From NCBI GenBank assembly GCA_903813345.2, contig CAIIXF020000002.1:33622109-33686108 (forward strand): a stretch of DNA of 64,000 bases, written 5' to 3'. The notes beneath the pieces were generated by a model. It was not told where the DNA came from, did no database searches, and saw only the letters and a program-made list of their open reading frames with translations. Below, piece after piece: positions 1 to 64,000 of this stretch. The stretch comes from Owenia fusiformis. Taxonomy: Eukaryota > Annelida > Polychaeta > Sabellida > Oweniidae. The first letter of the stretch is position 1; the number at the start of each line of letters is the position of its first letter. Both the position numbers and the translations under genes were made by a program.

Positions 1-377
1 TCACTCATTGGCTGACGCTCTATTGGACTAGGCATTTCTTCAGACTTTGGCTTCAATGTGCGCAAAAGTGGCGCTGATCTTATTGTCATTTTTCCATTAT
101 TTTCACCATTTGGTGATCCCGCACGTTGTATTGGGGTTGATATTGGTAAGTTAGTGTGCGTTAATGTATTCTCCTCATCCGTATCAAATGATTGTTTGTG
201 TTCTGGTTTTACCACCGTGCGATGCATTTTTACGACAATCTCTGGAGAATCGTTCCCAGCATTAACACATATAATGCCATCTATTTCTAAAGCACGTTCA
301 AATTTCACACGCTGGCTGCAAAGCTTCAACACAGCGTCCTGTATGAGTGAGATGAGCTCGGCCTTTTCGGTACCCAT
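1..377 (-). CDS. 5' coding exon of an unrecognised gene (partial, runs off left edge)
   Basis: On the minus strand an ATG at 377-375 opens 125 codons with no stop before the window edge. The ATG lies four bases after a good splice acceptor (TTTTATTGCAG on the minus strand), so a 5'-UTR intron probably precedes it. The protein starts MGTEKAELISLIQDAVLKLC, continues with a compact hydrophobic/charged N-terminal segment of about 50 residues (EIDGIICVNAGNDSPEIVVK), then turns low-complexity and hydrophilic (Thr/Pro/Ser/Asn-rich). I do not recognise the family. The pattern of a short folded N-terminal module followed by a disordered linker is common in nuclear regulators, but that is inference. 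It is head-to-head with POLR1E, 2.5 kb apart. Confidence 0.6.
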   Translation of the reverse strand, partial: MGTEKAELISLIQDAVLKLCSQRVKFERALEIDGIICVNAGNDSPEIVVKMHRTVVKPEHKQSFDTDEENTLTHTNLPISTPIQRAGSPNGENNGKMTIRSAPLLRTLKPKSEEMPSPIERQPMS

Positions 378-946
378 GATTCTGCAATAAAATGTCAACC
401 AATCAAATGGAAGTATGAATTCACACTGACTTAGACAATTTACATGTAGAAGCAGAGTCAGTATGCAGATATGATTCAAATCATGATATATAACTATTCA
501 AGTTCAATAACGTAACCTGAGGTGTCAGGCAAAAAGTAGGTGTGGTCCAAATTGCTGCAATCTGGTTGTTCAAAATGGCAAATTTCGAAAAAATTTCCAC
601 CAAGTCGGTTTTTCAATGCTTTGATGATATCAGTAGGTGCAATTTTTGTTCAAGTTCCTATGTCATCACGACCCTGATATATATATATATATGTTGACAA
701 TAATGGAACAGGTCTAGTATACCTAATCATCTGTTTGATATGGCAAAATTGACAAAATTAGAAATGTTTACCAAGTAAGCAAACTTGGAGAAAAATCATA
801 TAATGTCAAGGTTTGCCAATCATACAAGCCTAAGATAACATTCCTAAATGATATAGGAAAAATAATTCAAACCTCTATCTTGCTATTCTGGCCAGATATA
901 CTGCAAATATAAGACCCTTGCAAAATTCGTAAAATAGAAGAACCAG

Positions 947-1052
947 GCCCGTAGCCAGAGGGGGAGCTGGGGAATTCTGAGAATTTTTCGCATGATTTTT
1001 AGCTCCCCCTCCCTGGAAAAAAGCTCCCCCTCCTGGTAAAACCTGGCTACAG
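947..1052. mobile_element. Short inverted-repeat element, GCCCGTAGCCAG family (copy 1)
   Basis: It starts GCCCGTAGCCAG and ends CTGGCTACAGG, an imperfect inverted repeat. The interior is rich in AGCTCCCCCT tracts. It is clearly related to the copy at 12199-12375: both share GAATTTTTCG(C/G)ATGATTTTTAG and the TGGAAAAAAGCTCCCCC stretch. It is non-coding and MITE-like. Confidence 0.6.
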
Positions 1053-2344
1053 GAAAGAGAACTGCCAACAACCATGCAACAGAGCCTCTGATTTGTTTTT
1101 TAATAAATTTTATTTCATTAAGCATGCGTCCACTTCTGCTTGATCTACTTGGGAGATTTCATTTTAAATAAGGTTTCAATAGACTCAAAAGCCAATGATT
1201 TTGAGACGGATCTTCAGACTCAGGGACTGGATTTGGAAAATTTTGAATTTTTCAACACTTTGATTTTAGTTGATTAATTACAATCCTTACCTTATTTAGT
1301 TTACGAACTGAAGCACTTAACGTAAAGCCTGTATAGTTGTGTTAGATATGCATATCACCCACTAAGTGTTAACAGCTGCATTCGAGACATAAACGACTAA
1401 ACAGTTGTGCAATTTTCCTTTATTGTTTCTGGTTTGAATTTCTGATTTGTGATCTCCCTACAGATGGCAGTATATCTCTAGTTTAGAATCCCGAACAACT
1501 ATTATTTGAGAATCATTATTCCGGCAATGTTTAGCTGATAGTCCTGTTGCAACTTGAAAATGCAGCTCTGGAGCATAACTATCCTATCTTATTGTACTAG
1601 TATATTTATTTATCAGTCTCAATTCAATCAAAACTAACAAAACAAAATATGTTTTATTAAATTTCCTCGGAGCGTTAATTCAGTTCACGTTCGTTATATT
1701 GGTGAATTGTCCATGCCGAAAGTGATTTTGACACAAACACAGGTAAACATTGATAACATGTTTATTTATTATCATATGACAGCATTTAACAGTACAGTAT
1801 ACAATCATGCATGTGTCTTTTTCAATTTTACTCCTAAAAATCCCGAAATGAGGAACTAAATGGTACAAATCATAAATATTTACATATTATCGCCCATCAT
1901 TTTCAATGATTTCTTTTATTTTTAGACTTATCTTACAATCTAGCCTAAATAATAGTCTCGATTGAGGCTGTATGGTTATCTTAGATCTAAAATGGTGCAT
2001 TGTCCGACTTTGTCGCATTTGGTCCGATGATGTCTTGAATAAGTGCCATCTTCGATTTTGTCAGAAAATGGTCATATGATCATCACATGATGAAATGGCC
2101 TCCGTTTGTCTGGCAATGTCCCTAGAAAAGAATTCCTTTCATGTGACCTAAAGGGACAAAAGCAGACAACATGGGACAAAAAGGGAAAACGAGGATGTCC
2201 TACAGTATGCGAATATCCAAACTTGTCCCTTCATGTCCCATGAAAATATTTTACTCAATTACTGCCTTGATGTCCCAACTCCGGGGGTTCAAAGTATACA
2301 AAATTCGACGGGGATCCTAGGCTGAACCCTAAGATATATATATA

Positions 2345-2505
2345 TTCTCATACCAAACTGTCAAATTTCCATGCATTCCCATACCAAAGCCATACATGTA
2401 CCACATGTCCAAATATAAGACCAATTCCATACCAATTGTCCAAATATAGGACTTATGCCATACCAAGTATCAAAATATAGGACTAATTTCATACCAAAAG
2501 TCTTG
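2345..2505. repeat. Decayed tandem repeat, about 36-bp unit
   Basis: Three to four diverged copies carry CCATACCAA and GTCCAAATATAGGAC blocks in the same order. There is no coding potential. It lies about 350 bp upstream of the POLR1E start codon. Confidence 0.5.
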
Positions 2506-2858
2506 TGAGACTTGATCCATTCCAAAGTCCAAAGTAGAATATTCAAACTGAAGAAGGCTCTAAGAAGAAGGCAGATCTTTGAGGAAAACATCTAAAACAG
2601 CTAAAACAATTATAGTTTTTTTTCTAATTGAATGCTTTTGTTAGAATTTACACACTCAAATATGTTGTTTTGTAAACTATCAAGTGTTGTTTTGTCTTGA
2701 TTTCTGGGTCTTTTAATGTATAGCCTCAAATGTAGATAATGTCCCAGTAGCATCAGCTCCTCAAAAATATCCAGTATATTGACAGATGGCATACATGTTC
2801 ACTATGAATGAATAAATATTTTTTATGTTCTTTAGAATTGGTGTGACATTGGATAAAA

Positions 2859-5800
2859 ATGGCTCCAACTACAACAAGTCGGAAAAGACCTAGAAATATA
2901 GAAGAGAAGACAGATAATATAAAGACAGTAGAGATCTGCTCTCAGGAAAACCCAGTGATTCTAGGTATAATTGACGAAAGTTAAGTTCACACTTGGGTCA
3001 TACTTTTAAACATTGAAGATTCATCGAGATAATGGCACAATAAACAATGAGTTATCACAAACATTGACATCTTTTAATATCTTGGAATTTGACTCAGTTT
3101 ATAAATTCATATTTTTCAGGTCGCAATGCTTTACTCTATAAGAACAAAACTGAAACATTTTTTATTTAAAATTAGCATTGCAATTGGAGTTCCGGGTTCT
3201 GCCCTGAAACTGTTAAAATGTTATCATAATGAAAAGGTGATGTGATTTACTGGATTGGTGTCTCGATGTAATTTTCTTAATTTATTTCAGCCAACTTCCA
3301 GAATGGCTCTCTTGAGAAGTTTGATAATGTCACATTCAGCCTATTTGAAAAAACGAACTCCAAGGAAGAGAAAGCTTTGGTGAGTTCATTTTTCATTTCC
3401 ATCTTTACTTGCATATTCAATAAATCTGCAAAGTGGAACACTTCCATTTAATTCAAAAGTGCAACATTTTCCAAAACCTAGTTACCCACGACCTTTATTT
3501 AATATGAATGGTAAATACCTCCCAAGTGGAGAATTATTTTGAGGTTCCAAATTTGTTGTGAAAGACAGATTTGTTTGGCACAGCATTCATATTTTACCCT
3601 TCACATATTTTTTTATTCACTGTATAGTTTAATAACTTATATTATTGCTTTAAAGAATGGAAAGAGAAATGCACTCAAAGATTTAGTATTTTGCCAACTT
3701 TGTATTTCAGGTTGCAGAGACAGACAGGTTGAGTTATGTTGGCTACAGCAGACTTCATGAAGACAAAAACTACAAGTAATGAAATGATTTTAAAATCTTA
3801 GTTGATCACATGGTATAACAGGGTGTTTCATATGTATGTACCCCCTTCTAATTTTTTATCACAGACCTGTGGAGTGAAATCTGTCATGATGACAACTGCT
3901 AGAAATGTGCAATACAAGGACAAGGTGCAATTATTGGCAAATATCCCTATGGTCAAAATGAATCATTCGTAGGTGAAACATGAAGAATAAAATGTCATAT
4001 AATACTTTGGAAAATATTAAAGTGCGCGGACACACATAAGCTGAGATAGGGATCATTTCATTCAGTAAGGTTGTATTGACTTACATGGGGCTGTGCACCA
4101 TTGACTTAACATGAGGATATCAGCAGATCCCAATAGAGGCCATTGGTTTCCATTGATTATCACAGAAATACCAAAAATACACTATGACCTGAATCGATTG
4201 CAAACTTAATAATTTCACAATATGACACAAATGGTTTATCTCATCAAATGTGCAAATATGAAGTTTGCAATCGATTCAGGTCATACTTAAATTAAAAGAT
4301 TGTACATTTTTTCATCATTTTTTCCCCTACAAAATGGCTATAGAAAAATGCTCCAAAAACAACTTTTACACTTATCAAATATCATACAAGCTTGTAAAAC
4401 CAAAGATTATACTATTATATTTCATTATGTAGTAACATATTTAGATAAGATGCAGGGATGCGTAGGATGTAAATGGATTTTGACAGACACAAAAATACTT
4501 CCTGGTTTGGAATCTATGCCTCTACACTTCATGATTGAATTATGACCCTAATAAGTGGCCTATACATCAATACAGTGCTGAATATAGGTCAACAAGATAC
4601 TAGTGTGCATATAAATGTAATAATTGAAGCAGAAAACTCATTTTGAAAAATCAGATGAATTATTTTTTTCCCATGGGGAGATCCCAATGGAGGGTGTATA
4701 AGGTCCTTTGTCCTTTAAATTGCCCTCAAAATGGACCAGAAATTGCTCCTAAATGACCTTGTATCTATATACTGTACTTTAATACATTGTATTTTTTTCA
4801 AGGACACCTTTGGATTTTGAAACTTTGCAATCTTATGTAACTTTCTATGAGGAACAAAATGGAATATAACATGATGATAGTGTAGCAATTCTACATGTAT
4901 GATTTTAGAGGGGGTACATACATATGAAACACCCTGTATATGTCAAAGATTGTATTAAAAATGAAACCTTGTGTTTGATTTGTAGTAAAGTGTCTTTACT
5001 GCTCATCAAATTCAGTGCAAGTTTTTACATCTATTTGAATGTATCAAGTTCTAGAGCTGATTATTATTTTGCCACTTATTTTGAATTTTAAAGTGACCAT
5101 TTTTATTAATTTAAAGGCTCGCTATGCTTAATTTAAAAGGGAAAAAGATAGAATAATCACTGAAACATGTTATTTACACACTCGATCAAATATGATATAA
5201 AGCTTGATTTGCATTAATATTAGACCGAGAAAAAATAACTTGCATAGAAAACAGCATTTGAAGTTCAGAGATCTTTAGTTGTGCATGCACACTTTTGACA
5301 AAGTGCATGTTTTTAAATAACCGATGATTTAAAAGATGGCAAACACTTCTATAAAAATGAATGAATCATGTACTGCAAAGAACTTCGCCATCTTTCATTG
5401 ACATTGGTAAAACTTGATATATAAAACGGATCAAAAATATTTTTAATAATTTATTGTAAGCTTTGATGTGGCCCGTTTGAGCTTTTTTTGATGTTTAATG
5501 AAAGATAAAGTACTTTCCAATCCATTGAGAATACTATGAAATTCAAAAGTAAGTCTTTATTTTGCTCAAAAATGTTGAAAATACACATAGTGAGGTTTTA
5601 AGTAAACCTAGGCTTGATTAGTATGTGCATGTTGGGGTTTTGTAAGTGTTTTATTTATCATAGTGCGACAGGAATAAATGGTGACTATCTAGCAGTATTA
5701 ACACAATACAAAATATATGTCACACTGATATGTAACGCCATTGTATGTCACACCATGATATGTTGCACCAATATATATCACACCATTATATGTCACACCG

Positions 5801-8800
5801 TCACACCAATATATGTCACACCATTATGTCTGCAGGTATGCAGTTGCAGTGTTAGATAAGAACAGCTCTAAGGTGCAGATTCATGAGGCCCGCATCACTC
5901 AAATGCAGCCTTGTATCCATGGTGATGAATCCATTGATGATGTTACAGATTCTGGAACATCTTTTGTCCAAAAGGTAACTACTAAAGGGTTATGAAAAAG
6001 CACTTAGTAATTTGAAAATGTGACATAGTGAACCACACAACATGAAATTTGCAGCTTACTTAATGTGTACTCTTATTGTATGTTTTAATCCATTCACATG
6101 ATTTCAGAATGATTCTCTAACAAGTGTTTTTGGGAGCACAAAACGTAAACGTGCAATGCAATCAAGATTAAACAACAAACTAGGAGAAAAAGTATTGGAC
6201 CAGTCTGTAGGAAAAGCTGCCCAAAACATGATAACTGGGTCACCATCTCTTGTTCAAAATTTAATAAGTAAGTTTTCACTTTCAACCATTTTGGTTTGTC
6301 ATTAAGCTGGATAGAGACAGTTATTTGAAATACACTTTTCCTTTGTTTAATTTGAAGTATGCTTATACTGTTTCTTTGTTTATTAAAATAATTTCTCATT
6401 TTTTCATTCATATAATTTTTTTTTAACCAAACTTTGATTCAAATCCGGACATCACAATTCTCATGTTCATTTTAAAATATATATATTTCTCTTTAATTTG
6501 AGTTCAAAATGCTATTTTAAATACATTTTCCTTTGTTTAATTTGAAGTATGTTTACTGTTTCTTTGTTTTATTAAAAGAAATTCTCATTTTTTCATTTAT
6601 ATAATATTTTTTTAACCAAACTTTGATTCAAATCAGGACCACACAATTCTCCTGCTCATTTTAAAATATATATATTTCTTTTTAATTTGAGTTCAAAATG
6701 CTATTTTAAATGTTTCTACACATATTTAGTCTTAATCTATTAAAAATATGTCATTTTTACGTTGCCACCAGAAGTGGTGACATATTGTTTTAGTCTCTAA
6801 CATTTTTGTGGATGGTGTTCCATGGTTGGCATTCAGAATTCGGCATCTGTAACAATTTATGTTTGGCATCTGTGACAATTTGCAACAACTTACAAGGTGG
6901 TACCCTATACATATACATACATATACCCTATGGGGGTAGAAGTTCTGCTCGAAAGCCGATTTTCAAAATGGCCACTCATTTCAAAATGGCGGCCATTTTA
7001 GTGACTATTTTACAGTAATTTAGGTGCAATATGTAAAACTGTAATAGCAATATGTTTTAAATGTAAAAAAAATTATAAAGGACATTAATAATGCTACAAA
7101 TGTAGATATTAAAAAGCACATGGCAGCCATCTTGAAAAATGGCGGCCTTTACTCGTCATTTTACGATTTTTGCTGTAACTCAAAAAATAATGGAGCGATT
7201 TTGTTCATATTTGGTGTGTGAATACTATAAGCATTGCACACTGTCTAAAGACACTTTTGGTAGAAGGTGGGCCATTTTAACGTATTTTACTATAACTCGA
7301 AAAGTAGTGGAGCGATTTTGTTCATATTTGGTATGTGAATACTATAAGCATGGCACACTGTCCTATGACACTTTTGGTAGAAGGCGGCCATTTTGAAAAC
7401 AATTTTGAAAAATGGCCGCCATTTTAATGTATTTTACTATAACTTGAAAAGTAGTGGAGCGATTTTGTTCATATTTGGTATGTGAATACTATAAGCATGG
7501 AACACCGTCTATTTCTAATGACGCTTTTGGTAGAAGGTGGCCATTTTGAAAAATGGCCACCATTTTAACGTATTTTACTATAACTCGAAAAGTAGTGGAG
7601 CGATTTTGTTCATATTTGATATGTGAATACTTTAAGCATGGCACATTGTCTAATAAAACTTTGGGGAGTAGTCGGCCATTTTGAAAAATGGCCACCATTT
7701 TTACGTGTGTTATTTTATAAGTACGTGTGCGATTTTTCAAAAAATTTTAGAGGTGGCTACTTAAAAGCATATTATTTCTTCTGATGACAACTTGGCTAGT
7801 GAGCAACCATTTTGAAAATGGTGGCCTTTCTGGTGTGTTGTTTTATGATATTTGCCCTTCGTTTGTAAAAATGCCAGCCATTTCTGTTCGATGGGATTCG
7901 CTACGCTTTGGCGTTGCCGTTGTTCTGGTTCACTTTTACCTTATTGCAGCTCCTGTTAAACATGAGGAGATTACTGCCTCTGTCATCCCACCGTTTGACA
8001 GATCTGCCACCAGAGCCTGTGATGTATACCTTCTGGAGGATGGTATCCTTAAACAAATAAGTCTTCATGCTAGACTGATCATAGTCTTAGTGTAGCCAAT
8101 CCCCTTTTATGTCAAAATACTCCTAGATAATGTGTTATATACAGTTTGTCTATTCAAGCATGTTTTGTCTAATACCATTTAGTCACTTTACTGAACATGT
8201 AAGTTGTCCCAGATAATGTGCTGTACAGTTGGTCTATTTAAGCTTGTATTGTCTAATAATTTCTATGTAAGTTGTGCCAGATAATGTGCTATACAGTTGT
8301 TCTGTATTGTCTAATAATTTCTATTTAACTTAACATGTAAGTTGTGCCAGATAATGTACTATACAGTTGGTCTGTATTGTCTAATAATTTCTATTTAACT
8401 TAACATGTAAGTTGTGCCAGATGATGTGCTATACAGTTGGTCTGTATTGTCTAATAATTTCTATTTAACTTAACATGTAAGTTGTGCCAGATAATGTGCT
8501 ATACATTTGGTCTATTTAAGCGTGTTTTGTCTATTGATGTCTATTTAACTTAACATGTAAGTTGTGCCAGATAATGTGCTATACAGTTGGTCTTTTTAAG
8601 CGTGTTTTGTCTATTGATGTCTATTTAACTTAACATGTAAGTTGTGCCAGATAATGTACTGTACAGTTGGTCTATTTAAGCATATTTTGTCTATTGATGT
8701 CTATTTAACTTAACATATAAGTTGTGCCAGATCATGTGCTGTACAGTTGGTCTATTTAAGCTGGTATTGTCTAATAATTTCTATTTAACTTAACATGTAA

Positions 8801-11800
8801 GTTGTGCCAGATAATGTGCTGTACAGTTGGTCTATTTAAGTGTGTTTTGTCTAATGATGTCTATTTAACTTAACATATAAGTTGTGCCAGATCATGTGCT
8901 GTACAGTTGGTCTATTTAAGCTGGTATTGTCTAATAATTTCTATTTAACTTAACATGTAAGTTGTGCCAGATAATGTGCTGTACAGTTGGTCTATTTAAG
9001 CGTATTTTGTCTATTGATGTCTATTTAACTTAACATATAAGTTGTGCCAGATAATGTGCTGTACAGTTGGTCTATTTAAGCGTATTTTGTCTATTGATGT
9101 CTATTTAACTTAACATGTAAGTTGTGCCAGATAATGTGCTATACAGTTGGTCTATTTAAGCGTGTTTTGTCTATTGATGTCTATTTAACTTAACATGTAA
9201 GTTGTGCCAGATAATGTGCTATACAGTTGGTCTATTTAAGCGTGTTTTGTCTATTGATGTCTATTTAACTTAACATGTAAGTTGTGTCAGATAATGTGCT
9301 ATACAGTTGGTCTATTTAAGCGTATTTTGTCTATTGATGTCTATTTAACTTAACATGTAAGTTGTGCCAGATAATGTGCTATACAGTTGGTCTATTTAAG
9401 CGTGTTTTGTCTATTGATGTCTATTTAACTTAACATGTAAGTTGTGCCAGATAATGTGCTATACAGTTGGTCTATTTAAGCCTGTTTTGTCTATTGATGT
9501 CTATTTAACTTAACATGTAAGTTGTGCCAGATAATGTGCTATACAGTTGGTCTATTTAAGCGTGTTTTGTCTATTGATGTCTATTTAACTTAACATGTAA
9601 GTTGTGCCAGATAATGTGCTATACAGTTGGTCTATTTAAGCGTGTTTTGTCTATTGATGTCTATTTAACTTAACATGTAAGTTGTGCCAGATAACGTGCT
9701 GTACAGTTTGTCCAGTGAAGCCCATACTTTAGCAGATGCTCAGCCAGGACAGATAGCCCAGTGGACTACAGAGGCAAAGTAAACAACTTTTAAAGTTCCT
9801 CACCTTGCAGATTCACAGATAAAAAAACTCTAAAGGAATAACTCACTTGAATGTAAACAACTTAAAAGCCAATGTGCGAAAAAATTAGTCCAAACTTGTA
9901 GTCAGGCATAGGCATATGTATGTTTGTTTTGCTGAGTTTTTGAAACACACTTTAAACGTGAAACTAATACATGAATAATTTGATGATATACTTAAACTCA
10001 TGTGACTTATAAAAGAATGCGCACACAACTAGAGAAAAATGTAGGCTAAATATAAATTGGTTAAATGACATTTGTAGCTCTCTCTATGTTGTTGCTTTCA
10101 CACCGGATTAGCCTGACAACGGTAAAGTCAGATACCGTTGTCACAAATGGCGGACATAACCGTCGCTTCAATTAGATTTTCATGAACTGTATGTTTAATA
10201 GAGCACCTGGACTAAATTCCTTTGGAACAACAATCCCTTAAAGTGTCTACTCTTGATACTCAGTGTACTGTTAATAATGTTCACCATCGAAATAAAGTCT
10301 TTAATCTAACCAATCAAAATTAGATACAGGACAACAGATACTGTATTTCCATATGCTGTTGTCTTTGTAAATTATTTCAAATTCAGATTCCGTTGTCATT
10401 GACAATATGAAGATGCTATATTGTGGCGATTCATAACCCAATTTGATAGAAATTGGGATTTCATATGATACACCATCACAAGAGCTTAATGCATGCACAG
10501 AATTAGCGACGATAAAATTCCATGAAATGAGAAACAAGTGATTGAAGAGTTGAAGTGACGGTTATGTCCGCCATTTGTGAGAATGTTATCTGACTTTACC
10601 GTTGTCAGGCTATTCTGGTGTTAGCTTTGTTATTTTATACACATTAAACCAGATTTTGAAAATAACTTGCTTGTTAGACTTGCTTCAAATTAATGATTTA
10701 ATTTTATTATATTCAGATATCCAAGCTTCGTGCTGAGGAACTTGAAGGCTCTGCCTGTTGAAACAGGAGCCAGAATACACCGGGCTCAGTGCCTTTTATA
10801 CTACCACTACCTCATCATTCTCTATAACCTAAAGTATTCCCAGTACAGAAAGAAAGGTAAGATTATTCACCCAAAAGAGTATTTGGCCTCGGTTGAATTT
10901 GGAAATAAGCAATTTGGATTATTGGGAGTAAATGTATTTGGCCTCAGTTGAATTTATAAATAAGCAATCTGATTTGAGAGTACAATGTATTTGGCCTCAG
11001 TTGAATTTGGAAATAAGCAATCTGATTTGAGAGTACATGTATTTGGCCTCAGTTGAATTTAGAAATAAGCAATCTGATTTGAGAGTACATGTATTTGGCC
11101 TCAGTTGAATTTAGAAATAAGCAATCTGATTAAAGAGTACATGTATTTGGCCTCAGTTGAATTTAGAAATAAGCAATCTGATTTGAGAGTACATGTATTT
11201 GGCCTCAGTTGAATTTAGAAATAATATCTACCGTATTCTCTGTAATTAGCGCCCACTCTCTAATAAGCGCCCACCCCGCTTCACAAAGTTCAAGAAACAT
11301 CGAGGAATCAACAAGAATTGAAGAATATATCAGGAAAAAAATATTTCTCAAAATCCAGGAGCGGGCGATAATAGAGTACTTACCCTAAAACTGCTGTAAA
11401 CACGACGCGTTTTGTAATTCTATGCATCCTCTCGATACATATCTATCGATGGGTGCTTCCCACACCATACCATGCTAATATTGTCTCCAAATAGTCCATA
11501 ATGAATGAAGGAATTGTTCTTTATCGGCATTCAGAAATTTCAAAAGCTACTGCGCAGATGTTCTGCGCATGTCAAGGTCGTGAACTTTCTGGTTTCTTTT
11601 TAATGTTTCTCGACTTTTACACGACTTTTGCACGAATAATGATGATCTCTCATCAAATTAGAAATAATGTATAACTTTAGATCGATATCCAGCAGTCTCT
11701 AGTGGAAATATTGAAGGTAATCGGCGATAATGACAAAGTGGGCGTGCCGGAAATAAATTAGACATAGACGGGTCTTCAACCACTGTCAATATTGTCTAAG

Positions 11801-14415
11801 CGATCTTTACCGTATTCTCTCCAATAACAGCACTTGTCATATTATTATAAAAATATGTTGAAGAAAATGCATTCTTGTCAAGAAAAATTGCCATACATGA
11901 AATTCCTCGGGATTTCTGATTTCTTTCATACATGGGCGCTTATTAGAATGGTCTAAATAATGTATTTTCAATTTTCTAAACGCCCTGGGCGCTAATTACA
12001 GAGAATACGGTACATTTAGTTTTTAACTTTGTCTTTAATCAGTAGTACTCAAATCTTACTCTCTTGGATTGGCTAATACCAGACAGTCACCTGACTTAAA
12101 CTGGCCAATCAGGTACATAGATATGCAATGACATAGTGATAATTGTTGATTCTTAGATCTGCCATATTATATTATTTCTGATTTCATGTATGAAACATGC
12201 CCGTAGCCAGGGGGGAGCTGGGGGAGTGGAAGCTCCCCCCCTGACCAGAAATTCTTTCAAAATCATGCAGTTTTTCACCATTCTGAGAATTTTTCGGATG
12301 ATTTTTAGCCAAAATTGTGAAAAAGCTCCCCCCCCTGGAAAAAAGCTCCCCCCCTGGTAAAAGCTGGCTACGGGCAAGTGTAATATATGTGAATTGAGTT
12401 TAAATACTTAAAGGCCCACTATACTTGATTTAGAAGAAAAAAGAAAAAAATTATCATTGAAACATATTACTCACACACTTGCTCGAATATGACACAAGTT
12501 TTCATTTAATATTGAACCAAGAAAAAAATAACTGACATAGAAAAAAACATTTGAAGTTCAGAGATCATTAAACATGCATGCACATGCTAAACAAAGTGCA
12601 TGTCTTTAATATCTTTTGATTTAAAAGATGGTGACATTTCTATAAAAATGAATGTATCATGTAATACAAACAACTTCGCCATCTTTCAATGACATTGATA
12701 AAAACTTGATATTTAAAGCTTATCAGATCAAAAATATGTTTTGATTAATTATTGTAAGCTTTGATGTGGTCCGTTTGAGCTGTTGTTGGTGTCAAATGAA
12801 AGATACGATTCTTACCAATACATTGGACAGTCTATAGAATTCAAATAAAAGTCCTTATTTTGCCAAAAAATATTGAAAATATGCAAAGTGGGCCTTTAAG
12901 TAATACTAATACGTTCCAGATGCTTTGCCAGCTGAGTGCCCCATAGCAGTAAAGGGTCATTTGTATGAGATGTTCACATTGTCAACTGAAGACCATAATG
13001 GCAAGAAGACTAGAACGATTCCTCTGAAGTTGAAAGACAAGATTGTATGTTATATCATCGTGCTAGCCCTACATATTGAGCAGTTCCATCTTGGCCTAGC
13101 GGAAATCATGAAAGATGTCAAGCTAAGTGTCAATAAGTATGTCTGTTTTTTATTTGTATGTTTTCTCATATGTTTTAGGAGTTACATCCATTCAAAACTT
13201 TTAAATCCATTTAACATCCCACTTAATGAAGTTTCGTCTGTTTAATTTTCTGTCTAGGCAGTAACTCAAAACCTAGTCGACAGATTGGGATTAAATTTTA
13301 TGGGCTGATAACTGATGAGAGTAGAAACTCTGCTCTGAAGAAAGAAATTTTATTAAGGCTTCCATTATCATCAGAATTGTTAAATTTGATAACTCAATTA
13401 TTGGTTAAACAATTAGTTCGAATTTTACATGGTGATGCCTTGGGGATATAGGAGCACTTCCCAAGAAAAAATAGGCAACGTTTTTATATAAAAAATGTAA
13501 TTTCATGTAAACTTATTACTGTTGATGAAATTTGGTCCAATAGGTTTATGTCTTTTGACCTTTAATAATGATTTCAAATATGTCCACTAAATTAAAGATG
13601 GCAACCATTTCTGTAAAATGTAATCATTACTCAAATACTAATAGGCTGAATTGTTTAAAAAGCACAATTTTAATTCAAATGGCCAGTTGATGGATTTGGT
13701 TCATATTTATATGATAATGCCTTATAAGGACATGGGACTGAAGGAACTTCAAAGTGGTTGTTGAATTCTAAATGGTTTTCAATTTTTAAAAAAGATTTTT
13801 TTTTTTAAAACTCATATACTCAGTATACCATGTATACTGGTTATTAAGCCTAAAGTTCTTTGGACTAATAACTAAAAGACTAAAAAATATCTGCTTTGGT
13901 GACCCATGATTAAGTGACTTGAGGTGAACGTTTTTGGTCCAGGTCAAATGTCCATATTAAGGTATTTTGTGTTTTAAGGGCCTTTAGGGCTGCTCTGGCC
14001 CTTTACGACCCATAAGGTTACCTGAGGTCAAGGTTACATTTTGTGGTTACATCAAATCTGGATAATCTGTTCCACTCCACTTGAATGGGTAGATGACCAG
14101 TTTCATGACTTGAAAATAATTGTGAACATATAACTTTCAGTTCTCTGCTAATTTTAAAGTGAATAAAAATTTTCAAAATGATTTCATAATTGACATTGAA
14201 TGTTTTAAAAGTAATTGCACCCCCATAAGGTGAATTACAATGTTAAGAGTCTGAACTATTACTGTGGTTGTATTTGCAGGTGCATACAGCATTGTAGAGC
14301 CCTTGGATGTAAAGTTAACAGTAAGAAAGGAGACAAAACTACTCAGTCATATTACCTAACACTACCTGTGCCACTCACATTTCCTACCATGGCTAAACAA
14401 AAGGGCAAACGATAA
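2859..14415 (+). CDS. POLR1E: DNA-directed RNA polymerase I subunit RPA49/PAF53, complete 10-exon gene
   Basis: Exons: 2859-2964, 3291-3379, 3711-3775, 5836-5974, 6108-6267, 7950-8042, 9691-9778, 10717-10856, 12920-13136, 14280-14415. All junctions are GT..AG and phases agree; they sum to 1233 nt, 410 residues plus TAA, close to the vertebrate protein's length. The ATG has A at -3, and an in-frame TGA lies upstream at 2844. RPA49 pairs with the RPA34/PAF49 subunit as a TFIIF-like module of Pol I that supports rRNA initiation and elongation in the nucleolus. Diagnostic stretches are AETDRLSYVG (N-terminal dimerisation domain, near residue 66), NMQP-like QMQPC in exon 4, KRKRAMQSRLNNK and AKAAQNM-like GKAAQNM in exon 5, PPFDRSATRACDVYLLED (linker), ALPVETGARIHRAQCLLYYH and KLKDKIVCYIIVLALHI (C-terminal tandem winged helix). 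The C-terminus is basic (AKQKGKR). AATAAA overlaps the stop (14415-14420). Intron 6 ends in a splice-junction minisatellite. Confidence 0.93.
3818..4937. mobile_element. 1.1-kb inverted-repeat element in POLR1E intron 3
   Basis: It is bounded by about 30-bp inverted repeats: ACAGGGTGTTTCATATGTAT at the left, matched by ATACATATGAAACACCCTGT at the right. There is no long ORF, so it is a non-autonomous DNA-transposon-like element. Its interior (about 3930-4620) has a close inverted copy at 22888-23575 inside a TRPM intron. Confidence 0.75.
5111..5601. mobile_element. 490-bp MITE in POLR1E intron 3, 'AAAGGCCCACT' family (copy 1)
   Basis: The ends TTAAAGGCTCGCTATGCTTA and ATAGTGAGGTTTTAA are a decayed inverted pair. 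It is collinear over its full length with 12407-12900, sharing ACATGTTATTTACACACT-type, TTCAGAGATC and TAATTTATTGTAAGCTTTGATGTGG-like segments. It has no ORF. Confidence 0.7.
5715..5828 (+). repeat. Short tandem repeat abutting POLR1E exon 4 acceptor
   Basis: About six irregular copies of an ATATGTCACACCATT motif run to within about 8 bp of the exon 4 acceptor (CAG at 5833-5835). The unit does not include exon sequence, so it is boundary-adjacent rather than boundary-spanning. Confidence 0.6.
6328..6715. repeat. Local tandem duplication in POLR1E intron 5
   Basis: Two copies of about 195 bp share ACATTTTCCTTTGTTTAATT, ACTGTTTCTTTG, TTAACCAAACTTTGATTCAA and ATATATATTTCT in the same order. It is intronic and non-coding. 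Confidence 0.65.
7130..7705. repeat. Tandem repeat of about 130-150 bp in POLR1E intron 5
   Basis: About four copies contain TAGTGGAGCGATTTTGTTCA, TATTTGGTATGTGAATACT and a palindromic GGCCATTTTGAAAAATGGCC boundary. The copies are open in some frames by chance but show no protein-like conservation. The array stops about 245 bp before exon 6. Confidence 0.7.
8118..9690 (+). repeat. Splice-junction minisatellite: POLR1E exon 7 acceptor, 70/80-bp unit, about 20 copies
   Basis: GTTGTGCCAG recurs at 8271, 8341, 8411 and 8481, then every 80 bp from 8561 to 9681. The last occurrence is the true acceptor of exon 7 (AG at 9689-9690). After the AG, units read ATAATGTGCTGTACAGTTGG, a slightly diverged copy of the exon 7 start (ATAACGTGCTGTACAGTTTG). 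Each unit thus holds an acceptor plus roughly 30 nt of exon-derived sequence, followed by intronic filler. If an upstream acceptor were used, the exon 6 frame would meet TAA about nine codons in. The first four periods are 70 bp because a ten-base block is missing; the rest are 80 bp. Confidence 0.88.
10101..10620. mobile_element. 520-bp MITE with 60-bp inverted ends in POLR1E intron 7
   Basis: The left end CACCGGATTAGCCTGACAAC mirrors the right end GTTGTCAGGCTATTCTGGTG, and the match continues inwards about 60 bp through AAATGGCGGACATAACCGTC / GACGGTTATGTCCGCCATTT. The interior encodes nothing convincing. Confidence 0.8.
10880..11223 (+). repeat. About 60-bp tandem repeat just inside POLR1E intron 8
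   Basis: Six copies of a unit containing GTATTTGGCCTCAGTTGAAT and AATAAGCAATCTGATTTGAG begin about 25 bp after the exon 8 donor (GT at 10857). Unlike the exon 7 array, the unit does not include the splice site. Confidence 0.75.
11229..12012. mobile_element. 784-bp inverted-repeat element in POLR1E intron 8
   Basis: The ends TACCGTATTCTCTGTAATTA and TAATTACAGAGAATACGGTA are inverted and continue through GCGCCC / GGGCGC, giving about 26-bp terminal repeats. Further internal copies of TAAGCGCCCA / GGGCGCTTATT flank the core. It has no ORF. Confidence 0.8.
12199..12375. mobile_element. 177-bp GCCCGTAGCCAG MITE (copy 2)
   Basis: GCCCGTAGCCAG at 12199 and CTGGCTACGGGC at 12364-12375 are exact 12-bp inverted repeats. 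The interior has AGCTCCCCCC tracts like the 947-1052 copy and is about 70 bp longer. Confidence 0.75.
12407..12900. mobile_element. 494-bp MITE, 'CTTAAAGGCCCACT' family (copy 2)
   Basis: CTTAAAGGCCCACT and AGTGGGCCTTTAAG are exact terminal inverted repeats. It is the better preserved relative of 5111-5601. It ends 19 bp before POLR1E exon 9, so it nearly abuts the acceptor. Confidence 0.8.
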
Positions 14416-15334
14416 ATAAAGTGCAATGTTGCTGGACAAAATCATAAGGGGATTTTCTGGATTAGCATTCTGCAGGTCATTTCCTGGATGGTGTCTTTAT
14501 GCTCAGCATGGATAATGTTCTCTGAAATAGGTTTATATGGAGATCTAAAAATGGGTCTATGGAGGGTGTAGACTCTGTATATACTTTCTGGAAGACACAC
14601 TCCACATAAAAGAGGATGGATACTTGTTATATATCTGGTCTAGATGGGAATCTACTCTATGAAGAACACTCTTCTGAGGATGACCTCTCTTGTATGATGC
14701 TTTCAGGCGGATATATTCCATAAGGAGGGTTAAATCTTGAGGATATGTTACATACAGTCATTCTTTAAGACAAATATGACAAAAATGTATTGTTGGAAAC
14801 ATAATTAAAAAAATTTTTTTCAATATACATTATATAATAAGGAATCACAAACAACATTGTTTGATGGTTGGACTTATCTTTTGTAAAATACAATACATAA
14901 CAGCATTAATTGTTTAAACAAGAGTACAATCTACAACGATCTGTAAATAAGTAAAAATAGCAAGAAATTCATAATTATATTACCTGAGTTTAGGCCAATG
15001 GGAGTTTCTTTAAAAAAAGGGTGTATTAAAAAATTCCCCTTTATAAAGAGCCATTCATTTTGGGAACTTTCCAATTAAGCTCAGTGGGCAAAAACATTTG
15101 AGAAAGGGATTTGAATTGCTTAGAACAATATAATACATACATGTATGGTTATGAGTGATTACTGTCGTTCGAGAACTCTTTAAAATAATAGATAAAAATA
15201 ATTAAAAACATGACACCATTTAATTGTTGAATTATAGATTATTATATATTTCAAATTGTATCTATAATATACAATGCAGTTTTATCCTCAATTGTGCAAG
15301 AACTCCTTCCATTTAGAGCAGCCATTCTGGTATG

Positions 15335-16680
15335 GTAAAGCTAGTGGTAAAGCTAGTAGTAAGCTAGTGGTAAACCTAATGGTAAGCTAGTGGTAAAACT
15401 AGTGGTAAGCTAGTGGTAAAGCTAGTGGTAAAGCTCGCAGTAAGCTAGTGGTAAAGTTAGTGGTAGGCTAGTGGTAAAGCTAGTGGTAAAGCTAGTAGTA
15501 GGCTAGTGGTAAAGCTAATGGTAAGCTAGTGGTAAAACTAGTGGTAAGCTAGTGGTAAAGCTAGTGTTAAAGCTCGTAGTAAGCTATTGGTAAATTAGTG
15601 GTAGGCTAGTGGTAAATTAGTGGTAAGCTAGTGGTAAAGCTAGTGGTAGGCTAGTGGTAAAGCTAGTGTTAAAGCTCGTTGTAAGCTGGTGGTGAAGTTA
15701 GTGGTAAATTAGTGGTAAGCTAGTGGTAAAGCTAGTGGTAAGCTAGTGGTAAAGCTAGTGGTAGGCTAGTGGTAAAGCTAGTGTTAAAGCTAGTGGTAAG
15801 CTTGTGGAAAGCTAGTGGTAAATTAGTGGTAAGCTAGTGGTAAAGCTAGTGGTAAGCTAGTGGTAAAGCTAGTGGTAGGCTAGTGGTAAAGCTAGTGTTA
15901 AAGCTAGTGGTAAGCTAGTGGTAAAGCTAGTGGTAAGCTAGTGGTAAAGCTAGTGGTAGGCTAGTGGTAAAGCTAGTGTTAAAGCTCGTTGTAAGCTGGT
16001 GGTGAAGCTAGTGGTAAAGCTAGTGGTAAGCTAGTGGTAAAGCTAGTGGTAAGCTAGTGGTAAAGCTAGTGGTAAGCTAGTGGTAAAGCTAGTGGTAAAG
16101 CTAGTGGTAGGCTAGTGGTAAATTAGTGGTAAGCTAGTGGTAAAGCTAGTGGTAAGCTAGTGGTAAAGCTAGTGGTAGGCTAGTGGTAAAGCTAGTGTTA
16201 AAGCTCGTTGTAAGCTGGTGGTGAAGCTAGTGGTAAGCTAGTGGTAAAGCTAGTGTTAAAGGTCGTTGTAAGCTGGTGGTGAAGCTAGTGGTAAGCTAGT
16301 GGTAAAGCTAGTGGTTAGCTAGTGGTAAAGCTAGTGCTAAGCTAGCGGTAAAGCTAGTGGTAAGCTAGTGGTAAAGCTAGTGGTAAGCTAGTGGTAAAGC
16401 TAGTGGTAAAGCTCGTAGTAAGCTAGTGGTAAATCTAGTGGTAAGCTAGTGGTAAAGCTAGTGGTAGGCTAGTGGTAAAGCTAGTGGTAAGCTAGTGGTA
16501 AAGCTAGTGGTAAGCTAGTGGTAAAGCTAGTGGTAAAGCTCGTAGTAAGCTAGTGGTAAAGCTAGTGGTAAGCTAGTGGTAAAGCCAGTGGTAAGCTAGT
16601 GGTAAAGCTAGTGGTAAGCTAGTGGTAAAGCTAGTGGTAAACTCTTTGTAAGCTAGTGGTAAAGCTCGTAGTAAGCTAAT
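15335..16680. repeat. 1.35-kb minisatellite of GCTAGTGGTAA units
   Basis: More than 100 short units alternate GCTAGTGGTAA and GCTAGTGGTAAA, with recurrent variants (GCTCGTAGTAA, GCTGGTGGTGAA, GGCTAGTGG). Recurring variant runs indicate higher-order amplification. No exon is recognisable at either edge; it starts about 920 bp downstream of the POLR1E stop. Confidence 0.85.
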
Positions 16681-17438
16681 GAATAAAACCAGTCAGGGAA
16701 AAAATAGAAGTGTCAAACAGAACAAAGAATTGGGGTAAACATGATGTAGCCAAAATGTGACAAAAGGTCACATACTTGTTAACGTTCATGCCCGTGTTTT
16801 GTTTTAGTTCTTACAAATAAATGACCTTTTTCAAAAAATACATAAAAATACGCCAGTGTGCCCATTCACGAGAAACTTCAGTATGCACTTATTGAAATGT
16901 CAAAGCAGAATATTTGTTCAAACAAGGTATTAAAATGCAATAACCTTACATTTGTTACAGACGCCACAAAAAGGTTGGAGACAATGTGAAAAACAATATG
17001 TCAAAATCAATGAGAAATGATATTCTACACATAATTAATATAATTATAAAAATGCAAAACTGTAAGCAAAAAATGGTCCGAGCTCAGCCACTTGTTATGC
17101 TATGTCCCCATTGCTCTAAGGTGATATCATTTACAAAACATTTCAAGATTTTTATACAGTTTATTTTTAACTAAAAAGCGGTTTATTTGCAGACAATACT
17201 ATAGTAGTATAGTATACGTACAGTTCTGCTTTTGCACGAAATTCGTGGGGAGCCTATTATATTATTTAACGAAATTATTTTAAAAGGTGCAAACGTCCTA
17301 CACTGTACACTGTTTAGATTTTTTAAGTCAGAGTTTGCCACGTTTATGTTAGAAAATTATTCATTGTTTTAATTCATGTAAGCGAATTAGCGAAATGTCT
17401 ACTTCCATATTTCAAAATTTGCGTATCTTTTTGATAAT

Positions 17439-17570
17439 AGGGAGTTTAAGCTTGCAATGTTTTTCACAACCTAAACGTGAACAGAAAATATTTAAGCGAT
17501 GCATTTGTATGGGCGATTGGTCATACGTATAGGTTGGCGTTTCGATTTTATATGCAAACTTAAACTCCCT
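17439..17570 (+). mobile_element. 132-bp MITE, AGGGAGTTTAAG family (copy 1)
   Basis: AGGGAGTTTAAGC and the inverted GTTTAAGTTTGC / AAACTTAAACTCCCT end bound a small element containing TTTTTCACAACCTAAACGTG. A second copy in opposite orientation lies in TRPM intron 16 at 36087-36217. Confidence 0.75.
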
Positions 17571-17756
17571 AATGTTAGGTTTGTATCTAAAAAGTATCTA
17601 AGATGTTGTAAGTTTGTGGACTTATTATCTTGGTTATTAATGTAAATGGTACGTCTGCGTTGATTATACGCTATGTTGGTTCGGAACCTACCCAGCCGTA
17701 TATGGCTGGCCTAACGGTTTAATGTCACGTCGTTATGTTTACACCATTTTGTTGTA

Positions 17757-18178
17757 ATAACGGTCGTAAGGTCGTAAATTGGCGTCCATTCCAGATCGTT
17801 TATATTAGAGGTTTTAGAACGTAATTTGACGTCACCTTAAGGTCGTTATGGACGACTTTGAGGCAGTGTTTATTCCTACAGTTCAAATACATATAATACT
17901 TGAGCAGAATTCCAGGTGGCCATTTTCCAACAAAAAAACTTTTTTGCAATATTCTCGTCTACAAATTATTATTTCAAGTCTATTTTATGTCAAGTTAATA
18001 TGACAAAGGAACCGATACTATCATGAATGAATTATAAATTAGGTGGTATTTTATTTAATAACACTGCTATTTTAACTTTTTGTAGGAGCATTCATTATGG
18101 GTTTTCACAATGTTGACGTTATTGAAACAGAAAAGAACGACCTTTAAAGACGTAAATTAACGACCTTATGGTCGTCTT
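17757..18178. mobile_element. Probable inverted-repeat element with ACGACCTTA arms
   Basis: TAACGGTCGTAAGGTCGTAA at the left is mirrored by TTAACGACCTTATGGTCGT at the right, with further TTAAGGTCGTTATGGACGAC inside. The arms are imperfect, so the edges are approximate. Confidence 0.4.
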
Positions 18179-18452
18179 TATCCTACTGAAGCGGGGACTG
18201 TGCTTCCTAACTAATTCAGAAATTTTATATACTACATGAAATATGGCGCAATTTCTATACACGAATATGCATGTGCCAATAGAATGAATAAAAAAGGTAA
18301 TTATAAAGTACAAAGTTATAAGATTAGGTGTAACCTTATAACCCTAGCTCTAGTAACAATTAATGAGTTTGCTATTTCAAACAGTTATACAAATAGTTCT
18401 TCAAGCTGTAGAACCTGCTGATAATGGCGCGGCGTTATATGCAATTATCGCA

Positions 18453-19719
18453 TACAAGGTGTCCCAAAACAATTATATCCAAATGAGTGAGAATAACTTT
18501 TTCCTCAATCGAAAAAGGAGAACTTTACACACGATAAGAGAACTTTATTTTTCAAATAGCATTTGTTCAAATAGCAGTTGAAATTTGTGCATTACTTCCA
18601 GAGAAAAACATTTTAGATGCCATTCTCTATATTGCCCCTATCATGCAGAAATTATTGCAATTTAAAACATTGAACAATGAGTAGTTGTACTACAAAAAAA
18701 CAGAATGAGTTTGATGAAGCGTTTAGATATTAATGATAATAAATTGTTCATTAGCACGCCCGGTGATCGTGAATATGGGACGGAGGGGGGAGCAGGCAAT
18801 TTCTGCTAGGAAATTCAACAAATCTGGAAGATTTATTTTTTCAAGAAAAAGTTTACTATTGAATTGCTAAATGGATAGGCGCACGGTATGGTAGAATATG
18901 TTAGGTTTTCTGGGATTTTTTCTGAAACGATACGCATCTAAGGTATGGGATCTATTAAAAAAGGCGCAAGGCCATCAACAGGCACAAATCAACGTTTTTG
19001 CTATAAATCAAGCAACAAAGGTCTGGACGACCTGTAATAAATACTTGTAAGTGATGTTATCATAACTAAATTAATGTCATTGCTGAATTTATAAAATAAG
19101 TTTCCATATGTGAAATAAAAAATAATCGAAAATAATGAATTTGGGACGGAGGGGGGGGGGACGGAGGGGGGGGAGCAATATGTATACAAGACATGATTAG
19201 AGATGTTTCGCGACTTTAAGTCCTTTTACTCCAAATGTCCCCAATTTTCAGTCTCCAGGGCTATATCATCCAGTTTCTTACTAAGTTAATGAGTTCATTT
19301 TTCAAATACAAGAGTTCGTGTGAAGTTGTTTCACTTTATAGAATTATTACTCCCCCCTCCGCCCCCCCCCCCTCCGTCCCCCCCCCCTCCGTCCCCCCCC
19401 CCTCCGTCCCATTTTAATTATTTTCGATTATTTTTTATTTTACGTATGGAAACTTATTTTATAAATTCAGCAATGACATTAATTTAGTTATGATAACATC
19501 ACGATCACCGGGCGTGATTAGACTCCTAGAGTTCCATTTCTGTTTGTGGTACAACTGTGAAATATGGGTTGTGGCACTAAAACAAACTTTTCTCTAGAAC
19601 TAAATAGAAAATCTTCTGATGCTCTACGATAAGATGATTAAATCTCAAAAATATTCCTTCATCGCCCACCTTAAATTATTCCATGTATATCTGTGTATCC
19701 TTTTGGGACACCCTGTGTA
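18453..19719. mobile_element. 1.27-kb 'ACAAGGTGTCCCAAAA' inverted-repeat element
   Basis: TACAAGGTGTCCCAAAA at the left and TTTTGGGACACCCTGTGTA at the right are inverted ends of the kind seen in many non-autonomous Tc1/mariner-type elements. It carries a second element nested within it (18755-19516). Confidence 0.65.
18755..19516. mobile_element. Nested 762-bp element with CACGCCCGGTGATCGTGA ends
   Basis: CACGCCCGGTGATCGTGA at 18755-18772 is perfectly inverted at 19499-19516. GGGACGGAGGGGGGG runs near 18778 and 19142 and the complementary CCTCCGTCCCCCC runs at 19355-19410 make a second internal palindromic layer. Confidence 0.75.
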
Positions 19720-20056
19720 ACATTTTGACTGTTAAGAATTTATGCCATCATGTTGCATAATCTACAGATATATGCAAGCGTTCCTTATTTCTACATATGT
19801 TCATAGCATTCATCACGATTCATATCAGTTGGGATTATTATGTATGAAAGCCAATACAGCGTTTTGTTCTAAAATAAGAAATTGGATTTCGTCCTAGCTG
19901 GCAGCTCCTATTGATTTCTCTGCGCTATGATGCACTGTAAAGGAAGCATTGAAGGTTAATTTGAGTCTGTCTGCAGCGACAATTCGATCAGTCGGGTAAC
20001 ATGTTTCTATGTAGATACTAGTATGATATTTCTGTGATTACGATCGCTGTGAAATA

Positions 20057-23000
20057 ATGGAGATGACAAACATGAAGGCTTACGACAGGGTGGCATCATC
20101 TGGGGTAAGTGATCTTGAACGTTGGTGTGTACATAATACTGATCTGCATTGAACATTATCGACATGTTCCTCACACTCCTTCATTCTTCATTCTTTCTAT
20201 ACGTTAGAGACGGGGAATGAGTACGTATAAGTGACGGTGGATGGGTAGTACGTATAAGTATGTACTGAAAGTGGCGGTGAATGCGTTGTACTTCATATTT
20301 GAATGTATTTGCATTTTAAATACACAGAGATACTAGAGTATCATGTGTGATATAAAATCTCATCATAGTAATCGTAAATATTATGTTAAAAACATGGAAC
20401 GGCACGTTGGACTCGAGTTCAAGTGAGGGAGGACTTGATAATATTTCATTTTTGATATAGGATAGCCTGGATGTTGATTTGAACTATGATGTCATTAGGA
20501 GGCTTCAGAAAAAAAGCTGCAAGAGATTTGTTCCGCGGAGGTTAAACAAGTAAGTGTGTTATTAGTCGCTGCTTAACTTAATCCTTTGTGGAGGAAATAA
20601 CGTTTGATATTTAATTACGTGAAAGCCCAACTCTTCTGGCCTACCCAACCCAAGTGATCGGACACTTGCCTGACTATCCACAGTATCCAGATAACCCAAG
20701 TGTCTACTTGTTTTATCAAATCCGAAAAATCTCAAAAAGACAAAACATTTGTCAAGAAAAAATGTTGACTTTGTTTTGAAATATTTTTCCCAGTTTTTAA
20801 AAAATGGGCCCATTTATCAAAGCTGAGACCATTTCCCGGTTGAAAATTGAAACCCATCCTGAATATATTGATTTAATCTATTTAGTATTAGTAATATTAC
20901 TAATATTTAGTATTATTTTGGTCCTGGGGGATCTGCTTTACATGAATAAATGAAAGTTCTTTTGTGCACGAGACAGCCAAATGAATATATCAGTTTAAGT
21001 GGTTTTATCAATAATTAATTCCAAAACTCATATCTGGGAAATTATAATGGCAAATTGAAAATCAATGCATCAAGTGTATTTGATAAAATTGATAGCCATG
21101 TATCCTTGGATCAAGTCACAATACCTATCTTTGATAACGACTTAAGGTATTGCCAATCGCGCTGGTTAAAAAGTAATGAGGAATGTATGCTTTGAGAAAA
21201 AAAGTAATACACATTGAATCATAGGGGCAAAAGTACTGTAGACTACTATACTACAGTTAACAATTATTTATATGTCAGTCTGCTCTTGTATGGCCCCTTC
21301 TACAATTACTCTATTGATTTGTAGTTAATGAAAATAACCTCGTTGTATCACCATGTGTTATTTCAAATCCAATTGCCAGAAGCATGGCGAGGAACATTCC
21401 TGTTATGTTGTTTTATGCAATAAGTCTGTACAGACTCAGATTATATAACACTTAATCAGAACCTTTCTCAAGATTTCTGAAGCATTGGATTGCTCGGATT
21501 GCTTGGTAAAGGAAGTAGTGCGTTCTCCATTATCACGCGGTACTAACTCGACGGGGCGTATCGAAACCAAAACGCCCCGCAAAACCGTTAATTTGAATTC
21601 CAAATCTACCCTATCTTTGGGAAATCAATGATTGCGAGTCTCACACTACACCGTTTTTCCTCAAAATTGTTCCATTAAAACCTTCACAGAAATACCTTTC
21701 AGTCGAGACATTGCTTTTGTTAACAAAGTCCCTCGTTTTAGTGGCGTTTTGGTCCCCAGATGTGAGAAGTTGCAAATCCTCAGAGATTTCAACCATAATT
21801 CTTGATATCTCGCCAGTTCTTCTATCACTCTCCCCCATATTCTGCGCAAGGACTCCCATTACAACCCTCCATCGCTGCATCAACATATTTATTACATGAA
21901 ACGCAGGAATTTTGAAAAATCCAACGCAACTGTTCGAAATTGACCAAAACGCCCCGTTGTCTTCCAAAACGCCCCGCAGTCCAGTCAGTATCTAGATAAG
22001 GTGTATAGATACAACGGGGCGTTTTGGAAGAGAACGGGGCGTTTTGATCAATTTCGAACAGATGCGCAGGAAATTGCTGCGTTTAATGTAATAAATATGT
22101 TGATGCAGAGATGGAGGGTTGTAATGGGAGTCCTTGTGCAAAATATAGGGGAGAATAATAAAAGAACTGGCGACATATCGAGGCTTTTGGTTGAAATCTC
22201 TGAAGATTTGCATCTTCTCACATCTGGGGACCAAAACGCCGCTAAAACGAGTGACTCTGTACTCAAAAACAATGTCTCGAGTGAAAGGTATCTGTGAAGG
22301 TTTTAATGGAACAAGTTTGAAGGAAAACGGTGTACTGTGAGACTCACAATCATTGATTTTCCTAAGAAAGGGTAGGTTTGAAATTCAAATTAACAGTATT
22401 GCGGGGCGTTTTGGTATCGATACGCCCCGGTGAGTTAGTACCGCGTGATTATGATCTCCCCATGAAAAAATTAACTCATCTGATTTTTTAAAATGAGTAT
22501 ACTGCCTTTATTATTACATATATATCATTCTGATACTCATAGCATCTTTCTGTTTCACCTGAAACATGCTCTGATATTATGAGGCATATTCTGTGATCTG
22601 AGCACATCAGATGGGAAGAGTTGTAACTGTCAATAAGTGTGATAGTTATCATGTAATTATTTACCTAATGTCAATTTATTACATAATAGGCATTGTATTT
22701 AACAGCAGATATTAGCACAGGCATGTGTACACAAGTTTAATGACCCCAATTAAATGAAATATGAGCTGGGATGAAAGATCTCAAAGATCCTCAATTTTGG
22801 GCTCTCCTGGATCGCCAAATCAAGCTCATTATATCATGGCATCTCAGGGCTGAGAAGAAATGAGATGTCATGGTGTATCATGATGCATATATATGCACAC
22901 TAGTATCTTGTTGTTATATTCAGCACTGTATTGATATATAGGCCACTTATTAGGGTCAAAATTCAATCATGAAGTGTAGAGGCATAGATTCCAAACCAGG

Positions 23001-26000
23001 AAGTATTTTTATGCTTATCAAAATCCATTTGCATCCTACGCATCCCTACATCTTATCCAAATATGTTACTAAATAATGAATTATAATAGTAAAATCTTTG
23101 GTTTTACAAACTTGTATGATATTTGATAAGTGTAAAAGTTGTTTTTGGAGCATTTTTGTATCTAGCCATTTTGTTGGGAAAAAATTAATGAAAAAATGTA
23201 CAATATTTTAATTTAAAGTATGACCTGAATCGATTGCAAACTTTATATTTGCACATTTGATGAGATAAACCATTTGTGTCATATTGTGAAATTATTAAGT
23301 TTGCAATCGATTCAGGTCATAGTGTATTTTTGGTGTTTTTGTGATAATCAATGGAAACCAATGGCCTCTATTGGGATCTGCTGATATCCTCAAGTTAAGT
23401 CAATGATGCACAGCCCCATGTAAGTCAATACAACCTTACTGAACTAAATGGTCCCTATCTCAGCCTATGTGTGCCCGAGCACTTTAATATTTTCCAAAGA
23501 GTTATATGACATCCTATTCTTCATGTTACAACTAAAAATTATTCATTTTGACCATAGGGGTATTTGCCAATAAACGCACCTCTTCCTTAGCTTACTAAAA
23601 TTTAAAAATCATCAAAATAAACTTGGCCATCTGTGAAACAATCGATAAAATCATAACCAATCAACGAAATGGCTTCCGACATAAAACATAACAGTAAGTT
23701 AAAAGTCTTACATGAAGAATACTATCGACTCGGGAATAAATAAATAAATAAAATCATTTATCAAGATAGATGGATTTAAAAGAGTTTCCTTAGAGTTTCT
23801 ACCCCCAAAGTTCTCTTTTTCCAACTCAATATCCATCCGACTCGAAAAGAATTGCTGCTGTTAAGATGGCCCGGGAGGACATATTGATGAGTGATTTGGT
23901 GTAAAATTGAACTTAATTTTGACCGAACACTAACTTTTGAAATGCCTGTAATTTTCTCACATTTGAGAGTTGAACCATTATACTTGGCGAATCAATGTAA
24001 CTTTGGATAAGCTTTAAAATGATATATGACACATACTATGATGACACTGGTATATGTCTGCCTAGGGGGGTCCCATACTTTCGGGACACCCTGTACATCG
24101 GGATTGCAGTGTTCCATTTGTGCCCTTAAACCCGAAAGATCACGATGACAATTGCCACCGAAGTCAAAAGATCCGATTATTTTTGTATCATCTACTCGAT
24201 TTTACATTTTCAATAGGTTTGACAACCAACATCACAAAAAGCGATTGTGCTGATAAAACTTGATTTCAACCAACCATCATGAATTTGAGATTTTTTAAAC
24301 AGCGTCATCTGTGGAAGTTTTAATAGTTTGCTGAATGTAGTTCACAAGAGATTAAGTAACCGTTTCAAATATAAATAAAATAATCTCAGATTTAAGGAAT
24401 ATACTTACAGCTATTACACATCAAGTGAATTGTACTGATAATAAACCTACACAAAACAATAGTGCTCGGAAGATGTAATTGAAAGTTCATCTTAGGTCGA
24501 TTTAACACTTTATATTTAAATGATCACTCTCATAATGATGTTCATTTAGGTATTTTTCTCTTCATTAGGTCCAAATGCAAGTGTGGCTATCTGCTCAGTA
24601 AACACAATGCAACTGAAGAAGCGGTGGAGCCATTGGGAAAGCATGGTGTGAATGAATTAGGTACAGGCGCAGGTGCTACAGGACACAACACAGAGAATGC
24701 CAAACCTGATAATGCTGAGCCTTGGAACATGTAAGTGAAAATTTAGTTACACACCACAAATTAATTTAGATTTTATAAAATTCTTTTGCTAAAGTAAACT
24801 GTATTGAAGTAGCATATACGGGAATAGAAACAAAGGAACCAATAGGGTTTCCGTTCTGAAATCGTCAGCTTATTCGGTGTTACATACAAGGGTGGGCCAA
24901 AAATGGTCAAATAATTCAAATATGGAACAAAACTTTAATCAATTCACAGTCATCTAAGGAAGTTTGAGACTTATCATGCCAATTGTAAATGAGTTATTAC
25001 ACTTTAAAAGTAACATTTTTTGGCCCACCTTGTTTTGGCCTGTGTAGGTTTTACATAGGAATAGCTATCGACAGGTTAGGCTATGTCTTCCATGTCTTAT
25101 GAGCACTGGTGCGCTTTGACAACGACCAAATTCCAATGATCAGTTACTACCTGAAAAGGGTAATCACCCAAGAATTCCCTCCTAATATTATCTTGTTTAG
25201 ATGTAATATAGGGATTTATTTAATAGTTGCTCCGAGACGAAATGTCCTGCAAATGCATATTACTGTATGAGAATTGATAACCTAACATACATAATATTAC
25301 GACTTGTTTTTACAGGAAAGATGTTGAGACAGATGGAATAACGGACGCCTTTGGTCATATCAACTTTGTAGGGATAGGACAACAAACTGCCGAGGTACAT
25401 ATTCTTTTACATTATGAAACAGCTGTTCTGGAAAAGGTTTGAATATCTATACTTACATCAGGACACAAATTAAAATAAAGTTAGAAAGAACTTATAGTAC
25501 ATACTTACAGAGAAGAATTAGTTATTGAAAAGAATAATAAATTGTGTAAACCATTGTCGTTTAATTCCTCATAGTATGTGCGGTTGGCAGATGATACGCC
25601 CAGTGACCTGATCTATGACGTGCTCACGCAACATTGGCAGCTAGAGCAACCTCAGTTCATCATCAGCATCATAGGTGGCGGTAAAAGCTTCGATATGAGC
25701 ACATGGAGAGGACGCTGGAAACGAATTGTTAATGACGGGTTTGTCAAGGTAAAAAATATTTTTGATTAACTTGTTTGGCTCACTTATGTTTTCCATGAGC
25801 GTTTTGCAAAACTTACTGTTAGCTGATTATAAACATTCAAAATAGAAAAATTGTTAACAAAATATTTTGTCATGAAAACTCTAACAATGTTCATCATTAC
25901 AAGAAATTGGTGTTATGTAATATGATAGCATTGTATATTGATGGTTAAAACTAGGTTGCCAAGCAGGTTACGATGTGGGTGGTGACCAATGGAACGCACA

Positions 26001-28107
26001 CTGGGGTAATTAAGGCAGTAGGCCAGGCGGTGAAAGAGGGACAGACACACAATTGGACGGGCACGATGAAGCGCTATAATCAGATCAGTTGTATAGGAAT
26101 TGCAAGTTGGGGATACATAGACCATGAGGGTCTGGTCAATAAATCTCGTGAGGTGAGTGCAAATACCATAATATGAGACTCATAATTTATGAGATACATC
26201 CACACGCACACGCACACACACACCTAGACCGCCTGTGAATTGTTTGGTAAACCAATGTGTTACTTCAGAACACTTTCTAGACGTTTCACTCCTTGGACTT
26301 TTTATCCCTAGACTGTTCACCCCTTAGACGTTTCACCTCCTGGAGGTTTCACCCCTTAGGGATCTCATTCCCTAGACATTTCACCCCCTGGACACTTCAC
26401 CCCCAGACATTTCTCCCCTTAGATATTTCATCCCCTGGACATTTCACCCCTTAAGACATTTCACACCCTAGACATTTCACCTCGTAGACGTTTCACCCTT
26501 TATAATTTACCCCTATATATTTCAAATATTGTCTAGGGGGTGAAACGTCTGATGGGTAAAACGTATAGTGGGTGAAATGTCCAGGGGTGAACAGTCTAGT
26601 GGGTTGAAACGTCCAAGGGGTGAAACGTCTTGATACCCAAGTTACCCGTCAGAACTTTGTCCAAATGGTAACTACTGTACAGGTATATGTGATCATTCAC
26701 AAATCACACATGTATCTTACTTTTCCATTACATCATTGATATATTGTGCTCATTGATTTAAACCTTACATGCAACCTAATTTCTTTACTCCCGTCCCTAC
26801 TCATAAATGTTTTCTATTTAGTCAAAATATGTCGCAAACTATACTGCTGAAAATCTAGTAATAACAAACAAAATAGTTTCCCTAAACCCCGACCATACCA
26901 ACTTCCTTCTTGTGGATGATGGCACAAAGGGTTTCTACAGAGGAAAGGAAAAGGGCGAACACGAGCTTAGAGCAAGATTTGAAGTCTATATGAGAAATGG
27001 TAAGTAAATTAATCATTCAATGAAATAGTTTTATTACTCAGTCACGTCTGCTGTTGTTTCTGTTATACAATGATAAATAAAACACGATTTAAGTTTAAAA
27101 AATGTTACAGAAGTCATTCTAAAATCAGAACAGTGTATACTTTGTTCCGTGATAATATGCTATGATAAGCACTATTTAAAGAAATATTGTATACCTCATT
27201 ATTGCCAAATAAGCGGGTATATTACATCTTATTTTTGCAATTTCACAAAGTGTTTTCCTGTTCAAATTAGGGGTTAAAAAATAAACGAGTTATTTCTTCT
27301 TTTTAAATTAACATTGATAATCACCTTCAGAGAAAGGGGTCCCATGTGTGCAACTTATTGTTGGAGTGGAGAAGATGGGCTACATGGATCAGATGCTTCG
27401 TACACTCAAAGAAGGGATTCCAGCAGTAATCGCAGTAAACACTGGCGTCGGTGCAAATATACTGGCAGATGCATATAAGAGATACACGGACGTCTATGCT
27501 CGAGAGAGGTAAGTTGATCGGTTCCAAGTAATGAACGCGCGCGATAGTATTAAAGATATTGAATAGGTGGATATAAAAGTTCTTTGTTTTATGATATGAA
27601 ACCTTTAACAACTTTTTGGGATACGAGTCTCATGTTTTGTCAACTGTGTGTCTACTACATGTTACGTAATAGTAGTGTTTGTTTGGTCCACTAGAGAAAA
27701 TGGTTATAGTGATACTATTGAGAAAATGGAAGCAGAAATATCCGACCATCTCAAAGAAGAGCTACAAATAGCTTACCCATATATGATAGAAGACCAAGAA
27801 CTCCTGACAGAAATCTTAGACAATTTAAAGAAATGTTGCAGTAGAGATAATATACATTTTGTAAGTATATCAACAACTGAAGCTAGTTAACACAGTCAGT
27901 CGGCTGACGACACAAACACAGACATTATTTAAACAAACATGCCTTCTACTTTTGTTAAATGTGATTTTACTGAAATTACTAGGCACTTATTAAACGAATG
28001 ATTTATATTATTGGACTTATTCGCAATGGATGTATTTCAGATATCTTTATTTGACTTCAATGAACGTGACGACCTTGATGTAGCCATTCTAACAACTCTG
28101 TTTAGAG
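20057..28107 (+). CDS. TRPM: TRPM exons 1-10: melastatin homology regions 1-2
   Basis: Residues 1 to about 446. CKCGYLLSKH (exon 3) and FGHINFVGIG (exon 4) match the start of the MHR domain. IISIIGGGKSFDMS (exon 5) is the TRPM glycine-rich GGGK/GGAK motif; WVVTNGTHTGVIKAVGQAV (exon 6), CIGIASWGYI, NFLLVDDGTKGFY (exon 7) and LDVAILTTLFRG (exon 10) follow in the family order. This domain forms the cytosolic ring that in vertebrate relatives binds Ca2+ or nucleotides and shapes assembly. A Gly/Asn/Glu-rich stretch at about residues 60-97 (GAGATGHNTENAKPDNAEP) replaces the tighter linker seen in vertebrate TRPMs. Confidence 0.85.
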
Positions 28108-31100
28108 GTAAAATATAAATTATCTATTCAGATTAAACCTAAGTATATTTTTCACATTTACATCGATTAATTATAAGTACTAAAAATGCAAATTACTGCA
28201 AACTGTTGCTGCATTTTCGCAAGCCTTTGTAAAAATGAGGCGTACACGCCGCTCGAAACCCACATTGGACCAGCTCGTCAGTGAAGGGGTATATAACATG
28301 GTAAAAAATGTCTTCTAAAAGTACAATTTAACAAAACTTCACCATTTTTGTTTTGAGCTCCGTATATTAGTCATCACAGTAAGTAGCATGCTGATTTATT
28401 GTACCTCATGAGCAATATTTTGAAGCATGTAATGTGTAATCTACCTAGTGTTTACAATCTTATAATCTAGTGCTATTCAATCTTATAATAAGCTTATAAT
28501 AGTTTTGATGATTTTTACTTTTGAGGGAAAATATGAAACCTTTTTAATGTCAAATTGAAATGAATAAATTGATATATATTGCTAGCTATTTCTTATTTTG
28601 ATTGCCTCCTCATGTCATGCGCTTTTGCATGCTTTCCAAATTTGGCCCTTAATCCCCCAAATATTGCCAAATACGTCATCATAGATCATGCCATTCTCAT
28701 TTTCTATTTTGCTGTTTTAAGACAAACAGTACGTTAATATAAGGTGTTTGTTTGTATTATAATTGTGTTTTACTTTTCTTAACTCCATGCAGATGACACA
28801 GATTTTTTCAACATCACTTTTTGTATGCTGCTTATTTAGATTCCCAAAAGATTCTACATCATTTTATGAAGTAATACCTCTAGATGGACAAATCATACTT
28901 TGCAGGCACGCAGTAAAGGTTTTAATAAAAATGTTGAATTGCTGTTTTAAACAGTGGCATTTCCCTATTACTCACTCAATGACTTGGATGACATATACCC
29001 CCCCCCCTCAAAAAATAGAAAATTGCATAAATGTCAAACATTCTGCAAATTAAAGTACACAAAATGTCACAAGCCAAATCCTCCTGGAAAATTCTACAGT
29101 GCATCAAAATATGTGACAAAAACTTGTGTAGGGTACTGTACTATTATCTTACTAAATGAAAAAGTCGTCCATTTTATTGCCATTAATATTGTCAATAACT
29201 TGTTTATTATTCCAGTGAGAGGACAGGAAGTGATGTCACCAATAGAAAAACTCCAATATGCTTACAAATGGCAACGTGCTGATATAGCCAAGTCAATAAT
29301 CGATTATGAGTAAGTCGTACATAAAAAGTTCGAAAATAATTCCAAAAAGAAGATATTCTGGTGTACTTGTTAAATATTGTATACGTATATTAAACTTGTA
29401 TATATGGATATCAATTCAGAAAAATACACACAATTCTAACTGTCACCTGGCTCTTTTGATATAATTGATATATTTTCTTATTTGTTAATCAATAGGTTTA
29501 TTTTATAATACAAATAAACGGTGAATTGGGGTTAGGGAAAATCAACTTCTGGCATTTCATGTCATCTTTTGTCATATTCATATTTATTCTTCAACATGTA
29601 CTGTGATGACTTCAGTATGAATGAAATGTCCCTCGACGATATGGTCCCGGTTGTTGCGATAATGGTACTCGAATAGTGGAGCGTGGAAGGGGGTATCAGA
29701 CATTGTTTCTTTTCACATGGAACATGGGATAGCTGCTTCTTCCTAATGACCGATTACCCCTAGGTGTTTTCATTTTTCTCGCTATGTTCTGTAACAACTT
29801 TTTGGCCTTTTCCTTCTGACAGGTGTACATTCATAATCCTCTATATATTATATCACCAGATACAGTAAACCACTGAGCAAGCGTCAGGCTAAAGAAGCTG
29901 TACGTATTCAAGACATCACTCTTGTGGATCTGTTTATCAATGCACTACGAGACGACAAAGTAGAGTTCGTCAAGATGCTGCTGGAGAGTGGTATATACCT
30001 CAGACAACACCTGAACATCTTGCATTTAATTTATCTCTACAATCAGGTACAGTTACAGATAACTGTCATATATATGTTAGACGCACTTGTGTCTTTATTG
30101 AAAACACCATGTTTACGGATTTAACTGACAACTTCCTTAATAAATTGAAAATCAGATAAATAGTTTAAGCTTCAGTCACATTTGCTCTACGGCGGACGCA
30201 CTGCGGCCGTAGCTTCATAAAATGAAAATAAAACTACATTGTACTGCATATCCCTATATTTTATTTTGCATTTTTCTTTGTAAACATACGGCCACCATAC
30301 GGTTGCCGTAGATCAAATGTGACTGGGGCATTATTCAGTGCGGCATATGCCTAAAACAAGACTTTTTTACTTACTATCCTGTCATTGTAGACCGGTGAGA
30401 ATGAAGTTCTTCACCAGCAACTTAGACTAATTGCAAATAGAACGTCTTTTGAAGATGTGATCTCGGACGATATTCATCCAGAACAATGTATGGATTTGGT
30501 GCTATTACAACACGTGTCCCAACTGTTTAAGAAACTTGTTGGTAAGTAGTCGTTTCGAATCACCGTCTTTTAGAGTAAATCTTGTTGTATCAGGTTATCT
30601 TAGTTTGTAAGTATTGCAAATTAACAATATCAGCAATAGTAGTTTTGAAAAACAATGATCTACTTTTTTAATTACCAGGTAATGTCACCGATAAACTGTT
30701 TGATAACGCATTTACTATTTTTGAAGTGAAATAAGCAAAATTCATTTTGAAAACCATGTAGCTTGTAAAGACTTTTGGTGAAACTTTTATTTGGACAAGC
30801 ATTCAAACTTCAAATATGAAATACAGTGAATTTTCTCGGGTGAAAACATATTAAAATTTTGTAATAAGATTAAAAACTACGTCGCTCTGGCGAACCAGAG
30901 TCGAATCAGTGATCGGGGGATAACAGGTTTAGACGTACAGTCCCCCGGTCTACCAACTGAGCTATCACGAAATGAGAATTCTTGATTACATGAATTGATA
31001 TATATAAATATATATGGATTTTGAATATAATGAAAGAGATTATACATGACAAACTTCAAAAAATGTCCTCTCTCGCGAACCGGAGTCGAACCAGTGACCT

Positions 31101-34100
31101 AGGGATGACAGGTTTAGACGCTACAGTCCCCCGCTCTACCAACTGAGCTATCACGAGATGAGTTATTGGTATTTTTAATTACATGAATTGATATATGGAT
31201 TTTGAATATAATGAAAGAGATTATACATGACAAACTTCAAAAAATGTCCTCTCTCGCGAACCGGAGTCGAACCAGTGACCTAGGGATAACAGGTTTAGAC
31301 GCTACAGTCCCCCGCTCTACCAACTGAGCTATCATGAGATGAGATACTGGAATAATTAATTACATGAATTGATATATGGATTTTGAATGTAATGAAAGAT
31401 ATTATACATGACAAACTTTTAAAAAATGTCCTCTCTCGCGAACCGGAGTCGAACCAGTAACCTAGGGATAACAGGTTTAGACGCTACAGTCCCCCGCTCT
31501 ACCAACTGAGCTATCACGAGATGAGTTATTGCTTCTCATAATTACATGAATTGATATATGGATTTTGAATATAATGAAAGAGATTATACATTACAAACTT
31601 CAAAAAATGTCCTCTCTCGCGAACCGGAGTCGAACCAGTGACCTAGGGATGACAGGTTTAGACGCTACAGTCCCCCGCTCTACCAACTGAGCTATCACGA
31701 GATGAGTTATTGGTTTTCATAATTACATGAATTGATATATGGATTTTGAATATAATGAAAGAGATTATACATGACAAACTTTTAAAAATGTCCTCTCTCG
31801 CGAACCGGAGTCGAACCAGTGACCTAGGGATGACAGGTTTAGCCACTACAGTCCCCCGCTCTACCAACTGAGCTATCACGAGATGAGACAACACTACATG
31901 GTCATCATAAATTAAATCAGAATCCTAAAACAATTATTGTACCATGTGTTACGAGTGGGAATTACACACTACCCTACCACGTGACCACGTTTAAAATGGA
32001 AACAGGGTACAGCTAAGTTGCAAATGGAGGACGTGGGTTTAATTCCATATTTCTGAACGTAAAATGCATTTTACATTTATTTCTAGTATTCTACCAGACA
32101 TAGAATTAATTCATCAAGCAGTTTGTAGAATATTGTTGGCAAAAAACCACTATAGGCAAAGATAGATAATAGTGGGTGCAGTGAAGCAAAACTCAATGCA
32201 ATACACGATACATTTAAGTAAATCTATCAACGTACAGGGAGCATGTAAGTTTCCCTTCGAAAATGTTACATTGATGTAACAAAAAACCCAGTTAACTGTT
32301 ATTTAAACTGCGTGTCATCGTGTTATATGTGGATACGTTTTCCAGTATGTTATTCAACTGTATTTTTGTGAATTAATTGTTTTTCTAAAATCTTAAGATG
32401 CAAAAAACGTCGTCCCAGAAATGTATCTTTACTTTGCCGTAAGGCATAACATATTGTGAAACATTTTTCTTCTTGTCACAAAGAGGATAATGTTTGTTTC
32501 GAGGTGTCTTGTGATGAGCGTTTAATGATTAAATGCAAAATCACTGGAGCAGATACCATCCAAAAACATCTGACATTCAACACGTCATATAAGACTACAT
32601 CGATCTGGTATTAGTTTTTTTACAATAATAGAGAAATACGATGTCATATCAGCGCTACAGCAAATCGTGAAGAACAAAATGCTCTCAAGTCGTGGCATGG
32701 TGGTATTTTGAACAAAATATTTTAAATGATCGTTTTTTGAGGACGATAGTGAATTAGACCATTCAAGGGGTTATATAAAAAGATTCTTTACATGTAGTTC
32801 AGGCAATTTTAATTATTCTGAATAGCGGATAGTCATTAATCCTGATAGCGGATAGTCATTTGTCATTAACGTGTTCATATTTAATTTCGTTATTTCATTT
32901 CAATTTGATACCCTAGTAACACGTATAATCCAGCGTTCTTTAATGACTAAAATGCATACTAGTATACGACCTGAAAGCCCGTGTCTAAATCTACAAAATA
33001 ATGTCTACTTTATTTGGATTAAATAACAATTGATGACACCTCAAAGCATCAACAGGCGGCCTTTTTAGCATTATTTTCACTGTTTGCAACGTAAATGTAC
33101 ATGAGATCGGACATAGTATGTCTGTATAATCAGCTTACTTTCTCGCTCCCTGTACTATTGAGCAATTTACATTCCTTGTACCCCGTATTGATCAACTTTT
33201 GCATCTGTGTACCGTGTACTATGACATATCAAATATTGTAAAATTTAAAACGATATTATTTACATTCTTTCTTCAACTATCGTATAACTTGGAACATGGA
33301 CTTCACTATTGCACCACTGTAGTTCAGCGAATAGCAATATTGACTCACTCCGAGCACCAAATGTATTAACCTTTTGACTAAGCAGTCGAAATACTCAAAA
33401 GCGACGTGGTTGAAAGCCAAAAAATTCGCGCATGCGCTGTCGAGGTAGGGTAGTGTGAATTAATCAACATTTTTAATTAATTTGGTACTGCAGCCTGATT
33501 GTCTCATTTATGTTTTACTCAGATTATTCGTTCATTCAATTTGAATTTGTGATTGAGTAGTTGCTAGAATCGGGAACTGTGGTGTCTCAACATGTTATTC
33601 CGAATTTGTTCAGACTTTGCATCATTTAAGGTTGAACAAAATACCCAATTGGCCGGTGTAAAATAAATTATGGCCCCCTGGGGATTATGGTCCCCTTTCC
33701 TTACGGCCTTTACTGGCCCTGACTGTGTATAAATAATAAGGAAAATAATTGTAATTAGGTCACCATATAAATCAATAGAGAGTAGGACCTAAATTTGATA
33801 GGACCACCTACCCTTTTACACCTGTCGTCGGCCGATGAATCGAAGCTCATAGCTAGGCATTGATGAAGGGCGTCCTGCGCGTCCTCATATTCGGATATGG
33901 ATAAACTATTAGTACTTGGTTTAGGGAGGAATTATAGCCGACGCCGATAGCCCGGTCGGATGCTATCAATTCTTCTAAGACCCAGCACGAAAGGTTTATC
34001 TAACTTAAACCTCACACTGACTCTTATGAAAGGTAAATGGCCAATGATCCAATTCTAAGAAACTTTGACTTTACAAGTGTGTTGAGAAATGAATGAGTGT

Positions 34101-37100
34101 ATTTAGTTCAGTTTTGGTGCACTACATGTAACAGGCCAGGTACAGTTTAAAATTTGATTTATTTTGTGTTTACTATTCAATTATTGAGTGAATGAAAAGT
34201 ACAAAAATGTCCTCTCTCGCGAACCGGAGTCGAACCAGTGACCTAGGGATAACAGGTTTAGACGCTACAGTCCCCCGGTCTGCCAACTGAGCTATCACGA
34301 GATGAGATAATAGAGTTCCTAATTACATGAATTGATATATGGATTTTGAATATAATGAAAGAGATTATACAGAACAAACTTTAAAAAAATGTCCTCTCTC
34401 GCGAACCGGAGTCGAACCAGTGACCTAGGGATAACAGGTTTAGACGCTACAGTCCCCCGCTCTACCAACTGAGCTATCACGAGATGTTACATACAAAGAT
34501 ATCAGTATAAACAACTTTATCCATAGCCCGATCGCTGTAATACACCTGGGTTTGATTGCAATCTTAATTAGATAAACGTCAATGGCTGTTGTCAATTTAA
34601 TTTCATCAATCAAATATTGTTTCCTCCATTCATAGGCTACCACAAGCAAGAGGACTACAGTAAGAGAGTTACTATGGAGACGATCGACGTCATCTCCAGA
34701 GCTTTGGAGGCCGATTTCTTCCACAACGATATGTTCAAAGACATCAGTGAGAAAGACCGCCACCTGGTTGAGCAGCTGAAGACTCCCGTACAGGAACTAT
34801 TTCTATGGGCGATAATAATGGGACGGTGAGTCATACATCCTGTCACATATTCTGAGTTTGGTTTCGTTGACTTTAGTAACTAATCCGATCTTCGATTAAA
34901 CATTCATTTTTGCACAGCAAACATACAAATGAAGATTTGACTGTCAGTACAAAATTTATCTCTTATCAACTCTCATGAATCTGTACATAAGGATTGAAAG
35001 GAAAACGTGCAATTCCCTTTGAAATTATTGTCTTATATATTTGAAATTTAACCATATCTCAAATAATGAATCCAGGCAAGACATAGGGAAGCTTTTATGG
35101 GGCGAAATGAACAATGGCATCTCTAGTGCTTTAGCGGCCTCCACAATGCTCAAGAAATTTTCCGGCTACTTCCCGCTGGCTGTATCTGAGAAAAGGGCAG
35201 AATATGAGACGAATTCCCAGTGAGTAACAACGTTTATCCGATGGATACTATATTTATAAGGGGATAACAACACAAAATAATTTGATATGCGCCACTAAAA
35301 TCGTATATAACAATTTATAGTGGATATCCGACTCATTTGACGTCTAAAAATTAGTATTCGTTGGATACGATTTTTTCATTAGTTATGAATTTGGCGACAA
35401 ATAACCCCTTGCCTGTTTGATCTGCCACAACATAGTTCCAAGATTATGTGCTCAGTAAAAATAAGTATAAATATTTCCTGCAATAAATTTGTAAAAATAA
35501 TTTAACAGAAAATAAAATGAAAAAATTAGAAAATAATTAAAAAACACCAACTTTTAGGTCAAATTAAAGTCCATACAAAAATAGCGACCATAGGATGAAT
35601 ATGATATCCTATGATTTTCTCGAGCTATCATATTTATCCACTCTTGGAGATGGGCGATATCCACTCATGGATGGTATCCCTCAAAAATCAAAGAATATCC
35701 TCTATTTATGTATATGTTTAAAGTTTATGTATCGGTGAAGTTGATTATACCAAGACAGAGATATCGTTATTCTATCTTATGCAGTATCTCGGAATAGACA
35801 TGTTGCACTGCCACGGAGTTTGTCACTAGAGCAACATCCTTGTTAGTCAACGATACAAAATTTACCTTAGATTCCATAAAGAAATCATCGTAGAGTTTAC
35901 ACCCATTGTAATTGTAGAGAATTCGCTGAGTTAGCAGGCGCCTTGCTAGATGAGTGTACTGACGTTGAGCGCCCTCTGGCGAACAAGGTTATTACAAGAC
36001 CTGTCAGTCGCTGGAAGGCCGAAGATGCAATGGCATTAGCAGCTAATGGTGACATATCGGTAAGAATACACTCGTTTTTAATAATAGGGAGTTCAAGCGT
36101 GCATATAAAATCGAATCGCCAACCTATACGTATGACCAATCGCCCATACAAATGCATCACTTGAATATTTTTCGTTCACGTCTAGGTTGTGAAAAACATT
36201 GCAAGCTTAAAGTCCCTGATAATTGCTTAGTATACATAACTGCTTAGTAAAAACTGGTAAGAGGGATGTATTATTATTTACTTTGTAATATTATTTACTT
36301 TTTCCTAGTGAATTTTTTTTCCACAAACAAGTCCAATACCAAATTGCATTTCATTTTCGTGTAGAAACATGTACATAACACGTGCAATATCATTACGTTT
36401 TCTGAATCATACATTGGAGAGGTTAAGCAAATACGGTTTTTCAAAACGTATACGTAAACGCAAAGTACATTGAATCAACATAGGATTGTATCGCTTTAGT
36501 CTACTTCAGATACCCGTTCAACTTCAAAGTTGCGTGTTTAGAACGGGAGATTTTAAATTTCCACGTTGCTATCAACGGGAATCATTATACTCATGTCTGT
36601 TGAATACTATCCTTGGAATTTTGATTTCGATGCAAAGTATAATTCTTTCTGAAGAAGATGATGTATGTAACGCATGATTTAACTCCAATAATCTTACGAA
36701 ACGAGCTCGTTTAAAATATGTATTAGAAAACCAGCTATTGAACTTCATCAATGGCATACTATGTAATCATTACAAGCTATGGTGTAGTCTAAACAAACAC
36801 TAGAGCTGAACGGCTATTTATGTGTGAACTCTACATGTATTTGTATAGGGCCGATTGATACGTTTAAGTTGCGTTTTGGATTTTATACGGTAGCTTAACC
36901 TCTCCAGTGATGTCATATTTCTTTTCAGAGTTTCCTTGCAAACACTGGTTGTCAAAATGTCCTAACTGGTATATGGACAGAAGATCTTCTCAGCTCAACT
37001 TTTAGGGTGAGTAAAACATATACACCATTGTACTTCAAAAGATTTCCAATCAGGTTCTTTCGGACCACGTATATTGATCGAACGTTCACGTCAAAATCTG

Positions 37101-40100
37101 CCAATTTCGATCTTTGTTATACAAAATATTTTTCCCGTTATGCACGGGAACCATCCAATGGAAAGGTATTGTCGTTCTAACAATGCATTTATGCTTATTA
37201 AGGAAAATTGAGGTCGCATAGAGTAAGGGGACATGGTATCATGGCTACTTCGAGAGATACTGTTATGGTATTTCCCCGGGTATTTCACAAAATTTACTGC
37301 ATTACGGCATTGCCCAAAGACTGTCCTGTACTTCTTTAGTTTTAAATTCAGGACTGAAGAAACTTGATCTAAAACTTATCTTTCATTGTGTCATTTAATA
37401 GAGATTTACATTTTAGATGCTGTTGTCAGTTTTCTTTCCACTTTTGATTTTCACACCATTTATACGGTTTGGAAATCCCAGCAGAAACCTGTTCAAGAAA
37501 CTGATTAAATTCTACAACCTAGCTGTTGTCAAATTCACCATGTATACAGTAAGAAAATATGTTCATAGTTTTTCACCTAAGAGATCACACACCATGTACC
37601 AACTAAAATTTTCACGTTATCCACCACTTTAAACATGTAGATTGGTCAAAATTAAGGATCCGGTCAAAACTGTTCTGCACATGAATCTTCTCATTACAAT
37701 AAACAAAATTCTTTTTTTTTCAATGTTGATTTATGTTTAACATGATTAATGTATTATACTATAATGTATCCATCATCCTTTACAGATCAGCCAGATCATT
37801 TTTATCCTGCTTTTCTCGTACTTTATTCTGTTCGACTTTGATGCCTTAAACGATGATGCCTCAATCACTGTCATAGAACTTATCCTGATGGTTTGGACCG
37901 GAACCCTCATGCTGGAGGAAATAAGACAAGTGAGATTATGAATCTAAAGAAGGGGAAACATTTTCCCCATTTTATAGTTGATCACTTCCTTTTCGTTTTG
38001 TGCTATTTTCTACGATATATTATCTGAATACTATATCTCGATGTGATGTTTTAAATAAACATAAATCTGACACCCTTCACAATCTTGATTCAGAATGACA
38101 AGCCATGATATTGCCGTATTCGACGAGTTAGAAACTGACATTCTTTTGATATATATTTCGAAATATTCTCTCCGTTACTAGAATGCAAAGTTCGTTCGTG
38201 TTGTAGTTTTAGCTTTATTTTTTTTTATATTAATGCATCAAAGTTCATAAAACTTACTTTTACGTTTAGGTTTTTGTAGAGAGGATGAAATGGTTCAAGA
38301 GCCTATGGAATCTAGTTGACTTTGGCGGCATGCTTCTAGTGGTCACTGCGTTCAGTATCCGTATTGCCAGCTATAACGCTTATATTCCACACAACAAGGA
38401 CTTTTACCAGAATGCTTATGATATCAGTAGACTGTTTTACGCCATGAGTTGCCTTCTGTGGTACTGTAGAGTGTGCAATGTATTCCTCACGAGCTCCTAC
38501 TTCGGTCCATTACTTATCATGATATTGCGGATGGTGAGGAGATATTTCAGTATGAGTATGACGTATTTACTACTGATACATGTTGTTTTATAATGTATAC
38601 ACATGTATAGTAACTTTTACCGATTACTGTATTCATTACGTGTTTATTATGTCACCACTAGAAGGGGTGGCATATTGTTATAGTCTTCAACTTTTTGTGG
38701 ACCGGACAGAATTCGGTGGTTGGCGTTTGACGGACGATGTTCGACTGTTGGCGTTCGGTAGTCGGCGTCTGTAATAAGTGACAGGTGGTGACATTTTGCA
38801 TGCCAATGCCTTGTTTACCTTTGTGCCAGAGGGTTTGTTATTGATTGCCCTCCTACGCTCGATACGTTTTGTTCCTTTCGAATCAAAATAATCAAATATA
38901 TTTAAATTAATTGTGTGACTGTCAATACTACACAATGTCCCCGCCCAATATTGTTTGATCCCATCCTATCTAGAAAGATGATCAGATCTAGAACTTATAT
39001 AACGTCCTTGTCCGTTATAACCAAATATATCTCTTATATTTCTTCAGCTTGTGGAGGTAGTCTTCTTCCTGATCATTTTGGCTGTCTTCCTGGTTGGCTA
39101 TGGCGTTGCAAGTCAGGCCCTCATGTACACACACAGAGAGCCGTTCTTATACGTCATCAAACACGTCATATATCATCCCTTCTGGAATCTGTTGGGAGAA
39201 TTGAACTTAGAAGAAGTTGAAGGTAACTTTTTGATAACGCTCAGTAGATTACTATAAGCTAAGTATATTAAAATAGAAGATGCTTATTTAAATATTAAGA
39301 AAATGGGTGTTTTAATACTCCAAGTAACGTTTCATCGTATCAATAATGTTGACTGTTCAATTTTCATTTTAGGTGACCCTTATTGCAAAGAGGGGTCAAC
39401 CGACTGCTCCCAGCAACACTTCATGGTGGCAATAATGCTTGCTGTTCAATTTTCATTTTAGGTGACCCTTATTGCAAAGAGGGGTCAACCGACTGCTCCC
39501 AGCAACACTTCATGGTGGCAATAATGCTTGCTGTTCAATTTTCATTTTAGGTGACCCTTATTGCAAAGAGGGGTCAACCGACTGCTCCCAGCAACACTTC
39601 ATGGTGGCAATAATGCTTGCTGTTCAATTTTCATTTTAGGTGACCCTTATTGCAAAGAGGGGTCAACCGACTGCTCCCAGCAACACTTCATGGTGGCAAT
39701 AATGCTTGCTGTTCAATTTTCATTTTAGGTGACCCTTATTGCAAAGAGGGGTCAACCGACTGCTCCCAGCAACACTTCATGGTGGCAATAATGCTTGCTG
39801 TTCAATTTTCATTTTAGGTGACCCTTATTGCAAAGAGGGGTCAACAGACTGCTCCCAGCAACACTTCATGGTGGCAATAATGCTTGCTGTTCAACTCTCA
39901 TTTTAGGTGACCCTTATTGCAAAGAGGGGTCAACCGACTGCTCCCAGCAACACTTCATGGTGGCAATAATGCTTGCTGTTCAATTTTCATTTTAGGTGAC
40001 CCTTATTGCAAAGAGGGGTCAAGCGACTGCTCCCAGCAACACTTCATGGTGGCAATAATGCTTGCTGTTCAATTTTCATTTTAGGTGACCCTTATTGCAA

Positions 40101-43100
40101 AGAGGGGTCAAGCGACTGCTCCCAGCAACACTTCATGGTGGCAATAATGCTTGCTGTTCAACTCTCATTTTAGGTGACCCTTATTGCAAAGAGGGGTCAA
40201 GCGACTGCTCCCAGCAACACTTCATGGTGGCAATAATGCTTGCTGTTCAATTTTCATTTTAGGTGACCCTTATTGCAAAGAGGGGTCAACCGACTGCTCC
40301 CAGCAACACTTCATGGTGGCAATAATGCTTGCTGTTCAATTTTCATTTTAGGTGACCCTTATTGCAAAGAGGGGTCAACCGACTGCTCCCAGCAACACTT
40401 CATGGTGGCAATAATGCTTGCTGTTCAATTTTCATTTTAGGTGACCCTTATTGCAAAGAGGGGTCAACCGACTGCTCCCAGCAAAACTTCATGGTGGCAA
40501 TAATGCTTGCTGTTCAATTTTCATTTTAGGTGACCCTTATTGCAAAGAGGGGTCAACCGACTGCTCCCAGCAACACTTCATGGTGGCAATAATGCTTGCT
40601 GTTCAATTTTCATTTTAGGTGACCCTTATTGCAAAGAGGGGTCAACCGACTGCTCCCAGCAACACTTCATGGTGGCAATAATGCTTGCTGTTCAATTTTC
40701 ATTTTAGGTGACCCTTATTGCAAAGAGGGGTCAACCGACTGCTCCCAGCAACACTTCATGGTGGCAATAATGCTTGCTGTTCAATTTTCATTTTAGGTGA
40801 CCCTTATTGCAAAGAGGGGTCAACCGACTGCTCCCAGCAACACTTCATGGTGGCAATAATGCTTGCTGTTCAATTTTCATTTTAGGTGACCCTTATAGCA
40901 AAGAGGGGTCAACCGACTGCTCCCAGCAACACTTCATGGTGGCAATAATGCTTGCTGTTCAATTTTCATTTTAGGTGACCCTTATTGCAAAGAGGGGTCA
41001 ACCGACTGCTCCCAGCAACACTTCATGGTGGCAATAATGCTTGCTGTTCAATTTTCATTTTAGGTGACCCTTATTGCAAAGAGGGGTCAACCGACTGCTC
41101 CCAGCAACACTTCATGGTGGCAATAATGCTTGCTGTTCAACTCTCATTTTAGGTGACCCTTATTGCAAAGAGGGGTCAACCGACTGCTCCCAGCAACACT
41201 TCATGGTGGCAATAATGCTTGCTGTTCAATTTTCATTTTAGGTGACCCTTATTGCAAAGAGGGGTCAACCGACTGCTCTCAGCAACACTTCATGGTGGCA
41301 ATAATGCTTGCTGTTCAATTTTCATTTTAGGTGACCCTTATTGCAAAGAGGGGTCAACCGACTGCTCCCAGCAACACTTCATGGTGGCAATAATGCTTGC
41401 TGTTCAATTTTCATTTTAGGTGACCCTTATTGCAAAGAGGGGTCAACCGACTGCTCCCAGCAACACTTCATGGTGGCAATAATGCTTGCTGTTCAATTTT
41501 CATTTTAGGTGACCCTTATTGCAAAGAGGGGTCAACCGACTGCTCCCAGCAACACTTCATGGTGGCAATAATGCTTGCTGTTCAATTTTCATTTTAGGTG
41601 ACCCTTATTGCAAAGAGGGGTCAACCGACTGCTCCCAGCAACACTTCATGGTGGCAATAATGCTTGCTGTTCAATTTTCATTTTAGGTGACCCTTATTGC
41701 AAAGAGGGGTCAAGCGAGTGCTCCCAGCAACACTTCATGGTGGCAATAATGCTTGCTGTTCAATTTTCATTTTAGGTGACCCTTATTGCAAAGAGGGGTC
41801 AACCGACTGCTCCCAGCAACACTTCATGGTGGCAATAATGCTTGCTGTTCAATTTTCATTTTAGGTGACCCTTATTGCAAAGAGGGGTCAACCGACTGCT
41901 CCCAGCAACACTTCATGGTGGCAATAATGCTTGCTGTTCAATTTTCATTTTAGGTGACCCTTATTGCAAAGAGGGGTCAACCGACTGCTCCCAGCAACAC
42001 TTCATGGTGGCAATAATGCTTGCTGTTCAATTTTCATTTTAGGTGACCCTTATTGCAAAGAGGGGTCAACCGACTGCTCTCAGCAACACTTCATGGTGGC
42101 AATAATGCTTGCTGTTCAATTTTCATTTTAGGTGACCCTTATTGCAAAGAGGGGTCAACCGACTGCTCCCAGCAACACTTCATGGTGGCAATAATGCTTG
42201 CTGTTCAATTTTCATTTTAGGTGACCCTTATTGCAAAGAGGGGTCAACCGACTGCTCCCAGCAACACTTCATGGTGGCAATAATGCTTGCTGTTCAATTT
42301 TCATTTTAGGTGACCCTTATTGCAAAGAGGGGTCAACCGACTGCTCCCAGCAACACTTCATGGTGGCAATAATGCTTGCTGTTCAATTTTCATTTTAGGT
42401 GACCCTTATTGCAAAGAGGGGTCAACCGACTGCTCCCAGCAACACTTCATGGTGGCAATAATGCTTGCTGTTCAATTTTCATTTTAGGTGACCCTTATTG
42501 CAAAGAGGGGTCAAGCGAGTGCTCCCAGCAACACTTCATGGTGGCAATAATGCTTGCTGTTCAATTTTCATTTTAGGTGACCCTTATTGCAAAGAGGGGT
42601 CAACCGACTGCTCCCAGCAACACTTCATGGTGGCAATAATGCTTGCTGTTCAATTTTCATTTTAGGTGACCCTTATTGCAAAGAGGGGTCAACCGACTGC
42701 TCCCAGCAACACTTCATGGTGGCAATAATGCTTGCTGTTCAATTTTCATTTTAGGTGACCCTTATTGCAAAGAGGGGTCAACCGACTGCTCCCAGCAACA
42801 CTTCATGGTGCCGATAATGCTTGCTGTTCAATTTTCATTTTAGGTGACCCTTATTGCAAAGAGGGGTCAACCGACTGCTCCCAGCAACACTTCATGGTGG
42901 CAATAATGCTTGCTGTTCAATTTTCATTTTAGGTGACCCTTATTGCAAAGAGGGGTCAACCGACTGCTCCCAGCAACACTTCATGGTGGCAATAATGCTT
43001 GCTGTTCAATTTTCATTTTAGGTGACCCTTATTGCAAAGAGGGGTCAACCGACTGCTCCCAGCAACACTTCATGGTGGCAATAATGCTTGCTGTTCAATT

Positions 43101-46100
43101 TTCATTTTAGGTGACCCTTATTGCAAAGAGGGGTCAACCGACTGCTCCCAGCAACACTTCATGGTGGCAATAATGCTTGCTGTTCAACTTTCATTTTAGG
43201 TGACCCTTATTGCAAAGAGGGGTCAACCGACTGCTCCCAGCAACACTTCATGGTGGCAATAATGCTTGCTGTTCAATTTTCATTTTAGGTGACCCTTATT
43301 GCAAAGAGGGGTCAACCGACTGCTCCCAGCAACACTTCATGGTGGCAATAATGCTTGCTGTTCAATTTTCATTTTAGGTGACCCTTATTGCAAAGAGGGG
43401 TCAACCGACTGCTCCCAGCAACACTTCATGGTGGCAATAATGCTTGCTGTTCAATTTTCATTTTAGGTGACCCTTATTGCAAAGAGGGGTCAACCGACTG
43501 CTCCCAGCAACACTTCATGGTGGCAATAATGCTTGCTGTTCAATTTTCATTTTAGGTGACCCTTATTGCAAAGAGGGGTCAACCGACTGCTCCCAGCAAC
43601 ACTTCATGGTGGCAATAATGCTTGCTGTTCAATTTTCATTTTAGGTGACCCTTATTGCAAAGAGGGGTCAACCGACTGCTCCCAGCAACACTTCATGGTG
43701 GCAATAATGCTTGCTGTTCAATTTTCATTTTAGGTGACCCTTATTGCAAAGAGGGGTCAACCGACTGCTCCAGCAACACTTCATGGTGGCAATAATGCTT
43801 GCTGTTCAATTTTCATTTTAGGTGACCCTTATTGCAAAGAGGGGTCAACCGACTGCTCCCAGCAACACTTCATGGTGGCAATAATGCTTGCTGTTCAATT
43901 TTCATTTTAGGTGACCCTTATTGCAAAGAGGGGTCAACCGACTGCTCCCAGCAACACTTCATGGTGGCAATAATGCTTGCTGTTCAATTTTCATTTTAGG
44001 TGACCCTTATTGCAAAGAGGGGTCAACCGACTGCTCCCAGCAACACTTCATGGTGGCAATAATGCTTGCTGTTCAATTTTCATTTTAGGTGACCCTTATT
44101 GCAAAGAGGGGTCAAGCGAGTGCTCCCAGCAACACTTCATGGTGGCAATAATGCTTGCTGTTCAATTTTCATTTTAGGTGACCCTTATTGCAAAGAGGGG
44201 TCAACCGACTGCTCCCAGCAACACTTCATGGTGGCAATAATGCTTGCTGTTCAATTTTCATTTTAGGTGACCCTTATTGCAAAGAGGGGTCAACCGACTG
44301 CTCCCAGCAACACTTCATGGTGGCAATAATGCTTGCTGTTCAACTCTCATTTTAGGTGACCCTTATTGCAAAGAGGGGTCAACCGACTGCTCCCAGCAAC
44401 ACTTCATGGTGGCAATAATGCTTGCTGTTCAATTTTCATTTTAGGTGACCCTTATTGCAAAGAGGGGTCAACCGACTGCTCCCAGCAACACTTCATGGTG
44501 GCAATAATGCTTGCTGTTCAATTTTCATTTTAGGTGACCCTTATAGCAAAGAGGGGTCAACCGACTGCTCCCAGCAACACTTCATGGTGGCAATAATGCT
44601 TGCTGTTCAATTTTCATTTTAGGTGACCCTTATTGCAAAGAGGGGTCAACCGACTGCTCCCAGCAACACTTCATGGTGGCAATAATGCTTGCTGTTCAAT
44701 TTTCATTTTAGGTGACCCTTATTGCAAAGAGGGGTCAACCGACTGCTCCCAGCAACACTTCATGGTGGCAATAATGCTTGCTGTTCAATTTTCATTTTAG
44801 GTGACCCTTATTGCAAAGAGGGGTCAACCGACTGCTCCCAGCAACACTTCATGGTGGCAATAATGCTTGCTGTTCAATTTTCATTTTAGGTGACCCTTAT
44901 TGCAAAGAGGGGTCAACCGACTGCTCCCAGCAACACTTCATGGTGGCAATAATGCTTGCTGTTCAATTTTCATTTTAGGTGACCCTTATTGCAAAGAGGG
45001 GTCAACCGACTGCTCCCAGCAACACTTCATGGTGGCAATAATGCTTGCTGTTCAATTTTCATTTTAGGTGACCCTTATTGCAAAGAGGGGTCAACCGACT
45101 GCTCCCAGCAACACTTCATGGTGGCAATAATGCTTGCTGTTCAATTTTCATTTTAGGTGACCCTTATTGCAAAGAGGGGTCAACCGACTGCTCCCAGCAA
45201 CACTTCATGGTGGCAATAATGCTTGCTGTTCAATTTTCATTTTAGGTGACCCTTATTGCAAAGAGGGGTCAACCGACTGCTCCCATGCAACACTTCATGG
45301 TGGCAATAATGCTTGCTGTTCAATTTTCATTTTAGGTGACCCTTATTGCAAAGAGGGGTCAACCGACTGCTCCCAGCAACACTTCATGGTGGCAATAATG
45401 CTTGCTGTTCAATTTTCATTTTAGGTGACCCTTATTGCAAAGAGGGGTCAACCGACTGCTCCCAGCAACACTTCATGGTGGCAATAATGCTTGCTGTTCA
45501 ATTTTCATTTTAGGTGACCCTTATTGCAAAGAGGGGTCAACCGACTGCTCCCAGCAACACTTCATGGTGGCAATAATGCTTGCTGTTCAATTTTCATTTT
45601 AGGTGACCCTTATTGCAAAGAGGGGTCAAGCGACGTGCTCCCAGCAACACTTCATGGTGGCAATAATGCTTGCTGTTCAATTTTCATTTTAGGTGACCCT
45701 TATTGCAAAGAGGGGTCAACCGACTGCTCCCAGCAACACTTCATGGTGGCAATAATGCTTGCTGTTCAATTTTCATTTTAGGTGACCCTTATTGCAAAGA
45801 GGGGTCAACCGACTGCTCCCAGCAACACTTCATGGTGGCAATAATGCTTGCTGTTCAACTCTCATTTTAGGTGACCCTTATTGCAAAGAGGGGTCAACCG
45901 ACTGCTCCCAGCAACACTTCATGGTGGCAATAATGCTTGCTGTTCAATTTTCATTTTAGGTGACCCTTATTGCAAAGAGGGGTCAACCGACTGCTCCCAG
46001 CAACACTTCATGGTGGCAATAATGCTTGCTGTTCAACTCTTCATTTTAGGTGACCCTTATTGCAAAGAGGGGTCAACCGACTGCTCCCAGCAACACTTCA

Positions 46101-49100
46101 TGGTGGCAATAATGCTTGCTGTTCAATTTTCATTTTAGGTGACCCTTATTGCAAAGAGGGGTCAACCGACTGCTCCCAGCAACACTTCATGGTGGCAATA
46201 ATGCTTGCTGTTCAATTTTCATTTTAGGTGACCCTTATTGCAAAGAGGGGTCAAGCGACGTGCTCCCAGCAACACTTCATGGTGGCAATAATGCTTGCTG
46301 TTCAATTTTCATTTTAGGTGACCCTTATTGCAAAGAGGGGTCAACCGACTGCTCCCAGCAACACTTCATGGTGGCAATAATGCTTGCTGTTCAATTTTCA
46401 TTTTAGGTGACCCTTATTGCAAAGAGGGGTCAACCGACTGCTCCCAGCAACACTTCATGGTGGCAATAATGCTTGCTGTTCAATTTTCATTTTAGGTGAC
46501 CCTTATTGCAAAGAGGGGTCAACCGACTGCTCCCAGCAACACTTCATGGTGGCAATAATGCTTGCTGTTCAATTTTCATTTTAGGTGACCCTTATTGCAA
46601 AGAGGGGTCAACCGACTGCTCCCAGCAACACTTCATGGTGGCAATAATGCTTGCTGTTCAACTCTCATTTTAGGTGACCCTTATTGCAAAGAGGGGTCAA
46701 CCGACTGCTCCCAGCAACACTTCATGGTGGCAATAATGCTTGCTGTTCAATTTTCATTTTAGGTGACCCTTATTGCAAAGAGGGGTCAACCGACTGCTCC
46801 CAGCAACACTTCATGGTGGCAATAATGCTTGCTGTTCAATTTTCATTTTAGGTGACCCTTATTGCAAAGAGGGGTCAACCGACTGCTCCCAGCAACACTT
46901 CATGGTGGCAATAATGCTTGCTGTTCAATTTTCATTTTAGGTGACCCTTATTGCAAAGAGGGGTCAACCGACTGCTCCCAGCAACACTTCATGGTGGCAA
47001 TAATGCTTGCTGTTCAATTTTCATTTTAGGTGACCCTTATTGCAAAGAGGGGTCAACCGACTGCTCCCAGCAACACTTCATGGTGGCAGATAATGCTTGC
47101 TGTTCAATTTTCATTTTAGGTGACCCTTATTGCAAAGAGGGGTCAACCGACTGCTCCCAGCAACACTTCATGGTGGCAATAATGCTTGCTGTTCAATTTT
47201 CATTTTAGGTGACCCTTATTGCAAAGAGGGGTCAACCGACTGCTCCCAGCAACACTTCATGGTGGCAATAATGCTTGCTGTTCAATTTTCATTTTAGGTG
47301 ACCCTTATTGCAAAGAGGGGTCAACCGACTGCTCCCAGCAACACTTCATGGTGGCAATAATGCTTGCTGTTCAATTTTCATTTTAGGTGACCCTTATTGC
47401 AAAGAGGGGTCAACCGACTGCTCCCAGCAACACTTCATGGTGGCAATAATGCTTGCTGTTCAATTTTCATTTTAGGTGACCCTTATTGCAAAGAGGGGTC
47501 AACCGACTGCTCCCAGCAACACTTCATGGTGGCAATAATGCTTGCTGTTCAATTTTCATTTTAGGTGACCCTTATTGCAAAGAGGGGTCAACCGACTGCT
47601 CCCAGCAACACTTCATGGTGGCAATAATGCTTGCTGTTCAATTTTCATTTTAGGTGACCCTTATTGCAAAGAGGGGTCAACCGACTGCTCCCAGCAACAC
47701 TTCATGGTGGCAATAATGCTTGCTGTTCAACTCTCATTTTAGGTGACCCTTATTGCAAAGAGGGGTCAACCGACTGCTCCCAGCAATACTTCATGGTGGC
47801 AATAATGCTTGCTGTTCAATTTTCATTTTAGGTGACCCTTATTGCAAAGAGGGGTCAACCGACTGCTCCCAGCAACACTTCATGGTGGCAATAATGCTTG
47901 CTGTTCAATTTTCATTTTAGGTGACCCTTATTGCAAAGAGGGGTCAACCGACTGCTCCCAGCAACACTTCATGGTGGCAATAATGCTTGCTGTTCAATTT
48001 TCATTTTAGGTGACCCTTATTGCAAAGAGGGGTCAACCGACTGCTCCCAGCAACACTTCATGGTGGCAATAATGCTTGCTGTTCAATTTTCATTTTAGGT
48101 GACCCTTATTGCAAAGAGGGGTCAACCGACTGCTCCCAGCAACACTTCATGGTGGCAATAATGCTTGCTGTTCAATTTTCATTTTAGGTGACCCTTATTG
48201 CAAAGAGGGGTCAACCGACTGCTCCCAGCAACACTTCATGGTGGCAATAATGCTTGCTGTTCAATTTTCATTTTAGGTGACCCTTATTGCAAAGAGGGGT
48301 CAAGCGACTGCTCCCAGCAACACTTCATGGTGGCAATAATGCTTGCTGTTCAATTTTCATTTTAGGTGACCCTTATTGCAAAGAGGGGTCAACCGACTGC
48401 TCCCAGCAACACTTCATGGTGGCAATAATGCTTGCTGTTCAATTTTCATTTTAGGTGACCCTTATTGCAAAGAGGGGTCAACCGACTGCTCCCAGCAACA
48501 CTTCATGGTGGCAATAATGCTTGCTGTTCAATTTTCATTTTAGGTGACCCTTATTGCAAAGAGGGGTCAACCGACTGCTCCCAGCAACACTTCATGGTGG
48601 CAATAATGCTTGCTGTTCAATTTTCATTTTAGGTGACCCTTATTGCAAAGAGGGGTCAACCGACTGCTCCCAGCAACACTTCATGGTGGCAATAATGCTT
48701 GCTGTTCAATTTTCATTTTAGGTGACCCTTATTGCAAAGAGGGGTCAAGCGACTGCTCCCAGCAACACTTCATGGTGGCAATAATGCTTGCTGTTCAATT
48801 TTCATTTTAGGTGACCCTTATTGCAAAGAGGGGTCAACCGACTGCTCCCAGCAACACTTCATGGTGGCAATAATGCTTGCTGTTCAATTTTCATTTTAGG
48901 TGACCCTTATTGCAAAGAGGGGTCAACCGACTGCTCCCAGCAACACTTCATGGTGGCAATAATGCTTGCTGTTCAATTTTCATTTTAGGTGACCCTTATT
49001 GCAAAGAGGGGTCAACCGACTGCTCCCAGCAACACTTCATGGTGGCAATAATGCTTGCTGTTCAATTTTCATTTTAGGTGACCCTTATAGCAAAGAGGGG

Positions 49101-50968
49101 TCAACCGACTGCTCCCAGCAACACTTCATGGTGGCAATAATGCTTGCTGTTCAATTTTCATTTTAGGTGACCCTTATTGCAAAGAGGGGTCAACCGACTG
49201 CTCCCAGCAACACTTCATGGTGGCAATAATGCTTGCTGTTCAATTTTCATTTTAGGTGACCCTTATTGCAAAGAGGGGTCAAGCGAGTGCTCCCAGCAAC
49301 ACTTCATGGTGGCAATAATGCTTGCTGTTCAATTTTCATTTTAGGTGACCCTTATTGCAAAGAGGGGTCAACCGACTGCTCCCAGCAACACTTCATGGTG
49401 CCGATAATGCTTGCTGGTTATATGTTATTTGGAAATATACTCATGATCAATCTCCTGATTGCTGTATTCAGGTTAGTGGCAAACATTTTACATATATGTT
49501 CTATTGCAGTCACATGCATATTTATAAAAACATTTTACTTACGCTCAATTTCAGTCACATACTACTAAAGATGTTTCACAAACGCTCATTTTCAGTCACA
49601 TACTTACTTAAATATTTCACAAACGCTTTTCAGTCACATACTTACTTAAATATTTCACAAACGCTTTTCAGTCACATACTTACTTAAATATTTCATAAAC
49701 GCTTTTCAGTCACATATACGAGGAGGTTGCGAGTAACTCAGAGCAGCTTTGGAAGGCGACTAGATACCATCTTGTGATAGAATACAGAGACAAACCAGTG
49801 TTTGCCCCTCCTTTGATCGTCCTAGCATTGTTTTGGCGGATGGTTGTTAACATATGTAATTGGGCGCATGCGTTCAAAGAGAAATCCCAAGAAGGTGAAT
49901 TAGTTAGAATTTTGAATATCACGTTGATGTGAGAAAGCGCAAAGAGCAACAATTGAATTAAAACAGAAATACAGCAATAATGTAGATATTTAAACTTATT
50001 ACAGTATAACTATAAGACATAGTACCGTTTGTTTACTCATCAATTGTAGACGACGATTTATAAGAATATCACACTTATAGACGTATAGAGCTAATAATGA
50101 TGACGTAATGGATCAAATGCTTCATAAGGTATACGTTATACGGGAATAATAAACATGCTATGAGTTGCTAATATCCATGTATAGACTGTATGTATTTTTA
50201 TTTCATGAATTAATTGAACGAATATATGATTTGTATTAAAGGACACACAGACAGTGATATATTGAAGCAATTTGAGGCTGATTGTTTGTCCAACTACATC
50301 AAACGCCACAGAGATGAGGGCGAGCAAAAAACTGATCAGATGCTTAAAACTATATTAGACCTGTGAGTATCATATATTGGGAGTGTTTTGAAATGTTCAG
50401 TAAATTGATATTTAATGCAAACTAATTAACACACCAACATTTTCTTATATTCAAATTTTGATGTTTACACTTATCATGGTATAGGCTAAATAAATTCATT
50501 ACAGTATAGATTACAGATGATGTTGGTAGTAGTAGAAGTTATCATATATGTGGATTATCGTTTGTATTTAAGCTCATTCACATTATTTATTTATCACTAA
50601 GGCAACGAACCATAGAAACAGAGCGTCGGGAACGCGCTGAAGAAGAAAAGCAACGTTACCAACGTGAATTGCTGCTCCAGGAAAAATCACCACCGCCAAA
50701 CAGTGCAAACGTGAAATCAAAGTCTAAGCCTCAGCTCAAAAATTCAAACACGATCGCCAACAAAGACCCTGACCCTCAGCTTCCTAAAGGACCTGGCAAA
50801 AACAGTGATCGTGATGAACAAATAACAACTGGGATTGTAGGGAATCAGATCTCTTGCAATATAAATCCCCCGCTTACATTGGTTGATAACGCAGGCAAGA
50901 TGTCTAGCGGTGACGACACAGATACAGATGACGATGACAACACTTCTCCGAAAAAGAGTCTAATTTAG
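20057..50968 (+). CDS. TRPM: TRPM-family cation channel, complete 25-exon gene
   Basis: Exons: 20057-20104, 20461-20549, 24569-24730, 25316-25394, 25575-25748, 25955-26152, 26822-26999, 27331-27508, 27695-27860, 28041-28107, 29216-29309, 29860-30046, 30391-30541, 34636-34825, 35076-35219, 35918-36059, 36929-37006, 37417-37548, 37786-37929, 38270-38533, 39048-39222, 49345-49471, 49710-49894, 50242-50362, 50602-50968. They sum to 3840 nt, 1279 residues plus TAG, with every phase matching. In-frame TGA at 20024 supports this start; M3 and M6 are alternatives. TRPM channels are tetrameric, Ca2+/monovalent-permeable plasma- or organelle-membrane channels. The order is that of the family: N-terminal melastatin homology region, six membrane segments with pore loop, TRP helix, C-terminal coiled coil. 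There is no alpha-kinase or NUDT9-like domain. The symbol is given at family level only; the subtype is unresolved. Introns 13 and 21 hold a tRNA cluster and a 10-kb minisatellite. Confidence 0.93.
21531..22450. mobile_element. 920-bp fold-back (nearly full-length palindrome) in TRPM intron 2
   Basis: ATCACGCGGTACTAACTC (21532-21549) is mirrored by GAGTTAGTACCGCGTGAT (22432-22449). The two arms of about 450 bp match almost throughout: both hold ACGCCCCGC, TTGGTCCCCAGATGTGAGAA, and CATTACAACCCTCCATC / GATGGAGGGTTGTAATG. They meet at a centre rich in AAAACGCCCCG near 21950-22040. ORFs in either direction are mirror images of each other, so they are shadows. A related smaller element lies just after the TRPM stop (50979-51294). 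Confidence 0.85.
22888..23575 (-). mobile_element. Inverted copy of the POLR1E intron 3 element core, in TRPM intron 2
   Basis: It is the reverse complement of about 3930-4620, with high identity. Shared landmarks are ATGACCTGAATCGATTGCAA, TGAAGTGTAGAGGCATAGAT and CATTTGCATCCTACGCATCC. The outer ends differ from the 3818-4937 copy. The sequence to about 24095 ends CGGGACACCCTGTAC, so it may be nested in another element. Confidence 0.75.
26279..26630. repeat. Palindromic low-complexity element of 'GTTTCACCCC' units in TRPM intron 6
   Basis: Many short units of TAGACATTTCACCCC type on one side are mirrored by GGGGTGAAACGTC units on the other (AGACGTTTCAC at 26279, GTGAAACGTCT at 26620-26630). 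It would fold as a long imperfect hairpin. A (CA)n microsatellite precedes it at about 26203-26222. Confidence 0.7.
29216..36059 (+). CDS. TRPM: TRPM exons 11-16: melastatin homology regions 3-4
   Basis: Residues about 447-749. AYKWQRADIAKSIIDYE matches the family 'A..W.R.DIA...I' helix; LVDLFINALRDDKVEFVKMLLESG matches the 'L...AL..D...FV.LLLE.G' ankyrin-like helical repeat. ELFLWAIIMGRQDIGKLLW matches the conserved 'LF.WA...N....A...W' pre-S1 segment. The block is split by intron 13 (30542-34635), which contains the tRNA-Tyr cluster. Confidence 0.85.
30173..30325. mobile_element. 153-bp MITE in TRPM intron 12
   Basis: CAGTCACATTTG and CAAATGTGACTG are exact 12-bp terminal inverted repeats, continuing imperfectly through CTACGGC / GCCGTAG. 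It has no ORF. Confidence 0.75.
30885..30971 (-). pseudogene. tRNA-Tyr pseudogene (degenerate cluster copy)
   Basis: It is collinear with the intact copies downstream, but the acceptor stem no longer pairs (CTCTGGCGAACCAGAG at the 3' side), GCGTC is shortened, and the T arm reads GACTCTGG. It is the leftmost and most decayed member of the cluster. Confidence 0.7.
31071..31158 (-). tRNA. tRNA-Tyr (GTA), intron-containing, cluster copy 2
   Basis: Minus-strand 88-nt gene. Acceptor stem TCTCGTG / CGCGAGA, A box TAGCTCAGTTGG, anticodon loop CTGTAG with GTA anticodon, a short intron of about 14 nt (CGTCTAAACCTGTC) directly after position 37, T arm with GGTTCGACTCC, and a T6 Pol III terminator just downstream (GAGGACATTTTTT on the minus strand). 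Intron position and GTA anticodon are typical of eukaryotic tRNA-Tyr. Confidence 0.88.
31252..31339 (-). tRNA. tRNA-Tyr (GTA), cluster copy 3
   Basis: Same structure as copy 2. One acceptor-stem base differs (TCTCATG instead of TCTCGTG), giving an A-C mismatch, so function is less sure. The Pol III terminator is present. Confidence 0.75.
31434..31521 (-). tRNA. tRNA-Tyr (GTA), cluster copy 4
   Basis: Intact acceptor stem, A and B boxes and GTA anticodon with intron; a single base differs in the variable/T-arm region (GGTTACTGG for GGTCACTGG). Confidence 0.82.
31615..31702 (-). tRNA. tRNA-Tyr (GTA), cluster copy 5
   Basis: Same as copy 2 across the mature tRNA, with the T-run terminator. It sits in the same repeating unit of about 182 bp, whose spacer carries ATTACATGAATTGATATATG. 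Confidence 0.87.
31796..31883 (-). tRNA. tRNA-Tyr (GTA), cluster copy 6
   Basis: Mature sequence as in the intact copies; the intron reads TGGCTAAACC in place of CGTCTAAACC, right after the anticodon loop. The terminator run is five T residues. It is the last copy before the 2.3-kb interruption. Confidence 0.83.
31961..33460. mobile_element. 1.5-kb inverted-repeat element interrupting the tRNA-Tyr cluster
   Basis: ATTACACACTACCCTACC at the left and GGTAGGGTAGTGTGAAT at the right are about 18-bp inverted ends. The interior has no long ORF. It separates tRNA copies 6 and 7, which otherwise belong to one tandem array. Confidence 0.65.
33640..34040 (+). other. GC-richer segment of unknown origin in TRPM intron 13
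   Basis: The base composition changes from the AT-rich surroundings: TTATGGCCCCCTGGGGATTA near 33670, then CGTCGGCCGATGAATCG, GATGAAGGGCGTCCTGCGCG and GCCGACGCCGATAGCCCGGT. The GATGAAGGGCGT string recalls the 5' part of organelle or bacterial large-subunit rRNA, but a dozen bases prove nothing. It has no ORF. Confidence 0.3.
34215..34302 (-). tRNA. tRNA-Tyr (GTA), cluster copy 7
   Basis: Intact acceptor stem, GTA anticodon, intron and B box; the D-loop/anticodon-stem edge has GGCAGACCGGGGG in place of GGTAGAGCGGGGG. It lies after the element insertion. Confidence 0.8.
34397..34484 (-). tRNA. tRNA-Tyr (GTA), cluster copy 8
   Basis: Matches copy 2 across the mature tRNA, with a run of seven T residues as terminator. 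It is the right-most copy, 152 bp before TRPM exon 14 and antisense to the host gene. Confidence 0.87.
36087..36217 (-). mobile_element. 131-bp MITE, AGGGAGTTTAAG family (copy 2)
   Basis: It is the reverse complement of the 17439-17570 element with few differences: shared AAAATCGAA(A/T)CGCCAACCTA, TACGTATGACCAATCGCCCA and GTGAAAAACATTGCAAGCTT. It starts about 27 bp after the TRPM exon 16 donor. Confidence 0.75.
36416..36905. mobile_element. 490-bp inverted-repeat element in TRPM intron 16
   Basis: GGAGAGGTTAAGC and GCTTAACCTCTCC are exact 13-bp inverted ends, with a second inner pair (ACGTATACGTAAACGCAA / GATACGTTTAAGTTGCGT, imperfect). It ends 23 bp before exon 17 and resembles a longer relative of the AGGGAGTTTAAG family. 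Confidence 0.65.
36929..39222 (+). CDS. TRPM: TRPM exons 17-21: pre-S1 through pore loop
   Basis: Residues about 750-1013. S1 ISQIIFILLFSYFILF (about 820-835), S2 VIELILMVWTGTLMLEEIRQ, S3 LWNLVDFGGMLLVVTAF, S4 CLLWYCRVCNVFLT..LLIMILRM, S5 VEVVFFLIILAVFLVGYGV. EEIRQ at the end of S2 and the WN.VDFG motif at S3 are TRPM hallmarks. The pore loop HPFWNLLGELNLEEVEG has a Gly-Glu pair at the filter position, closer to the 'YGE' of TRPM1/3/6/7 than to the 'FGQ' of TRPM2/8. That suggests divalent permeability (inference). Confidence 0.88.
38651..38792 (+). mobile_element. 142-bp GTCACCACTAG element in TRPM intron 20
   Basis: It starts GTCACCACTAGAAGGGGTGG and ends GACAGGTGGTGAC, short inverted ends. 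CATATTGTTATAGTC and CGTCTGTAATAAGTGACAGG recur in a minus-strand copy at 55932-56062. A fragment is visible near 6768-6870. Confidence 0.55.
39373..49344 (+). repeat. Splice-junction minisatellite: TRPM exon 22 acceptor, 89-bp unit, about 112 copies
   Basis: Almost all of TRPM intron 21. The unit begins GTGACCCTTATTGCAAAGAG, runs through the first 70 nt of exon 22, then switches to intronic TTCAATTTTCATTTTAG and restarts. Each copy therefore carries a full polypyrimidine tract and AG plus the pore-turret code GDPYCKEGSTDCSQQHFMV. Spacing is 89 bp, with rare indels (for example CTGCTCCAGC near 43770, GCGACGTGC at 45627 and 46252, GGTGGCAGATAATG near 47085). 89 is not a multiple of three, and each unit ends its own frame at the TAG of the next acceptor, so decoy use truncates the channel before S6. 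Small ORFs inside are shadows. Confidence 0.95.
49345..49471 (+). CDS. TRPM: TRPM exon 22: pore turret and S6
   Basis: It starts right after the last acceptor of the 89-bp array. It encodes GDPYCKEGSTDCSQQHFMVP (outer pore with a likely Cys-Cys disulfide, residues about 1014-1033) and then S6, IMLAGYMLFGNILMINLLIAV. The family motif 'NLLIAVF' ends S6. The first 70 nt of this exon are what the intron 21 array copies; the array versions read GGCAATAATGCTTGCTGTTC where the true exon reads CCGATAATGCTTGCTGGTTA. Confidence 0.92.
49498..49709 (+). repeat. Splice-junction minisatellite: TRPM exon 23 acceptor, about 37-46-bp unit, 5 copies
   Basis: CAGTCACAT recurs five times in intron 22 (after CTATTG, TCAATTT, TCATTTT, GCTTTT, GCTTTT) before the true acceptor GCTTTTCAG at 49701-49709, where the exon reads TCACATATACGAGG. 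The three right-hand units are almost identical and carry CACATACTTACTTAAATATT. A decoy would give S-H-I-L-T and then TAA. Confidence 0.85.
49710..50968 (+). CDS. TRPM: TRPM exons 23-25: TRP helix and C-terminal tail
   Basis: Exon 23 encodes the TRP helix region (SEQLWKATRYHLVIEYRDKP, matching the family 'QVWKFQRY.LI..F..RP') and APPLIVLALFWRMVVNIC. Exon 24 encodes an ankyrin-less helical segment (FEADCLSNYIKRHRDEGEQK), and exon 25 a Glu/Arg/Gln-rich short coiled coil (ERRERAEEEKQRYQRELLLQ) followed by a disordered Lys/Asn/Pro tail ending in an acidic run (GDDTDTDDDDN) and a basic finish. No enzyme domain follows. Stop TAG at 50966-50968. Confidence 0.88.
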
Positions 50969-50978
50969 TCAAGCTGGC

Positions 50979-51294
50979 CTAATTACCACGGTGGTCCAAC
51001 TATACAGGAAAACAATCATTAATTTGAGTTTTAGACCTACCAGACGTTTGAAAATCAAGGATTGTGAGTATCATAGTGCCCTGTTTTTCTTCCATTCAAA
51101 GCAAAACAAACGTGGCTTTCTGTCTGTACATTTCATGCTTTATTGTACAGAGTCAATCCTTTTAGCGGCGTTTGTGTCCCCAGATGTTAGTGCTTCTCAC
51201 AGCTGGGGACCCAAAATCCGCTAAAAGGAACATTTTCAAACACCTAGTAGGTCTAAAATTCAAATTAACGGTCGTAGTTGGCGCCGCGTGATTA
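50979..51294. mobile_element. 316-bp fold-back element in TRPM 3' flank, related to 21531-22450
   Basis: The left arm TAATTACCACGGTGGTCCAA and right arm TTGGCGCCGCGTGATTA are decayed inverted ends. The centre is CCTTTTAGCGGCGTTTGTG...CAGATGT with its mirror CAGCTGGGGACCCAAAATCC..AAAGG, the same motif as GTTTTAGTGGCGTTTTGGTC in the 920-bp fold-back. It probably forms part of the TRPM 3' UTR. Confidence 0.7.
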
Positions 51295-51716
51295 AGATTA
51301 AAATCTTAAAATATACGAATTTCAGGACTCGGGAACAGGGTAAAATGGGAACATTTGAGCCCATTTGATTAATCACTTTGAAACTCAAAACTTAAAATTA
51401 TGTAACAGAAGTGCCATTGTCGGCCACAGATACCAAGACAATCATTGTTAAACTCAATGTTATTTTATTAATATGATATATTCTAAAGTCTGGCATGTAC
51501 ATTTGGAATGTTTCTTGTATGTGATGCCTGTGAATATGGTTTGTAAATCCCAATAGTTATATATCCCCATGAAATCTAGGGCCCCCAAAAGAATGAACAT
51601 TTGGTAACCGTCAGACCAATAACCATTACGGTTTATGAGAGTATGTAACGCATTTTAAATACTGTTGTAATGACCTTCGATAGCAAGTCGCTACTACAGT
51701 CTCAGCTATACTGGCA

Positions 51717-51780
51717 AGCCCTTATGGCTCGGGGGTAGAGCGTCTGACTCGAGAGCGGAATGTCCTGGGTTCTGAGTAGT
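51717..51780 (+). other. tRNA-like fragment (SINE head or tRNA pseudogene)
   Basis: ATGGCTCGGGGGTAGAGCG resembles a Pol III A box region and CTGGGTTCTGAGT a damaged B box about 30 nt on. A cloverleaf is incomplete (no matching acceptor stem seen). Confidence 0.3.
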
Positions 51781-52064
51781 CGATATACCTGGATGGCATT
51801 GTTCATGATGTTCTTTATTGAATGTGTATTAACACTTCACAATATAAATATATTACTTTCTTTGAAATAGGCACGCTCATTTAAATGTTAAGATGTATAA
51901 TGATCTAATAACAATGTACATTGTAATATCAATAATATTTTGATAACCCTTTTGTAAATGCGTTCTGTAATGTAATTTATGTAATATTTGTTTTGCTGTC
52001 CAATATAACGGAGGAAATAAAGATACATAACAAAACATTGTTACAGGGTGACCCAAATCTCTCA

Positions 52065-52530
52065 TTATGGAATTTTGGAATAATTCCACCTTAATGAATG
52101 CCACCTTAACAAGTATTTTCTCAGGAATAGATGAACTGAATTCTGTTGTAGCCGTGCGGTATCACCAACAAATCTGCAAAATATACAACGGATCAGTTGC
52201 AATTTATGCGCGTATTGTGAAATTAAAATCATCACGTCAAAATATCCAACCTCAATAGAAAAGTCACTAATTTCAGTCAAAACGAATTTGTTTCTCAAAT
52301 TTAAAGTAGAAATGGCTTTGTGTATCTTCCCTATGACATAATTATCTTGGCATGTTCGATGTCGTGGATTTTTGTTGACAGTTACACGACTCCGTCCCTT
52401 GCCCAGAAATTCCTTTGCGTTTCTTCTTTCACCATATCCCACCGTGTATCCGTTCTCTTAACTAGTTTTCAATGATAGCCACATCACTTTCACTCAATGG
52501 CATCGGTATTTTGGACCCGACACCCAGATA
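52065..52530 (-). pseudogene. Decayed mariner/Tc1-like transposase N-terminus
   Basis: Reading the minus strand, MPLSESDVAIIE is followed after a stop by GYGERRNAKEFLGKGRSRVT and VNKN, with further stops and frame changes. The layout (short N-terminal helix, then a 'G...K...GKG.SR..VN..L' helix-turn-helix) is like mariner-type transposase DNA-binding heads. It is recognised by pattern only; no catalytic DDE region is visible. ACAGGGTGACCCAAATCTCTC near 52047 and GACACCCAGATATCTCTC near 52520 may be remnants of ends. Confidence 0.4.
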
Positions 52531-52834
52531 TCTCTCATTTTCACTCCTCGTCTAAGACAAACTATTTTTAGACTAAAACTGATTGACAGAATTCAACACC
52601 AAACAGGTGGCAGATCTGATTTTGGATCTTTACAACCTGTTTTGAAGTTCAAGTCGAAATCCAAGTTGACTAGGGTCCGAGTTGACTATGGTTCGAGATG
52701 ACTAGTGTTCAAGTAATCTAGGGTCCGGGTTGACCAGATACCATGAAATATAGTGCTTGTGTAGGTTTACTAGGTCATATAAAACAGATAGTTACTTGAT
52801 TCTTCAAAATCTTACAAAGCGCTCATTTGAACAT

Positions 52835-54320
52835 AATGAGGGCAAACTTAGACAAATGTTCTCAATGAATGCCATCTTAAACAGATATTTTCAATGTAGG
52901 TCAATTTAAACAGAGGGTTTTAATGTAGGTCAACTTAAACACAGATTTTCAATGTACGTCAATTTAAGTAGATGTTTCCAATGTAGGTCAATTTAAAAAG
53001 AGGGATTCGATCTGTGTAGGTCAACAGATTTTCAATGTAGGTCAATATAAACAGAGGTTTCCAGTATAGGTCAACTTAAACAGATGTTTTAAATGTAAGT
53101 CAATTTAAAATGAGATTTTCAATGTAGGTCAATTTAAACAGAGGGTTTCAATGTAGGTCAATTTAAACAGAGGGTTTTAGTGTAGGTCAACTTAAACACA
53201 GATTTTCAATGTACGTCAATTTAAGTAGATGTTTCCAATGTAGGTCAATTTAAAAGAGGGATTCTGTGTAGGTCAACAGATTTTCAATGTAGGTCAATAT
53301 AAACAGAGGTTTCCAGTATAGGTCAACTTAAACAGATGTTTTAAATGTAAGTCAATTTAAAAAGAGATTTTCAATGTAGGTCAATTTAAACAGAGGGTTT
53401 CAATGTAGGTCAATTTAAACAGAGGTTTTCAATGTACATCAATTTAAACAGATGTTTTCAATCTAGGTCAAAGTAAACAGAGGGTTTCAGATCAGTGTAG
53501 GTCAACCTAAACAGAGGGTTTCAGTGGAGGTCAACCTAAACAGAGGGTTTCAGATCAGTGTAGGTCAACCTAAACAGAGGGTTTCAGTGGAGGTCAACCT
53601 AAACAGAGGGTTTCAGTGTAGGTCAACCTAAACAGAGGGTTTCAGTGTAGGTCAACCTAAACAGAGGGTTTCAGTGGAGGTCAACCTAAACAGAGGGTTT
53701 CAGTGTAGGTCAACCTAAACAGAGGGTTCCAGTGGAGGTCAACCTAAACAGAGGGTTTCAGTGGAGGTCAACCTAAACAGAGGGTTTCAGTGTAGGTCAA
53801 CCTAAACAAAGGGTTTCAGTGTCAGTCAACCTAAACAGAGGGTTTCAGTGTAGGTCAACCTAAACAGAGGGTTTCAGTGGAGGTCAACCTAAACAGAGGG
53901 TTTCAGTGGAGGTCAACCTAAACAGAGGGTTTCAGTGTAGGTCAACCTAAACAGAGGGTTTCAGTGTAGGTCAACCTAAACAGAGGGTTTCAGTGGAGGT
54001 CAACCTAAACAGAGGGTTTCAGTGTAGGTCAACCTAAACAAAGGGTTTCAGTGTAGGTCAACCTAAACAGAGGGTTTCAGTGTAAGTCAACCTAAACAGA
54101 GGGTTTCAGTGTAGGTCAACCTAAACAGAGGGTTTCAGTGGAGGTCAACCTAAACAGAGGGTTTCAGTGGAGGTCAACCTAAACAGAGGGTTTCAGTCTA
54201 GGTCAACCTAAACAAAGGGTTTCAGTGTAGGTCAACCTAAACAGAGGGTTTCAGTGTAGGTCAACCTAAACAGAGGGTTTCAGTGGAGGTCAACCTAAAC
54301 AGAGGGTTTCAGTGGAGGTC
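52835..54320. repeat. 29-bp minisatellite, GTCAACCTAAACAGAGGGTT units
   Basis: About 45-50 copies. The left half (to about 53490) is diverged (GTCAATTTAAACAGAGGTTT, with a larger block at 52895-53070 repeated at 53135-53310). The right half is nearly homogeneous, alternating GTGTAGG and GTGGAGG. It is intergenic, and no splice site is recognised at its edges. Confidence 0.85.
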
Positions 54321-55931
54321 AGAGAGACTCAATTACAAGAGCTGGGTTTGTTTTAAAGGTATAATTTAATTTATTGCATAACAAATTTTATAAAAATACA
54401 ATGATTGTGAGTATAAATTATCTACAATCATATTATACATGTAATTTAAAAAACAAAACTGAACAATCATTGTGTACAGCATAGACATTGTGACCAAGGT
54501 ATGTCGTAATCAAAACAGAAGTGAATACATCAAGGAGCTCAAAATATTATTCCTTTAAACATTGGGTGAACCAATATCTTTCATATAATCCCATCCTTTA
54601 CAGCGTCCCATTTATGAAGAAATAGGAACTATAAATTGAGGGCTATTGAGAATCAACACCTAAAGGCGAATCAACACCTCATGACCAGGATATTTGAAGC
54701 TTGTGTACCAGTCCTAGTTCCACCCAAAGGAAAGGGTTTTAACAATAATATGTAATGACTCAAAGGCCAATTCTGGACTCTTGGGGAAGACTACTTGATG
54801 AGAAAATGAATTGTTCATGTGGTGAAGCAAACCATATAGTACCATCAATAATAAACGTGTGTCTACTGTCCTTATAATTCAATGCCAGTGCTATAATGGA
54901 ACTTACAACACTAATCTTGACTGCTGATCTAAAACTGAGCTGAAACATGAGCACAGCAGAGATCACAAAATAGGTGAGATAAACCTAAATAGGTGAGGCA
55001 AATCTAAAGCCAAAGTGAAAATTATACTACAGGGACCATTGCACTAAGGGGACATACAGACATAATATTCACAATTTTAGTCAAGAGAAACTTCAAAAAT
55101 AATTTCTGTATTCCATTTCTGAGAAAGTCCATTACACTTGTGCTGTCACTTTTTCAACCCTTACAATTAATTACATTTACCTTACAAAACATTTCTTGGA
55201 TTATTGTATTTATTGCACTATACTTCGCTTATATGTACATTGCTTGTTAGTCTGTAAACACAAGACAGTTTATTACATTATACCAAAAGCCTTGGAAAAT
55301 CCTTGTATCTGGTCACCAGCTGGTTTCAACGTATAGACCTGCCTCCTAGGCCTTTCTATTTGAAATGCTAATCTAAATTACAATATACCGATACTATCTT
55401 TTTTCAATGGTGAATTATGGATTGATATGGCATATCAAGTCAACATTGTTTCTATTTGAATTTTATTACTAGATTAGTACATGTATTTTGAATCTATTTG
55501 TCCATTGCTTTTGTCTTTTTGTGCCTCAACATACTTTTTCTGTACATTATTTGTTTTATTTGGCAATTTTATTATTTGTTTTTATATGTACATAATTTGT
55601 TTCTCTTTGTATACAACACATTTTAACATTTTTTTTCAAAGTAATATATGAAGTAGAAGACAAAAACCGACTCCTACTTTTCTAGATATTTCAATCAAAT
55701 ACAAGAATACGGCAAATTGATTCATTATATGGCACTTACATTTCTAGATTACCTTAATTAAGCATCCATTAATCATATAGTAATATGATATAATCCACAT
55801 GTTAGTATTGGATTCTAATGCACAAAATCTCAAATATTCAATAATAGTCCTGATCTCCACATGGTGAAAGCACTAAATTAAATAGCACCACTGATTAACT
55901 GAATTAATAAACAAGGCATTAACATGCAAAA

Positions 55932-56062
55932 ATCACCACCTGTCATTTGTTACAGATGCTTTTACACCCACTAACTAGTCTAAACAGCCAATCACCAAAC
56001 ACCAAAGACAGTCCACATATAGTTGGAGACTATAACAATATGTCATCACTTGCGGCGGTGAC
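55932..56062 (-). mobile_element. 131-bp GTCACC-family element (minus copy)
   Basis: Reverse-complement relative of 38651-38792: TCACCACCTGTCATTTGTTA at one end and ACTATAACAATATGTCATCA near the other. It lies in the AS3MT 3' flank, 48 bp beyond the stop codon, so it is likely in its 3' UTR. Confidence 0.5.
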
Positions 56063-56109
56063 GTAAAAATGTATCTGGTCTAATAATGTCTTCAGTGTTA
56101 CAGACGTTC

Positions 56110-59100
56110 CTAGCAGCACCCTCCTTTAGAATTATCTGATGGAGCGCAACAGGCACCTTTTGAGGGTCCTCCCTTAGCCAGGTACTCAAATGGATCAACT
56201 ATATCCTCCTGAAAATAATTTAACAATGAGATTGAGAACAATTGAACAACTTCAAAATGCGACCATATATATTTTTTTATGTTGGGTCAAGTGACTGATT
56301 TTTATCTTTGTTCTTATGTATTATGTGTACTACATGTATCAAGCATTTTCAGGTGTAATAAAAGTACATATTAGTGTGCTGTGCTTGAAAAAAAATGTCA
56401 CAATTGAGTACAGATTGATCCAAGACACAAAATAAATTGATTATGTGTCGAGTTTGGACGACTATGTATTAAAGAGTTCAGTATTATTGATTACCATGTT
56501 CCACTCACCTCTTTTGGGGAACAGCTAGCTCCACCTTTTACTGCACTGGGTTGGAATGTGAACTCATCTGCAAGACGACTGCATTGTAGTATAGTAGAGA
56601 TATCACTGTCTACTGATACAACGTCACCAGCCTGTAATAAAGTATATAGAGATATACACAAAGTCTCTACAGACACACTGTCACTAGCCTGTAATGAAGT
56701 ATAGAGATATACACAAAGTCTCTACAGACACACTGTCACTAGCCTGTAATGAAGTATATAGAGATATACACAAAGTCTCTACAGACACACTGTCACTAGC
56801 CTGTAATAAAGTATATAGAGATATACACAAAGTCTTTATAGACACACCGTCACTAGCCTGTAATAAAGTATATAGAGATATACACAAAGTCTCTACAGAC
56901 ACACTGTCACTAGCCTGTAATGAAGTATATAGAGATATACACAAAGTCTCTACAGACACACTGTCACTAGCCTGTAATAAAGTATATAGAGATATACACA
57001 AAGTCTTTATAGACACACCGTCACTAGCCTGTAATAAAGTATATAGAGATATACACAAAGTCTCTACAGACACACTGTCACTAGCCTGTAATAAAGTATA
57101 TAGAGATATACACAAAGTCTTTATAGACACACCGTCACTAGCCTGTAATAAAGTATATAGAGATATACACAAAGTCTTTATAGACACACTGTCACTAGCC
57201 TGTAATAAAGTATATAGAGATATACACAAAGTCTCTACAGACACACTGTCACTAGCCTGTAATGAAGTATATAGAGATATACACAAAGTCTCTACAGACA
57301 CACTGTCACTAGCCTGTAATAAAGTATATAGAGATATACACAAAGTCTTTATAGACACACCGTCACTAGCCTGTAATAAAGTATATAGAGATATACACAA
57401 AGTCTTTATAGACACACCGTCACTAGCCTGTAATAAAGTATATAGAGATATACACAAAGTCTCTACAGACACACTGTCACTAGCCTGTAATGAAGTATAT
57501 AGAGATATACACAAAGTCTCTACAGACACACTGTCACTAGCCTGTAATGAAGTATATAGAGATATACACAAAGTCTCTACAGACACACTGTCACTAGCCT
57601 GTAATAAAGTATATAGAGATATACACAAAGTCTCTACAGACACACTGTCACTAGCCTGTAATGAAGTATATAGAGATATACACAAAGTCTCTACAGACAC
57701 ACTGTCACTAGCCTGTAATAAAGTATATAGAGATATACACAAAGTCTTTATAGACACACCGTCACTAGCCTGTAATAAAGTATATAGAGATATACACAAA
57801 GTCTTTATAGACACACTGTCACTAGCCTGTAATAAAGTATATAGAGATATACACAAAGTCTCTACAGACACACTGTCACTAGCCTGAAATGAAGTATATA
57901 GAGATATACACAAAGTCTCTACAGACACACTGTCACTAGCCTGTAATAAAGTATATAGAGATATACACAAAGTCTCTACAGACACACTGTCACTAGCCTG
58001 TAATGAAGTATATAGAGATATACACAAAGTCTCTACAGACACACTGTCACTAGCCTGTAATAAAGTATATAGAGATATACACAAAGTCTCTACAGACACA
58101 CTGTCACTAGCCTGTAATGAAGTATATAGAGATATACACAAAGTCTCTATAGACACACCGTCACTAGCCTGTAATGAAGTATATAGAGATATACACAAAG
58201 TCTCTACAGACACACTGTCACTAGCCTGTAATGAAGTATATAGAGATATACACAAAGTCTCTACAGACACACTGTCACTAGCCTGTAATAAAGTATATAG
58301 AGATATACACAAAGTCTCTACAGACACACTGTCACTAGCCTGTAATGAAGTATATAGAGATATACACAAAGTCTCTACAGACACACTGTCACTAGCCTGT
58401 AATAAAGTATATAGAGATATACACAAAGTCTTTATAGACACACCGTCACTAGCCTGTAATAAAGTATATAGAGATATACACAAAGTCTCTACAGACACAC
58501 TGTCACTAGCCTGTAATAAAGTATATAGAGATATACACAAAGTCTCTACAGACACACTGTCACTAGCCTGTAATGAAGTATATAGAGATATACACAAAGT
58601 CTCTACAGACACACTGTCACTAGCCTGTAATAAAGTATATAGAGATATACACAAAGTCTCTACAGACACACTGTCACTAGCCTGTAATAAAGTATATAGA
58701 GATATACACAAAGTCTCTACAGACACACTGTCACTAGCCTGTAATAAAGTATATAGAGATATACACAAAGTCTTTATAGACACACCGTCACTAGCCTGTA
58801 ATAAAGTATATAGAGATATACACAAAGTCTCTACAGACACACTGTCACTAGCCTGTAATAAAGTATATAGAGATATACACAAAGTCTTTATAGACACACC
58901 GTCACTAGCCTGTAATAAAGTATATAGAGATATACACAAAGTCTTTATAGACACACTGTCACCAGCCTGTAATAAAGTATATAGAGATATACACAAAGTC
59001 TCTACAGACACACTGTCACTAGCCTGTAATAAAGTATATAGAGATATACACAAAGTCTTTATAGACACACCGTCACTAGCCTGTAATAAAGTATATAGAG

Positions 59101-62100
59101 ATATACACAAAGTCTCTACAGACACACTGTCACTAGCCTGTAATGAAGTATATAGAGATATACACAAAGTCTCTACAGACACACTGTCACTAGCCTGTAA
59201 TAAAGTATATAGAGATATACACAAAGTCTCTACAGACACACTGTCACTAGCCTGTAATAAAGTATATAGAGATATACACAAAGTCTCTACAGACACACTG
59301 TCACTAGCCTGTAATGAAGTATATAGAGATATACACAAAGTCTCTACAGACACACTGTCACTAGCCTGTAATAAAGTATATAGAGATATACACAAAGTCT
59401 CTACAGACACACTGTCACTAGCCTGTAATGAAGTATATAGAGATATACACAAAGTCTCTACAGACACACTGTCACTAGCCTGTAATGAAGTATATAGAGA
59501 TATACACAAAGTCTCTATAGACACACCGTCACTAGCCTGTAATAAAGTATATAGAGATATACACAAAGTCTCTACAGACACACTGTCACTAGCCTGTAAT
59601 AAAGTATATAGAGATATACACAAAGTCTTTATAGACACACCGTCACTAGCCTGTAATGAAGTATATAGAGATATACACAAAGTCTCTACAGACACACTGT
59701 CACTAGCCTGTAATGAAGTATATAGAGATATACACAAAGTCTCTACAGACACACTGTCACTAGCCTGTAATAAAGTATATAGAGATATACACAAAGTCTC
59801 TACAGACACACTGTCAGTAGCCTGTAATAAAGTATATAGAGATATACACAAAGTCTTTATAGACACACCGTCACTTGCCTGTAATAAAGTATATAGAGAT
59901 ATACACAAAGTCTTTATGGACACACCGTCACTAGCCTGTAATGTTAAGATATCACCTTTGAATGAAACAATGTCTCCAGGCTATAATGTAGCATTATTAC
60001 CACCTTGCCGGGCCAGTTCTAGGGGTTTTAGTGCTAGTTAAGAAGGCATTCAATTTACTATATCGACCTGAGAAATGTGTGACGTCATAGTGGTGGTCCA
60101 TATGGACCGGTCTAGAATATATTCTGGACCAGCAATTTTTCCCCGGGAAATTAGATATGGTTCAGTGCGTAAGATGTTCTTGCTATTTCAATCCTGGTCG
60201 TTAACGGTGGTAATAATACTAATAACGTCATTTCTGCAAACAATAGTGAAATATTGGACCTTGGGTCTTTGGCCCTCGGTCCAATATTTCACTATATTGC
60301 CCTTAGAAATGACGTTATTGTACTATTATAGAGAGAGGAGTTAAATTAGGTTTATCGTTATTTTACAGGGAATATACAGGAAACCTGTCTAAGTGGAACA
60401 CATTTAGTACTTCTAAAAAGTGGTTCACTTGGAAGGTGTTCCACTTATAGAGGTTCATTTAACAATAAGTCAGTTGTTCTTGGCACTCTAAAAAGTGTTC
60501 CACTAACATGTATATTCCACTTCTACTTTACAGGGTCCACTGTTGTACAGTAAAACCTGTCTTAATGAACATCTCTCTCTAGTGAAAACCTGTCTCTAGT
60601 GGACTTCTGTACCTTTCAGATACATTTCTTTGGAAAAACATGTGTTCACTGTACACAGGTTCTACTGTTGTAATACTTACACAGAATATATGGTTGTAAT
60701 CTAACTTGAATTCTTTTTCAGAGTCTTCTATGTTTCCTTCATAAATCACTTGTGATGCTGGCTTCTCAGTCTTGGGGAGTTTAAACATACGGTAAGTGAC
60801 TGACACAAACTTGGCATCCCCTAAAGTAAATAACAAAGCATGAAAATAACATCAAACTGCAAAGGTGTAACACTATATTTTTAAAAATCTGATGAAATTA
60901 GAGTAAAAATATCAAGACATTTTGGACGACCCTAATTTATTGTGTACAGTATGTAACAAGCTCCACTTAGCAACTTTGATTAAAATAAGGATTATCATTA
61001 CACATGAATATCAAAAGAAACAGCAATTTCAACTTGTATTTTTCTAAACCAAAATCACCTGTAACGTTTGATGATCTTTAAACTTTTTGACATTAATATT
61101 CCCTGTTGTTTTCATCCATTCTGACCAATACAAATATCTAATGATAATAATGATAATCCTTCCACATAACTTTTATATCCTATATTTCTGTCTAACCTCT
61201 TTGCAAACTTTACAAACGTAAGGATACCATTATAAAAGAAAAATTGTACCTAGCACTTCTTTAAGCTCTGGCTTCGTAACTTCTATAATTCCAGCTTCTA
61301 CAAGTCTTGGCCGACTGAAGCCCACTTTCTTTGAAATGTCAACAAAATCCTTCCAATAGAGGGCGCCAGCTATGCATTCTCCTGGAATAAATAAATTAAA
61401 CTGAATATGATTTATCGAAGTATTATGGCTTATGAATGGTCAGTCATGGCTTGAAAGTGGTCACACTCAGAAAAATAGCTTGCTTCAATGCATGAGTTAT
61501 TGAATTGTATTGTTACCACGCTGACCATTCCCGGGAGCGTCTGACAGTGATTGACATACTGCCTATGTTGTTCTACTTTACAGAATGTGATATACAATAA
61601 CAAGATTCCATTGAAACCACATTTGAGATACATGTAGGGGAGGTCAGTGGTTGATGTAAGAACTTCTAAAAAAGAACTGCCAATTGAAACCAATTGTAAC
61701 TCCTCCAAAAATGTAACTTTTTAAAAACAACATAGTGACTTATAGTTAAATGATCCCCTGTATGTGGAGCAATGGAACACCTGAGTGGAACCTTTAGAAA
61801 TATCAAAGCCATATTCAACAGATTTACTGCATGTATTATGGCTAAGATGTATAGATCTGGGTGAATATCACCTACCCCATAAAACTTTATGTTTTCTAAT
61901 GTCATCAGATAGTTCCCTATCTGCATAAACATCACTGAAATAGAGCTCTCCACCTTCCTGAAATCATACATATTTCAACTGGTACTTCGGCTCCTGCCCT
62001 GATGATATACAACAGGGTAGGAGCTGGAGTAACCACATCAACATCATTTGATAACACAGTATATTTGATATTCTAAAATCAAAATAATATAACTATTACT

Positions 62101-63373
62101 AAAAAAACAATTTTTAGGGATGAACTGATCGATTGTATGCACTCTGTTAAACTAGTTTCACTTGAAAACAGTAGCTCTGTGGAGTAGCAAATCCCACCAA
62201 ACAAAATATATTTTATCAATTTAAAATACCTTGTCATCTTTGATGTTACATTATAGAAATATCCAGGAAATTAGAAGAAGTCTTGTCTCGTTTTGGTATT
62301 TGCATTATCAAAATCATTTAGAAATAAGTGGCCATATTGAAAATCCCTCCTTTAGCAGAGGTCCTTTGCCCATAAGACAGAAGCCTCCAATATTTGAACC
62401 AAATTCTGTAGATGGTATTTAAGTAACCACTTTGAAATTCAGTAACCCTCTTGAAACATTATCCTTGAGAAGCGCTCCTACAACACTAGGCCTCAGCACA
62501 TAAAATTTTGACCAAATCTGTCAATCGGTATTTGAGTTATTGCAAAGATACACAAACAGATGAACAGAAGGATGGGTGGATTCTCTATATCCCTACAAAC
62601 TTCATTCGGTGGGATAATTAACAAATACAAATTTTTGCAACAAAAATAACTAATATTTCTTAAATGAAATCTAGTGTTCTTACCTTGAGTACTCTATAAG
62701 CCTCGGCTATAACTGCATGCTTGTCATTAATACTAGTGTTCTTACCTTGAGTACTCTATAAGCCTCAGCTATAACTGCATGCTTGTCATTAATACTAGTG
62801 TTCTTACCTTGAGTACTCTATAAGCCTCAGCTATAACTGCATGCTTGTCATTAATACTAGTGTTCTTACCTTGAGTACTCTATAAGCCTCAGCTATAACT
62901 GCATGCTTGTCATTAATTCTAGTGTTCTTACCTTGAGTACTCTATAAGCCTCAGCTATAACTGCATGCTTGTCATTAATTCTAGTGTTCTTACCTTGAGT
63001 ACTCTATAAGCCTCAGCTATAACTGCATGCTTGTCATTAATTCTAGTGTTCTTACCTTGAGTACTCTATAAGCCTCAGCTATAACTGCATGCTTGTCATT
63101 AATTCTAGTGTTCTTACCTAGAGTACTCTATAAGCCTCAGCTATAACTGCATGCTTGTCATTAATTCTAGTGTTCTTACCTAGAGTACTCTATAAGCCTC
63201 AGCTATAACTGCATGCTTGTCATTAATTCTAGTGTTCTTACCTTGAGTACTCTATAAGCCTCAGCTATAACTGCATGCTTGTCATTTATACTAGTGTTCT
63301 TACCTTGAGTACTCTGTAAGCCTCAGCTATAACTGCATGCTTGTCTGGGGAGAGGTTAATAACACAGTTGGAG
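56110..63373 (-). CDS. AS3MT: Arsenite methyltransferase, 3' six exons (5' part beyond right edge)
   Basis: Minus-strand exons in order: 63373-63304, 61957-61876, 61381-61250, 60820-60681, 56631-56509, 56208-56110 (stop TAG). With the two bases carried over from the upstream exon they give 215 residues plus stop, all phases agreeing. AS3MT uses S-adenosylmethionine to methylate trivalent arsenic in the cytosol. Matches to the family: VSNCVINLSPDK and AEAYRVLK (end of the SAM-binding fold; the Cys is the conserved catalytic one), GGELYFSDVYADRELSDDI, KVLWGECIAGALYWKDF (second conserved Cys), GDAKFVSVTYRMFK, QVIYEG, AGDVVSVDSDISTILQ, DPFEYLAK, and a Cys-rich C-terminus (GACCAPSDNSKGGCC). The SAM-binding N-terminus is outside the window. 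Three introns carry splice-junction arrays. Confidence 0.93.
56632..59945 (-). repeat. Splice-junction minisatellite: AS3MT penultimate-exon acceptor, 57-bp unit, about 58 copies
   Basis: On the minus strand each unit reads TATACTTTATTACAG followed by GCTAGTGACAGTGTGTCTGT. The last acceptor is the true one, where the exon continues GCTGGTGACGTTGTATCAGT. The unit is 19 codons, has no stop and is in the same frame as the exon, so it reads ASDSVSVETLCISLYTLLQ over and over; the exon itself reads AGDVVSVDSDISTILQ. Two main variants alternate (SVSVETL and GVSIKTL, with rare GVSIETL recombinants). The second unit upstream of the exon has a 2-bp deletion (AGTATAGAG near 56698), which breaks the frame. 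Confidence 0.93.
60220..60320. repeat. 100-bp perfect-looking hairpin (MITE-like)
   Basis: AATAACGTCATTTCT / AGAAATGACGTTATT ends with a long inner pair ATAGTGAAATATTGGACC / GGTCCAATATTTCACTAT around a short loop. It lies in an AS3MT intron. Confidence 0.75.
62660..63303 (-). repeat. Splice-junction minisatellite: AS3MT internal donor, 62-bp unit, about 10 extra copies
   Basis: Exon 63373-63304 ends (minus strand) AGAGTACTCAAG followed by GTAAGAACACTAG. The intron then repeats AAGCATGCAGTTATAGCTGA..GAGTACTCAAG and GTAAGAACACTAG about ten more times at 62-bp spacing, so the last 39 nt of the exon and the donor are copied into the intron. Read-through past the true donor meets TAA within six codons (V-R-T-L-V-stop). 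Copies differ by single bases (TACTCTAG / TACTCAAG; AATACTAG / AATTCTAG). Confidence 0.92.
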
Positions 63374-63785
63374 CTAAAAATACAACAATTCTCAAATACA
63401 GGTTTTACTGACTATTACAAGCACATGACCCCTGAACCAGATAAACAATTTCATGCTGACATACGGCATCATAAATTACAGTTCTCTTTGAGCCCCCCCT
63501 CCCTCATATCAGGACCGCTCTCAAAATTGTAAGCATTTACTGATATTTTTGAATTTTTTGAACTACAAACTTGCTTCCTTTCAATTGTTTAGAATTTCCC
63601 ACCTTCCTAAAACATGATAAATTATGACCATGATAATTAGTATACTGTTGCAAGTAATTGTCATCATTTGAAATCACAACTTCTAAAGGAGATTACATGC
63701 CAGTCTTGAAATTTATTCTCCTCTAAACTGTGTGTTAACTTAACCTGAGGCAAAATAACTTGCAATAAATAAATGTTAACAAATG

Positions 63786-64000
63786 TATTCTCTTCTCACA
63801 CTATGATGTCAAATGCATTGTCTACTTACACAATGATGTCAAATGCATTGTCTACTCACACAATGATGTCAAATGCATTGTCTACTCACACAATGATGTC
63901 AAATGCATTGTCTACTCACACAATCATGTCAAATACATTGTCTACTCACACAATCATGTCAAATGCATTGTCTACTCACACAATCATGTCAAATGCATTG
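63786..64000 (-). repeat. Splice-junction minisatellite: upstream AS3MT donor, 30-bp unit, at least 7 copies
   Basis: Minus-strand units read CAATGCATTTGACATCATTG then TGTGAGTAGA. This fits the end of the preceding AS3MT exon, N-A-F-D-I-I-V with the last codon split (GT, donor GTGAGT), joining exactly to the C of VSNCVINL in the next exon. The in-window copies are probably the intronic ones, since three to the right read GACATGATT and the array continues past 64000. The true exon should lie just beyond the edge. Confidence 0.8.

Follow-up and report, generated by a model that had tools for sequence, protein, structure and literature searches.

The window, which is the whole stretch of DNA analysed (64,000 nucleotides), covers the genes POLR1E, TRPM and AS3MT, in which six tandem arrays lie across splice junctions (Table 1). 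The exon frame of array A1 (DNVLYSLSSEAH) was likened by eye to the human POLR1E sequence. All three gene names had been given in an earlier note on this DNA and were borne out by protein matches: RPA49/POLR1E to 7ob9 (E 4.9e-18), TRPM to PDB 6co7 (E 6e-61) and AS3MT to 8xt7 (E 2.8e-27).

Anatomy of the window arrays

All six arrays were detected by Tandem Repeats Finder (TRF). A6 extends beyond the window edge and was completed from the sequence past it, and the complete array has 20.4 copies. The genuine junctions were assigned from the sequence and the reading frame. Each unit holds a real splice site together with 7-57 bp of the adjoining exon, and TRF, sequence, frame and protein matches confirmed the proposal that the units span junctions in 6/6 arrays. 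The genuine junction had also been described as the end copy on the exon side; this is true in POLR1E, TRPM and AS3MT, and is partly forced by geometry. In the earlier count of six spanning arrays among about eight intronic ones the six stood, but the denominator was too small: at a TRF score of at least 200 the three gene spans contain 12 arrays, nine of which have at least three copies, and six span a junction.

Table 1. Arrays spanning splice junctions in the window and in the myosin sample
Array	Position	Strand	Type	Unit (bp)	Copies	Genuine junction and remarks
A1	8118..9722	+	POLR1E acceptor	80		exon start 9690; preceding donor 8043; TRF span 8125-9712
A2	39341..49416	+	TRPM acceptor, pore exon	89	113	exon 49345-49471; intron 39223-49344
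A3	49498..49716	+	TRPM acceptor, next exon after A2	38		exon start 49710; TRF core 49549-49716, outer copies upstream of core degenerate
A4	56609..59942	-	AS3MT acceptor	57	58	exon start 56631
A5	62670..63345	-	AS3MT donor	62	11	donor GT from 63303
A6	63780..64000, onward to L001:701 (C2:33686500)	-	AS3MT donor	30	20.4	donor of exon ...NTFDIIV, ORF L001:678-815
M1			myosin acceptor			
M3			myosin donor			
M6	1567		myosin donor			
M6	4289		myosin donor			
M6	5018		myosin acceptor			
M6	7426		myosin acceptor			
M6	11887-13826		myosin, whole exon			unit = whole exon + 19 bp intron
N1			myosin donor			
N2			myosin donor			

Junction arrays in a myosin gene sample

The earlier note had suggested a mutational mechanism biased to splice junctions. 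A sample of 14 myosin regions, picked blind to repeats, yielded 229 called junctions. Nine of its 32 in-gene arrays span a junction with 3.59 expected by random placement (P 0.004), an excess of ~2.5-fold; this test includes seven junctions hand-added after the arrays had been viewed, in M6 and M3 only (two are off by one base, with overlap unaffected), and its null was padded with 62 pseudo-junctions standing for missed exons. Another M3 repeat (8385-8532; EIDMANNA, GTGAGT) was considered as a microexon donor array and rejected; the exons on either side can be joined in frame when it is left out, and it was scored as non-spanning in the array count.

Chance would suffice if minisatellites and exons were abundant enough in this genome for some arrays to be bound to cover junctions without any bias. 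Random placement alone gives 3.6 spanning arrays among 32. Gene M6 supplies five of the nine spanning arrays, and without it the count was 4/27 with 2.18 expected (P 0.16). With strictly blind junction calls, 5/30 of all arrays were spanning with 2.72 expected, which is not significant (P 0.11). In raw counts, GTAAGT and its mirror form triples equally often across the genome (7555 and 7563). However, arrays with at least three copies (best TRF row), a cut-off picked after the data were seen, spanned junctions in 8/19 cases with 1.82 expected (P 5e-5). This excess persisted without M6 (4/15 with 0.83 expected, P 0.006) and with strictly blind junctions (5/17 with 1.21 expected, P 0.002), and none was found among the myosin arrays with fewer than three copies (0/7 with 0.59 expected). 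Counted per single occurrence, splice words also recur in tandem more often than mirrored words across the genome (GTAAGT 1.93x, AGGTAAGT 2.70x, TTTCAG 1.86x). We regard chance without bias as unlikely, but still to be reckoned with. A bias towards splice junctions is only moderately supported: the excess in the full sample agrees with the suggestion, but comes largely from one gene and loses significance over all arrays when the calls are strictly blind.

Splice sites and edges of the copies

Unit lengths in the 15 junction arrays range from 30 to 260 bp. In 13/15 arrays (M6 4289 and M6 7426 were left out), 652/654 splice dinucleotide letters are intact; variant letters thus amount to 2/654 at these sites, compared with 514/22,241 at other positions. 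This conservation was significant against random pairs (P 0.008) and against the same dinucleotide elsewhere (P 0.014; 11 arrays having one). Such low variation is unexpected under plain neutrality of the copies and counts against the explanation that we consider best. Junctions in this genome might be hot spots of array birth or persistence, with intact copy splice sites maintained because one copy, indispensable under selection, anchors each array and keeps re-seeding it, so that the arrays would form a self-renewing class. We think this rather improbable; if true, junction arrays would continually feed intron growth in animal phyla that are not closely related.

Selection could also keep the splice sites if several copies served as alternative or stepwise sites, and the near-universal integrity of the dinucleotides would agree with such a function. 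Donor-bearing repeat units of IFI6 (6-16) were reportedly described by Turri in 1995. The minisatellite of this human gene carries donor-bearing units within the gene, as our arrays do, and according to the cited passages two of its units serve as donors (PMC4526556), whereas here most decoys are predicted to truncate the protein. Motif-matched decoy sites in the 15 arrays would lead to a premature stop in 292/297 cases and leave the frame open in only 5/297, so that use of the end copy is required for full protein in most cases. Moreover, intact sites are also expected from recent expansion and conversion off the edge copy. Recursive splicing in the window arrays was set aside; AG|GT at the junction, the mark of recursive sites, occurs only in A2, one of the four acceptor arrays. 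Taken together, we consider functional copies to be a doubtful explanation.

The consensus frame of A4 is open. Its interpretation as a long 19-residue repeat protein was rejected: only 1/57 decoys, the nearest one, keeps the frame open as far as the exon, owing to the 55-bp length of the second copy.

Breakpoints were read by eye. That of N2 is blunt, those of M3 and N1 show 1 bp and 2 bp, and A2, A3, A6 and M1 have imperfect direct repeats of ~12-16 bp, exon versus intron. The readable unit edges are consistent with short duplications at 0-2 bp or at such imperfect repeats. The four copies of N2 are identical and most copy divergence is found in A1 and M1, which may reflect arrays unequal in age. 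An interior copy of A2 (42804) bears an exon-edge variant whose one other occurrence in the window is the genuine exon (49394), a pattern expected of conversion or exchange.

Origin of the arrays and comparison with mirages

We conclude that the arrays are probably mirage-type minisatellites, that is, junction-straddling tandem duplications that were tolerated and then expanded. In the mutational step, which we infer to be a short tandem duplication across the junction, a DNA segment straddling the exon-intron border would be duplicated by an ordinary error, be it slippage, end joining or an exchange between short repeats, and the extra copies of splice site and exon edge would land on the intron side. 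The spliceosome would pick the copy adjoining the exon body, as expected under exon definition, and this exon-proximal copy is presumably the one spliced. The remaining copies would be removed as intron, making the duplication nearly neutral. The array could subsequently grow and homogenise through unequal exchange or conversion, and selection on the anchoring edge copy may add to the junction excess.

That these arrays reflect one repeated process and not one spreading repeat, as had been claimed, is supported by the lack of mutual sequence similarity among the units of A1-A6, by a stretch of A1, which was confined to its own locus among the genome matches listed, and by the recurrence of nine further junction arrays in myosin genes. 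False or inflated arrays created by assembly are very improbable: the array lengths rest on one assembly, but the 15 junction arrays are spread across four contigs (C2, C4, C7, C9) and differ in units, copy variants and flanks, and a like structure is known from amphioxus. Introner-type elements carry splice sites and are a general precedent for a mobile element with splice-like ends having distributed the units, but this is hardly credible for mutually dissimilar units that hold the exon edges of their own genes, with the A1 stretch matching as stated above.

The earlier note knew of no named class for such arrays; the class has already been named mirages (PMC3087553, PMC3902484) and, as far as the cited passages go, has been described in amphioxus Adh3, the globins BflGb6 and BflGb9, and TnC, with similar repeats in PGBD5 (PMC3902484). 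Mirages are tandem units across an exon-intron boundary, as found here in 15 arrays (six in the window, nine in myosin genes). They affect both 5' and 3' exon boundaries, which corresponds to our acceptor, donor and whole-exon arrays; their units vary by gene in length and sequence, as do ours, and their copies likewise retain AG/GT signals. Continued production of regular mRNA, and length and somatic instability, are further mirage traits; the present arrays are known from the DNA of one assembly. Ours reach 113 copies and 10 kb, compared with haplotypes of six and three units in amphioxus BflGb6.

The reported hosts of mirages are cephalochordates, which is a fact of reporting and not part of the definition. 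The Hox cluster of the present genome contains a Lox5-type homeodomain gene with a KLTGP end, which we take to be a spiralian signature, and the genome therefore looks spiralian and not amphioxus. Profile searches for GFP (PF01353) and COX1 (PF00115), also directed at the host, gave no match, and the GFP outcome carries no information because its control was silent as well. Judged by sequence, the arrays are a mirage-kind repeat in another animal branch than amphioxus, rather commoner than random placement predicts. Nine arrays among 229 called myosin junctions in a spiralian-looking genome suggest a process beyond one lineage. A literature search of titles and abstracts found no junction-array class in an annelid or mollusc; earthworm metallothionein has first-intron minisatellites and fourth-exon duplications, which the cited passages do not call junction arrays (PMC12783039).

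Minisatellites in human segmental duplications have units of ~30 bp on average, some at exon-intron boundaries like those described here, but the cited passages describe them as creating new introns in recent paralogs, where in most cases some transcripts keep the repeat as well (PMC2812944). Intron gain by tandem genomic duplication shares with our arrays a within-gene tandem duplication that leads to intron change (PMC4974935), whereas here existing introns grow. A junction-array process would lengthen introns and supply spare splice sites, and the tandem-duplication route of intron change becomes testable. The A2 intron, in which 112 decoy acceptors lie upstream of the genuine one, is also a natural setting in which to test how one of many nearly identical sites is selected by the spliceosome.

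Junction arrays in the window and their likeness to mirages

The six minisatellite arrays (A1–A6) whose units the earlier note had described as containing splice junctions are real: Tandem Repeats Finder (TRF) recovered all of them and gave 42 rows in the window. Protein matches identified the host genes as RPA49/POLR1E, a TRPM channel and, on the minus strand, AS3MT. The earlier note's estimate of roughly eight intronic arrays was too low. Twelve arrays with a TRF score of ≥200 (6322, 7157, 7402, A1, 10879; 26277, 30885, A2, A3; A4, A5 and A6) lie in the three gene spans, and six of the twelve cross a junction; the spans were based on ORFs and structure-database matches and drawn without annotation.

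Junction-spanning arrays in the window (A) and in the myosin regions (M, N; local coordinates, with region starts where available)
Array	Host	Unit and extent	Position	Junction
A1	POLR1E	80 bp		acceptor at array end, exon start 9690
A2	TRPM	89 bp, 113 copies, 10 kb	intron 39223-49344	acceptor at end, pore exon 49345
A3	TRPM	38 bp		array end is acceptor of next exon, 49710
A4	AS3MT, minus	57 bp, 58 copies		array end is acceptor, 56631
A5	AS3MT, minus	62 bp		array start is donor, 63303
A6	AS3MT, minus	30 bp, 20.4 copies once flank added		second donor array
M1	myosin, from C9:5780001		42720-44115	spanned
M3	myosin, from C7:3433001		17812-18933	spanned
M6	myosin, from C4:24493001		1567-2066	spanned
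M6	myosin		4289-4880	spanned
M6	myosin		5018-6088	spanned
M6	myosin		7426-8522	spanned
M6	myosin	unit holds whole exon	11887-13826	spanned
N1	myosin		5155-5320	spanned
N2	myosin		6164-6299	spanned

Minisatellites at exon-intron boundaries, termed mirages, are described in the amphioxus Adh3 and globin genes (PMC3087553, PMC3902484); mirages are also noted for TnC, and similar repeats in PGBD5 (PMC3902484). The globin mirages occur at both boundary types with variable unit length, RT-PCR was compatible with regular splicing, unit numbers differ between haplotypes, and the authors suggested intron gain (PMC3087553, PMC3902484). Every feature that could be checked here is present in our arrays, which match this class, where the earlier note had known of no named one. 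Our search of the open-access literature found no report of mirages in annelids or molluscs. The class is thus already known, and what this analysis adds is the lineage of the host, how large the arrays are and a rough frequency.

The TRPM gene span also holds a tandem array of 181-bp units with an 89-nt tRNA-Thr(TGT) gene (window 30885-31887), and two more copies of this tRNA gene lie 3 kb farther (34214-34484). A repeat family of 117–141 bp, probably a dispersed element, is common to a POLR1E intron (window 7157-7706) and a stretch beside a myosin gene (L031, 8452-8978); the likeness was judged by eye from consensus units of short arrays in both places.

Junction arrays in myosin genes and random placement

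A genome search with Myosin_head gave at least 92 matches, 65 of 210 candidates being scored. Fourteen myosin regions (M1–M7, N1–N7; 245 kb) were picked without regard to repeats; M2, M4, M5 and M7 start at C9:28840001, C1:8391001, C10:25511001 and C10:21594001, and further myosin places lie outside the sample at C1:57.4, C7:30.9, C10:8.1, C10:19.5 and C12:13.5 Mb. An HMM built from the same 14 regions called 128 exons and 222 junctions. Nine arrays span a junction; M2, M4, N3 and N4 hold arrays but none over a junction, and M5, M7, N5, N6 and N7 hold no counted array.

As null, a one-unit seed per array was placed at random within the gene span, wholly exonic positions being barred. The excess at junctions proposed in the earlier note was significant (9 of 32 arrays against 3.59 expected, P=0.004) once seven junctions at protein-required exons of M6 and M3 had been added by hand and 62 pseudo-junctions, standing in for exons overlooked elsewhere, had been put into the null. 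It was not significant with strictly blind junctions, either at a score of ≥200 (5/30 against 2.72, P=0.11) or ≥100 (5/42 against 3.07, P=0.17). Among arrays of at least three copies, a cut-off set post hoc with the data already seen, 8 of 19 were spanning by the best TRF row (1.82 expected, P=5×10−5), 5 of 17 with strictly blind junctions (1.21 expected, P=0.002) and 9 of 25 under another copy definition (3.0 expected, P=0.0005). The placement tests assume independent arrays, which is doubtful because M6 contributes five of the nine; without M6, 4 of 27 were spanning (2.18 expected, P=0.16), or 4 of 15 at three copies or more (0.83 expected, P=0.006).

There may be a wider clustering of arrays around junctions, with 12 of 32 lying within 80 bp of one (7.31 expected, P=0.03; M1 44281-44773 omitted). 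In M1, the arrays at 24523-24921 and 44281-44773 start 24 and about 8 bp past a donor, which they exclude. Twelve consecutive matches to myosin motor positions ~18-84 at C9:37986009-37994334, minus strand (L035, from position 9), show one muscle-myosin exon repeated in tandem, perhaps as mutually exclusive exons.

Copy conservation, decoys and origin

Judged from sequence and reading frame, the genuine junction is the exon-side end copy, as the geometry partly dictates, and the remaining splice-site copies are treated as decoys. In a copy-by-copy alignment of 13 of the 15 arrays, 2 of 654 splice-dinucleotide letters were variant, compared with 514 of 22,241 elsewhere. The dinucleotides were more constant than random neighbouring positions (P=0.008) and than an identical dinucleotide elsewhere (11 arrays having one; P=0.014), and constancy of the 6-nt intron-side core gave P=0.047. 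Since the dinucleotides are nearly invariant across copies, decoy sites are not being purged. The frame would stay open with 5 of 297 motif-matched decoys (one in A4, two in M6 1567, two in N2), the rest truncating the protein; in A2, truncation is predicted from all 112 of 112. Because use of a decoy would nearly always truncate the protein, the predicted choice of the exon-proximal site would be a functional requirement.

A4 has an open frame of 1098 codons with a 19-residue repeat (window 56684-59980, minus). We considered that A4 encodes a long repeat protein, and rejected it: a 55-bp second copy before the exon breaks the frame.

Unit edges were judged by eye in the 15 arrays; seven were scored and the other eight were too indistinct. 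The breakpoint was blunt in N2, with 1 bp shared in M3 and 2 bp in N1. The other four arrays (A2, A3, A6 and M1) showed about 12–16 bp of resemblance between the breakpoint on the exon side and that on the intron side. For breakpoints of these kinds, a mobile element is a poorer fit than slippage or end joining at short repeats. A genome search with a stretch of A1 gave, among the matches listed, its own locus only. One of the interior copies of A2, at 42804, has an exon-edge variant, CATGGTGCCGATAATG, whose sole other occurrence in the window is in the genuine exon (49394); judged from sequence, this would point to exchange or conversion having taken place between the array and its working copy.

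Splice words across the genome

The genome searched comprised 498 Mb, with contigs C1 to C12 encountered. Triples of splice words spaced 30–60 bp were counted, with the mirror word as control. GTAAGT gave 7555 triples and 263,026 singles (mirror 7563 and 508,831; per-single ratio 1.93), AGGTAAGT 536 and 19,109 (352 and 33,902; 2.70) and TTTCAG 7871 and 592,735 (2552 and 357,508; 1.86). These ratios agree with a modest junction excess, a single mirror word being a thin control and the counts tracking copies rather than arrays. Among the matches listed, the first 100 AGGTAAGT rows all came from six places, and part of the TTTCAG triples are an AT-rich dispersed repeat.

A Hox cluster lies on C1; in it, a gene 93% identical to a typed Lox5-like query is followed by KLTGP, which after a Lox5-like homeodomain we take to be a spiralian signature. 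On the same contig, a GTAAGT run with a spacing of about 86 bp extends over >6 kb (C1:120767-127062), a further donor-type or satellite array.
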